From Ottowia thiooxydans DSM 14619 (GTDB lineage Bacteria; Pseudomonadota; Gammaproteobacteria; Burkholderiales; Burkholderiaceae_C), in NCBI RefSeq assembly GCF_000422885.1, contig NZ_AUGX01000024.1:1-64000 (forward strand): a stretch of 64,000 nucleotides of DNA, given 5' to 3'. This document shows, in pieces, positions 1 to 64,000 of this stretch. The notes beneath the pieces were generated by a model. It saw only the letters and a program-made list of their open reading frames with translations, ran no database searches and was not told the origin of the DNA. How positions within the stretch are numbered: the stretch's first letter is position 1; the number at the start of each line of letters is the position of its first letter. A program made the translations under genes and the position numbers.

Positions 1-192
1 CAGATGCAGGCGGTCCTGGATCGCTGGTCGAACCGCCGCCAGGTCATTCCACCGGAACTGATCGGGAAGATTGCGCCCACCAGGCTGGAGAGCATCAACT
101 TGCGGGGTGTGTTTCGCTTCCCGGTTGACCGCTATGCTGACCAAATCCTGCCTTCGCGGCCAAATGCATCGATAACTGGCACCAATGGATGA
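1..192 (+). CDS. tnpA: Tn3-family transposase TnpA, C-terminal 63 residues (partial)
   Basis: This is the last part of a transposase whose start lies left of the window; the frame is open from base 1 and ends with TGA at 190-192. The residues 'LESINLRGVFRFPVDRYA' followed by 'QILPSRPNA' match the conserved C-terminal tail of Tn3-family DDE transposases, where a 'hINLxGxFxFP' block precedes the end of the protein. The catalytic DDE residues are not in the window. Its stop lies about 34 bp before the inferred 110 bp terminal repeat, the expected arrangement for the transposase end of such an element. Confidence 0.75.
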   Translation, partial: QMQAVLDRWSNRRQVIPPELIGKIAPTRLESINLRGVFRFPVDRYADQILPSRPNASITGTNG

Positions 193-225
193 AACCGACC
201 ACGGTTTGACGCCACGAATCGCAGA

Positions 226-335
226 TTTGAAAGTGAACAGGAAAGTCAATGAAATCAACGATCTACCAACACCACCTCCGCGCCAGTGCTAGCTTTTCGT
301 ACCGTCACTTATTGCACTGAAAACGAGGAGACCCC
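226..335. repeat. IS1071-like terminal inverted repeat (about 110 bp)
   Basis: The outer boundary is the CCCC at 332-335 (GGGG on the other strand). Inside it the sequence continues TCTCCTCGTTTTCAGTGCAA on the minus strand, which I recognise as the start of the long terminal repeat of IS1071. The inner boundary at about 226 is set only by the known 110 bp length of that repeat. The first bases outside are GATCA, a candidate 5-bp target duplication. Confidence 0.6.
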
Positions 336-606
336 GATCAGCGCCGCGCAGCAAAAAGCCTGCGCACGCAGCTGGCCGGCTGGATCCGGACTGGTGGCAG
401 GCGAACGCGAGCACCGACAAGTCGTATGCGGTGTGCGCCGACTGCTTGAAGGCCTCGGCCGGGAATTCGCCAACAGCATCGAGCCGCCAAGGGCAGTTGC
501 AGCACGGCTGTCGACGGTAGGCCGATCCAGAGACCAGCACGGTGACAACCTGGTGCTCACCGTGCTCGTTCGAGCCACCTGGTCGGATGTTCGAGATCGA
601 CCCCAA
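336..606 (-). pseudogene. Small Cys-rich DUF6283-like gene, 3' end removed by IS1071
   Basis: On the minus strand an open frame encodes 'QPCCNCPWRLDAVGEFPAEAF...FACHQSG...ACAGFLLRGAD' and then runs straight into the IS terminus. The CxxCPWR block, a central FACH and a CAGFLL segment match what I remember of the DUF6283 family (small putative zinc or metal proteins of phages and plasmids). The last residues before base 336 are those expected near the family C-terminus, so only a short tail is lost. The start is uncertain: no good ATG is present and a TTG near 606 is the best in-frame choice just downstream of the H-NS-like gene. Function is unknown and the gene is probably dead or C-terminally altered. 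Confidence 0.5.
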
Positions 607-623
607 CGGGCAGAGGGTTTGCC

Positions 624-959
624 TCAGGCAACCTGGTGCTCGCCGGCGGAGGCATCGACGGCAGAAGCGCTGGCCGCATCCTGGCGCGTGATCAAAAACT
701 CGCGCCGATCCTTGTGTGCCAGCCACGCCGGGGCCCGGCCTCTGCCTGACCAGGTCGTTCCGGTCACCGGATCCCTGTACTTGGCATCCTTGGATTTTCT
801 GGTGAGGACCGTGAGCAGCTGCGCGCGCTTGATCCCGTACTGCTCCACGATGCGGGCAATTTCGCCAAGTGCGGTTGACAACTCGGCTTGCCTGGCAACT
901 TCAATCTGGGCTTGCAGTTCTTTCCTGCGTGCTAGCAATTCGCTGAGTGATGCGCTCAT
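624..959 (-). CDS. H-NS family nucleoid-associated protein
   Basis: A 111-residue protein with an N-terminal coiled-coil-like half (LSELLARRKELQAQIEVAR) and the C-terminal H-NS DNA-binding signature 'KYRDPVTGTTWSGRGRAPAW' at about residues 60-79, including the WSGRGRAP loop typical of betaproteobacterial H-NS proteins. The tail 'DRREFLI' is also family-typical, with about 20 extra residues after it. H-NS proteins coat AT-rich DNA and silence transcription; plasmid copies are thought to quiet the incoming plasmid. It is upstream of, and probably co-transcribed with, the IS-truncated Cys-rich gene. Start ATG at 957-959. Confidence 0.88.
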   Translation of the reverse strand: MSASLSELLARRKELQAQIEVARQAELSTALGEIARIVEQYGIKRAQLLTVLTRKSKDAKYRDPVTGTTWSGRGRAPAWLAHKDRREFLITRQDAASASAVDASAGEHQVA

Positions 960-1022
960 TTGGATGAAAGGGCCTGTTCAATGCGCCTAAATGCTAAGCC
1001 CTGAAAAAAGACAGCGCAAGCC

Positions 1023-1841
1023 TTAGCGATCAATTGGGATGAGGCGAATCAAGCCGCTTGGCTTAATCAAACATCTAGTTACCGATTTGCGTTCCCAATC
1101 ATAATCTCGCGGCGATTCGGCAAGCGCCGTTTTTCTGGCCGGTGGTGCAATGATGTCCAAATCGACCAGCTGGCGTAAGGTGGCCGCAGCTTTTTCGGAG
1201 GTCAAGCCGGTCACATAGCAAAGTTCCGAGAAAAGGACATTTGACCAGCCATCCCGAGCTGAGTCGACGAGAAAACGGATTACCAGCTTTTGAATTGTCG
1301 GGAGTTTTGCGCTCCAGACCATAATGTTCATGATCGGATAATGACCCGGTAGCCTCGGCAGACTATTAGGATCGTCCTTGGCAAAGGCTTCCCCTTGTTG
1401 CCCTTTGTGTTTTTTGCCTTGTTGGGAGATCAGTTTGACTTTTCTGATGTCAATCGAATAGCGGCGTTGCCGTGCCGGCCCTTCAATACTGACAATTCCA
1501 CTGGCTTCGAGTGATTTAAGCGTGGCGTCCGAATCGCTGCGTGCACAAAACGCGTACTGCGCGATTAAAGCGGAATCAGCGTAACAGTACCAGTCGTTTG
1601 CGGTGTGCCAGGCGATGGAGAGCAACACGCTTTTGGCGAGCATGTTTTCGGTCGGAATCTCATAGACTACGTCCAGCAATTCACCTGATACTTGTTTGAT
1701 GAATTGATCGACTTCCAGTTCGTCAATAGGCTCGCTCTTTTTGGGAGCCGTTCTCCGCTTCACTTTGGTAGCGGGAACCGATCGCACCGCTTTCTTGGCT
1801 GGCGTTTTTGCGGGGACTTTCTTGGTGGTGGACGCGTTCAT
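1023..1841 (-). CDS. Lysine/alanine-rich N-terminus plus putative winged-helix DNA-binding protein
   Basis: This 272-residue protein starts at ATG 1841; an upstream in-frame TTG at 1874 is less likely. Residues 1-45 form a histone-H1-like tail rich in Lys, Ala, Pro and Thr (PAKTPAKKAV...KVKRRTAPKK). The rest looks like two successive winged-helix modules: 'ADSALIAQYAFCARSDSDATLKSLEASGIVSI' and 'LFSELCYVTGLTSEKAAATLRQLVDLDIIAPP', each a recognition-helix pattern followed by a wing. This two-domain layout recalls plasmid replication or partition DNA-binding proteins, but I cannot name a family. It lies next to the 64-bp repeats and the iteron-like array, possible targets. A DNA-binding role is inferred. 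Confidence 0.7.
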   Translation of the reverse strand: MNASTTKKVPAKTPAKKAVRSVPATKVKRRTAPKKSEPIDELEVDQFIKQVSGELLDVVYEIPTENMLAKSVLLSIAWHTANDWYCYADSALIAQYAFCARSDSDATLKSLEASGIVSIEGPARQRRYSIDIRKVKLISQQGKKHKGQQGEAFAKDDPNSLPRLPGHYPIMNIMVWSAKLPTIQKLVIRFLVDSARDGWSNVLFSELCYVTGLTSEKAAATLRQLVDLDIIAPPARKTALAESPRDYDWERKSVTRCLIKPSGLIRLIPIDR

Positions 1842-2023
1842 TGATCGTCTCTCTTCGGATGGTTCAGTTTCCAATCAATGCCGAGGACAGTTCGTCGGCC
1901 CGCAAAACCTGTCGGACTATAGCGGATGAGCCCTTAGTGCGTCATTGATGTGACACGAATGATGTGTAAGCGCACATGACATTCCAGTGCCTGGCAAGAG
2001 GGCGGATTGTAGTCGATGGGCAG

Positions 2024-2168
2024 GCGCATGTAAGTATTAGGTGTGACTCGTGCGCGGAACCCCCTTGAGCGGCCGCGGCCGGAGAGGGCGCATGTAAGTA
2101 CTAGATGGTGATGAGCGGTGCGAGCCCTGGCGCCCGGCGGGCGAGCGTGAGGCGCATGTAATTATTAG
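2024..2168. repeat. Three direct repeats spaced exactly 64 bp
   Basis: The 17-mer GCGCATGTAAGTATTAG occurs at 2024-2040, as GCGCATGTAAGTACTAG at 2088-2104 and as GCGCATGTAATTATTAG at 2152-2168. The period is 64 bp both times although the GC-rich spacers differ in sequence. The last copy overlaps the 3' end of the gene at 2165-2677. The spacing is close to six helical turns, so the copies lie nearly on the same face. They look like binding sites or an old tandem duplication; no function is shown. Confidence 0.75.
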
Positions 2169-2677
2169 ATGGCGTTCAGCGCGCGCTTGCCCTGGACGAA
2201 GATGGGCGCGGTGCTGACCCGCGCGGTCCGCCTGCGCAGCTGGCGAAGGATCTCCTCGGTCTTCGCGCGCTCGGCCAGGCATTCCTCGATCATCCGCAGG
2301 GCGAGCTTGACCCGCTGGCCCTCCGGGTAGTCGCGCTTGCCCTTCATCGGCCGCATGGCTTCCAGCTTTTTTCCCTCTTCGAGGACCAGGCGCTGCTGGT
2401 ACCAGCCGTACCTGGACCGCTTCACGCGGATGAGGGTGGGCTCCATGTCAAACCCCAGAACCTTGTCCATTTTGATGCGGCTTCGCTTTTGAAATACCAC
2501 TTCGATTCGGTCTTCCACGTCCGGCCACAGGACTTGGATTTTCCTATTGGCTTCGAAGATCAGCATGTCGTAGTCGAGTATTCGGTTAATCGCGAGACCC
2601 ACGGTCTTGATGCATGCGTCCGCGAACAGGTCCATCCTTTCGGGTGGCGTTTGTTTGGGATTGGCTGGTTTAGGCAT
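2165..2677 (-). CDS. Conserved-looking protein of unknown function, 170 aa
   Basis: Starts at ATG 2677 and ends inside the third 64-bp repeat. The protein is basic and has no membrane segment. Its middle (KIQVLWPDVEDRIEVVFQKRSRIKMDKVLG) and the 'RSRYGWYQQRLVLEEGKKLEAMRPMKGKR' stretch look like structured protein, followed by a helical C-terminus. I do not recognise the family. The iteron-like repeats at 2701-2860 sit immediately upstream, so they may control this gene, or this protein may bind them. Codon use is normal for the window, arguing that it is a real gene. Confidence 0.6.
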   Translation of the reverse strand: MPKPANPKQTPPERMDLFADACIKTVGLAINRILDYDMLIFEANRKIQVLWPDVEDRIEVVFQKRSRIKMDKVLGFDMEPTLIRVKRSRYGWYQQRLVLEEGKKLEAMRPMKGKRDYPEGQRVKLALRMIEECLAERAKTEEILRQLRRRTARVSTAPIFVQGKRALNAI

Positions 2678-2700
2678 GGCTGAATTTTCCAGTCAAAAAG

Positions 2701-2860
2701 CAAAGGCAGAGAACAAGCCTTTTATAGCAAAGGCATAGGAAACTTTTTTTTGGCAAAGGCATAGGAAAACCATTTTCGAGACAAAGGCAGAGGCTCACCT
2801 TTTTACGGCGGAAGGCTTAGGAACTTGCATTCCTTTCGGCGCGCGTTAGGGCCAGGCAGA
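2701..2860. repeat. Iteron-like array, consensus CAAAGGCATAGGAAA
   Basis: Copies begin near 2701 (CAAAGGCAGAGAA), 2728 (CAAAGGCATAGGAAA), 2754 (CAAAGGCATAGGAAA), 2782 (CAAAGGCAGAGGC) and 2810 (GGAAGGCTTAGGAA), with a weaker one near 2851 (CCAGGCAGAGGA). The first five are 26-28 bp apart (about 2.5 helical turns) and are separated by T-rich runs. Regular near-identical repeats in AT-richer DNA beside a small basic-protein gene resemble plasmid iterons or a multi-site operator. The recognised Rep gene is about 16 kb away, so an origin role is only a possibility. Confidence 0.65.
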
Positions 2861-3622
2861 GGAGTGCCTTTTTGCAGAAAGCGAGGGGGGTGAGGGAACC
2901 TATGTGGTTCAGGGCAAGAAGGCGGGGGGGTGAGGTACTTGGGTGGGGGTGGCCACCTGGCCTGCCGGAGAACTCCGCTGGAGCCAGTCTGTGGCGCGCG
3001 CGGCCAAATAACGAGCTGAGGGATTCAGTCGGCCGGGAAGGGCGTCCGCGTAATATGGCCGGCGAGCGGCCCACTTTGGGTTGACCGGGATTCGCGGGCA
3101 ATTTCTGTGCGTCTTTGATGAGCGATGGTGGTTGTCTGTCGATGGCGTCGATTTGGGGCGCCGTTGAATTTGATTTGCGGCATGCGGTATGAGCGGTGAT
3201 TCCTTTGAGGCGGTTTGCGCCGGAAGGGCTGAGGCTTTGCCCTGGCCTTGGCCGGGCTGGACTGAATTCAGCGCTGGGCTTGGTTCTGGTGCCTTCTTTG
3301 CCGATGCCGAAGGCCAAAGAAACAGACTGGGCTGTTATTTGCCGCCGCTGATTCTGAGCGGACTTCGTTTGGCGGCACCGTGCTGCGTCAGCCGCAGCGG
3401 CAGGCAGATCTTGCTGGGTGACGAACTTAGTTTTGCGGATGTCGACCCGAGCGCGAGTTGGCCAAGGGGAGGCCTCAGATCGGCTCAGGAGAGGTTTTTT
3501 TGACCAGCTGTACCTTCGAGCACTGCGCACCTGTTCACGCGTTTCTAGCGCGTTTGTGCGCCTCGCGGTTGTTGCCAGGCACATGGTCGGACCTTTGGCG
3601 GGTGGATGTTTCATGTGAGACA
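2861..3622. other. Gene-poor stretch, no supported gene
   Basis: Several long frames run through this GC-rich stretch on both strands, but their predicted proteins are low in complexity, rich in Pro, Arg and Ser, lack a recognisable domain and overlap each other, so I treat them as non-coding. The region lies between the iteron-like array and the ACTTTGG repeats. It could hold origin or regulatory functions, but I see no further defined structure. Confidence 0.45.
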
Positions 3623-3755
3623 TAGTTTGGCGAAAGTATGTGGAGACTTCCGCAAAAATAGACGCAGGTAACAAGACTAGCGCAATGCGGTTGTCAAATC
3701 TACTGACTTTGGCATAATTAGTAGTCGGGCTAGTTGTACTTTGGCAAAACTAAGT
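3623..3755 (+). promoter_or_regulatory. ACTTTGG...ACTAA operator-like repeats upstream of the 3781 gene
   Basis: Three related 18-bp sites precede the gene: TAGTTTGGCGAAAGTATG (3623-3640), ACTTTGGCATAATTAGTA (3706-3723) and ACTTTGGCAAAACTAAGT (3738-3755). The last two are spaced 32 bp (about three turns). Two more members of this family stand directly upstream of the methyltransferase gene at 51661. They probably form the promoter/operator of the small gene at 3781. Confidence 0.6.
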
Positions 3756-3780
3756 CTAAACATCTTTAGGAAGAAGTGAC

Positions 3781-4062
3781 ATGTCAACTGGTGACAAGTC
3801 GGTGATGGGGCGGCCTCGCAGCGCGCCGGTCTGGGATTCAAAAATGAATTACCGATTGACTGTTGCTGTTCAGAATGACAGGGACGTTCACACGGCACTT
3901 TTTGAGGCTGGTGAAAAATCCAGTGAATTCCTCATCGCCTGTGTGAGGCATTACCTGAAGGCGATCAGTAGTCCCTGTCTGGATACGGACTACCAGAATC
4001 AGGTCATTGCGAAAGCACTGTCTATTCCGCCACCCGATGCCGGTTCAACGCCCGCCGAATGA
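3781..4062 (+). CDS. Small putative ribbon-helix-helix-type protein, 93 aa
   Basis: Starts at ATG 3781 with a Shine-Dalgarno sequence (AGGAAG) about 7 bases upstream. After a short basic head (MGRPRSAP), the segment 'KMNYRLTVAVQNDRDVHTALFEAGEKSSEFLIACVRHYLKAI' has the strand-helix-turn-helix pattern expected of a ribbon-helix-helix regulator, though I cannot assign a family. It is monocistronic, preceded by a set of ACTTTGG repeats and followed by a strong terminator. The repeats may be its own operator, which would also link it to the methyltransferase gene that carries the same sites. Function inferred only. Confidence 0.55.
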   Translation: MSTGDKSVMGRPRSAPVWDSKMNYRLTVAVQNDRDVHTALFEAGEKSSEFLIACVRHYLKAISSPCLDTDYQNQVIAKALSIPPPDAGSTPAE

Positions 4063-4120
4063 CGTTCTGCGGTAAGATGTGCTGGCAGGTTGCTCCCTGA
4101 TACCTGCGTAGACTGATTCA

Positions 4121-4150
4121 AAGCCCGGCAGCGATGCTGGGCTTTTTTTT
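4121..4150 (+). terminator. Rho-independent terminator after the 3781 gene
   Basis: AGCCCGGCAGC/GCTGGGCT hairpin followed by a run of T residues, between the 3781 gene and the convergent korA-like gene. Confidence 0.8.
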
Positions 4151-4156
4151 TGAGCC

Positions 4157-4444
4157 TCAGGCTTTGCCCGCTAGCTTGCTTGCCTCTTCGAGCATGTGGG
4201 AGGCTTTTAGGACGAGTTGCACTGCACCGTTAACATTCTGTCTGGTGCACCCGTACTTATTCGCTATGGCGCTTTGCATGAGACCGTCTACTAAATGGAG
4301 CTTGGCTAGGTTCAGACGTTCATTTGAGACGCGCCCTAATAGCAAGGCAACTGCAGCGAACTGGGCTTCAGATAATCGCTGACCGGCCACTGGCCGGCCT
4401 CGCTTTCCAGTCTTTAGAGCGGTTGGAATGCGTTCGTCAGACAT
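4157..4444 (-). CDS. KorA/TrfB-family transcriptional repressor
   Basis: A 95-residue protein whose segment 'LSEAQFAAVALLLGRVSNERLNLAKLHLVDGLMQSAIANKYGCTRQNVNGAVQLV' aligns by eye with KorA (TrfB) of IncP plasmids: a conserved L(T/S)E(A/S)QF start, the LVDG motif, then a helix-turn-helix 'AIANKYGCTRQNVNGAV'. KorA-type proteins are global repressors of plasmid replication, partition and transfer promoters. It is the third gene of a parA-parB-korA unit, 3 bp after parB. It is a good candidate regulator for one of the operator families repeated in this window, but which one cannot be read from the sequence. Confidence 0.8.
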   Translation of the reverse strand: MSDERIPTALKTGKRGRPVAGQRLSEAQFAAVALLLGRVSNERLNLAKLHLVDGLMQSAIANKYGCTRQNVNGAVQLVLKASHMLEEASKLAGKA

Positions 4445-4447
4445 TTA

Positions 4448-5593
4448 TCAGAGCATTTTCTCGATCTCGTCGGCGGAGAATTCCTCCTCGCCGGCGGCAT
4501 CTGCGCCACTGAGAAATGCTGCGAGTCTCCTTGCAGCTCTGCCTTCCATTCCGAACGTGCCCTCGCGCAATCCTTTCATCACGGCCGGTGCGGTCCGGCT
4601 TGTTCTGTGCCCTTTATCGAACCACTCGCGCGCATCAGCCGCGTCTTGACCAGGTGCTGCTTGCGTTTCGATTTTGGCTTGGCGGCTGGCTGTGGCCGTC
4701 GGTGCCGGCGAACTCGGTGAAGGTGAGGTTGTGAACGGCGATTCATCTCCTCCGGCCGCGCCCATGCCGGCCAGGATGTCGCCACCCCCGCCACCATTTA
4801 CGGGCCTGGCCGTCGTGACGCTGGGCGCCTGGCCCTCGAATTTATCCCCCGTTCGATCATCGCGATCGGGGTCATTGGCTTTTACTTTGGCCTTGGGCGG
4901 TTTCTCAGGCTTGCCGCGGTCTTTGACTTCCTTCACGATTTTTCGGGCCGAGGTCGACTTGTCGCTTTCTTTCAATCTGTCGACGATCTCCGCGGCCTTG
5001 GCTGGGTCTTCGCGTTCGATGGTTGCCACGGCGTAGAGCAGTTCCTTGTCGCTGCTGATTTTCTCGGACACCAGTCGTTTGGTGGTCTCAGGCAGGTCCA
5101 GGATGGCCATGGCCTTCACGTACCAAGCGCGCGAGATGCTGTTTCGGGTCAGCAGTTCTTCGACTGATCCGAGATGGTCCAACTGGGCCTTGAGGGCGTT
5201 TGCCTCCTCCTCCTGTTCCAGGTTTTTCCGGTGGACGTTTTCCTCGTACTGCAACTGCCTGATCTTTTGCTCTGCGCCTTCTTCGGGGAAGTGATAGACC
5301 TTTGCGGGGATCTGGGTGAGGCCAGCCAGCCGGCTGGCGCGGCATCGACGCTCACCCCAGATGAGGACAAAGTTGCCTTTCGTAGGGTGTGCCCATACGC
5401 CGATCGCCTGCATGACGCCACTTTTCTTGATGCTCTCGGATAGGCCGGCCACCGTGTGATCCCCGTCGAACTTCTTTCGAATCTGCGGGCGAACCTCAAT
5501 GTCATCGAGGTTGATGTTGATGGTGAGCGGTGCGTCCAGGATCTCGTTGATCGTGCTGCCCTTGGACTTGAGCTTTGTGAACGGATTGCTCAT
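4448..5593 (-). CDS. parB: ParB/KorB-like partition protein
   Basis: This 381-residue protein starts at ATG 5593, overlapping the parA stop codon by one base (TGATG), so the two are translationally coupled. It has the ParB/Sulfiredoxin N-terminal domain with the CTP-binding arginine motif 'GERRCRASRLAG' (about residues 100-111) and 'ENVHRKNLEQEEEA', then the central HTH region ('TRNSISRAWYVKAMAIL'), a Lys/Pro/Asp-rich linker and an acidic C-terminus. ParB proteins load at centromere sites and, in KorB-like members, also repress promoters at a distance. The four TTCGCGCGCGCGAA palindromes in this window are candidate sites. Confidence 0.88.
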   Translation of the reverse strand: MSNPFTKLKSKGSTINEILDAPLTININLDDIEVRPQIRKKFDGDHTVAGLSESIKKSGVMQAIGVWAHPTKGNFVLIWGERRCRASRLAGLTQIPAKVYHFPEEGAEQKIRQLQYEENVHRKNLEQEEEANALKAQLDHLGSVEELLTRNSISRAWYVKAMAILDLPETTKRLVSEKISSDKELLYAVATIEREDPAKAAEIVDRLKESDKSTSARKIVKEVKDRGKPEKPPKAKVKANDPDRDDRTGDKFEGQAPSVTTARPVNGGGGGDILAGMGAAGGDESPFTTSPSPSSPAPTATASRQAKIETQAAPGQDAADAREWFDKGHRTSRTAPAVMKGLREGTFGMEGRAARRLAAFLSGADAAGEEEFSADEIEKML

Positions 5594-6366
5594 CAGTGGA
5601 TCCTCCTGAGAATTTCGGCGCAGGCTGCTTTCCATTCGCGGGCGGCGGCCAGGTGGCCGCTGCCCTTGGTGCGGTACCAAACGGGTTTGCCAGAAGCGAT
5701 CGCTGCCCGGACTGAGACGCGCTCGCGAAGTTCGACTGGCAGCACGGCGTCGCCGTACTCGCTTCTGAGGCTGGCCAGCGCTTCGACGACAGCTGGCGAG
5801 CGGGATGTGGTTTGCATCGGGACGATGCCGATGTGCTTGAGCTGAGGGTTCAGCCCGTTGCTGCGGACGGCGCGGAAGGTGGAGTTCAGCTTCTCGACGC
5901 CGGCGAGTTCGTAGAGCCCAACCGCGACCGGGGTCACCACGAAATTGGCTGCGGTAAGCGCGCCCATGAGCACGTTGCCCAGGGTAGGCGGTGTGTCGAT
6001 GATGCAGAGGTCATACAGGCCGCTGAGCTGCTGCAGCGCCTGCGCGGGATTGGTCAACACCCCGTTGTCCTCCTTCTCGACGTTGATCAACTCGCTGTCG
6101 GCTGGTATGAGCGCCATAGGACCTGGTCGCAATTCGCTGTGCATTCCCCTGAGAACATCTGGCGTGTCCTCGCCGAAGAGAACTGACGCTGTCAGCCCTT
6201 CGGCCACGAGTGGGACGTGGTCGAAGGTGAGGCTGAGGTTGCCCTGCAAGTCGAAATCGACCAGCAGCACCTTCGAGCCTTGCTCGACGGCGGCGTAGGC
6301 CAGGTGGACGGCCAAAGTGGTTTTGCCGACGCCGCCTTTCTGATTGGCGACGGTGAGGATTTTCAT
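5593..6366 (-). CDS. parA: ParA-family partition ATPase
   Basis: The 257-residue protein starts at ATG 6366 ('MKILTVANQKGGVGKTTLAVHLAYAA'), so the deviant Walker A motif KGGVGKTT lies at residues 10-17, right at the N-terminus. There is no N-terminal DNA-binding extension: this is a small type Ib-like or IncC-short-like ParA. 'VLLVDFDLQGN' (about 36-46) and 'LCIIDTPPTLG' are the A' and Walker B motifs. It drives plasmid segregation with ParB by ATP-dependent nucleoid binding. It is first in parA-parB-korA, downstream of ssb on the same strand with about 100 bp between. Confidence 0.92.
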   Translation of the reverse strand: MKILTVANQKGGVGKTTLAVHLAYAAVEQGSKVLLVDFDLQGNLSLTFDHVPLVAEGLTASVLFGEDTPDVLRGMHSELRPGPMALIPADSELINVEKEDNGVLTNPAQALQQLSGLYDLCIIDTPPTLGNVLMGALTAANFVVTPVAVGLYELAGVEKLNSTFRAVRSNGLNPQLKHIGIVPMQTTSRSPAVVEALASLRSEYGDAVLPVELRERVSVRAAIASGKPVWYRTKGSGHLAAAREWKAACAEILRRIH

Positions 6367-6471
6367 GAGGTGTTTCCTCCAGATGATTGAGTTGCGCAGA
6401 CTGAGGTGAATAGCCCATGTGCTTTGCAATGGGCCTTATTGTTCGCTAACGTGCTATCAAAAAGATAGCGT

Positions 6472-6918
6472 CTAGAAGGGTATGTCGTCTTCGTCCGGAC
6501 CGTCGAAGCCGCGGGAGTCTGTCGTGGCTTCCGCCGGCGCTTCGTCCTGATGTGGAGGCGTTGTCGGTGCAGCCTTGTCGGCAGGCTTGCGCTCCAGGCT
6601 TTGCACGTCGCTGCTGCGGATCTCGGTCGTGTAGCGATCGACGCCGTTCCTGTCCGCCCACTTGCGCGTCCGCAGCTTGCCAATCACCTGCACGGAGTCG
6701 CCCTTCTTGAGATAGGTCGCTGCGAATTCCGCGGTCCCCTTCTGCGTGACGATGTTGTGCCACTCGGTATGCGACTTCTGCTCGCCCGTGTCCTTGTCCT
6801 TCCATCGTTCGGTCGTGGCAACGCGGAAAGTCGTCTGCGGTGTGCCGTCGGGGAAATAGCGCTTTTCCGGGTCCGTGCCCAGGTACCCGGTCAGTACTGC
6901 CATGTTTGTTGATGCCAT
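6472..6918 (-). CDS. ssb: Single-stranded DNA-binding protein
   Basis: A 148-residue SSB with the complete OB-fold ('NMAVLTGYLGTDPEKRYFPDGTPQTTFRVATTERWKD' is split here as the N-terminal strands), the 'EWHNIVTQKGTAEFAATYLKKGDSVQVIGKLRTRKW' core, a flexible Pro/Ala linker and the acidic tip DEDDIPF, the canonical tail that recruits replication and repair enzymes. Plasmid SSBs protect the transferred single strand in the recipient. It starts at ATG 6918 (MASTNMAVL); a second ATG at 6903 is possible. Its promoter carries a TTGCAATTTCGCAA operator-like palindrome. Confidence 0.95.
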   Translation of the reverse strand: MASTNMAVLTGYLGTDPEKRYFPDGTPQTTFRVATTERWKDKDTGEQKSHTEWHNIVTQKGTAEFAATYLKKGDSVQVIGKLRTRKWADRNGVDRYTTEIRSSDVQSLERKPADKAAPTTPPHQDEAPAEATTDSRGFDGPDEDDIPF

Positions 6919-6987
6919 GTCGTTCCTCTTGGTTGGGGGGGAGGCCGGCCGAGGCCGCCTTTGGGTGGTGATCTAGATCACGCTTCG

Positions 6988-7016
6988 CATTCTTGCGAAA
7001 TTGCAAGCGCTGTCAA
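6988..7016 (-). promoter_or_regulatory. ssb promoter with TTGCAAT/TTCGCAA palindrome between -35 and -10
   Basis: On the minus strand TTGACA (7016-7011) is a perfect -35; AAGAAT (6994-6989) is a plausible -10 at 16 bp. The spacer holds TTGCAATTTCGCAA (7006-6993), a palindromic member of the TTTGCAAT family seen at the tra and rep promoters. Confidence 0.6.
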
Positions 7017-7112
7017 TGCGTAGAGCTTGCATTAATCAAAGCACAGAGTAACAAAGGACAGACAGCTATGAAAAACAGAGCAAGAATTGCAGAACGTAGA
7101 CGGCAAGACCGT

Positions 7113-7126
7113 TTCGCGCGCGCGAA
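7113..7126. promoter_or_regulatory. TTCGCGCGCGCGAA palindrome, copy 1
   Basis: Perfect 14-bp palindrome in the gap between ssb and the 7193 gene, one of four identical copies (others at 10368, 25002 and 51557). Candidate ParB/KorB-type or repressor site. Confidence 0.6.
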
Positions 7127-7163
7127 CATGCGCGGTGTGTCATGGGGGCGACAGGCGAAAAAA

Positions 7164-7185
7164 AACCGCCCTGAAGAGGCGGCTT
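7164..7185 (-). terminator. Terminator of the 7193 gene
   Basis: CCGCC/GGCGG hairpin with a run of A on the plus strand (T on the minus transcript). Confidence 0.7.
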
Positions 7186-7192
7186 TTGGGGA

Positions 7193-7552
7193 TCAGTGTG
7201 ATGTCTCACCGACATCGAACTCGGCGTCATGCTCTCCCATGGCTTTGGCGACCATAGTGAAGAGCTCGGCGGTTGCCTGGCCATAGATTTCTGGGCGATC
7301 CCAAAAACCCGTGCCGTGCCCGTTTCGTGTCAGCCAGAGGTCATGGCCCAGTTGCGCGGCATCCAGGGCATCGAGCTTGAGTGGCCATGGCGCTTCGCGC
7401 AGTGAGTCTGAGAATCGTCGGCAGGCGGTGTAGACCTGGCAACGACACAGGGCCGTCAATTCTGCGGTTGCTGGGGGTTGGTCGAGATCCCCGGTTTCGG
7501 TGAAGTAGATCGCCTCGATGTAGGCGTCGGACATGCGTTGAACATCCAGCAT
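7193..7552 (-). CDS. Conserved accessory protein of unknown function, 119 aa
   Basis: Starts at ATG 7552 after GAGGA; a second in-frame ATG at 7531 is possible. The N-terminus 'MSDAYIEAIYFTETGDLDQPP' and the central 'LGHDLWLTRNGHGTGFWDR' are blocks I remember from small phage and plasmid proteins of unknown function. It is soluble, slightly acidic, with no catalytic motif visible beyond the conserved GHD and RNGHGTGFWDR. It is a single-gene cassette with the shared ATCTCC/ATGTTCAACC leader 22 bp upstream and its own terminator downstream. Confidence 0.75.
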   Translation of the reverse strand: MLDVQRMSDAYIEAIYFTETGDLDQPPATAELTALCRCQVYTACRRFSDSLREAPWPLKLDALDAAQLGHDLWLTRNGHGTGFWDRPEIYGQATAELFTMVAKAMGEHDAEFDVGETSH

Positions 7553-7573
7553 GGGTCCTCCGTTTGATGGAAG

Positions 7574-7596
7574 GGTTGAACATGCGTGGAGATGGC
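7574..7596 (-). promoter_or_regulatory. Shared cassette leader motif, copy 1
   Basis: On the coding strand of the downstream gene the block reads GCCATCTCC-ACGC-ATGTTCAACC, 22 bp before the start codon. See the finding on the leader family. Confidence 0.7.
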
Positions 7597-7723
7597 CGTC
7601 TTGATAAAACCCGCCTGGCAGGCAGGCCCGATCCATGAAACAATGACGGCGGATCGGATCGAACCCAGTGCACGGGCATGTGCAACATATATCCCCAACC
7701 CGATCCCCTTTTCGGGCAAAGAA

Positions 7724-7745
7724 AAAGGAACCCGCAGGTTCCTTT
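7724..7745 (-). terminator. Terminator of the 7766 gene
   Basis: Perfect AAAGGAACC/GGTTCCTTT hairpin with a four-base loop, T-rich on the minus transcript. Confidence 0.8.
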
Positions 7746-7765
7746 GTGTAGATCAAAAATGCTTG

Positions 7766-8224
7766 TCAGAATTTGGCAAGTATCGATTCGATTTTGGTGG
7801 ATTTCCAGTTGCCTGGTTCCTGGCCATCACCGAACTTCTCGTCCAGAAACTGGACAATTTCAGTCGTTGATTTGCTTTGAAGCGTTTGGAGCTCTTGGCC
7901 AGAAAGGCGTTTGAGAGCGAGACCGAGTGCGGCACCTAAAGCTACTGGAGGCAAGTCCTTTGGGGAGTCGACCTCGCGGCTTTGTGGCTTGCTCCTGTTG
8001 AGGAGCTGCTTCAGGCGGTTTGACGCGGTGCTGATCCGAATCAACGTGTCGACGAGGCTTGCGTACAGACGCGCCGTGAGGCGCAGCAGGTACACGGCAG
8101 TGACGAACATGGCGACCACGGCCAGCATCTTGGACACCGGGATGGTGAAGGACAGCGGGATGCCGATCGCGCTAAGGATCGAGGCGGCGAACGCCTGAAA
8201 GAACTCAAAAAGAGACTGGATCAC
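7766..8224 (-). CDS. Membrane protein of unknown function, 152 aa
   Basis: GTG start at 8224 with AGGAG about 7 bases upstream. The N-terminal 60 residues contain two hydrophobic segments ('FQAFAASILSAIGIPLSF' and 'KMLAVVAMFVTAVYLLRL'), followed by a cytoplasmic part that ends in 'LSGQELQTLQSKSTTEIVQFLDEKFG'. The gene at 42718-43056 has the same layout (membrane N-terminus, then 'LDGKF' tail) and may be a distant relative. Monocistronic cassette with shared leader and terminator. No function known. Confidence 0.65.
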   Translation of the reverse strand: MIQSLFEFFQAFAASILSAIGIPLSFTIPVSKMLAVVAMFVTAVYLLRLTARLYASLVDTLIRISTASNRLKQLLNRSKPQSREVDSPKDLPPVALGAALGLALKRLSGQELQTLQSKSTTEIVQFLDEKFGDGQEPGNWKSTKIESILAKF

Positions 8225-8249
8225 GTCGACTCCTGGGAGGCTGGCGCCT

Positions 8250-8271
8250 GGTTGAACATCCCTGGAGATGG
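8250..8271 (-). promoter_or_regulatory. Shared cassette leader motif, copy 2
   Basis: CCATCTCCAGGG-ATGTTCAACC on the minus strand, 26 bp before the GTG start of the 7766-8224 gene. Confidence 0.7.
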
Positions 8272-8340
8272 TGATTCGGTGAAAAGTGTCGTCGCCGGCG
8301 CATTCGGACTGGCCAGGCCAGCGCTGCCTTTAGAGCTGGA

Positions 8341-8363
8341 GCTATTTCCTTGGATGTTCAACC
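8341..8363 (+). promoter_or_regulatory. Shared cassette leader motif, copy 3
   Basis: GCTATTTCCTTGG-ATGTTCAACC on the plus strand, 32 bp before the start of the 8395 gene and facing away from copy 2. Confidence 0.7.
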
Positions 8364-8394
8364 AGTCCCATTGGGACTATCCAAGGAGTGAAGC

Positions 8395-9276
8395 ATGTCC
8401 AATGTTTCTCATGTTGCTGTGCGCGAGCCGAAGCAGTACAGCGTAAATGTTTGGGGTGACGATCAAGTTGCCATCGTCAAGTTCGAGATCAGTGACGAAA
8501 CGGTAATGCAGATTGTCGAGCTGTCGAAGTTGGCGGCTGCGCTCGATCTGACGGGCGTGAGCCGCACCAGCTGGCTGACCACGTACTACGAAGACGACGA
8601 AGAGACCGAGGTGCGAACGGAGGCCCCCGAGTTGGTGGTCAGCAAAGAAGGGTTCTACTTCCAGGCGATGCTGCGTCACGACGATGTGATGATTCAATCG
8701 GAGGAGCAGCCGATCGCTGATCTCGTCGCGCACTTCGAAGTGGAAGAGGCGCCCTCGCCGATGTCGAAGATCCAGGCGGCATTCGCTGACATCACCGTCG
8801 GCTACGAAAAGGGTCTCAGAGATGCCATGGAGTCAGTCGTTCTTGCCCTGGGCGATGGCGTGCTGCGCTCGAAGTTGAACGCGGCGGTTGACACGGTCTT
8901 AGATGCCTGCGCGAACAACGACCAGTTGGTCGAGGTCAATGAACCGGATGATCCTCTGGGCCGGGTTCAAGCGCTGCGCGATCTTGGCTTCGCCGTCGCC
9001 ATCTGGACGCCCGATGAGCTACACGAGGGCGTGGACATCAGCGTCTTGCAGGATTTGATGGTGGAGCGCGGTTCGAGCTACATCGACAGCACACGACCTC
9101 TGTCACCGTTCGTCGTGGTGCTTCGGGAAGACGATCTGCACAGCATCAAGTTTGCGTGTCAAGCTGAGGACCCTGAGCACGCCCAGGAACAGGCGGAGAA
9201 CGCCTACCCGGCGGCAACTGTGCTTTCCGTCGTGGAGGCGGATCTGGAGGCCGCCGGCGCTACCGGAACAAATTGA
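8395..9276 (+). CDS. Unknown soluble acidic protein, 293 aa
   Basis: ATG 8395 follows AAGGAG. The protein is acidic and has no signal peptide or membrane segment. I can see an N-terminal part with many Asp/Glu, a central helical region (DAMESVVLALGDGVLRSKLNAAVDTVLDAC) and a C-terminal part beginning 'GFAVAIWTPDELHEGVDISVLQDLMVERGSSYID', which looks like a small alpha/beta module. I do not recognise a family. It is a single-gene cassette with the shared leader, followed by a strong terminator. Confidence 0.7.
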   Translation: MSNVSHVAVREPKQYSVNVWGDDQVAIVKFEISDETVMQIVELSKLAAALDLTGVSRTSWLTTYYEDDEETEVRTEAPELVVSKEGFYFQAMLRHDDVMIQSEEQPIADLVAHFEVEEAPSPMSKIQAAFADITVGYEKGLRDAMESVVLALGDGVLRSKLNAAVDTVLDACANNDQLVEVNEPDDPLGRVQALRDLGFAVAIWTPDELHEGVDISVLQDLMVERGSSYIDSTRPLSPFVVVLREDDLHSIKFACQAEDPEHAQEQAENAYPAATVLSVVEADLEAAGATGTN

Positions 9277-9283
9277 TCGCATC

Positions 9284-9322
9284 AGCCCAGCTCACTCTTT
9301 TTTGGAGTGGCTGGGCTTTTTT
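9284..9322 (+). terminator. Terminator of the 8395 gene
   Basis: AGCCCAG-CTCACTC/GAGTG-GCTGGGCT hairpin followed by T residues. Confidence 0.85.
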
Positions 9323-9337
9323 GTGAGCAGGCAAAAA

Positions 9338-9361
9338 AAAGCCACCGATGAAGGTGGCTTT
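9338..9361 (-). terminator. Terminator of the 9371 gene
   Basis: AAAGCCACC/GGTGGCTTT hairpin. Near-identical GCCACC/GGTGGC terminators follow other cassettes at 58276, 59282 and 60021. Confidence 0.75.
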
Positions 9362-9370
9362 GGGATCAGG

Positions 9371-10294
9371 TCAGAACCAGAGGTTTTCTTGTTCCTTGGC
9401 TTGCTTCTGTTTGTAGGCTTCGCGCTTGGCGATCGCCTCCTCAGTCGCAGCTTTCATCTGCTCGTCCAGTTCGGGAGCACATTCACGCATGACTGCGGAA
9501 GCGATACCCCATGGACGCATGATCTTTCCACCAGACAGGCCTTGTAGCACGGACAAGCACTCTTGAGGGTAGATGCCGTTGACCTTACCAGCGTAGCGCA
9601 AGCCGAGGCCGGAGTGGTAGGCAACAACCAGGTCGGCCGCCAGCCGTTCGATGAAGGTGGCCATGACGCCGGTGAGCTTGGCACCTTCTTTTTTCTGCTT
9701 CGCGTTGAACTCGGCGATGTGCTCAGCCGCCATTGCCTTTGCCTTCTTGGCGAAGAGCAGCATGGCGTCGACATCGACCTTCGCTTCCTTCACGCGAATC
9801 TCTCGATTGGCGGCGGAAAGGGCTGCGGGATCGTTGGGAGCTTTTTCTGTCTGACTGATGTGAAAGATCGGGATCGAGTTGAACACCTGGATGGTCCAAG
9901 CGTCTTCATCGTCGTCGTCGAGCGGCCGCGGTGCGGACGACTCTGTCGACTGGGATTCATCGTCCTTTTTGTCACGCTTCTTGGCGACCCGACCCGCATA
10001 GATTGCGTGCCAGGCTTTCTCGCCTTTGCGCACGCTGTTGCCGGCGCTCGCGTGCTGGCTGTGGGAGCCGAAGCAGCCGCTGTACGTGGCTTTTGCTACT
10101 TCCATTTGGGCCAGCAGCACTGGGATGTTCACGCCGACGTAGGGCAGGCCATTGGCCTTTACGGGCATGAAGTCGACACCTTGCCAGGGGTGCGTGGCGG
10201 TGATTTTCTGGATGACCCAGAGTCGGGCCATGTCACAGAGACGGGTAGCCGCTTCGCGGCGGGCGTCGGTCGATTGGGATGAGGTTTTTGCCAT
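9371..10294 (-). CDS. ArdC N-terminal-like (ssDNA-binding) protein
   Basis: A 307-residue protein starting at ATG 10294 after AGGAG. The segment 'GLPYVGVNIPVLLAQ' with a later 'AGNSVRKGEKAWHAIYAGRV' resembles the N-terminal ssDNA-binding domain of ArdC antirestriction proteins (DUF1738: a 'GxxYxGxN' block followed by 'VRKGEKG'). The zinc-metallopeptidase half of ArdC is absent; instead there is an Asp-rich linker (DDDDEDAW), a helical domain and a Lys/Gln/Glu tail. A role in protecting incoming single-stranded DNA is an inference. It is divergent from the MoxR-like ATPase gene; the two share an intergenic region holding two leader motifs and the TTCGCGCGCGCGAA palindrome. Confidence 0.6.
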   Translation of the reverse strand: MAKTSSQSTDARREAATRLCDMARLWVIQKITATHPWQGVDFMPVKANGLPYVGVNIPVLLAQMEVAKATYSGCFGSHSQHASAGNSVRKGEKAWHAIYAGRVAKKRDKKDDESQSTESSAPRPLDDDDEDAWTIQVFNSIPIFHISQTEKAPNDPAALSAANREIRVKEAKVDVDAMLLFAKKAKAMAAEHIAEFNAKQKKEGAKLTGVMATFIERLAADLVVAYHSGLGLRYAGKVNGIYPQECLSVLQGLSGGKIMRPWGIASAVMRECAPELDEQMKAATEEAIAKREAYKQKQAKEQENLWF

Positions 10295-10316
10295 GGTCAC
10301 TCCTGAAGGAGAGAGG

Positions 10317-10339
10317 GGTTGAACATGGCTGGAGATAGC
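10317..10339 (-). promoter_or_regulatory. Shared cassette leader motif, copy 4
   Basis: GCTATCTCCAGCC-ATGTTCAACC on the minus strand, 23 bp before the 9371-10294 gene. Confidence 0.7.
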
Positions 10340-10367
10340 TCGAACAGGAAAAACCGGCTTTGCAGTG

Positions 10368-10381
10368 TTCGCGCGCGCGAA
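10368..10381. promoter_or_regulatory. TTCGCGCGCGCGAA palindrome, copy 2
   Basis: Here the symmetry extends to a perfect 20-bp palindrome (GTG...CAC), centred between two divergent cassette leaders. Confidence 0.65.
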
Positions 10382-10406
10382 CACGCCTGATGCATTTCGG
10401 GGGAAT

Positions 10407-10429
10407 GCCATTTCCACGCATGTTCAACC
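10407..10429 (+). promoter_or_regulatory. Shared cassette leader motif, copy 5
   Basis: GCCATTTCCACGC-ATGTTCAACC on the plus strand, 36 bp before the MoxR-like gene. Confidence 0.7.
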
Positions 10430-10464
10430 CCCCCCAGCCAAGCTGGGGCATCAGGAGTACTTCA

Positions 10465-11460
10465 ATGTTTGACGAGACAACTACTTTTCAGATTACCCAC
10501 GCGCAGGTTGGCGCGGATGAGCTGTTCGGGATCCAGGTGCCGGAGAGCCAGCGGGCCAACACCATGTTTCCGGTGAGGACGGGCGCGCTGGACGGCGTCC
10601 CTGAGATCGATATGAGCTACGTGTTCCGGCCGGATCAACTCGCCCTGCTGCGGTTCTTCTACCGCGGTGACGAGAAGGCGCTCATGCTGACCGGCGAGAC
10701 TGGGCCAGGCAAAACCAGCCTGGTGGAGCAGACAGCTGCTCGTACCAATTGGCCGGTCGTGGCCGTGGGATGCCATGAAAAACTGGAACTCCAGGAGCTG
10801 ATTGGCAGAATCACTATCACCGAAGCCGGATCCACAGGTTGGCAGGATGGACCCGTGATCGACGCAATGCGGCGCGGTGCGATTCTCTTGCTCGATGAGG
10901 GCAACTTTCTGGATCCTGGTGCGGTCGGTGGTTTGAACCGCGTGCTGGACACCCTGCGCAACGTCGGCGGTGCCAGCTACTCCATCCCGGAGACCGGCGA
11001 GACCGTCAAGGCCCATCCGGACTTCCGGGTGGCGATGACCGGCAACGCGATCGACGGCGCTGGCAAGTCGAACTACCGAGGAATCAAGCCCATGAACTTG
11101 GCGCTCCTCGATCGATTCACGCTGGGCATCTCGGTGGACTACCTACCGGCCGATCAGGAAGTGACGATGCTCCATCGGCGCTCGCCGCAGGTCCGCGAGG
11201 ACCTCATCAAGTTGATGGTGGAGGTGGCCAACGGCGTGCGCAACTCGTTTGCCAACGGCGACATCCGCTGCACAATGAGCACTCGCGTGTTGATCTCTGT
11301 TTGCGCCAAGCTGTCCACCTGCCCTGCGGAAAAGCAGCCCATGGTGTTGCTCCCGATGCTCAAGTCGACCATGCTCTTTCGCGTTTCAGTCGAAGACCGA
11401 ACCGCCATCGAGAACGTGGTGAATGAGATGGCGCAGCGCGACGGCGTTGTACTGAGCTGA
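10465..11460 (+). CDS. MoxR/CobS-type AAA+ ATPase
   Basis: The 331-residue protein starts at ATG 10465 after AGGAG. Walker A is GETGPGKT (about residues 76-83) and Walker B is 'AILLLDEGNFLDP' (about 138-150). The 'VAMTGNAID...GIKPMNLALLDRF' block supplies sensor 1 and the arginine-finger region of the AAA_5/MoxR class, seen in CobS, MoxR and gas-vesicle GvpN proteins. These ATPases remodel a partner, usually a VWA protein, but no VWA gene is present in the window. Plasmids of this kind often carry an orphan CobS-like gene of unknown role. It is divergent from the ArdC-N-like gene. Confidence 0.85.
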   Translation: MFDETTTFQITHAQVGADELFGIQVPESQRANTMFPVRTGALDGVPEIDMSYVFRPDQLALLRFFYRGDEKALMLTGETGPGKTSLVEQTAARTNWPVVAVGCHEKLELQELIGRITITEAGSTGWQDGPVIDAMRRGAILLLDEGNFLDPGAVGGLNRVLDTLRNVGGASYSIPETGETVKAHPDFRVAMTGNAIDGAGKSNYRGIKPMNLALLDRFTLGISVDYLPADQEVTMLHRRSPQVREDLIKLMVEVANGVRNSFANGDIRCTMSTRVLISVCAKLSTCPAEKQPMVLLPMLKSTMLFRVSVEDRTAIENVVNEMAQRDGVVLS

Positions 11461-11480
11461 GTCAGCTCGCCAGTGATCCC

Positions 11481-11510
11481 AAACCGCTCCTCCCCGGAGC
11501 GGTTTTTTTT
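11481..11510 (+). terminator. Terminator of the MoxR-like gene
   Basis: AAACCGCTCC/GGAGCGGTTT hairpin followed by eight T residues, ending just before the convergent topoisomerase gene. Confidence 0.9.
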
Positions 11511-11513
11511 GGC

Positions 11514-13529
11514 CTATGCCCGGACACCCTTGCTGGAGGGGCGGCGGGCTTTACCCGCGCGTGCCGGACGCCTGGACAGCTGAGCCTGTTCTGGCATCTG
11601 CTCGGGTGATGGCATCGCTGCCAAGGCGCTGCCATCCCTGGCGGCTTCGAGCACGGTCTTTTGCACCAGCATCTGCAGCTTTGCCCGGAAGTCGCTGTAG
11701 CTGAGCTGCCCATCCTTGATGCTGTCGAGCAGGCCTTCGAAGTAGCTGGTGAGATCCGGTACAGCGAGTTTGGGCGGAACGCATTTGATGTAGACCTCCG
11801 CCTTGGGTGTTGGCACATAGCTGGTCATCTTGCCGCTCTTGCTCTCGATCACGAACTCGTTCTGGATGATCTTGGCAATGAGCGGAGCACGCGTCGCAGA
11901 GGTGCCCAGGCCTTCCACCTGCTTGAGGTGCTTCTTGATGTTGGGGTCGGTGACGAACTGCCAGGCCTTTTCCATGGCGTCCAGCAGCGTCACCGGCGTG
12001 AAGCGCTTGGGGGGTTCGGTCTTTTTGGCTTTGACTTCGACCGGGCTGGCCAGGCCGGCTTCCCCGTCTTCGATCTGGGGCAGCTTGACCTCCTTCTCGT
12101 CGTCATTGCTGCCAAACAGTGAGCGCCATCCCTCATTGATCACCGCTTTGCCCGTGGCCTTGAAGCTGTGCTCGCCGATCGGCGCCACGATCGATGTGCT
12201 CCAGTACTCGTGGTTGGGGGCGAACTGCGCCACGTACTGGCGGACGATGAGCGCGTAGATGTCGGCGTCGCGCTTGGGCAGCTCACGGATCGACTTGTGG
12301 GCCAGCAACGGAATGATGGCGAAGTGCTCCTTTAGCTTGGCGTCGTTCCACGCTGCGGACTTCTGACTGGGATCCAAGGGGGTGTTGAACTTGAACGGCT
12401 GCCCTGCGCCCAGATTGGCGCAAACCGCTTCGATGGTCTTGGCGGCTTTCGGCCACTGGTCGGTGGGGGCGTACTGGCAATCGGTGCGGGGGTAGGACGT
12501 GAGCTTGTGGGTCTCGTAGAGCGCCTGGGCGGCTTGCAACACGGCGTCCGGCGAGTAGCCCATGCGCGCGGCCGCCTTCTGCAGCTCGGTCAGGCTGAAC
12601 AGCAAAGGGGGCCCATCTGCCTTGCGCTGCCTGGTCACCTGCAGAGTCGATGTCTTGCCACTGCAGGACCTGGCCACGGCTTGCGCGTATTCGCGGGAAA
12701 GGAGCAGCTGTCCAGATGGGTCGAACTCTGCCCTTCCCTCTGCATCCTTCGGGCGCTGCCAGGTCGCCTGAAAGGCTCCCTTGCCCTGCACGTTGATGGT
12801 GGCGACGATGCCAAAGTGGTCGATAGGTACGAAGTTGCGGATTTCGTTCTCGCGTTGAACGATGAGGCCAATGACTGGGGTCATCACGCGCCCAAGGGCC
12901 AGGATGCCCTTGTGGCCGCGCTTCCACCACAGCGTCGAATAGGCCCGCGTGCCGTTGATGCCGACTCCCCAGTCGGCTTCGGCCCTGCAGAGCGCGGCCA
13001 GGCCGAGCAGCCGATAGTCCTCGTTGGACTGCATCTTTCGCCATGCGTCCCGAATTCCCTGGTCGGTCTGTGCGTGCAACCAAAGGCGCTTGGTGGGACC
13101 CTTCCACGAGAAGCGCCTGAGGATGTTGTCGACGATCAGTTGACCTTCCCGGTCGGGGTCGCCGGCGTGCACGACCAGGTCGGCGCGCTTGAGCGCTTCC
13201 GAGATGTATTTGAGGCGGTCGATCACGCCGTTGTCAGGCGTTGCGCGGCCCTTGCCCTTGCCCTTGCCCTTGTTGGCCCGCGGTGCCCACTCCAGCCGAT
13301 CAGGCAGGCAGGGTAGGACCTCCAGGCGCCAAGGGAACTCGAACTGCTGGTCGTAGTGCTCTGGCTCGGCGAGCTCCAGCAGGTGCCCCAGGGCGCCCAC
13401 GACAACGACATCACCCACCCGTTGTCCGAGGCCCGCCGGCTGGACAGGGTTGCCTGTGGACTGGCTGATGGCGTTGGCGATGTCCCTGCCCATGGCAGGC
13501 TTCTCGGCGATAACAAGAGTCTGAGGCAT
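11514..13529 (-). CDS. topB: Type IA DNA topoisomerase III
   Basis: 671 residues from ATG 13529. The N-terminal TOPRIM domain has the conserved start 'TLVIAEKPAMGRDIA' and the metal-binding 'VHAGDPDREGQLI' (about residues 117-129). The catalytic tyrosine is in 'LTSYPRTDCQYAP' (about 343-355). Length and order match plasmid TopB/TraE enzymes, which decatenate plasmid DNA during replication and transfer. The C-terminus is a short basic tail without zinc fingers. It has its own promoter, which carries the TTTGCAAT motif of the tra promoters. Confidence 0.95.
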   Translation of the reverse strand: MPQTLVIAEKPAMGRDIANAISQSTGNPVQPAGLGQRVGDVVVVGALGHLLELAEPEHYDQQFEFPWRLEVLPCLPDRLEWAPRANKGKGKGKGRATPDNGVIDRLKYISEALKRADLVVHAGDPDREGQLIVDNILRRFSWKGPTKRLWLHAQTDQGIRDAWRKMQSNEDYRLLGLAALCRAEADWGVGINGTRAYSTLWWKRGHKGILALGRVMTPVIGLIVQRENEIRNFVPIDHFGIVATINVQGKGAFQATWQRPKDAEGRAEFDPSGQLLLSREYAQAVARSCSGKTSTLQVTRQRKADGPPLLFSLTELQKAAARMGYSPDAVLQAAQALYETHKLTSYPRTDCQYAPTDQWPKAAKTIEAVCANLGAGQPFKFNTPLDPSQKSAAWNDAKLKEHFAIIPLLAHKSIRELPKRDADIYALIVRQYVAQFAPNHEYWSTSIVAPIGEHSFKATGKAVINEGWRSLFGSNDDEKEVKLPQIEDGEAGLASPVEVKAKKTEPPKRFTPVTLLDAMEKAWQFVTDPNIKKHLKQVEGLGTSATRAPLIAKIIQNEFVIESKSGKMTSYVPTPKAEVYIKCVPPKLAVPDLTSYFEGLLDSIKDGQLSYSDFRAKLQMLVQKTVLEAARDGSALAAMPSPEQMPEQAQLSRRPARAGKARRPSSKGVRA

Positions 13530-13543
13530 ATCGATCCACCATT

Positions 13544-13562
13544 GATAATTGCAAACATTGTA
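13544..13562 (-). promoter_or_regulatory. topB promoter: -10 TACAAT followed by TTTGCAAT
   Basis: On the minus strand TACAAT (13562-13557) is a good -10 and GTTTGCAATTATC follows it immediately, covering the expected start of transcription. Confidence 0.65.
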
Positions 13563-13640
13563 TGGATAAAGTACAAGAAACACCAAGCCGGCCGGGGTTG
13601 GAGACCAGGTTCAAGGGTTTCGACGGCTTTATTTTTTGAT

Positions 13641-13663
13641 GCCATCTCCAGCCATGTTCAACC
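13641..13663 (+). promoter_or_regulatory. Shared cassette leader motif, copy 6
   Basis: GCCATCTCCAGCC-ATGTTCAACC, 47 bp before the 13710 gene. Confidence 0.7.
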
Positions 13664-13709
13664 GGATGGCTGTCTGCTCGACACCATCGTCAATCTCAAG
13701 GAGATCACC

Positions 13710-14222
13710 ATGAGCAACATCGCAAACCTGAAGAACTTTTCCCTGTTCACCAACAACAACGACAACGTGCGTTTCTTCAAGTCGAAGGACATCCAGGTCA
13801 AAGCTGACTATTCCTGCTACGAGCCCAAGCGTGAGCTTTCGGTGAGCGGCATCAAGGCTCCGTCCGAAAAGGCACTGGGCGGGGACTACCTGAAACTCAC
13901 CATTGCCATGGGCGCGCAGGGTGCTCGTCAGTACGCTGACGGCGCATTGTTTCGCAACGACCGCAAGGGCGAGAACGCGAAGGCGCCTGACATGACGGGT
14001 GTTTTGACGATGCCTGACAAGAGCGAAAAGCGCTTGGCTGGCTGGTACAAGAAGTCGACTTCGGGCGTCTCGTACCTGTCGGTTGCTATCAGCGACAAAC
14101 GCGCTGCTGACAACGACTCGGCCGATGCTCCCAGTGACGACATCGCCGCTGAACCGCACTCGGAACCGGCTGCTGCAGCCATTGCCGAATTTGACGCAGC
14201 GAGTGATGAACCCATCTTCTAA
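13710..14222 (+). CDS. DUF736-like protein with SSB-like acidic tail
   Basis: A 170-residue protein starting at ATG 13710 after AAGGAG. 'GWYKKSTSGVSYLSVAISD' (about residues 113-131) resembles the C-terminal signature of DUF736 proteins, a family common on alpha- and betaproteobacterial plasmids. The preceding 'KRELSVSGIKAPSEKALGGDYLKLTIAMG' looks like OB-fold-type strands. The C-terminus is Asp/Ala-rich and ends DEPIF, strikingly like an SSB tip (DDIPF), which suggests contact with SSB-binding replication or repair enzymes. This SSB-mimic idea is inference. Single-gene cassette with leader and terminator. Confidence 0.65.
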   Translation: MSNIANLKNFSLFTNNNDNVRFFKSKDIQVKADYSCYEPKRELSVSGIKAPSEKALGGDYLKLTIAMGAQGARQYADGALFRNDRKGENAKAPDMTGVLTMPDKSEKRLAGWYKKSTSGVSYLSVAISDKRAADNDSADAPSDDIAAEPHSEPAAAAIAEFDAASDEPIF

Positions 14223-14263
14223 GGATTGATGGGTGGAGCGTGTTCCACGCTCATGTGAGTCCC

Positions 14264-14297
14264 AAGGCCATCTTCTTTGAAGATGGCCTTTCTTTTT
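14264..14297 (+). terminator. Terminator of the 13710 gene
   Basis: AAGGCCATCT/AGATGGCCTT hairpin followed by a T-rich run. Confidence 0.8.
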
Positions 14298-14336
14298 GGG
14301 CGAGTCGGTCCGAGAGCACACCAGTTTTCAGGACTG

Positions 14337-14359
14337 GCCATCTCCAGGGATGTTCAACC
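14337..14359 (+). promoter_or_regulatory. Shared cassette leader motif, copy 7
   Basis: GCCATCTCCAGGG-ATGTTCAACC, 71 bp before the small membrane protein gene at 14430, the largest spacing in the set. Confidence 0.65.
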
Positions 14360-14429
14360 GTCCAAAGCGCAGGGCCACGCCCATCAAGTCGCCGCGGGCT
14401 TTTGGGGGTTCCCCCTTCCTGGAGATCTC

Positions 14430-14630
14430 ATGATTTCGTCCTTTTCAGACTTCGTTGGTGAACCGTTGCCGTTCCTGATCTCGATCGTGATCGCCATGGC
14501 AATCTTGGCCATCATCAAAGGTGTCTACAACCTCGCCAGCTCGTACTTCGCGCGTCGCCGCTACCGTCGTATGTATGGCAAGACCTACTCTGAAAGCTGG
14601 CGTGTCGCCACCAAGCGTCGCCGTCGCTGA
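14430..14630 (+). CDS. Small single-span membrane protein, 66 aa
   Basis: ATG 14430 follows GGAG. One strong transmembrane helix (PLPFLISIVIAMAILAIIKGVYNLA, split here at about residues 12-36) is followed by a very basic C-terminal tail (YFARRRYRRMYGKTYSESWRVATKRRRR in parts) that should face the cytoplasm. No family recognised. It is a cassette with its own leader and a strong terminator. Confidence 0.6.
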   Translation: MISSFSDFVGEPLPFLISIVIAMAILAIIKGVYNLASSYFARRRYRRMYGKTYSESWRVATKRRRR

Positions 14631-14642
14631 CCAATGATCCAC

Positions 14643-14668
14643 AAGCCACACTCGTTGTGGCTTTTTTT
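14643..14668 (+). terminator. Terminator of the 14430 gene
   Basis: AAGCCACA/TGTGGCTT hairpin followed by T residues. Confidence 0.85.
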
Positions 14669-14690
14669 ATGCGCGAAAGAAACAGCTTGC

Positions 14691-14708
14691 GTACACTCTT
14701 TGCAATCG
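14691..14708 (+). promoter_or_regulatory. Promoter with TACACT -10 and TTTGCAAT
   Basis: TACACT (14691-14696) then TTTGCAATCGA (14698-14708), 16 bp before the ATG at 14725; same layout as the topB and tra promoters. Confidence 0.6.
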
Positions 14709-14724
14709 AGAAACCGGAGTAGCG

Positions 14725-15324
14725 ATGATGGCCAGCCAAGAAGCCAGCGGCAACCTGCTGCTGGAAACCATGCGAGCGATCAGCAAAGACAAGTGGGCGC
14801 AGAGCCAGGAAGTAGCCACCGCCTTTCTGCGTGACGACCGTGTGCGCAAGTCGATTCTGGACATCCTGAAGAAGAGAAACGCCATAGCAGGCGCCGAGTT
14901 GTTGAACTACAAGCTGCTCGTCTATGGACGAATGATTGAAGAGCGGCTTTTCGAAAGAATCACCGCGCTGGAGGGCATCTATTCCTTCGTGTACCGGATC
15001 GCTGACATCTGCATCTCAGGGTCGTTGCGGGATGCGGCGCGAGAGGGGGTGCACCTGGCCGGCTCCATCGATGCGCTTGCGGAAGATGAGGATGGCTGGA
15101 ACTACGACCATCTGGGCGCGCTGGCCGATGTTGAGCCGACATCGGAGGACGCGTTGCTGACCTCGGACGAGGCCATCGTGCGGCAAGCCAGTGCGAAGGG
15201 CGCTGAGGATCGATTTCAGCGCAAGCTCAGCAAGTTGGGCTGGTCGGACCAGATTCCACGCACCGCGGAGTCCTATCAGCAGCTTGGGCGACCCAGAAAG
15301 GCGGATCTCTCCGATCAGGACTGA
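14725..15324 (+). CDS. Unknown helical protein, 199 aa
   Basis: Starts at ATG 14725 (a second ATG follows at once), with GGAG upstream. It is a soluble, mostly helical, slightly acidic protein: 'LLLETMRAISKDKWAQSQEVATAFLRDDRVRKSILDILKKRN' and 'ERITALEGIYSFVYRIADICISGSLRDAAREGVHL' are long amphipathic helices. The C-terminus is basic (LGRPRKADL). I recognise no family. It has a TTTGCAAT-type promoter and lies upstream of the OB-fold/relaxase operon, so it probably belongs to the transfer or replication regulon. Confidence 0.65.
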   Translation: MMASQEASGNLLLETMRAISKDKWAQSQEVATAFLRDDRVRKSILDILKKRNAIAGAELLNYKLLVYGRMIEERLFERITALEGIYSFVYRIADICISGSLRDAAREGVHLAGSIDALAEDEDGWNYDHLGALADVEPTSEDALLTSDEAIVRQASAKGAEDRFQRKLSKLGWSDQIPRTAESYQQLGRPRKADLSDQD

Positions 15325-15367
15325 CGAATTGCAGCAGGCGTGCGATTAGGCTCTGGTGCAGAAATAA

Positions 15368-15394
15368 TATAAACTTTGCAATTACGAATTGCGA
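15368..15394 (+). promoter_or_regulatory. Promoter with TATAAA -10 and TTTGCAATTACGAATTGCGA operator
   Basis: TATAAA (15368-15373) is followed by TTGCAATTACGAATTGCGA (15376-15394), a near-palindrome with 7-bp arms. It drives the OB-fold protein and the HD-domain relaxase candidate. Confidence 0.7.
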
Positions 15395-15420
15395 TTAACT
15401 GCTACACAAAGGAGCCAATC

Positions 15421-16551
15421 ATGGTTGATGAATCCGTCGCGAGTGCTGCTCAGGGTGATGCAAGTGCAGGGGCAGAAGCTGGGGAAGGCAAGGTCAAGAC
15501 CTTCGGTGTTGAGTCGGGATCTCAGCGCCGCCCGGTGATGAAGCAGCTGTCGTTGGACGCGCGGGCGGATCCATCGAAGGCCGCCTACGTCTCCAATTTC
15601 CGCAACTCCGCGTTTCACTATGGCGTGATTCGTGGCACTTCGCCGTCGGGGAGCGAGGTGCTTCTGGAGCTCCAGACACCCAACCGTCGACCGATTCTGG
15701 TTCCCCTGGTCATGCCGAAAGGCCTGGCGTCCCGCCAAGCCAACGGCGATCTGATCAAGGTGCTGTGCACCGTGGTCGGCGGCGTCGACAAGAGCACGGG
15801 CGAGAGCTACACGACCTTCATGGTGCGGTCGATCGAGCGTCCGAACATTTTCGAAGCCCATCCGCGGAACGTGATGGATTTGATTGCGCGAGACGAAGAA
15901 AACGACAAGCGCCGTGTCTTCGAGGACAGTGACCTGATCAACAGCGGCGCCAACAACCACGTCCAGCTCGCCGGCATCTGTGTCGGCTCGCGCTATGTCG
16001 AGCCTAACGAGGCCACGCGGTCGCCTGGCCACGCCGAGATTCACCTTCGCCAAGAAGGCAACGAAGACAGTTTCATCACCGTCCGCTACTTCGGCAACCA
16101 GGCCGCGCGCGCCATCGAGATGTCGCGCATCGGGGCCATGCTTTACTGCGAGGGCCGCCACCTGGTGAAGACCAATCCAATGGGCGTGGTGCCGCCTGCG
16201 GCCGTTAAAACAGAGCAAGAGGGCGATGACGCCGCGGCCGCGGCGACGAAGTCAGAATCGACGGACGTGGGCCTGACCATGTACGTGCCGGACGGACAAG
16301 GCAATGCGGTGCCCCGGTTCCACAGCTATATCCGGCTGACGCGCCTGCCCGAGATGGCTGACAGCAAGAGCATCCTCTTTCTGGATCCGGCCAAGCCGCA
16401 TCTGACACCGCAGTGGGTCAAGGACTACGCCAAGCAGCTCGCCGCCCTGCGGGCCGCGAAGAACAGTCGTTCAGCGGCAAAGCGCGCGGCCAAGGTCGAG
16501 CCGGAGGCTGCGCCCGATGCTCCCGCGGAGGCCTACAGCGCGGACGTTTGA
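15421..16551 (+). CDS. Putative OB-fold DNA-binding protein, 376 aa
   Basis: ATG 15421 follows AAGGAG. After an Ala/Gly-rich head comes a long domain; a later segment with 'QLAGICVGSRYVEP', 'AEIHLRQEGNEDSFITVRYFG' and 'IGAMLYCEGRHLVKTN' has the strand pattern of an SSB-like OB-fold (G-x-V start, 'ITVRYFG' core, 'G-x-L-x-x-x-G-x-L' end). The C-terminus is an Ala/Lys/Glu-rich tail. I know no name for this family; plasmids with MobH-type relaxases often carry such a protein. It is first in an operon with the HD-domain gene, whose start lies 17 bp after its stop, so a DNA-processing role in transfer is likely. Confidence 0.6.
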   Translation: MVDESVASAAQGDASAGAEAGEGKVKTFGVESGSQRRPVMKQLSLDARADPSKAAYVSNFRNSAFHYGVIRGTSPSGSEVLLELQTPNRRPILVPLVMPKGLASRQANGDLIKVLCTVVGGVDKSTGESYTTFMVRSIERPNIFEAHPRNVMDLIARDEENDKRRVFEDSDLINSGANNHVQLAGICVGSRYVEPNEATRSPGHAEIHLRQEGNEDSFITVRYFGNQAARAIEMSRIGAMLYCEGRHLVKTNPMGVVPPAAVKTEQEGDDAAAAATKSESTDVGLTMYVPDGQGNAVPRFHSYIRLTRLPEMADSKSILFLDPAKPHLTPQWVKDYAKQLAALRAAKNSRSAAKRAAKVEPEAAPDAPAEAYSADV

Positions 16552-16568
16552 TCGACTGGTGGTTGAGG

Positions 16569-18755
<2,187 letters not shown>

Positions 18756-18844
18756 TTTCGCGCTATCGAAAGTGTAGAACCTGTGTCACAATCTGGAACG
18801 ATTGCCAAAGTTGTACGGTCGCGCGCTGCGTGCGTCGTGTGCAC

Positions 18845-18855
18845 TTTGCAATCGC
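18845..18855 (+). promoter_or_regulatory. TTTGCAAT motif upstream of rep
   Basis: TTTGCAATCGC follows a weak -10-like TGCACT at about 18841-18846, in the 390-bp gap between the relaxase candidate and rep. Weaker than the tra examples. Confidence 0.4.
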
Positions 18856-18948
18856 GGCGGTCAAGTCCGCTGCCCCAGCTCAACCCAACCAACTGGAGCC
18901 TTGTGTCATCTATTCGTGCAGTGCCTCTTGAACGGCGCCCCACAAAAG

Positions 18949-18977
18949 AAAAGGCCGGTAGTGGAATACCGGCCTTT
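18949..18977. terminator. Bidirectional terminator upstream of rep
   Basis: AAAGGCCGGTA/TACCGGCCTTTT hairpin with A-rich and T-rich flanks. It separates the relaxase operon from rep, unless it attenuates a rep leader transcript. Confidence 0.75.
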
Positions 18978-19013
18978 TCAGGGTTTGCTTCAAAGCGCTG
19001 ATCGTTGCGTCTG

Positions 19014-19080
19014 GAATCAGAACAAAAAATCAACACTCTCACCGCCGCACAAGTCGGAGAGAGTATACATGTTCTGATTC
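19014..19080. repeat. Nested inverted repeat upstream of rep
   Basis: Perfect 11-bp arms GAATCAGAACA (19014-19024) and TGTTCTGATTC (19070-19080), with inner arms ACTCTC (19035-19040) and GAGAGT (19059-19064). The 67-bp structure ends 65 bp before the rep start codon. It could be a replication control RNA structure, a Rep binding site or a single-strand initiation hairpin. Confidence 0.7.
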
Positions 19081-19145
19081 TTCGCGCGCAAGTGGTCAAC
19101 CACATGAATTTATGTGTGGTTTGACACGCACACCGGAGCGCTCGC

Positions 19146-20441
19146 GTGGAATCGGTAGTCCTAGAGAACGGATTACGCGACAGGTTTCAATCTGGCACTG
19201 GCCCACTCGGAAGAATATGGCGGGAAGCGCCATACTTCCCCCGCTGCTCAGACAATAAAACTGCCGTGTTCAGCCGGCCCCTCAGCTACGCGCTGAGGTG
19301 GCCGTACATGCAAATCAATAGGCGGGAGCGGGTCTCCTGGCTTATTTTTGACATCGAGGAAGGTGATGGCCAGCGCTGGGAGGCGGCTGGACTTCCTCCT
19401 CCCAATCTGATCGTCCAAACCGTGGATGGCGAGCGAGTAAGGGGCGCGCACCTTTACTACGCGATCGCGCCGGTGTGCACCAGTCCCCGAGGCCGCAGCG
19501 AGCCCATTCAGTATCAGCGCGCCGTGTACGCGTCCATGGCGGCGTCTCTTCGGGCAGATCTGGCCTATCACGGCGGCCCAGTCGCCAAAACACCAGGTCA
19601 TCCTCTCTGGCGGACCTGGGAGATCCACTCCCACGAGTACACGCTGGGCGAGCTGGCGGAATACATCGATCTGCCCCAACTCCGGCGCGGCAACGTATCC
19701 GAGCAGGCAGCTGAGTCTCGCAACTGCGCGTTGTTCGACGCCTGCCGCTTCTTCGCGTACAGCATCGTCGGCAAGGCGCGAGACGGCTCCTTCGAGCCGT
19801 TCTATGACCGCCTGCTGGCCTTCAATGAGGCCCACAACGATTTCGGGCGAGCTGGCCATGCCAAGGGTGACCTGAGGCACAGCGATCTGCGCGCGATCGC
19901 CAAGTCCGTTGCGCGGTGGACGTGGGACAAGTACCGCGGCTCCGCCCGCGTGCGCGGCACCATGCATTTCGATCCGGCCCTGACGACCAAGGAGCGGCAA
20001 CAAGCCGCGGCCGCGCGCACGCACTCTCTCCGCAACCAGTCCACGTTGGCCAAGCTCATGGCCGCGCTGGCCAGCCTGCAAAGCGGCGGAGAGCTGATTC
20101 CCACGGACGCCGGCATTGCCCAAAGGGCGGGCGTCGATCGGCGCACCGTGGCCAGGTACAGAGCACGTCTGGAAGCGGCGCTGGCGGCCTCTGCTGGGCG
20201 TTTGGCCGGCGTGGTCGTGCCGACCGGGCCTGAGGGCCACTGTGGCCCGCTGCTGACCCTCCAGGAACTCCTTGCAGCGCTCAAGACCATCGCACCCAGG
20301 AGCGCTCGTATCCTGGCCAAGTGGGTGCCAAATGGTGCACATCAGATAACCACCCCCCGCGGTAGCGGAAGAAAGAACGAGGGCAGGGGAACAAAAAGTA
20401 AGGACACGGGTGGCGGCCCGGTTGCATTTGATACAAGTTGA
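19146..20441 (+). CDS. rep: Replicase-family plasmid replication initiator
   Basis: The 431-residue protein uses GTG 19146 with CCGGAG 8 bases upstream. The N-terminal domain has the replicase/primase-like order 'SYALRWPYMQINRRERVSWLIFDIEEGDG', 'LPPPNLIVQTVDGERVRGAHLYYAI' and 'KTPGHPLWRTWEIH...YTLGELAEYIDL', followed by a PriCT-type helical region and a C-terminal HTH ('PTDAGIAQRAGVDRRTVARYRARL'). Such proteins start replication of many broad-range plasmids and combine origin binding with priming. It is monocistronic, with complex hairpins upstream and a 240-bp structured non-coding region downstream. Confidence 0.85.
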   Translation: MESVVLENGLRDRFQSGTGPLGRIWREAPYFPRCSDNKTAVFSRPLSYALRWPYMQINRRERVSWLIFDIEEGDGQRWEAAGLPPPNLIVQTVDGERVRGAHLYYAIAPVCTSPRGRSEPIQYQRAVYASMAASLRADLAYHGGPVAKTPGHPLWRTWEIHSHEYTLGELAEYIDLPQLRRGNVSEQAAESRNCALFDACRFFAYSIVGKARDGSFEPFYDRLLAFNEAHNDFGRAGHAKGDLRHSDLRAIAKSVARWTWDKYRGSARVRGTMHFDPALTTKERQQAAAARTHSLRNQSTLAKLMAALASLQSGGELIPTDAGIAQRAGVDRRTVARYRARLEAALAASAGRLAGVVVPTGPEGHCGPLLTLQELLAALKTIAPRSARILAKWVPNGAHQITTPRGSGRKNEGRGTKSKDTGGGPVAFDTS

Positions 20442-20625
20442 GAGAAAGTCTCGTAGAGACGAGTAGCTGCAAGAGGGCGGTGGGTAAGTCCGTAGGACTT
20501 ATCCATGGCTCTCGCGCAGGGCGCGCAGCGCCCGGAGGGTCTTCCGGCGCGCGCATGGTCGAGCTGCGGCCGCCGACGACGCGCAGCTTGTGGTCCTTAG
20601 GGTGGACCTCCGCCAGAACGAAAAA
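20442..20625. other. Structured intergenic region downstream of rep
   Basis: No gene is supported here. It holds several short inverted repeats: CTCGT/ACGAG near 20450-20465, a perfect TAAGTCC-GTA-GGACTTA at 20485-20501, and GGGCGC/GCGCCC near 20519-20532. Position between rep and cargo, and the density of hairpins, fit an origin, a single-strand origin or an oriT, but no known nic sequence was recognised. Confidence 0.5.
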
Positions 20626-20653
20626 CGCCGATCACCCCCAGTGGTGATCGGCG
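20626..20653 (-). terminator. Terminator of the 20684 gene
   Basis: CGCCGATCACC/GGTGATCGGCG hairpin with an A-run on the plus strand (T on the minus transcript). Confidence 0.8.
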
Positions 20654-20683
20654 TGCGATACGGGGTTTAGGTGGGGTGCGCTG

Positions 20684-21145
20684 CTAGTGAACCGTGGGCA
20701 TCGAGCGCACCGAATCGTGCTCATCGGTCGAGGCTTGATCGAATGATCTCCGGGGTGCGAACTGCGCGTGACTCGGCAGCGGCATGTTCGCCGGCATATC
20801 GTCGCTGAGGAGGAAGCCTTCGACGGCCTCAGTGCTCAGGTGAACAGGGCGAGGGTTGCCAAAACGCTCGTCGAGAGCCAGGTACGACGATGGTCGAAAT
20901 GGATTGCTGGCGACACCGTCGTGGGTTGTTCGAACGCACTTTCGGAAGTCCAAGCCGCCCAGCGGATTCATCAGCTGCTCGCGCAGCTTCAGGCGACCCG
21001 CGTGGATGGCGCTCGGGCAATCGGCTGCCGTGACGAGAACCCAGTGCTCAATGCGGCGCAGGTTCTCCATGAAGCTCACCAGCCAGGTGTCTGTCTCGCT
21101 TGTTGCCTGTCGATTGGTGTCAGGTGCACACTTACGATCTTTCAT
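20684..21145 (-). CDS. Unknown protein, 153 aa
   Basis: Starts at ATG 21145 (a GTGAG Shine-Dalgarno-like stretch is upstream). No membrane segments or known motifs. The central part 'MENLRRIEHWVLVTAADCPSAIHAGRLKLREQLMNPLGGLDFRKCVRTTHD' looks like a folded helical domain; the C-terminus is low in structure. It is monocistronic, with its own terminator, and divergent from mnmH; the intergenic region carries inverted repeats that could control both genes. No function can be assigned. Confidence 0.6.
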   Translation of the reverse strand: MKDRKCAPDTNRQATSETDTWLVSFMENLRRIEHWVLVTAADCPSAIHAGRLKLREQLMNPLGGLDFRKCVRTTHDGVASNPFRPSSYLALDERFGNPRPVHLSTEAVEGFLLSDDMPANMPLPSHAQFAPRRSFDQASTDEHDSVRSMPTVH

Positions 21146-21237
21146 TGGCTCACCCGTTACTTTCAGAAACAACTACGGATCCGCACTCCGGTCTATCCGG
21201 TGAGGCTACTTTATCGGCAGAAGTGTGACTTTTGCCT

Positions 21238-21285
21238 GATGAATTTAAGCTAAATTTCATCGCGAGCGGCCTATATGAAATTTAG
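21238..21285. promoter_or_regulatory. Inverted-repeat operators in the 20684/mnmH intergenic region
   Basis: CTAAATTTCAT (21250-21260) and ATGAAATTTAG (21275-21285) form perfect 11-bp arms. The left arm is also part of a second near-palindrome GATGAATTTAAGC/TAAATTTCATC at 21238-21261. Both end 15 bp before the mnmH start, AT-rich against a GC-rich background. Confidence 0.65.
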
Positions 21286-21300
21286 TAAGATAGATATACC

Positions 21301-22356
21301 TTGAGAACGCCCCACCCCCTTGAACTTGAAGTTTTGGAGTTCAGTTCCTATGACCTGGTGATCGACGCCCGATCGCCTCGGGAATACGCTGAAGATCACA
21401 TTCCTTGCGCTCTGAATCTCCCTGTTGTCAATAACGAGGAGTATGCAGAGGTCGGTACGCTTCATAGAAATGATACGCATGCGGCATATTTGATTGGTGT
21501 TCGGTATTCGCTTGCGAATATCTCCAGACATATTCAAGAAGTTATTGCAAAGGTTGATCCGCGGGGGCGGATCTTGGTTTATTGCTTCAGGGGCGGGAAA
21601 CGCTCGAAACTGTGGTCGGAGAACCTTCGAACAATCGGGTATAGGGTTGATGTTCTCTTCGGTGGCTGGAAGGCTTACCGCCGATGGGTGAGGGCGTCCC
21701 TTGAGCAGTTTCCCAAGCAGTTCAGCTTTCGCGTATTGGCGGGAAGTACGGGCTGCGGCAAAACACGCCTGTTGCAGGCGCTGGAGCGGGCGGGATGCCA
21801 AGTACTCGATTTGGAGGGCTTGGCCAATCACCGGGGATCGTTGATTGGTGCAGTACCTGGTGAGAAGCAACCAACGCAGAAGTGGTTCGACACATTACTG
21901 CTCAGCAAGCTCCGCTCATTTGATACGGATAAGCCTGTCTGGGTAGAGGCCGAATCAAAAAAAATCGGCAATATCCAACTTCCGACGTGCCTGCATGATG
22001 CGATTGGGCGCGCGACCCCTTTGAGGCTCGAAGCGCCGATGGAGGAGCGCATCAAGCTCTGGCGCGAGGACTATCCGCACTTCGTGACGGATCCAGTTGC
22101 CATGGTTGAGCGACTGACGCCATTGAAACCCCTGATTGGCGGTGAAGAGCTGCAACTCTGGAAGGATCTGGCCGCTCGGGGCGAGGTGGACACCCTGTTC
22201 GAGCGCGTGATGGTTGCGCACTATGACCCGTGCTATGCAAGGTCGGACAGGCGGGCTTTGCCAGGCCTGCCTGCAAACGCGCCGCTGGAGCTCTCCGATC
22301 TGTCAGCGGCCGCCCTTGACGCCGTCGCAGCGAAGTTAGCGTCGGAGGCAAATTAG
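21301..22356 (+). CDS. mnmH: tRNA 2-selenouridine synthase
   Basis: 351 residues from a TTG start at 21301. The N-terminal rhodanese domain has 'DLVIDARSPREYAEDHIPCALNLPV' and the active-site loop 'LVYCFRGGKRSKLWSENL', with the catalytic cysteine at about residue 95. It is followed by a P-loop domain 'LAGSTGCGKTRLLQALE' (about 148-163) and the C-terminal helical domain. This order and size match MnmH (YbbB, 364 aa in E. coli), which replaces sulfur by selenium in the wobble uridine of certain tRNAs via a geranylated intermediate. No selenophosphate synthetase is present, so it would depend on the host. It converges with, and overlaps by 21 bp, the AlkB-like gene. Confidence 0.9.
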   Translation: MRTPHPLELEVLEFSSYDLVIDARSPREYAEDHIPCALNLPVVNNEEYAEVGTLHRNDTHAAYLIGVRYSLANISRHIQEVIAKVDPRGRILVYCFRGGKRSKLWSENLRTIGYRVDVLFGGWKAYRRWVRASLEQFPKQFSFRVLAGSTGCGKTRLLQALERAGCQVLDLEGLANHRGSLIGAVPGEKQPTQKWFDTLLLSKLRSFDTDKPVWVEAESKKIGNIQLPTCLHDAIGRATPLRLEAPMEERIKLWREDYPHFVTDPVAMVERLTPLKPLIGGEELQLWKDLAARGEVDTLFERVMVAHYDPCYARSDRRALPGLPANAPLELSDLSAAALDAVAAKLASEAN

Positions 22357-23448
22357 CGCGTGGCCAGCCGTGGGCTGGTCTGGCCGGTTTTCTTTCCAGC
22401 GGCGCAACGCCGGCGCCATGAGCCAGAACCACAGTGGCGGCACCATGGCGGCGAAGAGCAGGATGATGTAGCCAGCGGGCTGTTTGGGTGAGTCCGCTTC
22501 AGGCACCTGTCTGTAGAACGGAACCGTGGATCTCAGGTGATGGGCCGCGTGAGCGGTGATGTTCAGCGTCAGCCAGCCTTGCAGCCGGCAGCGGTCTTCC
22601 CATCCGTAGCAACCGCCCTTTGGCGTGGCCAGTGACGTGTCGCGATCGAGGCCCCAGTGTTGCAGGTAGGTGACGGCCTGCATTGACCAGGCTACTGATA
22701 GCGCCACGAGGACGTACATGGTGATTGCTGGCCAGCCACCGGACCAGTAGAACAAGGCCGCAGTGCCAAGCGTCACTATGCAAGTGCTCCATACCTTCGT
22801 TTGCACCATGGTGCCTTTGGCCGCGCGAAGCTGGCGGAGCTCGAAAACCTGGCGAATGACCTTGGCAGCTCGGCGCGAGGTGAAGCGCCAAAGGCTTTCG
22901 TTGACCGCGGGACACTCCGCCTCATCCACCCGACCCACGCGTCGGTGATGGATGATGTGCTCCTGCTCTTGCAGTGGGTAGCCTGCGACGCCCATCACCA
23001 GCTTGCCGACCAACAGCGCGAGCGGTCGATTGCGGTCATGCAGCAGCTCGTGGCCAATGCAGGTGGCGAGGCTCGACGTGGTCCACAGTCCAGCGCCCAG
23101 CCACAGGAGATCCAACCCACTCCAGCCTTTGACGGCGATCGCGGCCGCGAGCGAGGCCACGGCCGTGAGGTAGGCCAGGCCCGCGACGATGGGCAACTGT
23201 GCGAGCGCATTGGAAGCAGCTTCGGACCATTCAGGTGCCTCGTCGCCGACATCTCCGAAGAACGCGCGGAGCAGCGGCGCGACGAGGATCAAGCCGATGA
23301 ACGCGAGCGCGGGTGAGCTATCGGCCCACGCGGAGGCGGCCAAGAGCAGGCTTGGCGCCAAAACGAAAAGGTAGCCTGCAGCACTCACCCACTCACGAGT
23401 TCCCGAAAGGCTTCGGTCGGCGCTGGTGGATGAGTCCGCGGTGCTCAT
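22336..23448 (-). CDS. AlkB-like di-iron membrane hydroxylase
   Basis: A 370-residue multi-pass membrane protein. It has the histidine clusters of the alkane-hydroxylase/xylene-monooxygenase superfamily: GHELLHDRN (His133, His137), EHIIHHRRVG (His164, 167, 168), a 'YLQHWGLDRD' motif matching the family NYxEHYGL block, and 'NITAHAAHHLRSTVPFYRQ' matching the LQRHSDHH cluster. 'NESLWRF' after the second box mirrors the GETFWEF of AlkB. Family enzymes oxidise a terminal methyl group using rubredoxin or ferredoxin electrons; no such partner gene is seen here, and the substrate is unknown. It starts at 23448, overlapping the luxR-type gene by 4 bases (ATGA), as last gene of a four-gene operon. Confidence 0.8.
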   Translation of the reverse strand: MSTADSSTSADRSLSGTREWVSAAGYLFVLAPSLLLAASAWADSSPALAFIGLILVAPLLRAFFGDVGDEAPEWSEAASNALAQLPIVAGLAYLTAVASLAAAIAVKGWSGLDLLWLGAGLWTTSSLATCIGHELLHDRNRPLALLVGKLVMGVAGYPLQEQEHIIHHRRVGRVDEAECPAVNESLWRFTSRRAAKVIRQVFELRQLRAAKGTMVQTKVWSTCIVTLGTAALFYWSGGWPAITMYVLVALSVAWSMQAVTYLQHWGLDRDTSLATPKGGCYGWEDRCRLQGWLTLNITAHAAHHLRSTVPFYRQVPEADSPKQPAGYIILLFAAMVPPLWFWLMAPALRRWKENRPDQPTAGHALICLRR

Positions 23449-24242
23449 GGGATCAAACCGTATTCCGTTGCGAAGCGGGCCGAGGCTTTGCGGTTGTGCT
23501 GGCCGAACTTGGCATTCAGCCGCTGGAAGCGGCTGTTCACGCTCGCTTCGCTGGTGTGGGTCTCGGCCGCGATTTGCTTCGTCTTGAGCCCGCGCTTCTC
23601 CAGCCGCAGCAGCTCAAGATCCGTGTCGTCGATGCGATGGTCCACGATGATGTCCTCGCGGATTCGTCGGGTCCACCACTCGTGCAGCTCCATCGACAAG
23701 GCGCGCGCGATGGGTTTCAGGTGTCGGCTGGTAGGGCACTCGAAGAACCCCGCGCGCTGGGATGTAAGGATCAAGGCGCCGATGCGCGACACACCGCCGC
23801 TGGTCGGCGCGGGGACGATGTAGGCTGATTCGACCCCGAATTTACGGGCGAGCTCACGGATATTCCTTTGCACATTGGTGCGATAGGAGATAGCGCTGTC
23901 TGAAATGGGGTTTGGGTCAGTGATGGCGTGCATCAGCCATGCGTCATCGCCGAACCAGGCCATTTGCTCATATTCCAGACACCACAGCGCCGAAGCGGCA
24001 AGCAAGAAACGAATAGATTCTCTCGATTCGTCGTCGCGGACGAAGCTCACGAAAATAGCTTGATCGGCGCCCAGTGCAGCACGGGAGCTGTGAAAAAGCT
24101 CCAGAACGTCATTCTGTTCCCTGGTTTCGGCAATTCCGTGGATTAACGCCAACGCGTCCTGGGCAAAACTCGGATTTGAAACGACTGCCGCCAGAGATTC
24201 CTCCCTAGGAACGGGTTCAGGAGTGAAAGAAGTTTGAGGCAC
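23445..24242 (-). CDS. LuxR-type transcriptional regulator with autoinducer-binding-like domain
   Basis: 265 residues from GTG 24242 after AAGGAG. The N-terminal domain (about 30-190) has the pattern of acyl-homoserine-lactone receptors ('LGADQAIFVSF', 'CLEYEQMAWFGDDAWLMHA', 'ESAYIVPAPTSGGVSRIGALILT'). The C-terminal HTH reads 'LELLRLEKRGLKTKQIAAETHTSEASVNSRFQRLNAKFGQHNRKASARFATEYGLI', a complete LuxR/FixJ helix-turn-helix. No LuxI gene lies nearby, so it is a LuxR solo. It is embedded in an operon, 26 bp into the previous gene and 4 bp into the hydroxylase gene, implying that signal sensing and hydroxylase expression are tied together. Confidence 0.8.
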   Translation of the reverse strand: MPQTSFTPEPVPREESLAAVVSNPSFAQDALALIHGIAETREQNDVLELFHSSRAALGADQAIFVSFVRDDESRESIRFLLAASALWCLEYEQMAWFGDDAWLMHAITDPNPISDSAISYRTNVQRNIRELARKFGVESAYIVPAPTSGGVSRIGALILTSQRAGFFECPTSRHLKPIARALSMELHEWWTRRIREDIIVDHRIDDTDLELLRLEKRGLKTKQIAAETHTSEASVNSRFQRLNAKFGQHNRKASARFATEYGLIP

Positions 24243-24483
24243 GGTCTTTTAACTCCTTGTAAACCATTGGATAAGTGAAGCGCAGTCTATCTGCGTCACA
24301 GAATTCTTGAAACGACTCTATATCCTCGAATATCGTCCCGATCGAGGAAAACCCAGTGTAGTCCTGAACATCCGCCGTGTAGCGGCGCTCCACGCGCAGC
24401 CCACTGCGGGTGGCCTGCAGGATGAAGGTCAGTGCTCCATCCTTGCTGCCGATCTGGAGTGGTTCAGGCGGACTGGGTTGCAT
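24217..24483 (-). CDS. Small unknown protein of the luxR/alkB-like operon, 88 aa
   Basis: ATG 24483 lies two bases after the stop of the zinc-ribbon gene; the 3' end overlaps the luxR-type gene by 26 bp. 'GSKDGALTFILQATRSGLRVERRYTADVQDYTGFSSIGTIFEDIESFQEFCDADRLRFTYPMVYKEL' suggests a small alpha/beta fold; no cysteines other than one, no membrane segment. Not recognised. Its position makes it part of the four-gene unit and a possible partner of the receptor or hydroxylase. Confidence 0.6.
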   Translation of the reverse strand: MQPSPPEPLQIGSKDGALTFILQATRSGLRVERRYTADVQDYTGFSSIGTIFEDIESFQEFCDADRLRFTYPMVYKELKDRASNFFHS

Positions 24484-24485
24484 GG

Positions 24486-24752
24486 CTATTCCTCTTCGGA
24501 CGCCTCCAGGGCATGGTGGCACTCGCAGCACCGCATGTCCTCGGGTCGAGGGCTTCCCTCGGCCCACGTTCGGATGTTGTCCGTCTCGCATTGCGGACAC
24601 TCGATGTTCGAAAACGCGAACGTGCGGCCGCACTGCTCGCAGCGCATGGCGTCTTCTGGGGTGTGGTCCAGGACCTCTAGGGGATCCCCGTGCGAGTGAT
24701 CGCAGTAGGGGCATTCGAGGTGCAAATTTGGCATGACGGTGTCCGGCGCCAT
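24486..24752 (-). CDS. Zinc-ribbon protein, first gene of the luxR/alkB-like operon
   Basis: About 88 residues from ATG 24752 (ATG 24734 is the alternative). It contains four two-Cys pairs: 'CPYCDH', 'CEQCG', 'CPQCE' and 'CCECHH', giving two probable zinc ribbons in a rubredoxin-like-sized protein. The spacings are of zinc-ribbon rather than rubredoxin type (rubredoxin has CxxCG...CPxCG), but 'RCEQCGRTFAF...ECPQCETD' is close enough that an electron-transfer role deserves a check, since AlkB enzymes need rubredoxin. TTGCAAT lies just upstream of the start. Confidence 0.6.
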   Translation of the reverse strand: MAPDTVMPNLHLECPYCDHSHGDPLEVLDHTPEDAMRCEQCGRTFAFSNIECPQCETDNIRTWAEGSPRPEDMRCCECHHALEASEEE

Positions 24753-25001
24753 CGAGCACGCTTGCAATCGCGACGCGATGACTGTTGCGGTTAATAATTT
24801 CAGAGTTTATATGGAAAATGATACATTCGTCGCATGCCCGAGTCAGCAGTCGTAAACCTGGTGGAGTTGTCAGCCGAAGTGACGCCGGCGTGGTGCTTCG
24901 AGACTGCAAGCGTGGCCTTGTTGCCGCTGCTGGTCGCACGCATGCGCGCTCCCGTTGGTTCAGCGTCGACCAGGTGCAGCGCATCGGCTGACCCGGTCCG
25001 T

Positions 25002-25015
25002 TTCGCGCGCGCGAA
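25002..25015. promoter_or_regulatory. TTCGCGCGCGCGAA palindrome, copy 3
   Basis: Located 34 bp upstream of the likely start of the 25050 gene; downstream bases GAACACGCGC match copy 2. Confidence 0.6.
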
Positions 25016-25049
25016 CACGCGCAAGCGAGCGCCTGCCTATGGTGCTGCG

Positions 25050-25361
25050 ATGCTCGAATCGGTGCGGCTGCTTCCCGCGAAGAAGGTCCTCTGCCGACTC
25101 CAAGAGAGTCAGGCGATCGCCAGCTGGAAGGTCGATGCTGAGTTTCGGCCCACGAAGGACCCGTCGACCCGGCGCATCTACGTCGGACTGATGACTGGCT
25201 TTGTGGCCGAGATCCTGATCACTCAACGTCCTGGAGCGGACCTCAGGTGGCACGACGGCCGCTTAGGTGCCGGCGGCGGCGGTGCGATTGACCTGGTGAT
25301 GCACTTGACCGGCTTGAAGTTCAAGCAAGCCGTGTCGCTGCTGACCGCAAGCTCAGGTTGA
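25050..25361 (+). CDS. Small protein resembling a DnaG zinc-domain fragment, 103 aa
   Basis: I start it at ATG 25050, after the palindrome; the frame is open back to 24834 but that part looks non-coding. The C-terminal 'LRWHDGRLGAGGGGAIDLVMHLTGLKFKQAVSLLTA' resembles the end of CHC2-type primase zinc domains (Y/W-xxxxG..GGxxIDLVxxLxGxxFxEAV), but the CHC2 cysteines are missing, so it is probably a degenerate or repurposed module. Plasmid and phage genomes carry similar short proteins of unknown role. It converges with the next gene with a 9-bp overlap. Confidence 0.5.
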   Translation: MLESVRLLPAKKVLCRLQESQAIASWKVDAEFRPTKDPSTRRIYVGLMTGFVAEILITQRPGADLRWHDGRLGAGGGGAIDLVMHLTGLKFKQAVSLLTASSG

Positions 25362-26087
25362 CGCGCGGGCCTGGGTGCGCGCCGCCTGGGCCTTCTTGGC
25401 TTCTTCCCGCGCCTTGGCGCGCTGAAGCCCAGCCTTGATCTTCTCGACCTTTTTGGTGATTCGGTTCGCCGCATAGGTGGGAATCTTTTCTGCCAGGCGC
25501 CAGCGCCACAGCGTGGAGTAGGTCTCATCCACGATCGCTGCGAACTCCTTCAGCGCAGCGGAGCGCACGCCGAACTCGTGGTACGGCAAGCCAACGTCGG
25601 TGAACCACGCATGAATGACCTGTTCGGTAGTCATATTCATGTACGGGTTGTTCATCATCTCGTCGTAGAAGGCCTGGGCCTTGCTGACGGTTCTCGCAAT
25701 GGCATGCACCGATGCATTGCCTTGAACATGGCGCTGGAAATTGGCGTAGGAGATCTCATAGCGCCGCTTTCTGAGCGCGTCCACGATCTCGCGGTTGTTC
25801 ATGTTCAGCTCGTCGCGCAAATCCTCGTAGACCGCGATGAGGCGCCGGCGTTCGAGTTCGGTCTTGCGCTTGGCCTGATCCTTCTCGTCTTCGGTGAGAG
25901 GGGATTTTCTGCGCGCCGCGCGGGCAGGGTCGGCTTTTGGGGCCTTTTTGGCCTTGGGCGTTCCCGAAATGTCAATGAGACCGTCGTCGATGCGCTCGCC
26001 GCCCCATGGTCGGCGTTGCTCGCCAGCCGTGGAGTCCTTCAATGTGTCAGTCCAAGAGACGACTTGAGTGATCTGGTCCATGTCCAT
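25353..26087 (-). CDS. Unknown basic helical protein, 244 aa
   Basis: ATG 26087 follows GGAGG (a second ATG two codons on). An unstructured N-terminal part with 'KAKKAPKADPARAARRKSPLTEDEKDQAKRKTELERRR' (split helices) is followed by 'YEDLRDELNMNNREIVDALRKRRYEISYANFQRHVQ', a region reminiscent of a plasmid-type HTH, and a C-terminal helical domain with 'YSTLWRWRLAEKIPTYAANRITKKVEKIKAGLQRAK'. DNA binding is plausible but the family is unknown. Confidence 0.55.
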   Translation of the reverse strand: MDMDQITQVVSWTDTLKDSTAGEQRRPWGGERIDDGLIDISGTPKAKKAPKADPARAARRKSPLTEDEKDQAKRKTELERRRLIAVYEDLRDELNMNNREIVDALRKRRYEISYANFQRHVQGNASVHAIARTVSKAQAFYDEMMNNPYMNMTTEQVIHAWFTDVGLPYHEFGVRSAALKEFAAIVDETYSTLWRWRLAEKIPTYAANRITKKVEKIKAGLQRAKAREEAKKAQAARTQARAST

Positions 26088-26197
26088 GAGCCTCCGACAT
26101 GTGAGACGGAAGATTCTATAACCCACCCGTAGTGTAACCGCGTATTACAGCCCGGCCGATTGCGGTTGCTGGATTCGAGAGCAGTAACGGATAATCG

Positions 26198-26215
26198 TAC
26201 AACTTTCGCAATTTT
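26198..26215 (+). promoter_or_regulatory. dsbC promoter: TACAAC -10 with TTTCGCAAT
   Basis: TACAAC (26198-26203) followed by TTTCGCAATTTT, a variant of the TTTGCAAT family, 20-37 bp before the ATG at 26235. Confidence 0.5.
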
Positions 26216-26234
26216 CCGCACACTTAGGCCGACT

Positions 26235-27047
26235 ATGAATGTGAGACTGTTCTCGAATCTGCGCTTCGCACCGTTGTTCCTTGGGACTCTTTTCCTGGTC
26301 CAAGGTTGCATAAATTCTGACCACTCAGCACCACCGACGGCTAAAGAACAGATTGGGGACGCTGTTGCCGATGCTGTCAGCGACACCGAGGCCAAGCAGG
26401 TGGAGGTAGCGCTGCGCGCTGTGGATGACATGGCGAAGATTCAGTCGTTGAAGGCCTTGTCCCCGCACCTGATCGAGATGTCGACGAGCGACGGCGTGGC
26501 CTACGTCACCCGCGACTACAAGCACGTCATCGTGGGCAACGTGCTCAGCGTGGCCAACGGCCGCAACCTCACTGAGGACCGCATGGTGGAGATGCAGAAA
26601 GTGTCCTGGGAGCACCTTCCGACTGGCCTGGCACTCAAACGTGGCAACGGATCGCGCAAGATTCTGGTGGTTGAGGATCCGAGCTGCGGCTACTGCCGAC
26701 AGCTGCACGAAACCCTCGCGACCGTGCCCGACGTGACTGTCTACAGCCTGGTGGTGGCCATCCTGGGCCCGCAATCTCAGCAACAAGCTGCTCGCATCCT
26801 GTGCAGTGAGGATCCGGCGAAGGCCTGGTCCGAATGGATGGGCAAGGGCGTGCGCCCGGCAGCTGATCTTTGCGAGCGAGGTGTCGAGCGCCTGGGCGGC
26901 GCCATGGCGGCCGCGGAGCGTCTTGGCGTGAAGTCCACGCCGGTCATGATCTTCGAAGATGGCACGCGCCGCGTGGGCGCAAGCTCAAGCCAAGACATCG
27001 AGAAGGCGTTGCAGCAGGCGGCAACCAAGAGAATGTCGAAGACCTGA
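26235..27047 (+). CDS. dsbC: DsbC-like periplasmic disulfide isomerase (lipoprotein)
   Basis: 270 residues from ATG 26235. A lipoprotein signal peptide ends in LVQGC (residue 22-26), so the protein is lipid-anchored. The N-terminal DsbC dimerisation-type region (about 50-130) is followed by a thioredoxin fold with PSCGYC (Cys151/Cys154) and the cis-proline loop 'VKSTPVMIF'. DsbC proteins in F-type transfer systems help fold the many Cys-rich periplasmic Tra proteins (TraU, TraH, TraF, TraN). Convergent with the sel1 gene, one base between the stops. A lipid-anchored form is less common than the usual soluble DsbC. Confidence 0.85.
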   Translation: MNVRLFSNLRFAPLFLGTLFLVQGCINSDHSAPPTAKEQIGDAVADAVSDTEAKQVEVALRAVDDMAKIQSLKALSPHLIEMSTSDGVAYVTRDYKHVIVGNVLSVANGRNLTEDRMVEMQKVSWEHLPTGLALKRGNGSRKILVVEDPSCGYCRQLHETLATVPDVTVYSLVVAILGPQSQQQAARILCSEDPAKAWSEWMGKGVRPAADLCERGVERLGGAMAAAERLGVKSTPVMIFEDGTRRVGASSSQDIEKALQQAATKRMSKT

Positions 27048-27048
27048 C

Positions 27049-28008
27049 CTAGATGCCACGCCGCGGCGGCGGCGCATTGATGGGCAATGTGTAGTCGAAG
27101 GGTTCCGGCGCCTTCATGTGCGATCGCATCCAGTTCACCGACGCGGCGCGGGCTTTCTTCTGATCCGTCGGCGACAACTTGGCATTCATCTGATCGGCGA
27201 GCTTGCGGAAACGCTCGTCTTTGCTGGCCGCGATTTGGATCCACTTGGTGGCCTCCAGGTCATTGCGGTCGTGCGCGAAATTTCCGTTCGCGTAGATCTG
27301 GGCGAGCATGTAGATGGCATCGATCTGCCACTGGTCGGCCGCGCGCATCAGCAAGGTGAAGCCCTCGAAGTAGTTCTTGCCGACGCCCACGCCCTCGATC
27401 AGCATCTTGCCCTTCGTGTAGAGCGCGGTCGGCTCGCGTTGCGCAGCAGCTGCTGTCCAATACCGAGCGGCCTCGCTCAGGTTGACGGGAACACCTTCAC
27501 CGTTTTCGTAGATCTTGGCCAGGTACACGTAGGCCGGGTAGAAGGGCAGCTTTCCGCCTTCTTCGCCGCTGGCCGCGCGAAACCACTTGATCGCAGCAAA
27601 CGGATCGCGCTTGCCCTCGACCTGGCCGGCGTAGTAGGCTAAGCCGGCGTTGTATGCGGCTATCTGGTTGCCTGATAGCGAGATCAACTCTTGGTTTTCC
27701 CCGACGACCTTGCAGGACAGGTTGTAGGCCCGCATGGCCATCTCCATGTCGCGGCCGAGGCGGTTGGGCATCTGGCCGGTGTGGGCCAGCCAGCCGTACT
27801 GCATGGCCGCCCATCGGTCGCCGGTATTGGCCTGGCGTTTGAGCTTGTCGGCCGCGCCTGGTGAGCCGCTGGCGGCCGCACGCGCCAGATTCAGCGCGTC
27901 CCGCTCCTGCTTGCCGAAACCGGCGCCGCCTGGCTGGCTGAAGACCGCCATCGGCGCGGCGGAGGTGAGTGCAAGCGCGAGCGCTTGTCTGCGGTTGATC
28001 GTGCTCAC
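27049..28008 (-). CDS. Sel1-repeat periplasmic protein
   Basis: 319 residues from GTG 28008 (AGGAG 7 bases upstream). The start 'STINRRQALALALTSAAPMAVFS' resembles a twin-arginine-like or Sec signal. At least four Sel1-like repeats follow: 'AAMQYGWLAHTG', 'AIKWFRAASGEEGG...AYVYLAKIYENGEGVPVNLSEAARYWTAAA', 'ALYTKGKMLIEGVGVGKNYFEGFTLLMRAA' and 'AIYMLAQIYANGNFAHDRNDLEATKWI'. Sel1 repeats mediate protein contacts at the envelope. It is last in the tra operon, directly after traU, the slot that traN occupies in other F-type systems. Confidence 0.75.
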   Translation of the reverse strand: MSTINRRQALALALTSAAPMAVFSQPGGAGFGKQERDALNLARAAASGSPGAADKLKRQANTGDRWAAMQYGWLAHTGQMPNRLGRDMEMAMRAYNLSCKVVGENQELISLSGNQIAAYNAGLAYYAGQVEGKRDPFAAIKWFRAASGEEGGKLPFYPAYVYLAKIYENGEGVPVNLSEAARYWTAAAAQREPTALYTKGKMLIEGVGVGKNYFEGFTLLMRAADQWQIDAIYMLAQIYANGNFAHDRNDLEATKWIQIAASKDERFRKLADQMNAKLSPTDQKKARAASVNWMRSHMKAPEPFDYTLPINAPPPRRGI

Positions 28009-28018
28009 TTGGTCACTC

Positions 28019-29203
28019 CTATTGGCAGCAGTCGATCCAGCGCCATTGCATGTAGACGTAGTCACGCGGCGTCACGGCTTTGTGCTTGCCCATGCCCCAG
28101 CGCCAGTGGCTGGATCCAATGCTGTGGGCGCAAGAACTGAATACTGCGGCAAGCGGGTTGAGCTCCTGGATTTGACTCAGCGGCGACTTGATGTCGAACT
28201 GGGCCCGGCCGCTTGTATCCAGCGGACCTTTTTCCGTGAACGGGAACATCATCGAGTGCTTGAAGCCACTCTTTTGGGGGAAGGGCGCGGGCACGGGTCC
28301 GCAGACTGCCGCATCACCAACGGTTAGGAAGAGGCCGTTGCCGCCCGTGCGGGCCGAGTGAAAGAGCGAACGCGCTGCGACCAGTGAGCTTCCGCGCACG
28401 GGGTCGTTGTCTGCATAGCGGCCGTTGGCCGGCAGGGATTTTCCCCAGCAGCCGAGCTGCCAGTACATGGCATCTTCAATAGGCTGCTGAGCCTTGGTGT
28501 TCAAGGTGGCGTTGACGCACGACAACGTGGACTTCACGAAGCCAATGACCTGTGTGTAGATGAGGTTCCACTCGGGGAAGAGGAGGTTCGGTGTGACCGG
28601 GTCATTTGCGTTCCACATCGGTGAGATCAATGTGGTCTCAAACGGCATGGTGGGCTGGCACTTCGCGACCGGCAAACCAAGGATTTGCGGGAGCATCGAC
28701 TGCCAGGTGTTGACGTGGCGGAAGCCGGCTTCAGATCCGCCGCCGGCGTCGGCTGTCGTACTTTCTCGGCCCTTCGGCAGGGTCTTGCTCAGCGCTACCG
28801 TCAGCGCGCTGGCCAGGTTCAACCCAGTGAGTGGGGAGCAACCAGGTTGCTCCACAGCTTCGATCATGCGATCGGGCACCCACATGCCGATGGGGTAGCT
28901 TGGAAACATGCCGCACTGACACATCGGGTTCTTGTGCGCGTTCCAGGGAGAGCCGATCTTATCGGTGGCCTCGCCGGCGTCGACCGATGCGATCCGGATC
29001 GGAAACATTGAGTCGACGCAGATGTAGTTCAGTGGATTAGCCATCACGTCCGTGGCGTTTGAGCACAGCTTGGCGCTCATCGTTTCGGATGCGTTCGGGT
29101 TGAGGAGCGACGACTCCGGCACCTGTGCGACGGACACGGCAGCGCCCAGCATGCACGCCGTGAGCGCTGCCGTCTTCAATGCGCGTTTGATCAGGGTAAG
29201 CAC
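28019..29203 (-). CDS. traU: Type-F conjugative transfer protein TraU
   Basis: 394 residues from GTG 29203, with a Sec signal peptide (cleavage near AVSVAQ). The mature part is Cys-rich and carries TraU hallmarks: 'LNYICVDSMFPIRIA', 'NPMCQCGMFPSYPIGMWVPDRMIEAVEQPGCSP', 'FPEWNLIYTQVIGF' and 'YWQLGCWGKSLPANGR'. TraU is needed for DNA transfer after pilus assembly. It follows trbC/traW by 9 bp. Confidence 0.92.
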   Translation of the reverse strand: MLTLIKRALKTAALTACMLGAAVSVAQVPESSLLNPNASETMSAKLCSNATDVMANPLNYICVDSMFPIRIASVDAGEATDKIGSPWNAHKNPMCQCGMFPSYPIGMWVPDRMIEAVEQPGCSPLTGLNLASALTVALSKTLPKGRESTTADAGGGSEAGFRHVNTWQSMLPQILGLPVAKCQPTMPFETTLISPMWNANDPVTPNLLFPEWNLIYTQVIGFVKSTLSCVNATLNTKAQQPIEDAMYWQLGCWGKSLPANGRYADNDPVRGSSLVAARSLFHSARTGGNGLFLTVGDAAVCGPVPAPFPQKSGFKHSMMFPFTEKGPLDTSGRAQFDIKSPLSQIQELNPLAAVFSSCAHSIGSSHWRWGMGKHKAVTPRDYVYMQWRWIDCCQ

Positions 29204-29212
29204 GTCGATCTC

Positions 29213-30412
29213 CTACTGCTTTGTGAAGGTTTGGATCCGCAGCTTCAGGCCTTCCTGGCTGGCCAGCGAAGGCACCTCGGTAATGCCGATGCGGGCCAGT
29301 ACGTTCTTCGCCGCGGGGTACGCGGGAACCCCAATCTCATTGATTCGGCCGTCCCGGTTGGTGAAGAACAGCATCAAGCCGGGGTACTGCGCTGACCACT
29401 TCTTGGCCAGCGTGAGTTGCCATGGGTCGGTGGCGTCGATGGCGGCGTAGTAGCGCTGGCCGGTCGGGTCGATCGCCAGCGCGTTCATCATCTGGCCCTT
29501 CTTGGCCCGCACCTGGCCGTCGATGACGATGTCCTTTTCGAGGGGCACTGCCGGGTCAAAAAGACGGCTGGCGGCCGTTTTGACCATCGGCAGGGGTGAC
29601 CCCTTGGTGAGGGTCTTTTCTGCGCTCTCAGCCATGCTCTTGCGCTGCTTCGCGACCATCTCGGGTGTGATGCTGCGCAGCTTCTGCTCGTACTCCAGCG
29701 CTTTGTCAGGCTCGGCCACGGCCCAGGTATTGCCCATGGTGTGACCCCAGCGGCCGGCTTCGATCTCATCTGTGGCCACCTTGAGCGAGACGTTGCCCAT
29801 CAGCCCGCGCCAGCCGTTGGACTTGGACTTGATGACGTAGGCAGGCACGCGCTCGATCTGGTACTGGCGGAAGGCCTTGGGCAGCACGTACAGATTGATC
29901 TGCGCGGTATCGCTCAAGCCGGCTTTTTGCCGAATGCTCTTCACGAGAGGGGCCAGCTGCTGGCCGTCGCCCTTCCACCCCCTCAGGAGGTAAAGCACTT
30001 CCGGCCGGCCGACGCCGGCCTGCATGATCGGCGCGAGCGTGTGCGCCGGCATCGAGTCGGAAATAAAGACGACGGTGGTCACCCCGGCCAGCTCTTGCGC
30101 AATCGGGTTCTCGCCGGCGGTGACAGCCGTCATCGGATCGCGCTGCGCGGCCTGCAGATCCTTGTTCTGGAGCGGTGCCTTGGCAGTCCCGGCCGGGTTA
30201 GTAGGGTTCTGCGCCTGGTATTCGAGCCGGCGCCTGGTCGTGTCGTCGACGCGCTTGTCCGGCTGGTCGCGCTTCAGCGCCTCCGACTGTTGGCGAAGGC
30301 GTTCGGTCGTCGCCGCGTCCAGTTGAGCAAGGTGGGTCTGAGCCGTGGTCGCCGATGCAGAGAGGAGCAGGACCAGGCTAGAACAGAGGATGGGCAAGGG
30401 CAATGATTTCAT
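29213..30412 (-). CDS. TrbC-TraW fusion, pilus assembly protein
   Basis: 399 residues with an N-terminal signal peptide ('MKSLPLPILCSSLVLLLSASA'). The middle (about 110-205) is a TrbC domain: 'TTVVFISDSMPAHTLAPIMQAG', 'LYLLRGWKG' and 'INLYVLPKAFRQYQIERVPAYVI'. The C-terminal part (about 290-395) is TraW: 'SRLFDPAVPLEKDIVIDGQVRAKKGQMMNAL', 'YAAIDATDPWQLTLAKKW' and 'LMLFFTNRDGRINEIGVPAYPA'. In F these are two genes; TraW and TrbC are known to interact, so the fusion fixes a known pair. It overlaps the peptidase gene by 35 bp at its start. Confidence 0.85.
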   Translation of the reverse strand: MKSLPLPILCSSLVLLLSASATTAQTHLAQLDAATTERLRQQSEALKRDQPDKRVDDTTRRRLEYQAQNPTNPAGTAKAPLQNKDLQAAQRDPMTAVTAGENPIAQELAGVTTVVFISDSMPAHTLAPIMQAGVGRPEVLYLLRGWKGDGQQLAPLVKSIRQKAGLSDTAQINLYVLPKAFRQYQIERVPAYVIKSKSNGWRGLMGNVSLKVATDEIEAGRWGHTMGNTWAVAEPDKALEYEQKLRSITPEMVAKQRKSMAESAEKTLTKGSPLPMVKTAASRLFDPAVPLEKDIVIDGQVRAKKGQMMNALAIDPTGQRYYAAIDATDPWQLTLAKKWSAQYPGLMLFFTNRDGRINEIGVPAYPAAKNVLARIGITEVPSLASQEGLKLRIQTFTKQ

Positions 30413-30938
30413 CGCGTTTCACAGGTCCCCAAAAGCGAGAGTCCCAGCTACGTGGCTCACTCCCAAACACGAAAAACTCGTCTTGCTTCAAGACGTAGCT
30501 CTTGTCCCAGCTACTCGGCTGCTTCGCGAACTTCTGGGCGCCCAGCTTGGTGGACCCCCAGTAGCGGCCGTTCACGTACAGGCGGCCATGGGTCACATCC
30601 ACCTGATCGCCAGGTACGCCGATCACGAGCTTGCCGATGCGAGAACCGTCGGGAAGCACCGGCTCCATTCGATGCGCGGTGAACATCACCACGTCACCGT
30701 GCTGGATCACGATGGCCGGTCTGCGCTCAACCGCGTAGAACGAATAGGGCAGGCACCCTTCGGTGTACTTCTCGTAGAACAGCCTGTAGTTGCGATCGAG
30801 CCAGTTGGTGCCGAACATCGTCAGATTGACCATGGTCATGACGATGACCAGGCCGATGAGACGGCGACGCAGCAGCTGAGGATCCGGGTGCAGGATCCAG
30901 TGCCACAGGCGAGCGCGATCAATCGAGGTTTGAGCCAC
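30378..30938 (-). CDS. S26-family TraF/TrhF-type signal peptidase
   Basis: About 186 residues from GTG 30938, overlapping the trbI gene by 20 bp. One membrane span ('LIGLVIVMTMVNLTMFGTNWL') precedes the catalytic serine in 'CLPYSFYAVERRP' and the general-base lysine in 'IGKLVIGVPGDQVDV'; 'DEFFVFGSEPRSWDSRFWGPV' is the third conserved block. This is the TraF-type peptidase (TrhF of R27, not the F-plasmid thioredoxin-like TraF) that processes pilin, possibly joining its ends to form a cyclic pilin. Confidence 0.85.
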   Translation of the reverse strand: MAQTSIDRARLWHWILHPDPQLLRRRLIGLVIVMTMVNLTMFGTNWLDRNYRLFYEKYTEGCLPYSFYAVERRPAIVIQHGDVVMFTAHRMEPVLPDGSRIGKLVIGVPGDQVDVTHGRLYVNGRYWGSTKLGAQKFAKQPSSWDKSYVLKQDEFFVFGSEPRSWDSRFWGPVKRDEIIALAHPLF

Positions 30939-31491
30939 TGATCGTCTTTTCAGCTGGAGCCGATGAGGTCGGCGGCCAAGCGGCGTTGCCCGTCCTGGCC
31001 AGGCGCTGCTGCTCAGCTCGGCGATCACGAACTGCCTGCAATGCGGCCGGCGGGATCGCGAGGTTCGTCGCGGTCTGCTCGGTGATGTCCGCAGCAGCTG
31101 GCCACGAAAGCGCCGCAGTGCGGTCGATCACGATGTAGCCGCGCTGGCGAAGATCCGCAAGCGTGTGCTGGAGGGCTTCGGCGCGCTTCTTCGACTCCGC
31201 CTCAACGGCCTCTGGCGTCATGCTGGGCGCACGCTGCAGCAAGTCGTGTATCCCGGCTGCACTGACGAGGTCGGAGTCCAGCACTGCGACTGGCGCGCTT
31301 GCCCCGAAGCCGGGAAAGTACTTTGTGACGCCGTTGGCAACAATCAGGCCGCCCAAGATCACGATGATGACGACCAGGATCGTGTTGAGGGATGACTTCT
31401 CACTGGCACGTGGTTCAGGCAGCAAAGGGGTGGCCGTGGGAGCCGCAACCACGGGTTGCGCTGCGTCGGTTTGGGTGGTTTCGTCGGACAT
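30919..31491 (-). CDS. trbI: TrbI-like inner-membrane protein
   Basis: 190 residues. A proline-rich cytoplasmic head is followed by one membrane span ('NTILVVIIVILGGLIVANGVTKYF') and a periplasmic domain 'VAVLDSDLVSAAGIHDLL', 'AEALQHTLADLRQRGYIVIDRTAALSWPAAADITEQ', the pattern of type-F TrbI ('Vvd...L..y......vvl...AV..GapDiT'). TrbI influences pilus retraction and phage sensitivity in F. It sits between traC and the peptidase gene, the usual place. Confidence 0.75.
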   Translation of the reverse strand: MSDETTQTDAAQPVVAAPTATPLLPEPRASEKSSLNTILVVIIVILGGLIVANGVTKYFPGFGASAPVAVLDSDLVSAAGIHDLLQRAPSMTPEAVEAESKKRAEALQHTLADLRQRGYIVIDRTAALSWPAAADITEQTATNLAIPPAALQAVRDRRAEQQRLARTGNAAWPPTSSAPAEKTISGSNLD

Positions 31492-31521
31492 AGGTTCTCC
31501 CTGTGGCTGGTGGATGTGCGA

Positions 31522-34041
31522 TCAGGCCTCGTCGGTGGCCAGCGAATAGCGCTCGATGAGTTCGTGCAGCTCGTGAGGCGTGGCACCTTTGCGGAGTGCT
31601 TTCATCACCTCGTGGAAGGCTGGGCCTTCGGTGGTGAAGAGCGCTTGGTTGTAGGCGCCTTCAACCAGGCGCGCGATCCCCGAACCACCAGGTGTGAAGA
31701 CGGCAATTTCCGAGTACTGCCCCTTGACTGTGTGGACCTGGCGCGCGATGGAACGCTGGTAGGCGTTCAGGTTCAGCCACTCATTGCGCTCCGCGGCATT
31801 TAAGGTCTCAGCCGTTTGGTGCATGAGCAGCTTGCTCGGGCAGTTCGCCATGATGGTCTCGCCATCCTTGGTGTGATTGAACATCTGAGAAAGGCTTTGC
31901 AGAACGAGACCGATCGAGCCGGCCTCCTTTCGCACCTGCGAATACGCCTCGCTCATGAACCCCGCGAAGCCTGGATCGGTTCGCAAACGCTCGCCAGCTT
32001 CCTCGACGATCAGCATGCGCTTTCGGCCATCTCGCGCGAGATACATCTCCTGCTTGATTGCATTGACCAGCTGCATGAGCACTACGGCCTGGAGGTGCGG
32101 GTTCGTCTTCAGGTCGGAAAGTTCGAGCACGGTCCAAGAGGCGTCAGCTCGGAAATTGTTGGCCCCTTTGAACCAACTGCCATAGGAGCCGATTGGCCCA
32201 AAAGGCATCAGCAGCTTTGCAAGATCGAGTGCGCGGCCGCTACGGTCTTTTTCTGGCGTCTGGTTGTTTAGATACTGGATCAGATCCCCAATCTCCATGT
32301 CCGGGCCTTTGTGGCTCCAGCAGGACTTGATCGCCTCCATGAAGATGGCGGCATCCATGGCCTTGAGCTTGTCGTCGGGCTCCACCATCTTGCCCAGCAG
32401 CGCGATGATCATGGACATCTCGTCGTCGATGTCTTGCACCTTGGTGAAGGGGTTGAGACTGACCTTGCTCTCGCGGTGCAGGCTCAGAACCTCGCCGCCA
32501 GAGATCATGCATGCCCGAGCGCTAGAGCCACCGCTGTCGATGTTCCAGACTTTGCAGCCCAAGCTGACGTAGTCCATCTGGAGGCGCTGCAGCAAAAAAG
32601 ACTTGCCCGAGCCGGAATCGGCGATGACCGCCCAGTTGAAGTTTGGGTTTTCAGGCGCATAGAAATCCAAACCGAAGGCGCGACCGCGGCGAGTCGACAG
32701 CAACACGGCCGCCCCGCTTCCCTGCCATTCGTCCAGAACCGGGAGAAACTGTGCAGCGTGCGTACCGCTCATGGTTTTGTAGCGGTGGGTCTGGAGGATG
32801 CTGGTCGGCGACGGTGACAACGGCAATTGGTTGAAGAAGCTGACCCCCACCAGATAACGCTCCTGGCGCATGCGCCAGCCGAGCGAGTTGTAGTAGGGGA
32901 TGATCCGAGCCGTCGCGCCATGGATCTCGTTGCGCGATCGGTTGAACAGTGTCAGCGTAGTGCCGACTTCGACCGGCGCATCGCCGTCAGCAATTGACCG
33001 ACCCATGAGAGCGAAGCCTTCGTATTTGTGGCGTAGACTTTCGCTCCACCGCAACATCGGGCCAAAGGCCTGCCGGTCCGTGATCACCTGGCCCTTGCGA
33101 ATCTTCTGCTCTTTGATCATCGCGTCGGGGTAGTGGATCGTCGTGCACAGGGCGTAGGGCATGCCGATCTGTGGTCCGGTACCACTCGGGTCTCCGGTCA
33201 TCTCGAACATCTCGGCCAAAGACGCCGACTTGGGGTAGGAGTCGATCGCCAGCATGCCGCACCAGAGTCGCTGGTGCTTTTCGTTGTCGGCGAAGCCGCT
33301 CAGATGCAGGTAGCGGTTGGTCTTGTCGGTCCACTTGATGTGGGATCCAGGCGGCATGATCTGGTCGCACAACTGCTCTTGGGGATCCCAGCGCCAGTCC
33401 CAGTCGCCGTACACGTCGAAGTACCGGCGCATGATGGCAAGGTACTCTGCGGTCTCCACCGGGTAGGACTGAATACCTGCAGTTTGAAGCTGCGACATAA
33501 GCCGCGCGCGCATGATTTTGAAGTCTTCAATCTCGCGCTGGATCTGGTCGAGTTCTTTCTGGGTGCCCAGGAATTCCTTGATGGTCAGCGGAATCTTGAG
33601 GGTCCAGTAGCTGTTAGTCTCCGTGAGGCGAACGTCGGAGCTCGGGACCACGCGATCGCGGGTGAAATCCAGGAATGCTTGAGCGCGGGAGCGTGTCGAG
33701 TCGATGCAAAAGTCGCGCGAGTTATCGCTGTCGGTATTGTGCTGCTGTTCGGCTATGTCGCGCAGCTTGGTGTATTGGTGGACGGTCTGCTCCAAATTCG
33801 GTGAACCGAACTGGATGATCTGCATGATGGTCCCGGCGGGGTACTTTTCATTGCAGACCGTGTTGAGCGCGATCTGGGTTTGATCGGAAGCGCCCGAGAG
33901 AGCGTTGAAGCGAAGCAGTGACCCGATCGCCATCTCTTCCTCGAAGAAGAGGACATCCTTGCCGTCGCTCGCCGAGACGGTGAGGTATTCGCTGATCTCA
34001 TCCTTGCGGATCAGCTCGCCAATTGTTCCGAGTATGTTCAT
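31522..34041 (-). CDS. traC: TraC/VirB4-type conjugation ATPase
   Basis: 839 residues from ATG 34041. Walker A 'ADSGSGKSFLLQ' lies at about 468-479 and Walker B 'MLIVEEAGERL' at about 675-685; the N-terminal half is the TraC_F domain ('YPAGTIMQIIQFGSPNLEQTVHQY' and 'YRVIPYYNSLGW'-like blocks). TraC energises pilus assembly and is the largest core component on the cytoplasmic side. It lies downstream of the pilin gene, separated from it by a strong stem-loop. Confidence 0.95.
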   Translation of the reverse strand: MNILGTIGELIRKDEISEYLTVSASDGKDVLFFEEEMAIGSLLRFNALSGASDQTQIALNTVCNEKYPAGTIMQIIQFGSPNLEQTVHQYTKLRDIAEQQHNTDSDNSRDFCIDSTRSRAQAFLDFTRDRVVPSSDVRLTETNSYWTLKIPLTIKEFLGTQKELDQIQREIEDFKIMRARLMSQLQTAGIQSYPVETAEYLAIMRRYFDVYGDWDWRWDPQEQLCDQIMPPGSHIKWTDKTNRYLHLSGFADNEKHQRLWCGMLAIDSYPKSASLAEMFEMTGDPSGTGPQIGMPYALCTTIHYPDAMIKEQKIRKGQVITDRQAFGPMLRWSESLRHKYEGFALMGRSIADGDAPVEVGTTLTLFNRSRNEIHGATARIIPYYNSLGWRMRQERYLVGVSFFNQLPLSPSPTSILQTHRYKTMSGTHAAQFLPVLDEWQGSGAAVLLSTRRGRAFGLDFYAPENPNFNWAVIADSGSGKSFLLQRLQMDYVSLGCKVWNIDSGGSSARACMISGGEVLSLHRESKVSLNPFTKVQDIDDEMSMIIALLGKMVEPDDKLKAMDAAIFMEAIKSCWSHKGPDMEIGDLIQYLNNQTPEKDRSGRALDLAKLLMPFGPIGSYGSWFKGANNFRADASWTVLELSDLKTNPHLQAVVLMQLVNAIKQEMYLARDGRKRMLIVEEAGERLRTDPGFAGFMSEAYSQVRKEAGSIGLVLQSLSQMFNHTKDGETIMANCPSKLLMHQTAETLNAAERNEWLNLNAYQRSIARQVHTVKGQYSEIAVFTPGGSGIARLVEGAYNQALFTTEGPAFHEVMKALRKGATPHELHELIERYSLATDEA

Positions 34042-34067
34042 GGGCGTGCGGGTGCAGTGGTGGTAGG

Positions 34068-34095
34068 ACCCCCCGCGAGCGCGCCCGTGGGGGGT
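34068..34095. promoter_or_regulatory. Stem-loop between pilin gene and traC
   Basis: Perfect 7-bp arms ACCCCCC (34068-34074) and GGGGGGT (34089-34095) with a GC-rich loop, in the 60-bp gap between traA and traC and without a T-run. It resembles mRNA-processing or attenuation hairpins that raise expression of an upstream major-subunit gene. Confidence 0.6.
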
Positions 34096-34102
34096 AGGGC
34101 GC

Positions 34103-34483
34103 TTAGAAAATCGCGGTGAACCAGCTTTCCAGCACGTCCGGGCCGTAGATGGCAACGATGGCCACGGCGAAGGCGATGCCGACGGCCATGAACCGCCCAC
34201 TGAGCAGCGAGATGACCGCAACGATCAAGGCAATCACGGCGATCATCAAACCGCCAGAGCCCTTCAAGATCCCCACAAGCCAGTCCACGATCGCGCGGAA
34301 AGTGCTGTCGCTGCCAGCGTGTGCCGCTTCAGGGATTAGCAGCATGGCCAGTGCGACGATCATCATCAGACCAATCGCGGCGCGAGCAGCCCAGCGGCGC
34401 AACTGTTCCTTGCGCTTAGCTGGATCCAGGTTGTTTTTTTCGGCCGGGAGTTGGCCCATGGGGTTGAGGGTGAGTGCTGTCAT
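34103..34483 (-). CDS. traA: Propilin TraA
   Basis: 126 residues, close to F TraA (121 aa). A long leader with the basic 'PAKRKEQLRRWAARAA' and a hydrophobic stretch ending AAHAGSDST marks a type-F leader cleavage after AHA. The mature part has two membrane helices ('LKGSGGLMIAVIALIVAVISLLSG' and 'FMAVGIAFAVAIVAIYGPDVL', given in parts), as in TraA/VirB2 pilins. It is the major pilus subunit, processed by the neighbouring TraF-type peptidase. Confidence 0.85.
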   Translation of the reverse strand: MTALTLNPMGQLPAEKNNLDPAKRKEQLRRWAARAAIGLMMIVALAMLLIPEAAHAGSDSTFRAIVDWLVGILKGSGGLMIAVIALIVAVISLLSGRFMAVGIAFAVAIVAIYGPDVLESWFTAIF

Positions 34484-34514
34484 GGAAGCTCCTTGGGGTT
34501 AAAAAGAATGCACA

Positions 34515-35132
34515 TCAGTTGGCCAGGGGCGCCGGCAACAGCGGCGCCGGCTTGGCTGGTGCGGCGGGGGCCGCAGGAGTTGTTGCGACAGGCGCAGCTG
34601 CCTGCGCTGGCTTGGCTTGCAGCGGCTTGGTTTGGGGCGATGCTGAGGCTCCTTCCTTGACGCGCAGAGGCGTCATACGACGTGGGGACATGGTTTTGGA
34701 TGCCGACTCGTTGACATTCCACTGACGCGGCGTGATTTCAGTGAAAAGCAGGGACGGGTAATTCAGGTCACCTCGCTCGTCGACCCAGGAATTCACCCAG
34801 ATTCGCATGACCTTGGCGCCGGTGCGCACCGGCAACGGATGGTTGATGACCCCACCGCGCATGTCCACATCGAAGTTGTCGAATGGCTGAGGCGAGTTGC
34901 CGACCGCAGCGCCGCCGGCACCGCCTTCACCGCGGACCCGCGCGCCATACATCGAATCGCCAGGCTGGAAATTGTTGGTGCGCTCGAACACGGTGCGAGA
35001 GTCCGTGCAAGGCATTCCCTCGCCGGCTGGGCAGGTGAGTCCGGACTCGCCGATGTTCATGGAGCTGGCGCAGCCCGTGAGGGTGATGACGGCCGTCGCG
35101 GCCAGTGCGAAGAAAGGGCGTTGAAAGTTCAT
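34515..35132 (-). CDS. traV: TraV outer-membrane lipoprotein
   Basis: 205 residues with a lipobox (ITLTGC, Cys21) and the TraV region 'GLTCPAGEGMPCTDSRTVFERTNN', where paired cysteines are conserved. The C-terminal third is a Pro/Ala/Lys-rich tail, as in other TraV proteins. TraV links TraK and TraB in the outer-membrane core complex. Gene order traK-traB-traV-traA is standard. Confidence 0.88.
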   Translation of the reverse strand: MNFQRPFFALAATAVITLTGCASSMNIGESGLTCPAGEGMPCTDSRTVFERTNNFQPGDSMYGARVRGEGGAGGAAVGNSPQPFDNFDVDMRGGVINHPLPVRTGAKVMRIWVNSWVDERGDLNYPSLLFTEITPRQWNVNESASKTMSPRRMTPLRVKEGASASPQTKPLQAKPAQAAAPVATTPAAPAAPAKPAPLLPAPLAN

Positions 35133-35152
35133 GGTCGGTTCCTTGAAACGGT

Positions 35153-36409
35153 TCAGTGCGGGAGTTCCAGGCCATTCACGAGTTGGATGTTTCCTTCACG
35201 GCCGGGGGAGATCTCAATGACCGGGAACGTCTCTTTGGCGTACTCCGCATAGATGTTCGAGATCTTGTCCATCACGTTGTTGAAGCCGCTGCTCGCTTGG
35301 GCCGCGGCGATGGTTTCCGGGTTCTGGCTGCTGCCGGTGTTGACCACGACGTTGTTGCTGCCCTGATTCATGCGTGAGGCGTAGACCGGAGCTGTGGCTG
35401 CAACGACGTTGCCGAGGGTGCTGATGGCGCCGGTCTTGAGCAGCTGTGCAATGACCTCGCCGGTCTTGCTCACCAGGCGACCGCGAACACCGGGTTTGCC
35501 GTCTTCGCCTGTGATGTAGCCCTTCATGTCGGCTTCCATGGCCATGCCATCCGTGCGAACGCAGCTGATCTTTTCGGTGCGGAGGATCGCGCGCTCGTCG
35601 GCCATCTGCCCATAGCCTGAGACGGTCACAAAGCAGTCGGTGAGGTCTGCGGTGTAGCCGTTGGGCAGAATGACATCGCCACGGACACGCAGCAGCGCCG
35701 GCATCGGATCCTTGGTACCGCTCTGGTTGGTCGGCGCATTCATGCCGGACAACATCACGTAGGGCAGCAGCGTCCCTGGTGGCAGGTACATGCCGGCCTG
35801 GCCGATCTTGCTACGCGACTTGCCTGCGCCAGTCGGCGTGACTCTGGTGCCGGCGGCCATGGACGCAGGCGCTTCAGGTGGCGTGGCACCTGGAAGGCTG
35901 TCGGTCAGACTGCGAAAGCGTGGGCCCTTTGGCTCTTGCACTTCGGGCACGCCAGCGCCGGCGCCGGAACCGTCAAGCGGTGCCGTTGTGGGCAGGGGCG
36001 CTGTGTCGCCTGGCGTCGACGCATTGGTCGGCGGAGGCGGCAGGTGCTGGTTGGCCTTGGCGATCTCTTCCGCGATGAGCGACCGAACCTTCTCTGCGTT
36101 GAAATCCCCGCCTTCGCCTGGTGCGGGTTGCGTGAGTTTCATCTGTTCGAGGCGACTCTTCATGTCGGCGAGAGATCTGTTCTGGGCCTGCAACGCATCC
36201 ATCACGTCCTGCGACGTGAGGGAGCGTGTTTGCGGCGTCACCAGGGTGGTCTGGTTGTTCGACGTGTCGGGCTTTGTCATCAGCGGCCTGTTGCCGGTGA
36301 GCACCATGAATCCGAGGGCGGCGACGATCACGAGAAGGATCGCCGTATTGCGCTTCTTCTTCGAGTCCATGTGCGCCCAGTTGCGCTTGATATTCGTGAG
36401 GGCGGCCAT
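35153..36409 (-). CDS. traB: TraB/VirB10-type scaffold protein
   Basis: 418 residues: short cytoplasmic head, one membrane span ('RNTAILLVIVAALGFMVLTG'), a coiled-coil and Pro-rich linker, then a C-terminal TrbI/VirB10 domain ('AGMYLPPGTLLPYVMLSGMNAPT', 'VRGDVILPNGYTADLTDCFVTVSGYG', 'VRGRLVSKTGEVIAQLL'). It spans the envelope and transmits energy from the ATPases. It starts 2 bp after the traK stop. Confidence 0.92.
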   Translation of the reverse strand: MAALTNIKRNWAHMDSKKKRNTAILLVIVAALGFMVLTGNRPLMTKPDTSNNQTTLVTPQTRSLTSQDVMDALQAQNRSLADMKSRLEQMKLTQPAPGEGGDFNAEKVRSLIAEEIAKANQHLPPPPTNASTPGDTAPLPTTAPLDGSGAGAGVPEVQEPKGPRFRSLTDSLPGATPPEAPASMAAGTRVTPTGAGKSRSKIGQAGMYLPPGTLLPYVMLSGMNAPTNQSGTKDPMPALLRVRGDVILPNGYTADLTDCFVTVSGYGQMADERAILRTEKISCVRTDGMAMEADMKGYITGEDGKPGVRGRLVSKTGEVIAQLLKTGAISTLGNVVAATAPVYASRMNQGSNNVVVNTGSSQNPETIAAAQASSGFNNVMDKISNIYAEYAKETFPVIEISPGREGNIQLVNGLELPH

Positions 36410-36411
36410 GT

Positions 36412-37194
36412 TCAGTTGCCTCCACGTTTGGTCATGATGAGCACGTCCGTGGACTGGTTCGGCTGCAGCGACAGATTCGGGTAAATGGTCACAGCCGCAA
36501 CGTCCTTGTCGCCGAAGAACTCTTCGGTGAGGGTCTGCGTTGTAGAGCTGCCGTTGGTGATGCGGAAGCGATAGATGTCGTGCGAGGAGCTGGCATACAG
36601 CTCCACCGGCTTCGCGGTAAGGCCGTTGGTCAGAGCCATCTTGCTGGCCAGCGGCCGCACCGTGTATCCGCGAGGGTTACGGCCCTGAACAATGTCGCGC
36701 AGCACATCGCGCATACGGTTCACGAAGCCTGACCCGTGACCATCGCTGTCGCTGTCCACAGCGCCCTTGCCGGCCACCTGCATGACGATGGTCTGGGACT
36801 GCATCCCCGGCCGGGGTTGGAGCGTCAGCGACACCGGCGTCGCCGTTGGATTCGATTTGTCGACGATCGAGATCCAGAATGGGCGCTTCTTCGTTGCCGA
36901 GACGATGATCACGTTGCCGTTGCGACCCAAGTCATAGCCCACCCCATCGCCGACTACGTTAGGGTCAGCAAACGGGGTCAGGATCATGTTGGGCTGATCG
37001 GCGGACACGGGGACCGAGCGGTTCTCACCGTATCGCGTGACGACGTTCTGCAGGCCAGACTCAGCCTGGACCTCGATGCTCTTGTTGACGTTGAGACGCC
37101 CAAGGCCTGCCGAGGTGGGTTGTGCGGATGCGCCGGCCATGGCTGAGGCCAGCAGCAGCGCAAGCGATGTCGGTTGAATAGCGCTTCGTCGCAT
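36412..37194 (-). CDS. traK: TraK/VirB9-type secretin-like protein
   Basis: 260 residues from ATG 37194. Signal peptide 'SLALLLASAMAGASA' is followed by the TraK domain: 'GENRSVPVSADQPNMILTPFADPNVV', 'RPFWISIVDK' and the C-terminal 'YRFRITNGSSTTQTLTEEFF'. TraK forms part of the outer-membrane core with TraV and TraB. Longer open frame upstream of the ATG is not supported. Confidence 0.88.
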   Translation of the reverse strand: MRRSAIQPTSLALLLASAMAGASAQPTSAGLGRLNVNKSIEVQAESGLQNVVTRYGENRSVPVSADQPNMILTPFADPNVVGDGVGYDLGRNGNVIIVSATKKRPFWISIVDKSNPTATPVSLTLQPRPGMQSQTIVMQVAGKGAVDSDSDGHGSGFVNRMRDVLRDIVQGRNPRGYTVRPLASKMALTNGLTAKPVELYASSSHDIYRFRITNGSSTTQTLTEEFFGDKDVAAVTIYPNLSLQPNQSTDVLIMTKRGGN

Positions 37195-37213
37195 GAAAAT
37201 GACTCCCGTGGTT

Positions 37214-38080
37214 TTAGAGGCGATCAGCCGATGAAAGGGTGGAATCAGGCTGATTGCCGTTACGCGCGGCAGCAGCTGGCGGGCGGCTCGCGCCGTCAGA
37301 AGGAGCGCCTTCGACGGAGGCGTCCGTAGGCGACGGAGGTGCCACGAGAGCGGGCGCAGCTGATGCCGATGCACCGCCGGCGGGCGCGTCGGCCGCCGCG
37401 TCGTCGCTGCCACTCAGCTGAGGCGTGAGTTGGTCAGGTCGATTGGCTTGCTGCGCCTTGAATGCGGCCGCGGCGCTGGGGAAGCGCTGTGCCCAGGCAA
37501 TGGTGTGGGCAGGACCCCGGTAACTGGTGATGTTCGTCACCTTCGGCACACCGGACTGGATCTTGATGTCCATCTCGTAGGTGACTTCCATCTGAGACAA
37601 AGGCAGGGCCTTGTTGTCCCGGTAGACGGAGGTCTTCTGTGTGCCCTGAACGAAGGTCTTGTTCGTGCTGGGCTCGTAGATGGCCAACTTGGGTGAGAAC
37701 TGGTTGACAGCCGCGTACTGCTGGTAGTTCGGATCCAGGCGGATCGAGTTGAGATGGCTCTTGACCGGAAGCCAGGCTTCCCGCGTGAAATAGGGCTCCA
37801 GTACGGTTCCGGTTGATTCCGCTTCGCCAGGTGTGACCGATCCGACCTGGCTCGAAACGAAGACCCCCCAGCCCTTGTAGTACGCCTCGTTCGCGCTCCG
37901 CGTTGCGATCTCAGTCTTTTCGGTCATTCCGGCAGGCAGGATTACCAGGCGCTCTCGCATCTGGTTGATCTTGAGTTGCTGCATGGTGGCCAGAATGACC
38001 ACGGCCACCAGGCCGACGGCCAATATTTGGTTTTGGCTAAGCGACTGCTTCAGCTTGCCAGCGAAGAAATTGAGTTTCAT
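37214..38080 (-). CDS. traE: TraE/VirB5-8-type pilus assembly protein
   Basis: 288 residues from ATG 38080, overlapping the traL stop by 4 bases (ATGA). N-terminal membrane span ('NQILAVGLVAVVILATMQQL') and the TraE body 'ERLVILPAGMTEKTEIATRSANEAYYKGWGVFVSSQVGSVTPG', then 'NKTFVQGTQKTSVYRDNKALPLSQMEVTYEMDIKIQSGVPKVTNITSY'. F TraE is about 190 residues; the extra 80 residues are a Pro/Ala/Ser-rich low-complexity tail. Confidence 0.9.
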   Translation of the reverse strand: MKLNFFAGKLKQSLSQNQILAVGLVAVVILATMQQLKINQMRERLVILPAGMTEKTEIATRSANEAYYKGWGVFVSSQVGSVTPGEAESTGTVLEPYFTREAWLPVKSHLNSIRLDPNYQQYAAVNQFSPKLAIYEPSTNKTFVQGTQKTSVYRDNKALPLSQMEVTYEMDIKIQSGVPKVTNITSYRGPAHTIAWAQRFPSAAAAFKAQQANRPDQLTPQLSGSDDAAADAPAGGASASAAPALVAPPSPTDASVEGAPSDGASRPPAAAARNGNQPDSTLSSADRL

Positions 38081-38376
38081 TTGGTGAAGCTCCGCAGGAG
38101 GCCGTTGGAGAAGCGCTTGTTCAAACCCATGACGCCGGCGTTGTAGAAGATGTGCTGGAGCGCGCCAGGCAAGCTGCCGCGCTTGTGCTTCATGTAGACC
38201 CACGAGAAGAAGATGCCGACGGCGATGCCGCCGGTGACCATCCAGGTCGAACCTGTGAGCTTGCGCAGGAAGAGACCTGCAGCCCAGCAGATGAAGAACG
38301 GCATGATTTCGTCGACCTCAAGCCAAAAGACCTGGGCAGGGTTGTCGAGCTTCTGGGGGATCTGTTCGGTTTTCAT
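38077..38376 (-). CDS. traL: TraL/VirB3-type pilus assembly protein
   Basis: 99 residues from ATG 38376 (ATGA overlap with the OmpA-like gene). 'QIPQKLDNPAQVFWLEVDEIMPFFICWAAGLFLRKL' and 'VYMKHKRGSLPGALQHIFYNAG' are the TraL signature, with two close membrane segments between. TraL is the first gene of the canonical traLEKBVAC run. Confidence 0.92.
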   Translation of the reverse strand: MKTEQIPQKLDNPAQVFWLEVDEIMPFFICWAAGLFLRKLTGSTWMVTGGIAVGIFFSWVYMKHKRGSLPGALQHIFYNAGVMGLNKRFSNGLLRSFTK

Positions 38377-38969
38377 TCGGTTTCCTTCCACATCTCAGCG
38401 CGGCGAGACTTCTGCAGGGTCGGTTCGGGTTGGCGTGACCCGTGCCAGGTCACATTGCCCACCAAGGTGCCGCGCGCGCGCAAGTAGTCGGCAACCGCGT
38501 TGGCGCGGCGCTCACTCAGTGGGTCGTTGATGCGATCAGGGCCGCGCACATCGGCATGGCCAGACACGATCGAGAGGCGATGTGACTCGGGCAGCTCATC
38601 GAGGGCTTTGCGTGCCTTGGGAGTCAGGACTGCGGAGTTCGTCCCGAAATAGACGGTGCCCAGCAGGACGGCTTCGGTGCGTGGGCGGGGAAATACTTGC
38701 GTGCCAACTGCTGGCGTGATGGAGATCTCGTCGTCCTGCCAGATGAAAACGGCGTCCGGGGGGAGCATGTCGGAGCGGCCTCGCCAGTAGTAAGTGCCTT
38801 CCCCTTCGGCGTACACCGCCATCTGATCTTGGGTGTAACTTACAAGCGTTACCAACTCTGCTCGCTCGATGCCCAATTCCCTGGCTGGAGGCGGTGTCGT
38901 GTTGCATCCAGCCAAGGCCAACGCGATCAAGGCGGCACTTGAAAATCCCAGGTTGCGGCGTGTCGGCAT
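38373..38969 (-). CDS. OmpA-family lipoprotein
   Basis: 198 residues with a lipobox (LALAGC, about Cys22) and a C-terminal OmpA-type peptidoglycan-binding domain: 'GTVYFGTNSAVLTPKARKALDELPES', 'LSIVSGHADVRGPDRINDPLSERRANAVADYL'. It may tether the transfer apparatus to peptidoglycan. The gene sits directly before traL with a 4-base overlap, so it belongs to the tra operon. A TATAAT promoter with TTGCAAT lies 30 bp upstream. Confidence 0.88.
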   Translation of the reverse strand: MPTRRNLGFSSAALIALALAGCNTTPPPARELGIERAELVTLVSYTQDQMAVYAEGEGTYYWRGRSDMLPPDAVFIWQDDEISITPAVGTQVFPRPRTEAVLLGTVYFGTNSAVLTPKARKALDELPESHRLSIVSGHADVRGPDRINDPLSERRANAVADYLRARGTLVGNVTWHGSRQPEPTLQKSRRAEMWKETE

Positions 38970-39370
38970 CTACCATTCCTACGGGTTACGATTGCAATCA
39001 TTATACGGATAACCGCACCCAGGATTGCAAGTATTAGACACCCGGCGAGTAAATGCCTTGTGGTCACGTAGATGCTGTGGCTCTTTGCTCGAAGCGTTTG
39101 GAAAGCGGCGTCGGACCAGCCGAGGTAGGCCACGGCCGAAGCCTTACCGAAACAGCTTTCTCCAGCCTTGTTGAAGGTGAACGTGTCGCGAATGGATGCC
39201 CAGACGGGGTGCCGAACATCGAAGCTGATCAGGTTGTTCTCGGCGGCCGTCGGATCACCGCCATCGGAGCACGATGGCTTCGGCTGAAGAACGAAGGTCG
39301 CGATGCAAATGGCCGTCGCGATCAGGATTCCGACGACGGATGCAAACGGCCGATAGAACCTCGCCGACAT
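38927..39370 (-). CDS. Two-span membrane protein of unknown function
   Basis: About 147 residues from ATG 39370 (a GTG at 39379 directly abuts the previous stop and is possible). Two hydrophobic segments near the ends ('SVVGILIATAICIATFVL' and 'LLAGCLILAILGAVIRIMIAIV') flank a periplasmic loop with three cysteines. The 3' end overlaps the OmpA-like gene by 43 bp and spans its promoter. Not recognised; location within the tra operon suggests an envelope role. Confidence 0.55.
   Translation of the reverse strand: MSARFYRPFASVVGILIATAICIATFVLQPKPSCSDGGDPTAAENNLISFDVRHPVWASIRDTFTFNKAGESCFGKASAVAYLGWSDAAFQTLRAKSHSIYVTTRHLLAGCLILAILGAVIRIMIAIVTRRNGRCRHAATWDFQVPP
38990..39031 (-). promoter_or_regulatory. 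Internal tra promoter with TATAAT and GATTGCAATC
   Basis: On the minus strand TATAAT (39005-39000) is a perfect -10, followed by the palindrome GATTGCAATC (38999-38990); a second TTGCAATC lies at 39031-39023. It should drive ompA-traL onwards, inside the longer operon. Confidence 0.65.
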
Positions 39371-39379
39371 TGAAGGCAC

Positions 39380-40078
39380 TCAGATCGTCAGATCGCCGCC
39401 CTGGATGGCGGTCGTGACGAGCACGTTGAGCAGCGCAACCAGGTCCTGGCTCTTTCCGCTGGTGAAACCCGGATTGGTGGTCCAACGACCGGCCACACCG
39501 AAGGTAGGGGTGACGGTGACGCGGTACCGGCCTGCCAGGCGCAGGCCTCGCATCACCCTGTCACGGGTTCGAGGGGAATTGATGGCGGACACCACAGCTT
39601 CGCGCTTGAGGCCCAGTTTGGGCAGGACGCTGAGATAGCCAGCGGCCGTTGGATTGGCGCTCTGGCCTACCTGGTACGCGAACTGGGAATAGGCTTCGAG
39701 CTGCTTGGGGGCGATTTCGCGCACGGCATAGTGCGCAAAGATGGATGCTCGGGTCGCGTCGTTGTCTTCGCCCAATGGGATCGTCACCAGTTTCATTGGC
39801 GAAGGAAGCGTCTGCGCCCACGTCACGATCGGGGCATGCAAGCTCGCGCAGAACGGGCATGTGTACTGCATGAACATGAACAGGCGATCTTTGTCCTCTT
39901 CGAATCGACCGATCTCAATGAACGGCTTGATCGTTGGGACGGCGGTTCTTGGGCCCTGACCGCTTTGGTCGGCGCTGGCATTTGGCACCGGCGTTTGAGC
40001 ATTAACCAAGAAAGGCGGGAACGTGCCCATCGCGGCCAAGGCGGCGAGCAGGGTGCGGCGGGATTGACGTGGGTTCAT
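39380..40078 (-). CDS. DsbA/DsbG-like thioredoxin-fold protein
   Basis: 232 residues with a signal peptide ('RRTLLAALAAMGTFPPFLVNA'). Active site 'MQYTCPFCASLH' and cis-proline loop 'RVTVTPTFGV' are those of the DsbA family; the sequence between is a helical insert. It presumably oxidises or isomerises disulfides of periplasmic Tra proteins, complementing DsbC at 26235 and TraF at 48053. It lies 13 bp after the GspE-like ATPase gene. Confidence 0.85.
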   Translation of the reverse strand: MNPRQSRRTLLAALAAMGTFPPFLVNAQTPVPNASADQSGQGPRTAVPTIKPFIEIGRFEEDKDRLFMFMQYTCPFCASLHAPIVTWAQTLPSPMKLVTIPLGEDNDATRASIFAHYAVREIAPKQLEAYSQFAYQVGQSANPTAAGYLSVLPKLGLKREAVVSAINSPRTRDRVMRGLRLAGRYRVTVTPTFGVAGRWTTNPGFTSGKSQDLVALLNVLVTTAIQGGDLTI

Positions 40079-40090
40079 GCTGGGAAAGCC

Positions 40091-41425
40091 TCAGTAGCGT
40101 TGGACGAGATATAGGGCCTCGTGGAAGTCCAGTCGACCATTTGCGGACAGTCCCAGCGCTGCTTGCGTCAGCGTCTCGTACTGGGGTTGAGCGCTCAATG
40201 CCGACGCCATGAGCTCGGGATCGTTCGTGATAATTGCCCTGGCCACATCGGGCGTGTTCTCGGCAAACTCGAACACGGGCACGCGACCCGCGTACCCTCT
40301 GCCAGTACTCCCGTTCTGGCAGAGCTCGCATCCTTCGTGGTTGACGACGTGGAAGCGACTGGTGCCCATGTGCTCGACGGGAAATTCGTGCTCAGCAACG
40401 CGCCGCAGCTCATCCTCGGTGGGCGTGTAGGGCAGCGCACAAGTGCAGAGACGGCGTGCGAGCCTTTGCGAGAAAAAGCCGCGCAGGGCTTCGGCCATGG
40501 TGTAGCGTTCGACGCCCAGGCCAACCAAACGGGTGATCGCGACAGCGGCCGAGTTCGCGTGCAACGTGCTCAAGAGCAGGTGGCCTGTGTTGGCCGCGTT
40601 GACCGCGACGTTGGCAGTTTCATCATCTCGAATCTCACCGACTAGGATGATGTCTGGATCCTGGCGCAGAAACGACCTCAGCACCCGCGGGAACGGCCGA
40701 TGGAAGTTGACTTCGACCTGGTTCGCGCCTGGCAGGCGGTACTCGACTGGATCCTCGGCCGTGACGATGTGACGCGAAGGCGAGTTGAGGTGGTTTAGAC
40801 AGGCGTACAGAGTCGTGGTTTTACCGGAGCCCGTCGGGCCACACACCAGCAGCATTCCCTCGGGAGACTCCAATAGCCTCAGAAGGACTTCCCTCATGCT
40901 GTCGGTCATGAGGATGTCGTTTAGCTGCTTGCCAGCGTTCGATGAATCCAGTATCCGGAGCACGATGGATTGGCCCATCTTGGTGGGCATGATCGAGACC
41001 CGAACGTCGATAAGGCGAGGCGCCTGACCACCGACCTCCGCTTGAAAGAAAAAGGAGCCGTCGAGTGGCTTCTCGCGATCGTTGATGTTGAGCCGACACC
41101 GCGCGCGGATCTTCCTGTCAATTTCCATCCCTGCGTCTCGTGACAGCAGAAACTCTTGCTGCAACTCCGTGCCTTGGCCACGAAGCCGAACCGCGCACCC
41201 GCGCTCGGTGTTCGCCAGGTGAATGTCGGATGCCTTGACGTGGGCAGCGTAAGGAAAGATCCAGTTGAGGAATTTCACTACCTCCTCGTCACCGCGGTCG
41301 GTGTTGATGAATTTGTCCAGCTCCCCCAGGTCGAAGAGCTTGTCTCCACGCTGGTACAGCGGTTCAAACTCTTCAAAGCGATTGATAGGCGTCAGATCGA
41401 TCGCTTGCAGATCGGGTGCGTTCAT
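40091..41425 (-). CDS. GspE/PilB-type secretion ATPase
   Basis: 444 residues. Walker A 'GPTGSGKTTTLYACL' (about 195-209), the Asp box 'TAEDPVEYRLPGANQVEVN', Walker B 'DPDIILVGEIRDDETANVAVNAANTGH' (split here) and the His box 'LLLSTLHANSA' are all present, and a tetracysteine-like zinc site is formed by 'CTCALPY' and 'CELC' (about 327 and 366). These are features of type II secretion GspE and type IV pilus PilB/PilT assembly ATPases, not of VirB11. F-type transfer systems normally have no such ATPase. The N-terminal domain ('ASDIHLANTERGCAVRLRGQGTELQ') is the short PilT-like form. It sits between the DsbA and a small envelope gene in the tra operon. Confidence 0.9.
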   Translation of the reverse strand: MNAPDLQAIDLTPINRFEEFEPLYQRGDKLFDLGELDKFINTDRGDEEVVKFLNWIFPYAAHVKASDIHLANTERGCAVRLRGQGTELQQEFLLSRDAGMEIDRKIRARCRLNINDREKPLDGSFFFQAEVGGQAPRLIDVRVSIMPTKMGQSIVLRILDSSNAGKQLNDILMTDSMREVLLRLLESPEGMLLVCGPTGSGKTTTLYACLNHLNSPSRHIVTAEDPVEYRLPGANQVEVNFHRPFPRVLRSFLRQDPDIILVGEIRDDETANVAVNAANTGHLLLSTLHANSAAVAITRLVGLGVERYTMAEALRGFFSQRLARRLCTCALPYTPTEDELRRVAEHEFPVEHMGTSRFHVVNHEGCELCQNGSTGRGYAGRVPVFEFAENTPDVARAIITNDPELMASALSAQPQYETLTQAALGLSANGRLDFHEALYLVQRY

Positions 41426-41438
41426 CGGTCAAGGCTCC

Positions 41439-41855
41439 TTAAAGCGCGTCGGGTTGACTCATGCCGGGCGGCACGATGGGCCTGGCGGTTTTAGGAGGCG
41501 CGGCAGGTGCGGACGCACCCAGAGCACCGGATGCGGCCGCCGATCCGGCCGGCATCGGCGCTCCCTGTGCCGGCGCCGCTCCGACACTGGTATCGCCCTG
41601 CCACAGACCTACCGAAGCCAAAATGGAAGGCGCGATGCGCGAACGGCAGCTGGACCCCACATTGGTGGAGGTGTGCTTGCTGATGGACTCGCCCGTGGAC
41701 TCGTCGATGGCTTTGGTCGATGCACCGAACACACGCACGATGACCTCGAACGGCGCGCACATGTTGCGGGCGCGAATTTCGTTCTCCTGCGGCGCCACGA
41801 TCAGGAAGGCCCAGATCACGAGCAGTGCGGCGAAGAATCCTTGAATAGCGTTCAT
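41439..41855 (-). CDS. Small envelope protein of unknown function, 138 aa
   Basis: An N-terminal hydrophobic segment ('IQGFFAALLVIWAFLIVAPQ') could be a signal anchor. The body has two cysteines and 'RNMCAPFEVIVRVFGASTKAIDESTGESISKHTS', then an Ala/Gly/Pro-rich tail. I do not recognise it. It lies between the lytic transglycosylase and the GspE-like gene, 14 bp from each, so it is probably part of the same machine. A pilin-like prepilin cleavage site is not visible. Confidence 0.6.
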   Translation of the reverse strand: MNAIQGFFAALLVIWAFLIVAPQENEIRARNMCAPFEVIVRVFGASTKAIDESTGESISKHTSTNVGSSCRSRIAPSILASVGLWQGDTSVGAAPAQGAPMPAGSAAASGALGASAPAAPPKTARPIVPPGMSQPDAL

Positions 41856-41869
41856 GCCATGTCCTTTGG

Positions 41870-42664
41870 CTACTGCAGGTACTGAAACCGACCAACGTGG
41901 GTGACAGACTGCTGGAATCGATTGACCTTTGTTGGGTGTGATCCGGGCGCCTGCGCGGCCGGCTGATGCTGTGCGACGGTGCGCTGCTGCGGAAGCTGAG
42001 GAGCAACGGTCGGCGCAGCGGTCACAGCCTTGACCAGGTGGACCGACGTGTTCACCAGTTGAGGTTGAGGTGCACCCGTGGGCGCCGGCGGCAATGCCAC
42101 AGGCACGGACACTTTTGAATGCAGCTGCTCCGAATGCTTGAATCGGGCGTAAAGCGTGAGGACCTGTGCCACATAGGACTGGGTCTCGGGGTACGGCGGG
42201 ATTTGATTCCCGTACTTCGCAACCGCGCCAGGACCTGCGTTGTACGCCGCGATCGTCAGCTTCCAGTCGCGAAAGCGGAAGTACATGTCCCGCACGTACT
42301 GAGCGCCGGCCATGGCATTGGCGCCAGGCACGGCGAGGTTGGATGGATGAACCCCCAATTGGGTGCCGGTGGCGGGCATGATCTGGAGCAAGCCGGTCGC
42401 GCCCTTGGGCGAGACTGCATTGGCTTTGAATCTGGATTCAACAGCTGCCATGGCCTTGATGAGCGAAGGATCCAATCCCTTGGCTCTGGCCGCGTTCTCC
42501 AGGTGTTCGTTGTACCGCCAGAAGTTCTCGATCATGGACTTGCACGCGGGGCGGTCGACCTTGCCGGATAGGCAGCGGTCAACGTAGGTCACATCTGCGG
42601 AGGCAGCTTGGTGGACCAAAAAAGCAACGGGCAGCAAAGCCAGGCGGCGCACGGTAGTCAACAT
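41870..42664 (-). CDS. Lytic transglycosylase (VirB1-like)
   Basis: 264 residues from ATG 42664. Signal peptide 'LALLPVAFLVHQAASA' is followed by an SLT domain: catalytic Glu76 in 'AAVESRFKANAVSPKGATGLLQIMPATG' (in parts) and 'TIAAYNAGPGAVAKYG'. The C-terminal third is a Pro/Gln/Ala-rich linker. Such enzymes open peptidoglycan for the transfer channel. First gene of the long tra operon; its start follows the TTTGCAAT promoter so closely that the mRNA leader would be only about 20 bases. Confidence 0.9.
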   Translation of the reverse strand: MLTTVRRLALLPVAFLVHQAASADVTYVDRCLSGKVDRPACKSMIENFWRYNEHLENAARAKGLDPSLIKAMAAVESRFKANAVSPKGATGLLQIMPATGTQLGVHPSNLAVPGANAMAGAQYVRDMYFRFRDWKLTIAAYNAGPGAVAKYGNQIPPYPETQSYVAQVLTLYARFKHSEQLHSKVSVPVALPPAPTGAPQPQLVNTSVHLVKAVTAAPTVAPQLPQQRTVAQHQPAAQAPGSHPTKVNRFQQSVTHVGRFQYLQ

Positions 42665-42666
42665 AC

Positions 42667-42694
42667 TTGCAATTACGTGATTGCAAAGATTGTA
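42667..42694 (-). promoter_or_regulatory. Promoter of the long tra operon with TTGCAAT/ATTGCAA palindrome
   Basis: On the minus strand TACAAT (42694-42689) then the 20-bp palindrome TTGCAAT-CACGTA-ATTGCAA (42686-42667), the most symmetric member of the TTTGCAAT family. Its far end is 3 bp from the transglycosylase start codon. Confidence 0.75.
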
Positions 42695-42717
42695 TGATGC
42701 GAGCGACGCTTGATCTA

Positions 42718-43056
42718 TTAATCTGACTTGATTACACGACTTGGGCGCTTCGCATTCTTGAACTTCCCGTCCAGGTATGCGATAAGTTGATCCTTCGACA
42801 TGCCTTTGCATTCTTCGAGTTCATCCGGCCTCAAGCGGCCGAGGGCTCGGAAGATGTCGGTGCCAAGCTGCAGCTCCTGCGCGGACGCACCCGAACGCTT
42901 TGATCGGAGCTGCCAGCGTCTCTCCCTCATGTCGAGGTAGAGATTCATGAGGAACGAGGCGACGAGTCGGAGAATCGCGAAGAAAATGACGAGTGCCAGT
43001 AAAAAAACCAGGAGAGCGCGTACTAGCTGTCCTGGATCTTGAGTGAGGTCTGCCAT
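42718..43056 (-). CDS. Small membrane protein of unknown function
   Basis: About 112 residues from ATG 43056. One long hydrophobic segment ('LVRALLVFLLALVIFFAILRLVASFL') is followed by a basic linker and a cytoplasmic part ending 'GMSKDQLIAYLDGKFKNAKRPSRV'. The arrangement recalls the 7766-8224 protein. No good Shine-Dalgarno is seen and the start codon overlaps that of the divergent gene at 43055, so the true start may be inside. Confidence 0.5.
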   Translation of the reverse strand: MADLTQDPGQLVRALLVFLLALVIFFAILRLVASFLMNLYLDMRERRWQLRSKRSGASAQELQLGTDIFRALGRLRPDELEECKGMSKDQLIAYLDGKFKNAKRPSRVIKSD

Positions 43057-43330
43057 GAATGCCAAAAAAATGCTTCTCCGGTTTTTGATCGGAAACGGAA
43101 CCTATGACCGCCTGGTGCGTATGAACGTGATCCAGGAAGCGGGCGTTGCGGGCCGGCGCTCTCCTGGCCAAAAGGCGCCGAACGTGCGCGCTGTCGATCT
43201 GTTTGAAGACTCCGTCCGGTACCTGAACAGGGATGAAACGGTACCTGATCACCTGCGCCTGCAAGTGCTGGGTGAACTGCCTCGCTACAGCCCGGTAGAC
43301 CTCAATCTCGGGTATCCCACCCAGACGTGA
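43055..43330 (+). CDS. Unknown small basic protein, 91 aa
   Basis: ATG 43055 follows GAGG at a good distance. 'MLLRFLIGNGTYDRLVRMNVIQEAGVAGRRSPGQKAPNVRAVDLFEDSVRYLNRDETVPDHLRLQVLG' (in parts) has no membrane segment or known motif. It is the only plus-strand gene between the two large tra operons, followed by a hairpin shared with the traG 3' end. Head-to-head overlap of its ATG with the minus-strand ATG at 43056 is unusual. Confidence 0.5.
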   Translation: MNAKKMLLRFLIGNGTYDRLVRMNVIQEAGVAGRRSPGQKAPNVRAVDLFEDSVRYLNRDETVPDHLRLQVLGELPRYSPVDLNLGYPTQT

Positions 43331-43354
43331 AGCTAGCCCTAGCTAGCCTCACTC

Positions 43355-43377
43355 AATAGCCAGCTTTGCTGGCTATT
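43355..43377. terminator. Bidirectional hairpin at the end of traG
   Basis: AATAGCCAGC-TTT-GCTGGCTATT, perfect 10-bp arms, overlapping the traG stop codon and followed on the plus strand by a T-rich run. Confidence 0.7.
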
Positions 43378-46300
43378 ACTTTTTGGGCTTTGTGAATTGA
43401 CGGATCGATTCAACTGCTCCATTAACCGCGCCTTGAACTTCGCGAACGGCCCCATCTACCGCGCGACCTCCAACTCCACCAGGGTCACCGATCCGGACAC
43501 CTGGAGGTGAGTCTGGCTCGTGAACCGGGCGCAACTGCTGAGTAGACTTGCTCGCGGCCCGCGATGCTTGTGCACCCCGCTCAGCGGAAACGTCACCTCG
43601 GCCTTGGTCAAGGAGAGACTGCATGCTTCCTTGGTGGCCGCCCCGTGGCGCCGGAATGTTGGCTGCGCTGCCGCCCGGTTGGTTGGTGTTGACGTGCTGA
43701 GCTTTGAGATCTGCCGCAGGGCCAACTGCAGCCGCTGAGCTCTCAAACGGCGTTTGGCCAGCCATCTTGTCCATTGCGGAATGGGCGCCGTAGAGGCCCG
43801 CGTTCTGAGATGCAGCTTTCTGGATTGTCTCCCACTTTCCAGCGACCGAAGATTCATGACTTCCGCCGATCTTGGCAACCTCGGAGATAGCGGCTGAGGC
43901 CGCAGCGCGGTTGGCGGATCCGTCCGCCCCGGTTTGGTACGCGCCGAATAGCTTCTGCGTGAATGAGCTAGGGTTATTCTGAGCCTCGCGAAGCGATGCG
44001 CCCAGCTCAGGACTGATGCTGGAAGCGGCATTGATAACTGCGCCCAGCTCTCCGCTCGATGCGCCATAAGCGACGGCTCTTTGCGCGTCTGCACCACTGA
44101 GGCTTGTCCTGGCGTCCATCCCAGACGAATTAGACAGAGAGTGAGTGAATGCTTCCTGCCGAGACAGAGCTGTCATGTACTTGTTGGTGTCTGACGTAGA
44201 CGAGGTAAGAGTCCGAATCGCACTGCTGATCGCCGCACTGGAATAGCCGGAAGTGTCAGCAGTCGTGACGGTGGTTCCTGTGCTGCCGCCTTCTGAAGTA
44301 GATGACCCGGATGTTCCGGTGGTGGTTCGAATAGCGGCGTTGACTTTTCCTTCGCCCAAACCGTTGCTCCCTGAGGCGCCCAAGCTCGCCTTTGCGCCCT
44401 TGCCTCCGGCACCAAGTTCCCCCCCAATCTGTGCACCAACCTGCGCGCTTGCAGACTTGGTATGGGAATATTGACCAGCATCTGCAACCTGGTTGGAATC
44501 GGAGAAGTCATACGTCTTGGTGACTCCGTCGTCGTGCCTGAGCGTGACCATTTTTCCGCTCATGCTTTGGAACTGGGATCCGGTGGCCTTGGCGAACGCG
44601 TTTACCTCACTTTCCGCGTGCTCTTTTGCCGCCGAAACCTGCTGTGCCAGCTGCGTAGCTTGCTGCTGCTGTTCAGCCGAGCTGTACTTGAAGTCGATGG
44701 AGTTGCCGGCAGCTGCTGCAGCGCCTTGAGTCGCAGCAACAGCGTCCGAGCCGATGGCTGCGTCACGCGCTCCTGCCGCGATGTCGTTACTCGATCCAAC
44801 TACTCCAGATGAATCCAGCTTGGGCGCCAGCCGGTCCTCGTTGAAGTTGTCAGGCATGTTCATGCGTTGTGCGACACCCACCAGGCCGTAGATTGATCCG
44901 CTGATGATGGCGAGCGTAATCATCGGCACCATCGAGAGCAGCGTGCTGGCCGATGCCAGCATGTTCGTGGTGGAGAAGATGAAGTCGTTGAGCCCACCCG
45001 GCAACAGGAGGGACGGAATCTTGAAGGCTCCGCCGGAAGTCAGCGCGTCCGACTGCGCGGCAGCTGCGATGCGTTCGACCTGGTTGGTGTAGTTGTGCAG
45101 CATGTACGCGCTGATGGCACCCGCAGTGGGGAGCCAGCTGTTGATCCACGCTGCGAAAAGCAGGTACGCTCCCCAGATCTTGAGCCCGGCGACACCCATG
45201 ATCACGCCCACCATGAGAATGATCGGCGACAGGATGACGTAGATGTAGAGCAGGGCATTCATGGCGTGTGACATGAAGGCGCTGAAAACGCTTGCTTCGC
45301 CGGCTGCGTTCACTGCGCCGCGCGCAATGGCTTCAGATGAGCTGTAGGTGGCTTGATTGCACTCAGACGAGTTTCGGGTGCCACAGGCGGCCATGACCCG
45401 CGAAAATACGGCGTTGGCCATGGTGTTGGCGGCCGTCACCGCGGTCTGGTTCTCGAACGCTCGGGCCATCTGGGCAGGGTTCCCGTTTGCGCCAGTCATG
45501 ATGGTTTCGAGATCTTGCTCGGTTTTCGCTGTGCTCGTTGACGAGCTTGCTCCAGTCAACTCCAGCAACTGGCTCACGACGCCGTCCAGCTCTTTCTGAA
45601 TCTGCTTGGCCCGCTCAGTGGCTCCTTTGTTGATGCCCATGGCTTCACCCATGCCACTGCTTGTGACAATAGATCGGGCCATCGGAGATGACATCGTGGC
45701 CGCTTCATTTACGACGAATGCCTGCATCTGAGCAAACACCGTGCGCAGCGCGGTCGCGCATGGCACATCAAAGTTTTTGTAGCCATCCGACGTCTTGACC
45801 TTGATGCGAACGCTGCCTGAGACGCCAGGCCCTTGATCCAGCATGTTCAGCGCGCCGTTGAGGCCACCTTCGTTAACCATCGCCATGCGCCCTTCGATGC
45901 CATCGCAAGTTGAGATCGTGCGGATGTTCTGCAGGATGACTGGGGGAAGCGCGAGCTTCTGCACTCGCAACATCGTCTTGAGAGGTGAGAAGTAGCCTTC
46001 CAGGCCCTTCTCGGCGAAGCCACCGTCGTCGGCCGCGCCACCTGGCGTGGTTGACCAGGTGTCGTAACGCATGGTCAGCTCTTTGAAAACAAAGGAGGTG
46101 ATGCCTAGCGGGTAGGCGACGCCAATTGGGACGTTGTCCACCGCTTCGAAGGGCGTTGCGCCGCCGGCGCTACCGCCGTTCACGTCGAAGTACGAGGCGG
46201 TGTAAACGGTGGTCCTGGGCATGAACAGCACCATGCCGAACACCAGGGTGAGGAACCAGGCGGAGAAGCCCATCTTCATGCGCCCCACACCGATGGCGAT

Positions 46301-46555
46301 GAAGAAGAACAGACTGACCATGGAGGCCAGCAGCAGCAGCTGGCCCATGAAGGAGTCCCCTATGGCACCGCCGCCATTGAAGAAGCTGGCCACAGCGTTG
46401 AAAGCTGAGGCCAACACCTTGTAGTCGCCCAAGGTATAGACCGTGGTCAGGTGCGAATCACCAGGGATCGTGGTTGGTACGGGACCATCTGCGAGTGCCG
46501 ATCCTGCACCGAGCGCAGCTGCTGCGCCAAGCAATAGGCGGTGTTTGTAGGCCAT
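43376..46555 (-). CDS. traG: TraG mating-pair stabilisation protein
   Basis: 1059 residues. N-terminal signal-like segment and several membrane helices ('LLLLASMVSLFFFIAIGVGRM', 'AWFLTLVFGMVLFMP', 'ALLYIYVILSPIILMVGVIMGVAG', 'TLLSMVPMITLAIISGSIYG' among them) define the TraG_N domain; the C-terminal 400 residues form a Ser/Gly/Ala-rich periplasmic or translocated part ending in 'KPKK'. In F, TraG works in pilus assembly, aggregate stabilisation and entry exclusion. Last gene of recD2-traF-traH-traG. Confidence 0.92.
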   Translation of the reverse strand: MAYKHRLLLGAAAALGAGSALADGPVPTTIPGDSHLTTVYTLGDYKVLASAFNAVASFFNGGGAIGDSFMGQLLLLASMVSLFFFIAIGVGRMKMGFSAWFLTLVFGMVLFMPRTTVYTASYFDVNGGSAGGATPFEAVDNVPIGVAYPLGITSFVFKELTMRYDTWSTTPGGAADDGGFAEKGLEGYFSPLKTMLRVQKLALPPVILQNIRTISTCDGIEGRMAMVNEGGLNGALNMLDQGPGVSGSVRIKVKTSDGYKNFDVPCATALRTVFAQMQAFVVNEAATMSSPMARSIVTSSGMGEAMGINKGATERAKQIQKELDGVVSQLLELTGASSSTSTAKTEQDLETIMTGANGNPAQMARAFENQTAVTAANTMANAVFSRVMAACGTRNSSECNQATYSSSEAIARGAVNAAGEASVFSAFMSHAMNALLYIYVILSPIILMVGVIMGVAGLKIWGAYLLFAAWINSWLPTAGAISAYMLHNYTNQVERIAAAAQSDALTSGGAFKIPSLLLPGGLNDFIFSTTNMLASASTLLSMVPMITLAIISGSIYGLVGVAQRMNMPDNFNEDRLAPKLDSSGVVGSSNDIAAGARDAAIGSDAVAATQGAAAAAGNSIDFKYSSAEQQQQATQLAQQVSAAKEHAESEVNAFAKATGSQFQSMSGKMVTLRHDDGVTKTYDFSDSNQVADAGQYSHTKSASAQVGAQIGGELGAGGKGAKASLGASGSNGLGEGKVNAAIRTTTGTSGSSTSEGGSTGTTVTTADTSGYSSAAISSAIRTLTSSTSDTNKYMTALSRQEAFTHSLSNSSGMDARTSLSGADAQRAVAYGASSGELGAVINAASSISPELGASLREAQNNPSSFTQKLFGAYQTGADGSANRAAASAAISEVAKIGGSHESSVAGKWETIQKAASQNAGLYGAHSAMDKMAGQTPFESSAAAVGPAADLKAQHVNTNQPGGSAANIPAPRGGHQGSMQSLLDQGRGDVSAERGAQASRAASKSTQQLRPVHEPDSPPGVRIGDPGGVGGRAVDGAVREVQGAVNGAVESIRQFTKPKK

Positions 46556-46578
46556 GAGGGTTGTCCTATAGGTCTTGA

Positions 46579-48033
46579 TCAGGTCGGCTGGTCATTGCGC
46601 TGAGCCAGGATGAAGGCGGACACGAGGTTGGCGATCCGCGCATCCAGGGCAGCGCCTGTGGCGCCGGCGGTGCGCATCTCGTTCTGGCGTTCCAGGATTG
46701 CCCGCTCCTGCGCCTCCGACAATGGAGCCACCTTTTTGTCGCCTACGCTGCCGGGGCGGTGTGCCATTCGCATGGTGCGGACCAGCGCTTCCAGCTGCTG
46801 CGACGCCACGACATCGGCCAGCACGTCCGCGATCTTGTTCGCGGCGTCCATGCCGGTCACGGTGTCGGAGCCAGCGATGTTCCAGAGCGGCCGCAGGGCG
46901 CTGGGGACCACCGCCATCAGGCGCTGCTGCACGTCGTTGAGTGCTACATCGCCTGTCTTGTTCTGCGTGCCGGTGATGGCCAGGATCGAGCCGCCTTTGA
47001 TCTCGTTGATGGTCAGGCCGTCGCCCACTTGCTCGCCTGCCAGCTGACGCACGATGCCGCGCTTGATGCCGTTGAAGGTGAACGACTTGGGCTCGATGTG
47101 CTGGCAGTCGTTCGAGCCGAAGCTCAGCAGCGAGCTGGCGCAGGCGTTGATCTTTTGCGCACCTTCGTCGCCTGAGCGACCGTTCTTCAGGTCGTTGTAG
47201 CTGAGCAGCGGCTGATAGACCTTGTCCTCGCGCGGGTTCGAGCCAGAGCCGCCTTGATCGGTAGTGGGCGTCACTGCGAACCCAAACAGGTTCATCATCA
47301 GCTCGATCGCGTTCTGCTGCCCGCCCAGCAGGGCCTCGTCCAGGCCTTCGGCTGCGCCGCTGGTGGCCAGCGAGTTGACCAGGCTGTTGCCGTAGGCGGT
47401 GGATTTGTCTTGTGCGGCACCACGGTTGGCGTTCGGGCTGGTGAAGACGCGGGTCATGGCCTCGTAGATGTCGTTCACCGAGTTGGTGGTGACCGCTGCC
47501 TCTTGCTCATACTTCTGCGCCTTCTCTTCGTCATTGAAGAGGTTCGCCGCGGCACCCAGAGCGATGGTCTTGCCGATCTGGCAGGTGTTCATTGCGCCGC
47601 TGTTGAGCTGACTCATGAGCGTCTGGAACTTCGAGACGTAGTTCGCGCAAGGCGGGCAGATCGCTTCGATCGCCATCTGCACGGCATACCCCCCAGCACT
47701 CGCGATGATCGAACGCAGCACCCCGGACAAGGCCTCCGCGGACATCATGCTGAAGGAGCCCAGGTACATGTCGATGCCGGAGCAGCCTGCATGGAAGCGC
47801 GGCGCATCGACGCTGAGCAGGTTGAAGTTGCGCACCGGCACGCGCACCTGCAGGCCGCCGAGGTAGCCACCAATCGAGCCGCTGGGCCCGCCCATGGCCG
47901 GCCGGGTGTAATTCCACATGGCATCCATCGAATCCGTGGCCGACCAGACTGGTGCGGTGACGCAAGCCGCAGCAAGTGCCAAGGGGGTGATGGCCTTGCG
48001 CAGGCGGCGGGACGTGTGTGACAGCGTTTTCAT
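46579..48033 (-). CDS. traH: TraH conjugative pilus assembly protein
   Basis: 484 residues with a signal peptide ('ITPLALAAACVTAPVWS'). TraH hallmarks: 'YLGGLQVRVPVRNFNLLSVDAPRFHAGCSGIDMYLGSFSMM', 'ICPPCANYVSKFQTLMSQLNSGAMNTCQIGKTIA' (given in parts) and C-terminal coiled regions. Works with TraF and TraG in the periplasm. 23 bp after traG start side, 20 bp from traF. Confidence 0.93.
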   Translation of the reverse strand: MKTLSHTSRRLRKAITPLALAAACVTAPVWSATDSMDAMWNYTRPAMGGPSGSIGGYLGGLQVRVPVRNFNLLSVDAPRFHAGCSGIDMYLGSFSMMSAEALSGVLRSIIASAGGYAVQMAIEAICPPCANYVSKFQTLMSQLNSGAMNTCQIGKTIALGAAANLFNDEEKAQKYEQEAAVTTNSVNDIYEAMTRVFTSPNANRGAAQDKSTAYGNSLVNSLATSGAAEGLDEALLGGQQNAIELMMNLFGFAVTPTTDQGGSGSNPREDKVYQPLLSYNDLKNGRSGDEGAQKINACASSLLSFGSNDCQHIEPKSFTFNGIKRGIVRQLAGEQVGDGLTINEIKGGSILAITGTQNKTGDVALNDVQQRLMAVVPSALRPLWNIAGSDTVTGMDAANKIADVLADVVASQQLEALVRTMRMAHRPGSVGDKKVAPLSEAQERAILERQNEMRTAGATGAALDARIANLVSAFILAQRNDQPT

Positions 48034-48052
48034 GGTGCGAGCCTTCCTTTGT

Positions 48053-49096
48053 TCAGCGTTTTGTGGAGGTGTCGTAGGTACCGTAGATGGCCGAATTCAT
48101 GATCTCCACGAGCTGACGTGGGTCGCTTGTGTCGGCCTTCTGTGTTTGCAGCTTGTTGATGTCGGCAGGGGTGAGGATTCCGCGCTCCTGCATGCGGGCC
48201 ACATCGACCAACTCGGGCGGTGCGATGTTCATGGAGATAGCCGCGGTGACGATCTTCTTTTCCAGGGCTGCGCGTGCGAGCGCGCCGTGCGCGACGATCG
48301 TCACGTTGCGCGGTGGACTGACCAGCAAAATCGCGGGCGTGATCTGCACACCGAGAGTCTTGGAGCGCTCACCGCGCGGATCCGGCCAGAAAGTGGTCAT
48401 CCCTTTGAGCGGCTTGCCGTCAACCGAGATGTAGCGGATGGGCCAGTTGTATTCCTTGACCATGTCCTGCAGGGTGTCGTACTGCGTGTGGCAGAAGCTG
48501 CACGTCGAATCGAACACAAACCAGATGCCCGTCTTTGGCGCGATGGTCTTCAGGATCTCCTTGCGCGCAGCATCCACCTGGAACAGTGCCGACGCGCGTG
48601 CGGCCGCAGCGATTGGGAAGCGCGCCTCTTCGTTGAGCATCGGGTCAGCTGCCACAACGCGTTCGACGGCGTTGCCATAGTTCGTGGCCATGTCCAGCAT
48701 CAACCGTTCGGCGTACTTGTAGGCGCGCACGTTCTCATCGCTGGGGTTGTTGATGGCGTTCTCGTGCAGGATGGGCAGCTTCTCCTTCAGCCATGACACG
48801 CTGAATGGGTTGGCCAGCTTGGCGGGCGCGAGGATCGAAGAAGCCGCTGGCGCCGGGTTGGGCGCGAAGACCACGGACGTTGGCTGCGAAGCCACCTGCG
48901 CAGGCTTGGGCGGTGGCGGCGGGTTCTGGTCGCGGTAGAAGAACCAGCCTGTGTTGCGGTTCTTGTTCACGTACTGCGATTCGTTCGACAACACTTGCGC
49001 AATGGCGCCGGCGGCCGCGGCCAGGCAGAGCCCACCGGCCGCCAGTCGGGCGCCCAGACTGGGCCAGAACTTGGACGCGATCTTTGTGTGGGCCAT
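48053..49096 (-). CDS. traF: TraF (F-type) thioredoxin-like conjugation protein
   Basis: 347 residues from ATG 49096, three bases after the recD2 stop. Signal peptide, a Pro-rich segment after 'NTGWFFYRDQN' (the characteristic 'GWxFY' of TraF), then a thioredoxin fold with 'DSTCSFCHTQYDTL' (a retained CxxC, which F TraF itself lacks) and 'ITPAILLV'. It probably forms or isomerises disulfides in TraH, TraU and related proteins. Confidence 0.9.
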   Translation of the reverse strand: MAHTKIASKFWPSLGARLAAGGLCLAAAAGAIAQVLSNESQYVNKNRNTGWFFYRDQNPPPPPKPAQVASQPTSVVFAPNPAPAASSILAPAKLANPFSVSWLKEKLPILHENAINNPSDENVRAYKYAERLMLDMATNYGNAVERVVAADPMLNEEARFPIAAAARASALFQVDAARKEILKTIAPKTGIWFVFDSTCSFCHTQYDTLQDMVKEYNWPIRYISVDGKPLKGMTTFWPDPRGERSKTLGVQITPAILLVSPPRNVTIVAHGALARAALEKKIVTAAISMNIAPPELVDVARMQERGILTPADINKLQTQKADTSDPRQLVEIMNSAIYGTYDTSTKR

Positions 49097-49098
49097 GG

Positions 49099-51438
49099 TC
49101 AATTCGAAATGAGTTGGAGTGCCGTGACGCGCTCCACCAACCCACTCAGTCGAGCGGGTTGCGGACGGCGGAGGATGTTGGCCAGCACCGAGGGGTTACC
49201 GATCACGGTGAGGTGAGCACGGGCCCTTGAGTACGCTGTGAAAACGATGCCGCGGTGCACGAAGCTCGGCGAGCCGTTGATGCACAGGAAGACGACGCGC
49301 CGGTACTCACTGCCCTGCGCGGAGTGCACGGTCATGGCGTAGGCCAGATCCAAATTGGCCAGGTGCTCTGCTGGAAAAGGGACGTGGGTCCCGTCGTCGA
49401 GAGCGAGGACCAGGTGCTCAAGGCGCCCCGTGTCAGAGCGCGTGGCCACGCGTTCGATGCTGCCGGTGTCACCGTTGACGACCTGGCGAAACTTGTCCCC
49501 CTTCTCCTCGGGAATGCGGATCAAGATGTTCTTGCGGATGATGATCCGATCGCCTACGCGAAGCGGCGCACCTGGCACCTTCAAGCCGTCTGGATTGAAG
49601 CGCTCGCGCAGCCGTTGATTGAGGTAAGTGGTGTTCCAACCCGGCGTGTCCGATTTACCCTTGCGGCGAGCAACCAACAGGCACACGCTGGCCAGGCCGC
49701 CCTCCAGTCCTTCGGCTGCTTTGGCGTAGTAGGTAATGACCGCATCGACTGTTTGTTCGGTTGCCTCCGGCAGCTCCGGGATGAATCGAACGTCCTCGCG
49801 GTTGGCGGTGTCCGACTCGCCGGCAGCGGCGCGGTTGACGACCTCCAGGATGCCGCCTTGGTTGCGATGCACCTTCGACAGGCGGTGATGGTCGAAGGGG
49901 AGGCTGAGGAGGTCGGCCAAGCAGTTGCCAGGACTCACAGACGGCAGCTGCTGCGTATCACCCAGCAGCACCAGGTGCGTGTCCATTGGCGTTGCTTGCA
50001 GCAGCGCATCCAGCAGCAGCAGATCCAGCATCGAGGACTCGTCGATGACCAGCACCTTGAAGCCCAGCAGATTGTTCGCGTTGTGCTCGAACCCGTCCTC
50101 GTTGACTCCCAGCGTGGCGTGGATGGTGCGCGCCGTGGCGTTGATTCGCGCGATCCGCGCGCCCAGTACCTTGGCCGCTTTGCCCGTGGGCGCGGCGAAC
50201 CCATAGTCGGTTGAGCGCGTATTGCGCGTGGCCAGCACCTGCACCAGCACTTCCATGATCGCTGTCTTGCCGCAGCCTGGCCCGGCCGTCACCGTGTGCA
50301 CGGTGCGTGTGCTGGACAGGATGGCCAGAACAGCTTGCTGCTGACTGGGGTCAAGGCTGAACCCCATGCCTTTTTCTGCATCGCGGATCAGCCTTCCGAG
50401 CTCATCTCTGGACAAATCCAGCATGGGCGGGCAGACGCGCATGCGAGCTGCCAGGGACGCGGCAACTCTTTTCTCGGCGAGAAACAGCGGGGTAGGGTAG
50501 TAGCGCTGCTCGCCGGCGCCCGAAGTCTCCAAGTGAATGGGTTCGCCGGACGCCAAAGCCGCGGCCACGGCTTGGTCGACGGTTACACGGGGGTCGACCA
50601 GTGAAATAGCCTGTGCGAGCTCGCGCTTGCGCAAATAGGTGTTGCCCTCTCGCGCGCAGCCTTCGTCAAGCGCGTAGGTGGTCAGCGCCGCCAGGCGGTA
50701 GGCGCTGTCACTTGCGATCTTGAGGGTGCGTGCGATCGCATCCGCAGTGGGGAAGCCGTAGCCCTCGGTGTCCCGCACCGGCGCATAGGGATTGGCAGCG
50801 AAGTGGTCCCAGGCCTGCTGAATCGGGTCGAGCAGCGAGCCGTGCTCAGGCTGCGGTACCGACGTGTACCGGGTCGCCAAGCTCTTGACGACACGGGGAC
50901 TCATTCGTTCGATGCCAAGAAGATGCAGCGCGAAGAGGCGTTCGACCATCGCAGGGACATCGTCGACGGCCGTGAACTCCACAAGCAGTGACGTGACTTC
51001 CGTGAAGTCGATCTGATAGGGGTTGCGAATCAGCTGATCGCGCAGCATGGCAAGAGTCTTGCGTTCTTGGTGCAGGGCTACCAGCTTGCGGGCATTCGCA
51101 TCGCCCACGTTTTTGAAACACCGAATGAGCAGCTTGCGAATCTCAATTGGGTCACTTGGCACAAAGTTGAGCGCGGACTGCACGTCGAGCTGCGACCCGT
51201 ATGTGACGTGGTTCTTGAGGACACCAACAAATTCGTAGGTATGCCCTACGGTGAGGCCCGCGAGAGAGTTGCCGATCAATGACAGCTGTGCAGATCCGTC
51301 TATGGGCGCCACCGTGGCGCGCCCCCAACCTGAGGACAGCACGTTCAACGACAGCAATTCGGCCGCAACGGAGACGGCAGCGGCCGAGGCCTGCAGGCCT
51401 GGCAGCGTTGATTGGCGGTCTGGAGCGTTCTGCAACAT
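49099..51438 (-). CDS. RecD2-like superfamily 1 DNA helicase
   Basis: 779 residues. N-terminal OB-like and helix-hairpin regions are followed by the helicase core: Walker A 'VTAGPGCGKTAIMEVL' (about 385-400), 'DYGFAAPTGKAAKVLGARI' (motif Ia), 'VLVIDESSMLDLLLLDALL' (motif II, DESS), 'HLVLLGDTQQLPSVSPGNCLADLL' (motif III) and the C-terminal 'AYAMTVHSAQGSEYRRVVFL...TAYSRARAHLTVIG' (motifs V and VI). This is the RecD2 5'-3' helicase class. As the first gene of traF-traH-traG and with the relaxase lacking a helicase domain, it may unwind the transferred strand; that role is inferred. Confidence 0.88.
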   Translation of the reverse strand: MLQNAPDRQSTLPGLQASAAAVSVAAELLSLNVLSSGWGRATVAPIDGSAQLSLIGNSLAGLTVGHTYEFVGVLKNHVTYGSQLDVQSALNFVPSDPIEIRKLLIRCFKNVGDANARKLVALHQERKTLAMLRDQLIRNPYQIDFTEVTSLLVEFTAVDDVPAMVERLFALHLLGIERMSPRVVKSLATRYTSVPQPEHGSLLDPIQQAWDHFAANPYAPVRDTEGYGFPTADAIARTLKIASDSAYRLAALTTYALDEGCAREGNTYLRKRELAQAISLVDPRVTVDQAVAAALASGEPIHLETSGAGEQRYYPTPLFLAEKRVAASLAARMRVCPPMLDLSRDELGRLIRDAEKGMGFSLDPSQQQAVLAILSSTRTVHTVTAGPGCGKTAIMEVLVQVLATRNTRSTDYGFAAPTGKAAKVLGARIARINATARTIHATLGVNEDGFEHNANNLLGFKVLVIDESSMLDLLLLDALLQATPMDTHLVLLGDTQQLPSVSPGNCLADLLSLPFDHHRLSKVHRNQGGILEVVNRAAAGESDTANREDVRFIPELPEATEQTVDAVITYYAKAAEGLEGGLASVCLLVARRKGKSDTPGWNTTYLNQRLRERFNPDGLKVPGAPLRVGDRIIIRKNILIRIPEEKGDKFRQVVNGDTGSIERVATRSDTGRLEHLVLALDDGTHVPFPAEHLANLDLAYAMTVHSAQGSEYRRVVFLCINGSPSFVHRGIVFTAYSRARAHLTVIGNPSVLANILRRPQPARLSGLVERVTALQLISN

Positions 51439-51476
51439 TGATCTGCGGGGCGTGAAGCGCTTTTAGCGCTCTAATG

Positions 51477-51508
51477 TTTGCAATTATCGTCTAGGTTTTG
51501 CAATTATA
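51477..51508 (-). promoter_or_regulatory. recD2-traFHG promoter with two TTTGCAAT copies
   Basis: On the plus strand TTTGCAATTAT occurs at 51477-51487 and 51497-51508, 20 bp apart; on the minus strand TATAAT (51508-51503) is a perfect -10. The orientation of the motif relative to the gene differs from the other tra promoters. Confidence 0.65.
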
Positions 51509-51556
51509 GGTTGCGCTCCATTTACGAGAACTGGGTTATTCCCCGCCTATCAGGTG

Positions 51557-51570
51557 TTCGCGCGCGCGAA
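51557..51570. promoter_or_regulatory. TTCGCGCGCGCGAA palindrome, copy 4
   Basis: In the divergent intergenic region between the recD2 operon and the methyltransferase gene; left flank GTG matches copy 2. Confidence 0.6.
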
Positions 51571-51613
51571 ATGGCGGTGGTGGTGTAAATCCTTCAAAAA
51601 GTGCTTGCCTTGT

Positions 51614-51658
51614 TAGTTTGGTGCTACTAAAGTCTCATCGACTTTGGTACGACTAAAC
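51614..51658 (+). promoter_or_regulatory. ACTTTGG-type repeats upstream of the methyltransferase
   Basis: TAGTTTGGTGCTACTAAAG (51614-51632) and ACTTTGGTACGACTAAAC (51641-51658) match the sites upstream of the 3781 gene. The second ends 2 bp before the ATG, so a bound protein would block translation start or transcription. Confidence 0.65.
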
Positions 51659-51660
51659 AC

Positions 51661-53568
51661 ATGCTGACACCTCAACTCATCCTCTCCCTCGGGGCAACCC
51701 TCGTTGTTGACTTGTTCGCCGGCGGCGGCGGCGCCAGCACGGGCATCGAGCAAGCGCTGGGCCGCCATGTCGACATCGCGATCAACCACGATGCGGTCGC
51801 CATCGCCATGCACGAGGTCAACCACCCTCAAACGCGCCATCTGTGCACGGACGTTTGGGACGTGTGTCCCCTGGAGGCCACGGGCGGCCGCCCGGTAGGC
51901 CTGCTGCACGCTTCTCCGGACTGCACCGACCACAGTCAGGCGAAGGGGGGTCAGCCGCGCAAACAGGCCATTCGTTCCCTGGCATGGGTGGTGCATCGCT
52001 GGGCGGGAAAGACACGGCCCACGCTCATCAGCGTCGAGAACGTCCCGCGCCAGACCAGCTGGGCCAGGCTCGTCGCCAAGCGCGACAAGGCGACCGGCCG
52101 CGTCGTGACGCTGGATGAGATCGTTGATCCGGTGACGCGCCGACGCAGTTTTCGGGTGGCCGACCCTGGCGAATACGTCCCGCGCCACCGCCAATACCTG
52201 GTGCCCGATCCGCGTGACAGCGGCTCGCAGTGGCGCCGGTTCGTCAAAGGCCTGGAGGACATGGGCTACGTGGTCGAGTGGCGAACCATCTGCAACGCGG
52301 ACCTGGGCGCGCACAGCACGCGCACCCGCCTGTATGTGCTGGCGCGCTGTGATGGCCAGCCGATCGTCTGGCCGGCGCCCACGCACGCTAAGAAGCCCAC
52401 CAAGGGCCTTCAACGACACCGCCCAGCCTCCGATTGCATCGACTGGTCCGTGCCAGGCCGGAGCATTTTTGACCGCCCCAAGCCGTTGGCCGATGCGTCT
52501 TTGAGACGCATTGCCTACGGAATAGACAAATACGTCTTGCGCAACCCCAACCCGTTCATCGTGCCCGCTACGCATCAATGCTCAAGCCACCGCACCCGTC
52601 CGGTCACCGATCCGCTGGCCACCGTCACGGGCGCCAACCGGGGCGAACTGATGCTGGTCACCCCCGCGCTGATCCCGGTCACTCACTCTCGTGACACGGC
52701 ATGGGACCCTCAGGAGCCGTTGCGAACCATCACCACGGCCAAAGGCGGTGAAGTGGCCGTCTCGGCCGCCACCCTGGTCCAGCTGGGGTATGGCGAGCGA
52801 CATGGCCAGGCGCCGCGGGCTCTGGACATCGATCGGCCGCTCGGCACGGTCGTCGCCGGCGGCCGTAAGCACGGCCTGGCCACAGCCTGTCTGGTTCAGG
52901 CCGGCCACGGCGAGGGCGCATCTGGCAAAGAGCGGCGCAGCTATGGCGCCAATGATGTGGCGGGCCCGATCGGGACCGTCACTGCCACGGGCAGCGGCGG
53001 CCACCGAGTCGCCACTGCCTTCATGGTTCAAGCGAATGGCGGCTTCAACGCAACGCCGGCGCGCGACCTCTTCGACAGCATGTCCGTGGTCACCACGTCA
53101 GGCAGTCAGCAGCAGCTGATACAAGCTCACCTGCAAGCCGTGGCCAACGATGAAAGCCCACGGTCGGAGATCAACTACAGAGACTTGAGCGAAGAAGATG
53201 AGCGCGATGCTCTGCGATGCGCTGCATTCTTGATGCGCTATCACGGCAGCGGCGGTCAGTGGTCAGATCTCAACGATCCGGCCACAACCATCACCACCCG
53301 CGACCGCCTGGCGCTGGTGACCGTGTGGCTGCGCGGCGAACCTTGGGTGATCGTCGACATCTGGCTGCGCATGCTGCTCCCGCGAGAGCTCTACAACGCT
53401 CAAGACTTCCCGGCGAGCTATGTCATCGACCGAACGTCCACCGGCCGGCTGCTGACGAAGACGGCCCAGATCCGCATGTGTGGCAACAGCGTTTCGCCAG
53501 TGCCGTTGCGCCAGATCATCGAAGCCAACTACAGCGACTATCAGCATCGCGAACGCGTCGCTGCGTAA
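51661..53568 (+). CDS. DNA (cytosine-5) methyltransferase
   Basis: 635 residues. Motif I 'VVDLFAGGGGASTGIEQAL' (about 15-33), motif IV with the catalytic cysteine in 'LLHASPDCTDHSQAKGG' (Cys near 88), motif VI 'LISVENVPRQTSW', motif VIII 'RTRLYVLARC' and C-terminal motifs IX/X 'IRMCGNSVSPVPLRQII' form a complete enzyme. The variable region holds several repeats of a 'DPLATVT/RPLGTVV/GPIGTVT' type, giving an unusually long target domain. No restriction gene is beside it, so it is an orphan, possibly for antirestriction or regulation. Confidence 0.92.
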   Translation: MLTPQLILSLGATLVVDLFAGGGGASTGIEQALGRHVDIAINHDAVAIAMHEVNHPQTRHLCTDVWDVCPLEATGGRPVGLLHASPDCTDHSQAKGGQPRKQAIRSLAWVVHRWAGKTRPTLISVENVPRQTSWARLVAKRDKATGRVVTLDEIVDPVTRRRSFRVADPGEYVPRHRQYLVPDPRDSGSQWRRFVKGLEDMGYVVEWRTICNADLGAHSTRTRLYVLARCDGQPIVWPAPTHAKKPTKGLQRHRPASDCIDWSVPGRSIFDRPKPLADASLRRIAYGIDKYVLRNPNPFIVPATHQCSSHRTRPVTDPLATVTGANRGELMLVTPALIPVTHSRDTAWDPQEPLRTITTAKGGEVAVSAATLVQLGYGERHGQAPRALDIDRPLGTVVAGGRKHGLATACLVQAGHGEGASGKERRSYGANDVAGPIGTVTATGSGGHRVATAFMVQANGGFNATPARDLFDSMSVVTTSGSQQQLIQAHLQAVANDESPRSEINYRDLSEEDERDALRCAAFLMRYHGSGGQWSDLNDPATTITTRDRLALVTVWLRGEPWVIVDIWLRMLLPRELYNAQDFPASYVIDRTSTGRLLTKTAQIRMCGNSVSPVPLRQIIEANYSDYQHRERVAA

Positions 53569-53577
53569 GGGGGTTCC

Positions 53578-53787
53578 ATGGGCGTTCGTAAAGGCCAAGG
53601 CTATGGGGTGCCCAAGCCTAAGCGGCTCATCTGTCCAGAGTGCGGCAAGAAAGGGGTCAAGCAGTGGTATGTGACGCCACGCGGCCTCTTTAGGGATTGC
53701 CAGTACTGCATGCACACCTGGGGCGAGCTGAGCTGGTCAATCGCGAAAGCCAGCACGAAGCGCCGGTCGGCAAACGGTGCAAACTGA
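53578..53787 (+). CDS. Small zinc-ribbon protein, 69 aa
   Basis: ATG 53578, 9 bp after the methyltransferase stop and preceded by GGGGG, so probably translated from the same mRNA. 'ICPECGKKGVKQWYV...DCQYCMHTW' supplies two CxxC pairs for one zinc ribbon. Basic ends. No specific family; many plasmids and phages carry such proteins next to DNA-modification genes. Confidence 0.65.
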   Translation: MGVRKGQGYGVPKPKRLICPECGKKGVKQWYVTPRGLFRDCQYCMHTWGELSWSIAKASTKRRSANGAN

Positions 53788-53858
53788 TGCAGCTTTCCAG
53801 CAAGTGCCGAATGCGCTTAGCCAGTCGATCATCATCAAGATGAATACAGGAGATTGAG

Positions 53859-54140
53859 ATGGATGCACTGTATGAAATTCGACAGATCTGCGAATGGAAG
53901 CCGAGCGATGCCTTGGCACAGATCACCGCCATTGTGGATTCGGCGCGAGGCCCCGGCATGAGCGGCGGAGATGCCTCGTTCATGGCTGTGAACACGTACA
54001 TGTTGAACGACGGCAGGAGTCAAGAGCCGATAGAATTTCTGCGGTGCTGGGCTTACGGGGACTTCGACCTCATTCGCCGAGAGTGGCCAGACGCACCCGC
54101 TGAGTGCTTCCTGGCTGAGGTCTTCCCAGAGCCGCGATGA
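53859..54140 (+). CDS. Unknown acidic protein, 93 aa
   Basis: ATG 53859 after AGGAG. Acidic, soluble; 'MDALYEIRQICEWKPSDALAQITAIVDSARGPGMSGGDASFMAVNTYM' (in parts) and 'DFDLIRREWPDAPAECF' look structured. No family recognised. It follows the zinc-ribbon gene on the same strand, 72 bp away, so it may be the third gene of the methyltransferase unit. Confidence 0.55.
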   Translation: MDALYEIRQICEWKPSDALAQITAIVDSARGPGMSGGDASFMAVNTYMLNDGRSQEPIEFLRCWAYGDFDLIRREWPDAPAECFLAEVFPEPR

Positions 54141-54218
54141 GGTTGTCGACAAAGCGAAGGAAGAATGTGCTGATGGCCGCCAGGTCCATAGCGGGCGGCG
54201 CGCTAGGATAGTCAAGCT

Positions 54219-54461
54219 ATGACGACGCCGGACAATGACCGCCCCCCACTGAAGCCTGACAGAACCGGCCGCCCCTTCAAGGACGGCGATCGACCCGTGG
54301 TGAAGAAGTCCGTTTCGCTGACCACGCCGCTGTACGAGGCCTTGCTGGAGCTCGGCGGTGGACGGCTGAGCTCCGGGATCGAATTGGCCTGTGCGTGGCT
54401 GCTGGAAGAGCGCAAAGGGCACAAGCCGGAGAGGAAAGCACCAGGTTCACGGAAGGGCTGA
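54219..54461 (+). CDS. Small putative ribbon-helix-helix protein, 80 aa
   Basis: ATG 54219. A basic N-terminus (RPPLKPDRTGRPFKDGDRP) precedes 'VVKKSVSLTTPLYEALLELGGGRLSSGIELACAWLLEER', which has a beta strand (KKSVSLTT) and two helices as in RHH DNA-binding proteins. It converges with the coupling-protein operon. Candidate transfer regulator; not assigned to a family. Confidence 0.55.
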   Translation: MTTPDNDRPPLKPDRTGRPFKDGDRPVVKKSVSLTTPLYEALLELGGGRLSSGIELACAWLLEERKGHKPERKAPGSRKG

Positions 54462-54524
54462 CCGCGGACCTCGCTTTGTTGCGGGCTGGCGACCAACCGG
54501 CTTGGCACCGGGTAGGCGACGAGC

Positions 54525-56381
54525 TTATGGCGTGTTCTCGTAGCCGAACTCGTCGACGTTCTTCTCTTTGTCTTTGCGCTTGCCAACACGCGTCTTCACG
54601 GGCGTCGACACGAAGTCCTGCCACCGGCCGACCAGGTTCAAGCCAGGCGTTTTGACCTTGCGCTTGTGGTTGAGCTGTAGCGGACCCAGCTTGACGCGGC
54701 ACTCCTTCGAGAGGCCGACGATGGGCACGACAATGTCGTAGATCTTGTTGCCCTCGTACTGCAGGATGGCCTCACCGATTGCCAGGCTGGTGAGCACGTC
54801 CGGCTCCACCAACGGCACTTCTTCCTCGCGCTCGCTGATGCCACCGGAGATGCCTTCTCCGCCCATTCGCTGCGGGCTGATCTGCACGTACTGGCTCGAA
54901 GTCGAGGAACTGGTGTTGGTGGTTTGGGTGCGTGCCACCCGGCGCGTCTTGCCGATGAGCTCGGAGGCCTTCTCGGCCGCCTGTGTGGTGCCGACCCGGA
55001 AGTACATCTTGGTGGTCGTGTTGCCGATCACCCGCTCCGCAAAATCGTCGCTGACGGCTGAGAACCCCGAGTCGGTCTGGATTGCCGGCAGGAGGAACAC
55101 GCCGGCGGAGCGCGCCTGCTCGAACACGACGGCCCATGATTCGGTGACGTAGCTCGCGGCCTCGTCCAGGAACATCATGGACGGGATCGTCGGGCGGTCT
55201 TGCTTGTTGCGCTGCAGCCAGCTCAAGCTGGTGCGCACGTCGCCCATCAGGATCTTGCCGAAGTTGTTGGCCGCAACGTCTTTCCCCAGGGTCGGCAGCG
55301 CCACGTAGATGATCTGGTTGCCGCGAATGGCGTCGTAGATCTTGACCTCTGGATCGTAGTCGTTGAGCACGGTGCCGAAGCTGCCATTCCCGAAGGTGAA
55401 CATCCGCCCTGCCAGCCCGCCCAGAACATCCTTCATCTTGGTCATGTTGATCTGACCAGCGAGAGGGTTGCGCGTATCGTTCAGCGGCACGCGGTAGCGA
55501 TCGAGGAAGAGGTTGAGGTTGCGAAGCTCGGCGCAGTCCGGCGCGGCCGCCTCCACCTTTTGAACCAGCTCCTCCATGCTGAGAGCATTGGTCATCAGCA
55601 CGGCCAGGTCGCTGAAGTTGTAGGCCAGGCGCGCGCGCTTGAGCGCGCTCAGGAAGATGACCAGGGCTTCGTTGGAAGACTGTTTGTAGAAGTCCGAGCC
55701 GGCGGATCCTTCGGTGGACGGGATCATCGACAGGATGCGCGCTGCCACCTCGTCAGGGTCACCGTACAGGATCGGGTTGTAGGTGTTGCTGAACTCGGCC
55801 TGGCCGGGGTTGATGACCCAGAACTCATGGCCGCGGCCGGCCCACTTCGCGAACTGGTAGAGCGATTCGATGTTGTCGATGTCCAGCTTGCCGTCGACGA
55901 ACAGCACGCCGCCACCGCGCTGGATCTGCTGGAACATCATCTGGGAACCGGCGACGGTTTTACCCATACCCGACTGGCCCATGATCCACATGTGCCGAAA
56001 CAGGTTAGGGTCGGGGATCATCACCGGCAGACCCTTGTCTGAGGTGTAGCCAATGAGCAGTCCGGGTGCGTCTGAGCCAGGTGCGATCGGTGGCTTTGAC
56101 GACTCGACCGTGGCGCGGCTGTTCAGCAAGAAGTCCTTGTTCAGCAAGCGCGTGAACTGGCGCCCGATCACCGTGGCGCCCAGGCCGCTCAAGATGGCGG
56201 CCGGAAGGATGCCGGTGTACTGCACGATGGGAGGCGCGAGCGACAGCGCGCCAGTACCGAGAGCCAGCAGCGCGCCTGTTTCCATCGGGCCGCCGATCTT
56301 CATCTCGTACACCGATTTGAGCAGCCTCTTGCGATCCGGTGTGCGGTTCAAGTACCGCTCAATCACGCTCTTCTCGCTCAT
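54525..56381 (-). CDS. traD: TraD/VirD4-type coupling protein
   Basis: 618 residues from ATG 56381. Two N-terminal membrane helices are followed by Walker A 'WIMGQSGMGKTVAGSQMMF' (about 137-155) and Walker B 'PSMMFLDEAASYV' (about 400-412); 'FLLPAIQTDSGFSAVSDDFAERVIGNTTTKMYFR' is the typical TraD/TraG block (in parts). It links the relaxosome to the channel. C-terminus is basic (KRKDKEKN). Third gene of the operon starting at 57344. Confidence 0.92.
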   Translation of the reverse strand: MSEKSVIERYLNRTPDRKRLLKSVYEMKIGGPMETGALLALGTGALSLAPPIVQYTGILPAAILSGLGATVIGRQFTRLLNKDFLLNSRATVESSKPPIAPGSDAPGLLIGYTSDKGLPVMIPDPNLFRHMWIMGQSGMGKTVAGSQMMFQQIQRGGGVLFVDGKLDIDNIESLYQFAKWAGRGHEFWVINPGQAEFSNTYNPILYGDPDEVAARILSMIPSTEGSAGSDFYKQSSNEALVIFLSALKRARLAYNFSDLAVLMTNALSMEELVQKVEAAAPDCAELRNLNLFLDRYRVPLNDTRNPLAGQINMTKMKDVLGGLAGRMFTFGNGSFGTVLNDYDPEVKIYDAIRGNQIIYVALPTLGKDVAANNFGKILMGDVRTSLSWLQRNKQDRPTIPSMMFLDEAASYVTESWAVVFEQARSAGVFLLPAIQTDSGFSAVSDDFAERVIGNTTTKMYFRVGTTQAAEKASELIGKTRRVARTQTTNTSSSTSSQYVQISPQRMGGEGISGGISEREEEVPLVEPDVLTSLAIGEAILQYEGNKIYDIVVPIVGLSKECRVKLGPLQLNHKRKVKTPGLNLVGRWQDFVSTPVKTRVGKRKDKEKNVDEFGYENTP

Positions 56382-56391
56382 GCTGGACCCT

Positions 56392-57069
56392 TCACCGAGA
56401 CGTTGAATTGCCGAAGAAGCTGGTCCAAACATGGGTGCCGCGGCTGGCCAACCTGCCCTGCTCGGTCAGCAGAAGGGGATTGGTCCCGGTCAACCAGAGG
56501 TCGCTGGAGGGAGAGCCGTCGCTCGATGGGCGTGTGCTGACCATGTAGCTGTCGGCGATCAGCGCATCGATCGCCTCTTTCATTCTCGCGGCCGAGGGCA
56601 CGTCGCCGGAGGTGCGGTCGCAAATGTCGGCGGTCTTGGCCATCGCCTCGGTCAAGCTGATGCCTGGCTGGTACCAGATCTCGCCGGCGAGGATGCCTGC
56701 TTCAATGCCGCCCACCATGCAGGCCTTGGCCTCGATGAAGTCAGGCACCGGGCTGGCTTCAAACCCCATCACCGGCGGCTTGTACCAGCGCAACCAGAAC
56801 TCGTACATGAAGCGCAGGCGGATCACGTCGCCGCGGACCGTGGTGCCGCCGCCGATCACCTCGATGGCGTCTTGGAACGTCAGGCGGTCGTCGTCGGCCG
56901 CGTCGTAGAAGAAGTGCATGGCCGAGTGGCGCGCATCGACATCGTCGTGCTGCAGCAGGTTGTACGCGTGCCCGTAGACCAACAGGAATGCGTCGCGCTC
57001 GGGACCTTCGTCGAACAGCTCATAGGCGCGCGGGCCCGCCTTCGGTGCCTTGGCGGTCGGTGCCCTCAC
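56392..57069 (-). CDS. TraJ-like or unknown protein upstream of traD, 225 aa (start uncertain)
   Basis: I begin it at GTG 57069, which overlaps the previous stop (GTGA), because a membrane protein is better supported in the upstream frame; the same frame is open to ATG 57330 (312 aa). The body 'AYELFDEGPERDAFLLVYGHAYNLLQHDDVDARHSAMHFFYDAADDDRLTFQDAIEVIGGG' (in parts) and 'LRFMYEFWLRWYKPPVMGFEASPVPDFIEAKACMVGGIEAGILAGEIWYQPGISL' is clearly coding. In R391-like elements a traJ-type gene sits beside traD; sequence identity to it cannot be judged. Ten bp before traD. Confidence 0.6.
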   Translation of the reverse strand: MRAPTAKAPKAGPRAYELFDEGPERDAFLLVYGHAYNLLQHDDVDARHSAMHFFYDAADDDRLTFQDAIEVIGGGTTVRGDVIRLRFMYEFWLRWYKPPVMGFEASPVPDFIEAKACMVGGIEAGILAGEIWYQPGISLTEAMAKTADICDRTSGDVPSAARMKEAIDALIADSYMVSTRPSSDGSPSSDLWLTGTNPLLLTEQGRLASRGTHVWTSFFGNSTSR

Positions 57070-57344
57070 CTCTCCCGCTTTTGGTTTTCCTCTTTTTTTA
57101 GTTGGTTGCTCAGTGACGGGAAGAGCAGATCTTTGGGCGTTAGCAAAGCGCGAAACAATATCAAGTGACTCATCAAGAGTGTCTTTATGCACCAGACCAG
57201 GGAAAAGACCAGCATCCTGGAGAACTCTTTCACTGCTGGCCCAAGGATCGTCCCAATCGTCGACCGCAACAGCGGGATTGCCAGCACCAGAAATATCGCC
57301 CCCACCACCAGAATCAATGCGAGTGTCCATTTTTCAGAGTCCAT
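57066..57344 (-). CDS. Two-span membrane protein, first gene of the traD operon
   Basis: 92 residues from ATG 57344, the first ATG after the promoter. 'WTLALILVVGAIFLVLAIPLL' and 'RMLVFSLVWCIKTLLMSHLILF' are membrane helices; the tail 'LKKEENQKRER' is basic and cytoplasmic. Third-position GC is about 60% in this frame against about 35% in the overlapping frame, my count by eye, so this is the more credible gene. Small membrane partners of coupling proteins are known in several systems. Confidence 0.6.
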   Translation of the reverse strand: MDSEKWTLALILVVGAIFLVLAIPLLRSTIGTILGPAVKEFSRMLVFSLVWCIKTLLMSHLILFRALLTPKDLLFPSLSNQLKKEENQKRER

Positions 57345-57360
57345 TGGTTTCTGCCGTTGT

Positions 57361-57376
57361 AATTGCAAACATTGTA
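57361..57376 (-). promoter_or_regulatory. traD operon promoter: TACAAT -10 and TTTGCAAT
   Basis: On the minus strand TACAAT (57376-57371) then GTTTGCAATTAC, identical in layout to the topB promoter, 17 bp before ATG 57344. Confidence 0.7.
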
Positions 57377-57403
57377 GCGTTGCACGCTTTTTGGGCAAAA
57401 AAA

Positions 57404-57429
57404 AGAGAGCCATCCGAAGATGGCTCTCT
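57404..57429 (-). terminator. Terminator of the 57436 gene
   Basis: AGAGAGCCATC-CGAA-GATGGCTCTCT hairpin with a run of A on the plus strand. Confidence 0.85.
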
Positions 57430-57435
57430 GTTGGT

Positions 57436-57657
57436 TCAGCTACTTGCCGGCGATGCGGTCTCGGGCGAGGTGGGCACTGGAATCCAGTTGGGCCGTCCGC
57501 CGTCTTCATCACAGCCGTTGCAGCGCATCGACTTGTCGTAACTGTGGCCGCACGATTCCCAGGCGTTGAGCTCGACGCTCCACGCGACAGGCCCATCGAA
57601 GACAACGTCGTCACTGCCGCAGCTGGCGCAAACGGGTTTTTCTCGAACGGTGGTCAT
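57436..57657 (-). CDS. Small zinc-binding protein, 73 aa
   Basis: ATG 57657, one base after the stop of the upstream gene. 'VCASCGSDDVVFDGPVAWSVELNAWES' and 'MRCNGCDEDGG' give two CxxC pairs in the style of small zinc ribbons, with the same 'CxxCGSxxVxxDGxxxW' start as the 62802 protein. Function unknown. Second gene of a two-gene cassette. Confidence 0.65.
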   Translation of the reverse strand: MTTVREKPVCASCGSDDVVFDGPVAWSVELNAWESCGHSYDKSMRCNGCDEDGGRPNWIPVPTSPETASPASS

Positions 57658-57658
57658 G

Positions 57659-58207
57659 TCAGGCCTCCTCGGCTTCTTGCTCAAGCTCGATCTCGCGCCG
57701 GTACTCGCGTAGCGTGCGCCACTGGTCCGGCCTGGCCGTAAAACCCTGGATGAAGGCCTGGTAGCCCGCAGCTGCTTCGTAGGTCGAAAACCTGGCAATC
57801 GCCTCGCAAGGCTTGTCCTGCTCCTGGCGCTCCACGTCGAAGGTGTCTTTGCCCGACTTGATGTAAAGGATGGGCACGCGGTAGTTTCTGCAGCGCCACA
57901 GCTCATGGCCGGACAGCGCGTGGACGATGCGCACGATGCAATGATCCAGGATCGGGGCGCCGCCGGGTGACGAGATCAGCACATCGTCATCGCGCAGCGG
58001 CTCCAGCAGCAGCGGGACACGGATGCTTCCGGTACTCCGCCCGACGTAGCCGCAGACATCGTTTTCTTCGCCCCAGTCCCTGCCATTCTGATCGCCGTAG
58101 AACAGGCGGAGCACGGTGCCTTGGACCCTCGCTTGCTCCAGGATCTTGCGAACACGCAAAGGGGTATCCCGATGAAAGGTGGTCTCAAGTTTGGTGGTGT
58201 TGTGCAT
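57659..58207 (-). CDS. Accessory protein of unknown function, 182 aa
   Basis: ATG 58207. 'FHRDTPLRVRKILEQARVQGTVLRLFYGDQNGRDWGEENDVCGYVGRSTGSIRVPLLL' (in parts), 'GGAPILDHCIVRIV' and 'ELWRCRNYRVPILYI' are features of a phage/plasmid family I have seen but cannot name; the rest of the protein is helical and acidic. Cassette with shared leader 35 bp upstream. Confidence 0.7.
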   Translation of the reverse strand: MHNTTKLETTFHRDTPLRVRKILEQARVQGTVLRLFYGDQNGRDWGEENDVCGYVGRSTGSIRVPLLLEPLRDDDVLISSPGGAPILDHCIVRIVHALSGHELWRCRNYRVPILYIKSGKDTFDVERQEQDKPCEAIARFSTYEAAAGYQAFIQGFTARPDQWRTLREYRREIELEQEAEEA

Positions 58208-58241
58208 GTGTGCACTCCTCTTGAAGGGCCATTGCTGGCCC

Positions 58242-58264
58242 GGTTGAACATGAGAGGAGATCGC
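58242..58264 (-). promoter_or_regulatory. Shared cassette leader motif, copy 8
   Basis: GCGATCTCCTCTC-ATGTTCAACC on the minus strand, 35 bp before ATG 58207. Confidence 0.7.
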
Positions 58265-58275
58265 ACAAAAGGGAA

Positions 58276-58305
58276 AAGCCACCAATGCTTGCGCACTGGT
58301 GGCTT
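58276..58305 (-). terminator. GCCACC/GGTGGC cassette terminator
   Basis: AAGCCACCA/TGGTGGCTT hairpin directly upstream of leader copy 8; on the minus transcript it ends the preceding unit. Confidence 0.65.
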
Positions 58306-58472
58306 GGGCAATCAAGGCGTGAGGAACTGACCGGCCCTGCAGCGATCCGGCTCGAAGGCCTTCGGGTGGTACTCCCAGGACGCCGAAACCTGCGGGCGAA
58401 AAAAACCGCCGGCGTGATGCAGGCGGTTTGGGGTTCGTGGACTTCTGGCCGTGCGCAGACTACTATCCAAGG
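58306..58472. other. Short gap with a minus-strand coding-like fragment
   Basis: A minus-strand frame here ends in 'SWEYHPKAFEPDRCRAGQFL', which looks like the C-terminus of a real protein, but it has no visible start and is cut by a hairpin. It may be the remnant of a former cassette. Confidence 0.35.
58403..58429 (-). terminator. Terminator-like hairpin
   Basis: AAACCGCC/GGCGGTTT hairpin with A-run on the plus strand; probably ends the 58603 transcript. Confidence 0.7.
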
Positions 58473-58676
58473 ATGGAAAGCAGAGCACGACCAGCGCTGA
58501 CGGTCATTCGAGGTGGAAGGACCGACTTCTTGTCATCAATAGAGCTGACGCGGCTTCTCGAAGAAGTCGATGTCACAGAGGCATTGGAGTACTTCCGCAG
58601 CCTCAAGCGGCAGCGTAGCCGACCGGCCAATTCTCCGCTAGCAGTGCTTCACGCAACGACGCCGGCAGGCGATTGA
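58473..58676 (+). CDS. Possible small protein, 67 aa
   Basis: ATG 58473. 'SRARPALTVIRGGRTDFLSSIELTRLLEEVDVTEALEYFRSLKRQRSR' (in parts) is helix-forming and looks natural, but there is no clear Shine-Dalgarno, and its last 74 bp overlap the end of the convergent 58603 gene. Weakly supported. Confidence 0.35.
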   Translation: MESRARPALTVIRGGRTDFLSSIELTRLLEEVDVTEALEYFRSLKRQRSRPANSPLAVLHATTPAGD

Positions 58677-58860
58677 TCATGACCGGGTCGCTGACACAGG
58701 TGAGCGCGATTCGGACCACTGAGCACACTTGGCCAGGCGCGATCAACTCGCGCAGGTTGGCGAACTCCTGGTATTCCTGATCTGTTGCATTGCACAGCCA
58801 GCGTTCGAACATCGCATGAAAGCGTGAGCGCTGATTCGGATTCAATTTATCGAAAGCCAT
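58603..58860 (-). CDS. Small accessory protein, 85 aa
   Basis: ATG 58860. 'FDKLNPNQRSRFHAMFERWLCNATDQEYQEFANLRELIAPG' and 'MINRLPASLREALLAENWP' are two helical parts without known motif. Single-gene cassette: shared leader 18 bp upstream. Confidence 0.65.
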   Translation of the reverse strand: MAFDKLNPNQRSRFHAMFERWLCNATDQEYQEFANLRELIAPGQVCSVVRIALTCVSDPVMINRLPASLREALLAENWPVGYAAA

Positions 58861-58877
58861 GGGGGTCACTCCATGTG

Positions 58878-58900
58878 GGTTGAACATCGCTGGAAATAGC
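58878..58900 (-). promoter_or_regulatory. Shared cassette leader motif, copy 9
   Basis: GCTATTTCCAGCG-ATGTTCAACC on the minus strand, 18 bp before ATG 58860. Confidence 0.7.
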
Positions 58901-58918
58901 GGCGTTGAGAAAGTGCGA

Positions 58919-59218
58919 CTACCAGTCGTAGAGGTACAAGCCATCGATCTCGTCGCCTGCCGAGTCGAAACGAAGCCAGTTTTCACCTGGGTAGGCGGAC
59001 TGGAACCACTCCACGATCGGGTCCATCCATTCAGGCCATACGACGCTTTGTGGCTTTTCGGTCCCGATGAACACGAACCCGCCATGCTCATACTTGGCGA
59101 CCATGTTCAACTTCGACAGCTCGTCGAAGTCTTCTGCGGACGGCGCATGCGCCGTGGAGATCACGGGCACCAACAGCTGGAATTTGACGCGCTGGGCGGT
59201 CTTGGGTTTTTTGGCCAT
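58919..59218 (-). CDS. Small accessory protein, 99 aa
   Basis: ATG 59218 after AAGGAG. Basic start (MAKKPKTAQR) then 'VKFQLLVPVISTAHAPSAEDFDELSKLNMVAKYEHGGFVFIG' and an aromatic C-terminus 'YPGENWLRFDSAGDEIDGLYLYDW' (in parts). Not recognised. Cassette with leader. Confidence 0.65.
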   Translation of the reverse strand: MAKKPKTAQRVKFQLLVPVISTAHAPSAEDFDELSKLNMVAKYEHGGFVFIGTEKPQSVVWPEWMDPIVEWFQSAYPGENWLRFDSAGDEIDGLYLYDW

Positions 59219-59247
59219 AGCGGCTCCTTGGGAAGGACTTGCGTCCT

Positions 59248-59270
59248 GGTTGAACATCCCTGGAGATCGC
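59248..59270 (-). promoter_or_regulatory. Shared cassette leader motif, copy 10
   Basis: GCGATCTCCAGGG-ATGTTCAACC on the minus strand, 30 bp before ATG 59218. Confidence 0.7.
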
Positions 59271-59281
59271 GGCCATGAAAA

Positions 59282-59312
59282 AAGCCACCGCCCGCGGATG
59301 CAGGGGTGGCTT
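59282..59312 (-). terminator. GCCACC/GGTGGC terminator of the 59326 gene
   Basis: AAGCCACC/GGTGGCTT hairpin with A-run; followed at once by leader copy 10 of the next cassette. Confidence 0.7.
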
Positions 59313-59325
59313 GGGGTTCGGGGGA

Positions 59326-59628
59326 TCACTGCGAGAGCAGTTGGTCGATCGAGCACAGGTGCAGGTTCTTTTCCCCAGGCTCATAGCTCAAGACGGCACT
59401 CACTGCGGTGATAGAAGGCGCCAAGCCGCCGCCTGGATGCTCCACGACGCACCGCACCTGTGCGATGCCACGCTCGTCCTTGTGGACATCAAACATGCGT
59501 TTCTGCACCCCTTCCCTGAGCACGAGTTCGCGCTTGTAAGGAATCAGCCAGCCATCACCTCGCACCAGGGAGTAGCTGACGAAGGCGTTGCCGTCCACCT
59601 CTGTGGCCAGCCAAAGCTCCTGCAGCAT
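59326..59628 (-). CDS. Small accessory protein, 100 aa
   Basis: ATG 59628 with GAGG 8 bases upstream. Structured alpha/beta-looking sequence: 'LWLATEVDGNAFVSYSLVRGDGWLIPYKRELVLREGVQKRMFDVHKDERGIAQVRCVVEHPGG' (in parts). No family recognised. Its 5' end lies within the 3' end of the 59555 gene (74 bp overlap), so translation is probably coupled. Confidence 0.6.
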   Translation of the reverse strand: MLQELWLATEVDGNAFVSYSLVRGDGWLIPYKRELVLREGVQKRMFDVHKDERGIAQVRCVVEHPGGGLAPSITAVSAVLSYEPGEKNLHLCSIDQLLSQ

Positions 59629-59956
59629 GGCGGGAACCTCTGGTGCTGCGGTGGGCGCGGCAGCCCTTGTTCAGGTCAGTGAGCATGGACAGTAGCGAAA
59701 GACATAGCGTGCGCAGCTGCTGCGCGTCGGACGTTGCTTGCGGAGCCGTTGCAGCCTCCGCGCCTTCGTCCATGACGGGGATGTCGAAGTGCTTGGCCAG
59801 ATCCGCGAATCGCGCCGGCACGGTCGGTGTGTATTGAGGGTCCGTGGCGAGGTTGTCGCCGTCCACAACGCACACATCGGCATGAGGGTCGGCTATGAAG
59901 TCGGCGACACCGCCGATGACGTACACGAATACGCGGGGTTGATCTCTCAGGGACAT
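59555..59956 (-). CDS. Accessory protein of unknown function, 133 aa
   Basis: ATG 59956. 'RVFVYVIGGVADFIADPHADVCVVDGDNLATDPQYTPTVPARFADLAKHFDIPVMDEG' (in parts) has a pattern also seen in small phage/plasmid proteins; the C-terminal 40 residues (rich in Arg, Gly, His) overlap the next gene out of frame and look less natural. A frameshift near 59640 cannot be excluded. Cassette with leader. Confidence 0.6.
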   Translation of the reverse strand: MSLRDQPRVFVYVIGGVADFIADPHADVCVVDGDNLATDPQYTPTVPARFADLAKHFDIPVMDEGAEAATAPQATSDAQQLRTLCLSLLSMLTDLNKGCRAHRSTRGSRHAAGALAGHRGGRQRLRQLLPGAR

Positions 59957-59985
59957 GGCTTCTCCTGTTTCGATGCTGGGCATCG

Positions 59986-60005
59986 TGTTGAACATGAGAG
60001 AGATG
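59986..60005 (-). promoter_or_regulatory. Shared cassette leader motif, copy 11
   Basis: ACATCTCTCTC-ATGTTCAACA, the most divergent copy, 30 bp before ATG 59956. Confidence 0.6.
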
Positions 60006-60020
60006 TCCAGAGGAAGGAAA

Positions 60021-60037
60021 AGCCACCGTGGGTGGCT
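60021..60037 (-). terminator. GCCACC/GGTGGC terminator of the SRAP gene
   Basis: AGCCACC-GTG-GGTGGCT hairpin with A-rich flank, 8 bp beyond the SRAP stop. Confidence 0.65.
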
Positions 60038-60044
60038 CTGGGGG

Positions 60045-60986
60045 TCAGGCTGCTAGCTTGTGGGCGTAGTACGCCGGCGCCTTGTCATCGAGCAAGGCGT
60101 CCAGCTCCTCCAGGCTGCGGCCCTGGGGTGTCAGCCAGGCCTGGACGTTCTCGGGTCTCAGCTGGACGATGCAGCGATCGTGGCCAGCTGCTGCAACCTC
60201 GGGGGGAGGCTCGTCGGTGATTGCGGCGAACGACCAGAGGTCGTCTTCATCTGAACCAGCCGGCGGCATCCAATGGGAGTACAGGCACGCTACGAGCATG
60301 TCTTGTGCTGGCTCTGGCTGGAACTCAAGCACCACGTTGCTGCCATCGCGCGAGACGTTCTCGTAGAAACGGGTCACGATCATGACGCCATGGGTCGCAC
60401 CAAACTGCTGATTCCAAAATCCCCGCAAGTTGTCACGCCGGGCGTTGTACGTTCCTGGAAAACGAGTGTCGTAATTGACCGGCTTGCCGGCCGGCCGACA
60501 CTGGTAGCGCATGGGCCTGACGATGGGCTCACCGTTTTCGAACATGAGCACCGGCGCCCACCAGCCCGGAAAAATTCTGCTGTCCCCGGCGCTCAGATCC
60601 TCGCGTTGGAGGCGCTTGAGCTTGGCCAGCGCCTGCTCAATTTTGGTGGTCGCAATCCGTTCATCGTCGGCGGCCTTTTTGGTCGGCTTGTTCTGCAATG
60701 AGCGCTGTGCGTCAGCCAGGCGCTGCCGCTGCTTGAACAGATCTTGCTCAGTCTCGACCTTCTGCGCCGCATCGAACTCCTCGATCAGCGCACGGATCTC
60801 GGCCAGGTCTTGAGCGTGCGACTTTGCGAACTGCGCGTCCATGGCCTTTGGCGTTCGCAGCACGGGCTTGGGCTTGTTCTTGCGGCGCAAGTACAGCTCG
60901 AAAAAGTCCTTGATGGACAGGCGTGACTTCGGAAACAGGTTTTGGAACGCCTTGAATTCCGCACGCACAGCAGCAGAAAAACACAT
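60045..60986 (-). CDS. SRAP-domain protein (HMCES/YedK-like abasic-site shield)
   Basis: 313 residues from ATG 60986, so that the invariant catalytic Cys2 follows the initiator Met (MCFSAAV). Other active-site residues are in place: Asn in 'TYNARRDNL' (about 180), Glu in 'RFYENV' (about 208) and His in 'AGHDRCIVQL' (about 269). SRAP proteins bond covalently to abasic sites in single-stranded DNA and shield them. Residues 20-150 hold a long helical insertion absent from YedK (222 aa). It is divergent from umuDC with one LexA box between, which suggests SOS control and a role in protecting single-stranded plasmid DNA. Confidence 0.88.
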   Translation of the reverse strand: MCFSAAVRAEFKAFQNLFPKSRLSIKDFFELYLRRKNKPKPVLRTPKAMDAQFAKSHAQDLAEIRALIEEFDAAQKVETEQDLFKQRQRLADAQRSLQNKPTKKAADDERIATTKIEQALAKLKRLQREDLSAGDSRIFPGWWAPVLMFENGEPIVRPMRYQCRPAGKPVNYDTRFPGTYNARRDNLRGFWNQQFGATHGVMIVTRFYENVSRDGSNVVLEFQPEPAQDMLVACLYSHWMPPAGSDEDDLWSFAAITDEPPPEVAAAGHDRCIVQLRPENVQAWLTPQGRSLEELDALLDDKAPAYYAHKLAA

Positions 60987-61015
60987 CACATCCCCTTTGT
61001 GCCGGGCGTAAACTA

Positions 61016-61031
61016 CTGTGATTATGCACAG
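61016..61031. promoter_or_regulatory. LexA box between SRAP gene and umuDC
   Basis: CTGTGATTATGCACAG fits the CTGT-N8-ACAG consensus of LexA boxes. It covers the umuD start codon and lies 30 bp upstream of the SRAP start, so one site could repress both directions. Confidence 0.8.
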
Positions 61032-61446
61032 TGTTACACCCATAGCAGACAAGCCTTGCATCTTGACATTGGTGCCGGCCAGCGTTCACGCGGGCTTTCC
61101 GTCGCCGGCCGAAGACCATGTGGGCAAGCCTCTGGATCTCAATGACTTGCTGGTCACCCATCCACAGGCCACGTTTATGCTCAGTGTCGCGGGTGACTCC
61201 ATGGTCGAAGAAGGCATTGACGATCGGGACATCATCGTGGTCAACCGGGCGATCAAGCCACGTCATGGCCACATCGTTGTCGCCATTCTCGATGGCGAGT
61301 TTGCGGTCAAGAAACTGTACCAACGCGCGGGCCGCGTCAAGCTGCTCGCAGGCAATCCGACCTACCCACCCATCATCCCCGGTGATGGCCAATCGCTGGT
61401 GGTATGGGGTGTTGTCACCAGCAGCATCACGCGCTTTGCGATCTAG
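61024..61446 (+). CDS. umuD: UmuD-like translesion polymerase subunit
   Basis: 140 residues from ATG 61024 (an in-frame GTG at 61018 is possible). Self-cleavage site Ala23-Gly24 in 'VHAGFPSPAEDHV', Ser59 in 'VAGDSMVEEGI' and Lys96 in 'GEFAVKKLY' match the UmuD/LexA catalytic dyad; the distance from the start to the cleavage site agrees with E. coli UmuD (24/25). Activated under SOS, it joins UmuC to form polymerase V. The LexA box overlies the start codon, an unusual position. Confidence 0.92.
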   Translation: MHSVTPIADKPCILTLVPASVHAGFPSPAEDHVGKPLDLNDLLVTHPQATFMLSVAGDSMVEEGIDDRDIIVVNRAIKPRHGHIVVAILDGEFAVKKLYQRAGRVKLLAGNPTYPPIIPGDGQSLVVWGVVTSSITRFAI

Positions 61447-61447
61447 C

Positions 61448-62746
61448 ATGTATGCGCTTCTCGACGCGAACAATTTTTACGCCTCCTGCGAGGCTGCGCT
61501 GCGGCCGTCCCTGATTGGGCGGCCCGTGTGCGTGCTCAGCAACAACGATGGTTGCGTTATCGCAAGGTCAGAAGCCTCAAAAGCCATGGGCGTGAAGATG
61601 GGACAGCCGTACTTTGAAGTGCGGCATCTCGAAGCTGAGGGCCTGGTGTTTCTGAGTCCGAACTTCACGCTGTATGGATCCATGTCCGATCGCGTCATGA
61701 GTTTGGCGGCCGCGCTGGGGCCCAGCATGGAGCGCTACAGCATCGACGAAGCCTTCGTCTCCCTGCACGGTGTGCGCGGTGATCAGACCAAGAGAGCGCG
61801 AGCCATTCGAGCCAGAATTTTGCAATGGACGGGCATTGCTTGCGGCGTTGGAATCGCTCAAACGAAGACTTTGAGCAAATTCGCAAACCACGTAGCGAAA
61901 CAGGCCGATCGCAAGCCTGGGAGCTACCCCCGCGAACACGCTCAGGTGTGCAACCTGGGCGTCCTGTCGCGTGCAGACGTTGAGGAGTTGCTTGCTGCGA
62001 CCGAGGTGGCTGAGGTGTGGGGTGTCGGCCGTCGCATCGGCGAGCAGCTGCGCGCCGACGGCGTGATGACGGCGCTGGATCTGGCTCGACTTGACCCAGC
62101 GATCGTGCGCAGGCGCTGGTCGGTCGTGCTGGAGCGCACGGTTCGTGAGCTCCAAGGCGAATCTTGCATCGAGCTGGAAGATGCGCCACCCGCCAAGCGC
62201 GAGATCGCCGTGACGCGCTCGTTTGGCCATCCCGTGACCGACGTTGAACCCTTGGTAGAAGCGGTCAGCACGTTTGCATCTCGGGCAGCTGAAAAGCTGC
62301 GCAAGCAGTCCAGCGTCGCCGGCCTGGTGCATGTGTTTGCTCACACTTCCCCTTTCCGACCAGGTCCTCGCTGGGCCCGATCGCTGTCGGTGCCGCTACG
62401 CCGGCCGACAGCAGACACAGCCGAAATCACTGAGGCCGCTGTGATGGGTTTGCGCCTCATGTTTGAGCCCGGCTACATGCTGGCCAAGGCCGGGGTGATG
62501 CTGTGCGACTTGTCCAGCGAATTACATCAGCAGTGCGAGCTGGACCTGGAAGTGGAAGCACCTGTTCGTGATCGCAGCAAACTCATGAAGGCCATGGATC
62601 AGCTCAACACGCGGTACGGCCGGGGCACACTGCAGGTTGCTGCGATGGGTCAACAGAACCAGCTGCAGGCTTGGCAGATGCGCCAGGAGCGGAGGACACC
62701 GCACTACACGACAGACTGGCGGCAGATCCCGATCGCGCGGGCCTAG
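61448..62746 (+). CDS. umuC: UmuC-like Y-family DNA polymerase
   Basis: 432 residues from ATG 61448, one base after the umuD stop. Y-family catalytic residues: Asp6 in 'MYALLDANNFYASCE' and 'YSIDEAFVSL' (Asp/Glu near 98-100). 'LSNNDGCVIARSEASKAMGVKMGQPYF' (in parts) and 'GVGRRIGEQLRADG' (helix-hairpin-helix) are typical, and the C-terminal little-finger region ends in a UmuC-type tail. Carries out error-prone synthesis over lesions. A longer upstream frame is only umuD out of frame. Confidence 0.95.
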   Translation: MYALLDANNFYASCEAALRPSLIGRPVCVLSNNDGCVIARSEASKAMGVKMGQPYFEVRHLEAEGLVFLSPNFTLYGSMSDRVMSLAAALGPSMERYSIDEAFVSLHGVRGDQTKRARAIRARILQWTGIACGVGIAQTKTLSKFANHVAKQADRKPGSYPREHAQVCNLGVLSRADVEELLAATEVAEVWGVGRRIGEQLRADGVMTALDLARLDPAIVRRRWSVVLERTVRELQGESCIELEDAPPAKREIAVTRSFGHPVTDVEPLVEAVSTFASRAAEKLRKQSSVAGLVHVFAHTSPFRPGPRWARSLSVPLRRPTADTAEITEAAVMGLRLMFEPGYMLAKAGVMLCDLSSELHQQCELDLEVEAPVRDRSKLMKAMDQLNTRYGRGTLQVAAMGQQNQLQAWQMRQERRTPHYTTDWRQIPIARA

Positions 62747-62765
62747 AGCGCTTCGCCAAAAGAAA

Positions 62766-62796
62766 AACCCCGGCAGCAAAAAGCTGCGCGGGGTTG
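62766..62796. terminator. Bidirectional terminator between umuC and the 62802 gene
   Basis: CCCCGGCAGC-AAAAA-GCTGCGCGGGG hairpin with A-rich left and T-containing right flank. Confidence 0.75.
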
Positions 62797-62801
62797 GTTG
62801 T

Positions 62802-63407
62802 TCAGTGGTCGTCGACCGGCGGTTCAATCGTGTCGGTGCGGTACTCGGCCAAGAGCTCAACGGCTTCATCACCATGCGCGGCCAGCACATGGACCGAGCC
62901 TGTCGTTGCGGTTTCCCAAAGGGCCAACAGATCGTCCACTTCGATGACTTCACTTTCGATGTAGTAACTCTCGTGCTTGCGCATGTCAGATGCCCAAAAG
63001 GAGCCCGAAGAGGCGATCACCAAGGCACCACCTTGCAAGCGGTACTCGTCCGTTTCAGGACCCCACCAGGCACCGAACGAAATTGAGGCTTCTGCGAGTG
63101 CCAGGGACTGAATCGCCTCTCGAACGGATTTGATTTTTTCGATCAGATCCACATCGACATCGAACGAGCAATAGGGCGGCGGATCGCTTAAATCCAACGT
63201 CGCATGCGCCGGGGTGAGCACGGTGAACTTGTGCTCCTTCCACTCTGGGTTGAACTCCGACCGCCCGCAGTTTCGGCACAAACAGCTTTCGTTGTAGATC
63301 TCCGAACCTGCACGCCACTCGCCTGCTGCTCCGTCGAACTCCAGCGAGCCATCGGCCACCAATTGGTTGCTGCCGCAATGCGGGCAGACTGGTCTTTCCT
63401 TTTTCAT
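62802..63407 (-). CDS. Zinc-ribbon accessory protein, 201 aa
   Basis: ATG 63407. N-terminal zinc ribbon 'CPHCGSNQLVADGSLEFDGAAGEW...ESCLCRNCGRSEF' (the same style as the 57436 protein), followed by an acidic globular region with 'SISFGAWWGPETDEYRLQGGALVIASSGSFWASDM'. Role unknown. Single-gene cassette with leader 18 bp upstream and terminator shared with umuC. Confidence 0.7.
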   Translation of the reverse strand: MKKERPVCPHCGSNQLVADGSLEFDGAAGEWRAGSEIYNESCLCRNCGRSEFNPEWKEHKFTVLTPAHATLDLSDPPPYCSFDVDVDLIEKIKSVREAIQSLALAEASISFGAWWGPETDEYRLQGGALVIASSGSFWASDMRKHESYYIESEVIEVDDLLALWETATTGSVHVLAAHGDEAVELLAEYRTDTIEPPVDDH

Positions 63408-63424
63408 GGTCACTCCTGATCCAT

Positions 63425-63447
63425 GGTTGAACATGGTCAGAGATAGT
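63425..63447 (-). promoter_or_regulatory. Shared cassette leader motif, copy 12
   Basis: CACTATCTCTGACC-ATGTTCAACC on the minus strand, 18 bp before ATG 63407. Confidence 0.65.
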
Positions 63448-63488
63448 GGCCAGCGAAAACCGCTTCTCGACGGCGCGAAATGGCCGCT

Positions 63489-63728
63489 TCAGGCTCGCGG
63501 ATGCCTTAGCGGATTGGCGTACATCCCGTCGCCAATTGGGTCATCGCCCCAGTTGATGAACGCGTCAAGATTGGCTGCGAGAGGGTGGCCAGCGACGGCA
63601 TCCCTGCAATTGAGCGGCGCATACAGCTGCTCACCTGAACGCCGCATGAAGTGGTGATTCAAACTGTGCGCCAGTACATCCGCAAAAGCACGGCAATTTG
63701 GCGTCTTGGATGCCCATAGCCAGCTCGT
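63489..63728 (-). CDS. Coding-like frame continuing in phase after the 63729 stop
   Basis: Immediately after the TGA of the 63729-63962 gene the same frame stays open for 79 codons and reads like protein: 'ASKTPNCRAFADVLAHSL', 'RRSGEQLYAPLNCRDAVAGHPLAANLDAFINWGDDPIGDGMYANPL'. Its GEQLYAPL segment echoes GERLYVAL of the upstream gene. The only internal starts are a TTG and an ATG well inside (56 or 51 residues). It may be a separate gene with a rare start, or a former C-terminal half separated by a new stop. Confidence 0.5.
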   Translation of the reverse strand, partial: TSWLWASKTPNCRAFADVLAHSLNHHFMRRSGEQLYAPLNCRDAVAGHPLAANLDAFINWGDDPIGDGMYANPLRHPRA

Positions 63729-63962
63729 TCAGTTTTCCGGTTGCCTGGTGTTGCTCCATACAGCCTTCATGTGCTCCATCCACTCAGGGCCGACGCGACC
63801 CACGGCGTACACGATCGAATCGCCTGGACACAGTTCGCGCATACGGCCACTGGCCAGGGCGACATACAGCCGTTCGCCTGTCGAGAGCACGCCAACGCGT
63901 TCGTAGTTGCCATCCCATGCTTCACGCGCAATCTCGTCCAGTCTCAAGAGTTCGTTGCTCAT
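63729..63962 (-). CDS. Small accessory protein, 77 aa
   Basis: ATG 63962. 'LLRLDEIAREAWDGNYERVGVLSTGERLYVALASGRMRELCPGDSIVYAVGRVGPEWMEHMKAVW' (in parts) belongs to a short protein family I remember from betaproteobacterial plasmids and phages, function unknown. No cassette leader is seen in the 38 bp left in the window. Ends with TGA at 63729, after which the frame continues. Confidence 0.65.
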   Translation of the reverse strand: MSNELLRLDEIAREAWDGNYERVGVLSTGERLYVALASGRMRELCPGDSIVYAVGRVGPEWMEHMKAVWSNTRQPEN

Positions 63963-64000
63963 CGTCGTTCCAATCGTTGGTTTGGGTCTGGCCGCCTCAT

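Follow-up and report, generated by a model that had tools for sequence, protein, structure and literature searches.

Leaders and genes in the window

The window analysed here, 64,000 nucleotides of a 90,207-bp plasmid contig (C18) of Ottowia thiooxydans, holds twelve genes preceded by the box ATGTTCAACC (11 exact, 59986 with one mismatch), in agreement with an earlier note that had reported a shared block at all 12 places. Elements of the leader are ordered as TTT, a 5′ arm ATYTCY, the invariant box, and a hairpin of variable sequence and conserved pairing. The arm is followed by 4 nt (3 nt at 60004) and ATGTTCAAC; the spacer had been given as about 4-5 bases. All 12 leaders are in sense orientation to their gene, 17-70 nt from the start codon and with a Shine-Dalgarno sequence present, and they use both strands as claimed (8/12 minus and 4/12 plus, including divergent pairs). 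None in the window stands before an identified tra, rep, par or ssb gene, which confirms the reported absence before tra, rep and par genes and adds ssb.

Arm-pairing ranks are given for a set of 22 leaders, comprising 18 on this plasmid and four extra from a related Ottowia plasmid (G019), 17 further G019 copies being left out as orthologous to C18 copies. Two relaxed-pattern matches with another box, C18 25741 and G019 C26 16807, were dropped before counting. On the minus strand, the leader at 7558..7611 (box, ATCTCC, TTT; hairpin CTTCC:GGAGG including the Shine-Dalgarno) precedes gene 7193-7552, whose uncharacterised product has relatives on Caballeronia/Paraburkholderia plasmids, and that at 8230..8287 (box, arm, TTT, 4-bp hairpin; fold CTCC-GGG / CCC-GGAG) precedes the uncharacterised gene 7766-8224. 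The plus-strand leader 8326..8388 of the uncharacterised gene 8395-9276 reads CTTGG, box, AGTCCC..GGGACT, CCAAGGAG, with arm pairing of rank 2/22. An ArdC-N gene (9371-10294, minus) and a MoxR/AAA_5 gene (10465-11460, plus) are preceded by leaders 10300..10354 and 10392..10457, respectively; the former has box, arm and TTT (arm pairing rank 16/22) and a weak hairpin dependent on G-U pairs, and the latter (site 10410) has box, an ATTTCC arm, TTT and hairpin CCCCAGC:GCTGGGG, with weak arm pairing (rank 18/22). Plus-strand leaders 13626..13703 (box, ATCTCC:GGAGAT) and 14322..14424 (ATCTCCAGG:CCTGGAGAT; arm pairing rank 1/22) precede a DUF736-like gene (13710-14222) and a small gene (14430-14630) with a DUF308 match below the DUF308 cut-off. 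The DUF736-like protein has no Pfam match and a predicted structure at pLDDT 39 only; a tblastn relative is annotated DUF736, and no relatives were found in viral contigs.

The remaining leaders lie on the minus strand. Leader 58215..58279 of the uncharacterised gene 57659-58207 pairs CTCCTCT:AGAGGAG around hairpin GGGCCA:TGGCCC (rank 1/22), and 58869..58915 (box, ATTTCC, TTT), before the uncharacterised gene 58603-58860, has weak arm pairing and a hairpin that includes the start codon. Leader 59224..59285 (box, arm, hairpin AGGAC:GTCCT) serves a DUF5983 gene (58919-59218), and 59962..60022 (box ATGTTCAACA with the 3-nt spacer, hairpin CGATGC:GCATCG) the uncharacterised gene 59555-59956. Leader 63413..63462 (box, ATCTCT, TTT) precedes gene 62802-63407, which encodes a cysteine-rich product matching no Pfam family.

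At up to one mismatch, 17 window matches to ATGTTCAACC were found, whereas 100 shuffles average 2.8 and never exceed 7. One-mismatch matches at 7536, 28815, 31875, 32940 and 59103 lack the ATYTCY arm and are not leaders. Five further leaders lie on the remainder of the contig and one on contig C65, giving 18 box copies on this plasmid; the related Ottowia plasmid has 21. These six copies had been overlooked previously, as had TTT, GC, arm:Shine-Dalgarno pairing and the post-box hairpin. Genome-wide, the box matches 36 times, 17 on the plasmid (16 on C18, one on C65) and 19 elsewhere, more than the 3 that the reversed control gives for the whole genome. Chromosome-wide use of the box is not supported, ATYTCY standing before 0/19 of these matches; in 10/19, the box encodes Met-Phe-Asn in the longest open frame, which is tied with another frame in 4/10. 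Among genome contigs, 23 stretches carry the box pattern, five of them from Ottowia sp. GY511, which has 16 sites, 14 with TTT, GC and GGAG plus start. The 18 other stretches are single sites, and the three features occur together in 0/18. Viral contigs gave four single box matches, none with TTT, GC and GGAG plus start, and none in a later search.

Conserved pairing in the leaders

In the Ottowia leaders, TTT has a fixed place, with T at -15, -14 and -13 in 21, 20 and 18 of the 22, and so has GC, at -3,-2 (19/22 and 20/22). Positions -60 to -20 of the alignment, upstream of -15, all carry at most 0.56 bits. A hairpin of at least 4 bp begins within 2 nt 3′ of the box in 21/22 leaders (the exception being 63413..63462, site 63444) and at 30% of random contig places; for at least 5 bp, the values are 15/22 and 12.7%. 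Shuffled leaders form 4.3 ± 1.9 and 1.6 ± 1.2 such hairpins of 22, respectively. Stems of at least 4 bp rise from 16 to 21 when G-U pairs of the sense strand are admitted and from 16 to 17 with A-C, the equivalent of G-U on the other strand. As MAFFT did not align the variable hairpins, pairs were counted by script.

The 5′ arm ATYTCY is able to pair with the Shine-Dalgarno GGAG. The CTCC:GGAG core alone is uninformative, because any such Shine-Dalgarno would give it, and pairing beyond the core was compared with that after exchange of arms among leaders. Contiguous extra pairs number 29 versus 12.0 ± 3.8 (p <= 5e-5), leaders with at least three of them 7 versus 1.0 ± 0.95, and paired arm cells 40 versus 28.8 ± 3.9 (p 0.003). 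Arm duplex energy is -198 versus -160 ± 7 kcal/mol, a loss of 38 kcal/mol (5 sd) upon exchange. The own arm is among the best three partners in 8/22 leaders, most others having the 4-bp core or a local hairpin; in 15/22, fewer than three contiguous extra pairs form and only the core is left. In leader 65652, GGAA replaces GGAG and arm pairing is weak. Predicted folds leave the box mostly unpaired between the arm and the Shine-Dalgarno region, with TTT outside the arm-hairpin fold.

Because pairing is kept while sequence changes, a structured mRNA leader is the most fitting reading of the block, one of the readings offered earlier and now supported by both the hairpin and the arm. Module-by-module acquisition, also proposed then, is unlikely, since hairpin sequences differ with geometry and pairing kept, and since other plasmids carry similarly designed arrays of their own. 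Gene-wide counts of hidden Shine-Dalgarno sites are not discriminating. For all GGAG genes of this plasmid, 21/73 are hidden by at least 7 bp versus 23.0 shuffled, and 14 versus 11.2 by at least 8 bp (control set, 10 versus 6.0); observed/shuffled values at 7 bp or more are 57/43.4 for EbN1, 24/20.9 for Caballeronia, 10/8.0 for P. fungorum, 27/29.0 for Cupriavidus, 14/11.3 for Methylomonas and 11/13.9 and 18/13.3 for controls.

Arrays of the same design on other plasmids

Plasmid 1 of Aromatoleum EbN1 carries 32 sites, of which the 11 outside the training set all lie in sense orientation before genes, ten within 90 nt of an annotated start and the eleventh before a MoxR gene. In 21/21 aligned EbN1 leaders, TT stands exactly at -19,-18 and position -1 is C; a different conserved box (GCAGTTCAACC and similar, without ATG) occupies the same place. 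Their arm pairing amounts to -176 versus -156 ± 5.5 kcal/mol exchanged (n = 21, p 0.002). The TTT-to-arm distance differs between leader families, at 12 and 17 nt. EbN1 17742 (arm absent) and Cupriavidus 30782 (a Shine-Dalgarno-like match judged chance) were dropped before counting. Examples of the design were picked by eye on Caballeronia, Paraburkholderia, Burkholderia, Methylibium and Pseudomonas plasmids; orthologue alignments for Pseudomonas and Burkholderia held too few sequences to enter the counts. No clear leader was seen before MoxR or VWA on the Caballeronia and P. fungorum plasmids or before ArdC of the latter. Sequence model R1 gave two weak matches across 609 kb (best E 0.062) and R2 none across 646 kb; common descent of the arrays is unproven because the sequence model of one misses the others. 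In 399 genomes of the order, the EbN1 pattern matched in 120, at most three times each and never as an array, and the EbN1 model matched nowhere in this set, a result that carries no weight without a known positive.

Proposed translational control and its alternatives

The block is probably a 5′ untranslated mRNA leader through which a factor common to all copies switches the genes at translation, and a plasmid-wide translational regulon with a trans factor is the most likely account. The arm (AUYUCY plus 3-4 bases) can pair with the Shine-Dalgarno region, with box AUGUUCAACC between them and a hairpin of free sequence after the box; once the arm is paired, ribosomes would be unable to start. 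The factor, which may be a small RNA or an RNA-binding protein encoded by plasmid or host, would read the box beside the hairpin and lock or open the fold, switching 18 separately placed accessory genes together. A repressor is favoured over the opposite sign; its absence from a new host could produce a burst of ArdC, MoxR and others, followed by shut-off. The fixed TTT probably marks a transcription start just upstream. It is possible, though we propose it tentatively, that accessory (establishment) genes of large conjugative plasmids in Beta- and Gammaproteobacteria form a post-transcriptional regulon with tens of leaders per plasmid, a family-specific unpaired lock and a dedicated factor that stays behind when the DNA is transferred.

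To our knowledge, the coordinate activation of dispersed accessory and anti-restriction genes on large conjugative plasmids is little understood beyond F-like and pLS20-like ones. A leader that is short and can be searched for gives direct access to such regulons, singles out dozens of uncharacterised genes as probably co-regulated and makes co-regulation experimentally approachable. A further suggestion is that control of a whole plasmid may be exerted at translation, each plasmid family having its own lock sequence. If the post-transcriptional regulon proposed above exists, a burst of translation on entry would arise from loss of a repressor at the RNA level, on either strand and with no special promoter required.

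An unlikely alternative is a passive, factor-free cassette, in which the leader tunes or insulates translation by read-through buffering or 5′-end shielding. Consistent with this, searches of reading frames and for antisense copies yielded no trans factor (of 137 called reading frames, 67 were scanned with Pfam, and none has the domain of a known RNA-binding translational regulator), and several leaders lie directly 3′ of a terminator-like hairpin sharing their TTT (e.g., 58305-58276). The frames do include toxins of the RelE and PIN types and a TnpB-like protein. An invariant unpaired sequence would be superfluous in a passive hairpin, but nine box bases, AUGUUCAAC, do not vary in 22/22 leaders, and EbN1 retains a different conserved box in the same place. 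Most units had been said to end in their own hairpin, which is weakly borne out by terminator-like sites (12 versus 8.4 ± 2.8 in shuffles at 7000-14800; 8 versus 5.5 ± 3.0 at 57500-64000); in hairpins 58276, 59282 and 60021, the T tract is the TTT element of the following leader.

We likewise consider it doubtful that the block is mainly a DNA element, in line with the dedicated promoter of the earlier note, with TTT and GCCATYTCC plus box recognised as promoter or operator by a sigma factor or activator specific to the plasmid. The fixed TTT and GC in Ottowia, and TT and C in EbN1, would fit, as would the lack of a preceding sigma-70-like site in the stretches scanned, which cover 16 of the 18 leaders. 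Kept arm and hairpin pairing, however, is unexpected for double-stranded DNA sites, and with TTT-to-arm distances of 12 versus 17 nt, one fixed promoter geometry fails to fit both families.

A special form of the translational reading, in which the factor is a trans-acting small RNA carrying GGUUGAACAU that would open or close the whole set of leaders at once, appears quite improbable. A short invariant unpaired stretch beside structure, such as the box, is a common target of small RNAs. Exact antisense copies outside leaders are absent from five plasmid contigs of two genomes, and a relaxed search (one mismatch or G-U) gave many partial sites, none of which, read by eye, stood out as intergenic and shared.

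An Frpo-like single-stranded DNA promoter acting on the entering strand, suggested in the earlier note, is very improbable. Folds are also predicted for the leaders as DNA (6 of 18 folded, z -1.5 to -4.1), and ArdC, SSB and umuC-type genes lie nearby, as in leading regions. Frpo/ssi of F and ColIb are likewise folded elements, preceding leading-region anti-defence genes, but need -35/-10 in a DNA stem and lie on the transferred strand (PMC11541004). That source also describes a leading-region survey with anti-defence, SSB and related families all encoded on the transferred strand only (PMC11541004). Leaders occur on both strands, which cannot both be the transferred strand, and in divergent pairs; no -35/-10 was found in a stem, the best -10 and -35 in the 22 leader regions have 2-3 and 1-2 mismatches, respectively, no spaced -35/-10 pair was found near leaders, and TTT lies outside the fold. 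Translation of a Met-Phe-Asn leader peptide from the box ATG can practically be dismissed, as the box reads MFN in 22/22 leaders but with silent third-base changes (TTC, AAC) in 0/22, frames run by eye into, out of or past the gene, and EbN1 boxes lack ATG.

Riboswitches, ribosomal-protein leaders and phage translational operators hide a Shine-Dalgarno with a conserved loop beside the covering helix. The leaders described here differ in that one small element is used 18-32 times on one plasmid. The AcaCD regulon of IncA/C plasmids is plasmid-wide, spans separate operons and depends on a DNA-binding activator; the Ottowia element, as an RNA leader, would share the plasmid-wide design. Also reminiscent are the establishment gene regulatory sequences EGeRS1 and EGeRS2 of the pLS20 family in Bacillus (PMC8708921). 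As far as the accessible text of that source extends, these too repeat one sequence before separate accessory operons, including ardC, as a plasmid-wide regulon, and EGeRS1 is also predicted to fold (PMC8708921). Unlike the Ottowia leaders, they measure 400-600 bp, exist in five copies and belong to a Gram-positive host; EGeRS2 acts via a repressor protein, and the same text describes no small hairpin hiding the ribosome site (PMC8708921). Conservation of the Ottowia leaders ends near -15 (checked to -60), unlike an EGeRS1-type conserved upstream region of 400-600 bp.

No report of such a repeated leader was found in open-licence PMC literature, and the leaders scanned match no Rfam family. 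Rfam 15 (4227 families, gathering score) gave no match in the window and three on plasmid loci L095, L097, L117-L119, L108, L111 and L031, none at a leader (loci L009, L010, L094, L032, L096, L110 and L112-L114 were covered at most in part). Of these three, two are group II intron parts and the third is a toxic sRNA.

Distribution of the leader on the Ottowia plasmid

An earlier note had described a block shared by the upstream regions of twelve accessory genes and absent ahead of tra, rep and par genes. This shared block is real: 12 copies in the window carry the ATYTCY arm, lie in sense and are found 17–70 nt before a start codon. The conserved box ATGTTCAACC is matched 17 times in the window with at most one mismatch, as compared to 2.8 times in shuffled sequence. 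Its absence ahead of tra, rep and par genes likewise held for the genes identified here, and the same is true of ssb.

The window belongs to C18, a 90,207-bp contig of the Ottowia thiooxydans DSM 14619 genome (G000; 7.05 Mb in 78 contigs). Judged by its F-type transfer, rep and par-type genes, C18 is a conjugative plasmid. The transfer genes include TraU (28019–29203), TraG (43376–46555) and the coupling protein (54525–56432), and they are accompanied by a replicase-family Rep with PriCT (19146–20441), KorA-like (4157–4444) and KorB/ParB-like (4448–5593) genes, an SSB gene (6472–6918) and a second ParA/ParB pair. A fatty-acid desaturase and a LuxR-type regulator with an autoinducer-binding domain (22336–24242) form cargo between rep and tra. 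One more leader copy is found on C65, a 10,255-bp contig that is most likely part of the same plasmid, since contig C27 of the related Ottowia genome G019 matches both C65 and the start of C18. The G000 plasmid thus bears 18 leaders (17 on C18, one on C65), and G019 bears 21, 17 of which match C18 copies. All statistics are based on 22 different leaders, namely the 18 from G000 and four from G019.

Across the G000 genome, the exact box occurs 36 times, and 17 of these matches are plasmid leaders. The 19 others compare with three in a reversed control; none of the 19 has the ATYTCY arm, and ten read Met-Phe-Asn in the longest frame (four of these ten tied). Three arm-less chromosomal boxes (in loci L002, L005 and L008) lie ∼20–30 nt ahead of apparent start codons, one of which we take, by eye, to be that of an IscR-like gene. 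On C18, leader 65652 (L009 3167–3655) is followed by a frame of ∼20 codons, identified by eye; the stop of this frame and the start of a RelE-family gene overlap, making translational coupling possible.

Anatomy, base pairing and proposed working

When the 22 leaders were aligned at the arm, T was found at positions −15 to −13 in 21, 20 and 18 leaders, G at −3 in 19 and C at −2 in 20, while every position from −60 to −20 carried at most 0.56 bits. Four nucleotides (three in three of the leaders) separate the ATYTCY arm from the ATGTTCAAC(C) that follows it. TTT falls inside −19 to −10 in 20 of 22 leaders, as compared to 6.5% of random 10-mers from the contig. Promoter scanning of 7000–14800, 57500–64000 and locus L010 3000–9800, which together cover 16 of the 18 leaders, returned two sigma-70-like sites (expected 1.5, 1.4 and 1.8 in the three stretches), neither ahead of a leader. 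TTT at its fixed spacing is the sole candidate transcription signal. In the divergent leader pairs 8269/8344 and 10336/10410, ∼75 bp separate the arms, so the promoters of both members would have to sit very close together.

A hairpin of variable sequence lies 3′ of the box: 21 of the 22 leaders have a stem of at least 4 bp that begins no more than 2 nt from the box (30% of random sites), and 15 have one of at least 5 bp (12.7% of random sites). In addition, the arm and the bases following it are complementary to the Shine-Dalgarno GGAG and the bases preceding it. Contiguous extra arm pairs numbered 29 in native leaders versus 12.0 ± 3.8 when arms were swapped between leaders (p ≤ 5e-5), and the summed arm duplex energy was −198 versus −160 ± 7 kcal/mol. 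Pairing is clear in leaders 83521 (CTCCTTGA..TCAAGGAG), 89212 (CTCCGAGC..GCTCGGAG), 8344 (TTCCTTGG..CCAAGGAG) and G019 32073 (ATCTCCTGC..GCAGGAGAT). The extra pairing is short in 15 of 22 leaders, and in two of these, 7593 and 58897, the local hairpin itself includes the Shine-Dalgarno or start codon. Allowing G-U pairs adds more pairing on the sense than on the antisense strand. The kept pairing together with the sense G-U bias is the signature of a coding-strand RNA, a reading that does not imply that this RNA is regulated. Across all genes, with or without a leader, hidden Shine-Dalgarno sites were hardly distinguishable from those in shuffles.

The leader has a conserved layout, kept pairing, an invariant box and a placement ahead of accessory genes. 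We infer that it would function as a switch of translation, recognised by a single factor that would be either a repressor or an activator. No RNA-binding translational regulator was named by Pfam among 67 of the 137 called reading frames or by NCBIfam among ten. The plasmid encodes RelE-type toxins, PIN-type toxins, a TnpB-like protein and many small proteins without a family. Across the five plasmid contigs searched in G000 and G019, the leaders alone hold an exact antisense match to the box.

Similar leaders on other plasmids

The Ottowia sequence model recovered all 18 leaders of its own plasmid, which form its training set. When 299 genomes from the GTDB family were searched, it found leaders at E ≤ 0.001 only in G000 (17) and G019 (20). 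On 609 kb of other plasmids it returned two weak matches, one (E 0.062) at a leader-like position ahead of the Paraburkholderia relative of gene 86405–87106 and the other (E 2.9) chance-like.

Further plasmids were reached via the MoxR/AAA gene (10465–11460) beside leader 10410, and their choice is therefore biased toward MoxR carriers. On plasmid 1 of Aromatoleum aromaticum EbN1 (NC_006823), the 165.9 kb examined of 207.4 kb contain 59 copies of GCAG-N(2–4)-YAAC. In 22 of these 59 cases GGAG and a start follow within 45 nt, as compared to 0–3 for seven scrambled motifs. Boxes such as GCAGTTCAACC resemble ATGTTCAACC by eye and sit between the two arms. Relative to an ATCTC-like arm, the 21 alignable EbN1 leaders have TT exactly at −19 and −18 and C at −1, the distance from T to arm being 17 nt in EbN1 and 12 nt in Ottowia. 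Swapping arms changed the duplex energy from −176 to −156 ± 5.5 kcal/mol (p 0.002). A sequence model built from these 21 leaders found 32 sites on EbN1 plasmid 1 at E ≤ 1. All 11 non-training sites (E 1e-6 to 0.015) precede genes in the sense orientation: ten are no more than 90 nt from an annotated start, and the remaining one precedes the MoxR gene, whose homology extends upstream of its annotated start. For the 21 training sites, the distance to an annotated start is at most 90 nt in 18 cases and 358 nt in one; the remaining two have no annotated start within 400 nt among the CDS considered. Genes with EbN1 leaders include those for MoxR, VWA, DUF3150, DUF4942, PRTRC ParB and ThiF proteins. 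The EbN1 model found nothing on the other plasmids searched or in 399 genomes of the order, a set without a known positive. Because each model misses the other arrays, the arrays have their design in common and not their sequence; they may go back to common descent or to repeated invention.

On Cupriavidus malaysiensis unnamed1, GCAATG-N(0–2)-CAA(C/A) occurs ten times in ∼163 kb examined, followed in eight cases by an SD-like match and a start; seven sites were accepted as leaders, of which four have a GCCCG..CGGG-type hairpin. Of 79 upstream regions inspected from Paraburkholderia fungorum and Caballeronia SBC1, 15 were chosen by eye as similar and then folded; no clear leader was seen ahead of MoxR or VWA on these plasmids. 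Leader-like examples were also seen by eye, uncounted, on Burkholderia vietnamiensis pBVIE01, Methylibium RPME01 and Pseudomonas plasmids. Orthologous VWA leaders of Pseudomonas and Burkholderia keep the pairing with different bases (e.g., ATCCCCGAGTG..CACTCGGGAGAT and ATTCCCCTTC..GAAGGGGAT).

Known systems and further plasmid features

Rfam 15 gave no match on the leaders scanned; a 2017 list reportedly contains 224 RNA motifs. Shine-Dalgarno hiding is familiar, but a plasmid-wide regulon built on tens of copies of a single leader would be new as far as checked; no published report of the Ottowia element was found in the open-licence PMC literature. The closest published idea is that of the pLS20 family (PMC8708921), where regulatory sequences recur ahead of dispersed establishment operons, ardC among them, and where the mechanism of EGeRS1 is given as unknown. 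The Ottowia leaders differ from these repeats in sequences, size and host, and from Frpo promoters (PMC11541004) in the features compared.

A perfect 14-bp palindrome, TTCGCGCGCGCGAA, is present in six copies on C18 (window 7113, 10368, 25002 and 51557; C18 66533 and 86290) and one on C65 (L094 4169). In six of the seven cases a called gene follows within 250 bp, and the palindrome probably serves as operator for a plasmid repressor, for example the KorA-like or the KorB/ParB-like protein. The two ends of C18 share one short reading frame in opposite orientation (4–192, plus strand; 90014–90202, minus strand), probably a repeat where the assembly broke. C65 also encodes a 497-aa protein with a Cas12f1-like/TnpB TNB domain (L094 8010–9503), and a TnpB-family gene is present on EbN1 plasmid 1 as well. 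A type IV CRISPR (csf) locus is also present on the latter plasmid (NC_006823 200490–207296); the gene 200490–201137, which adjoins csf4, has a leader.
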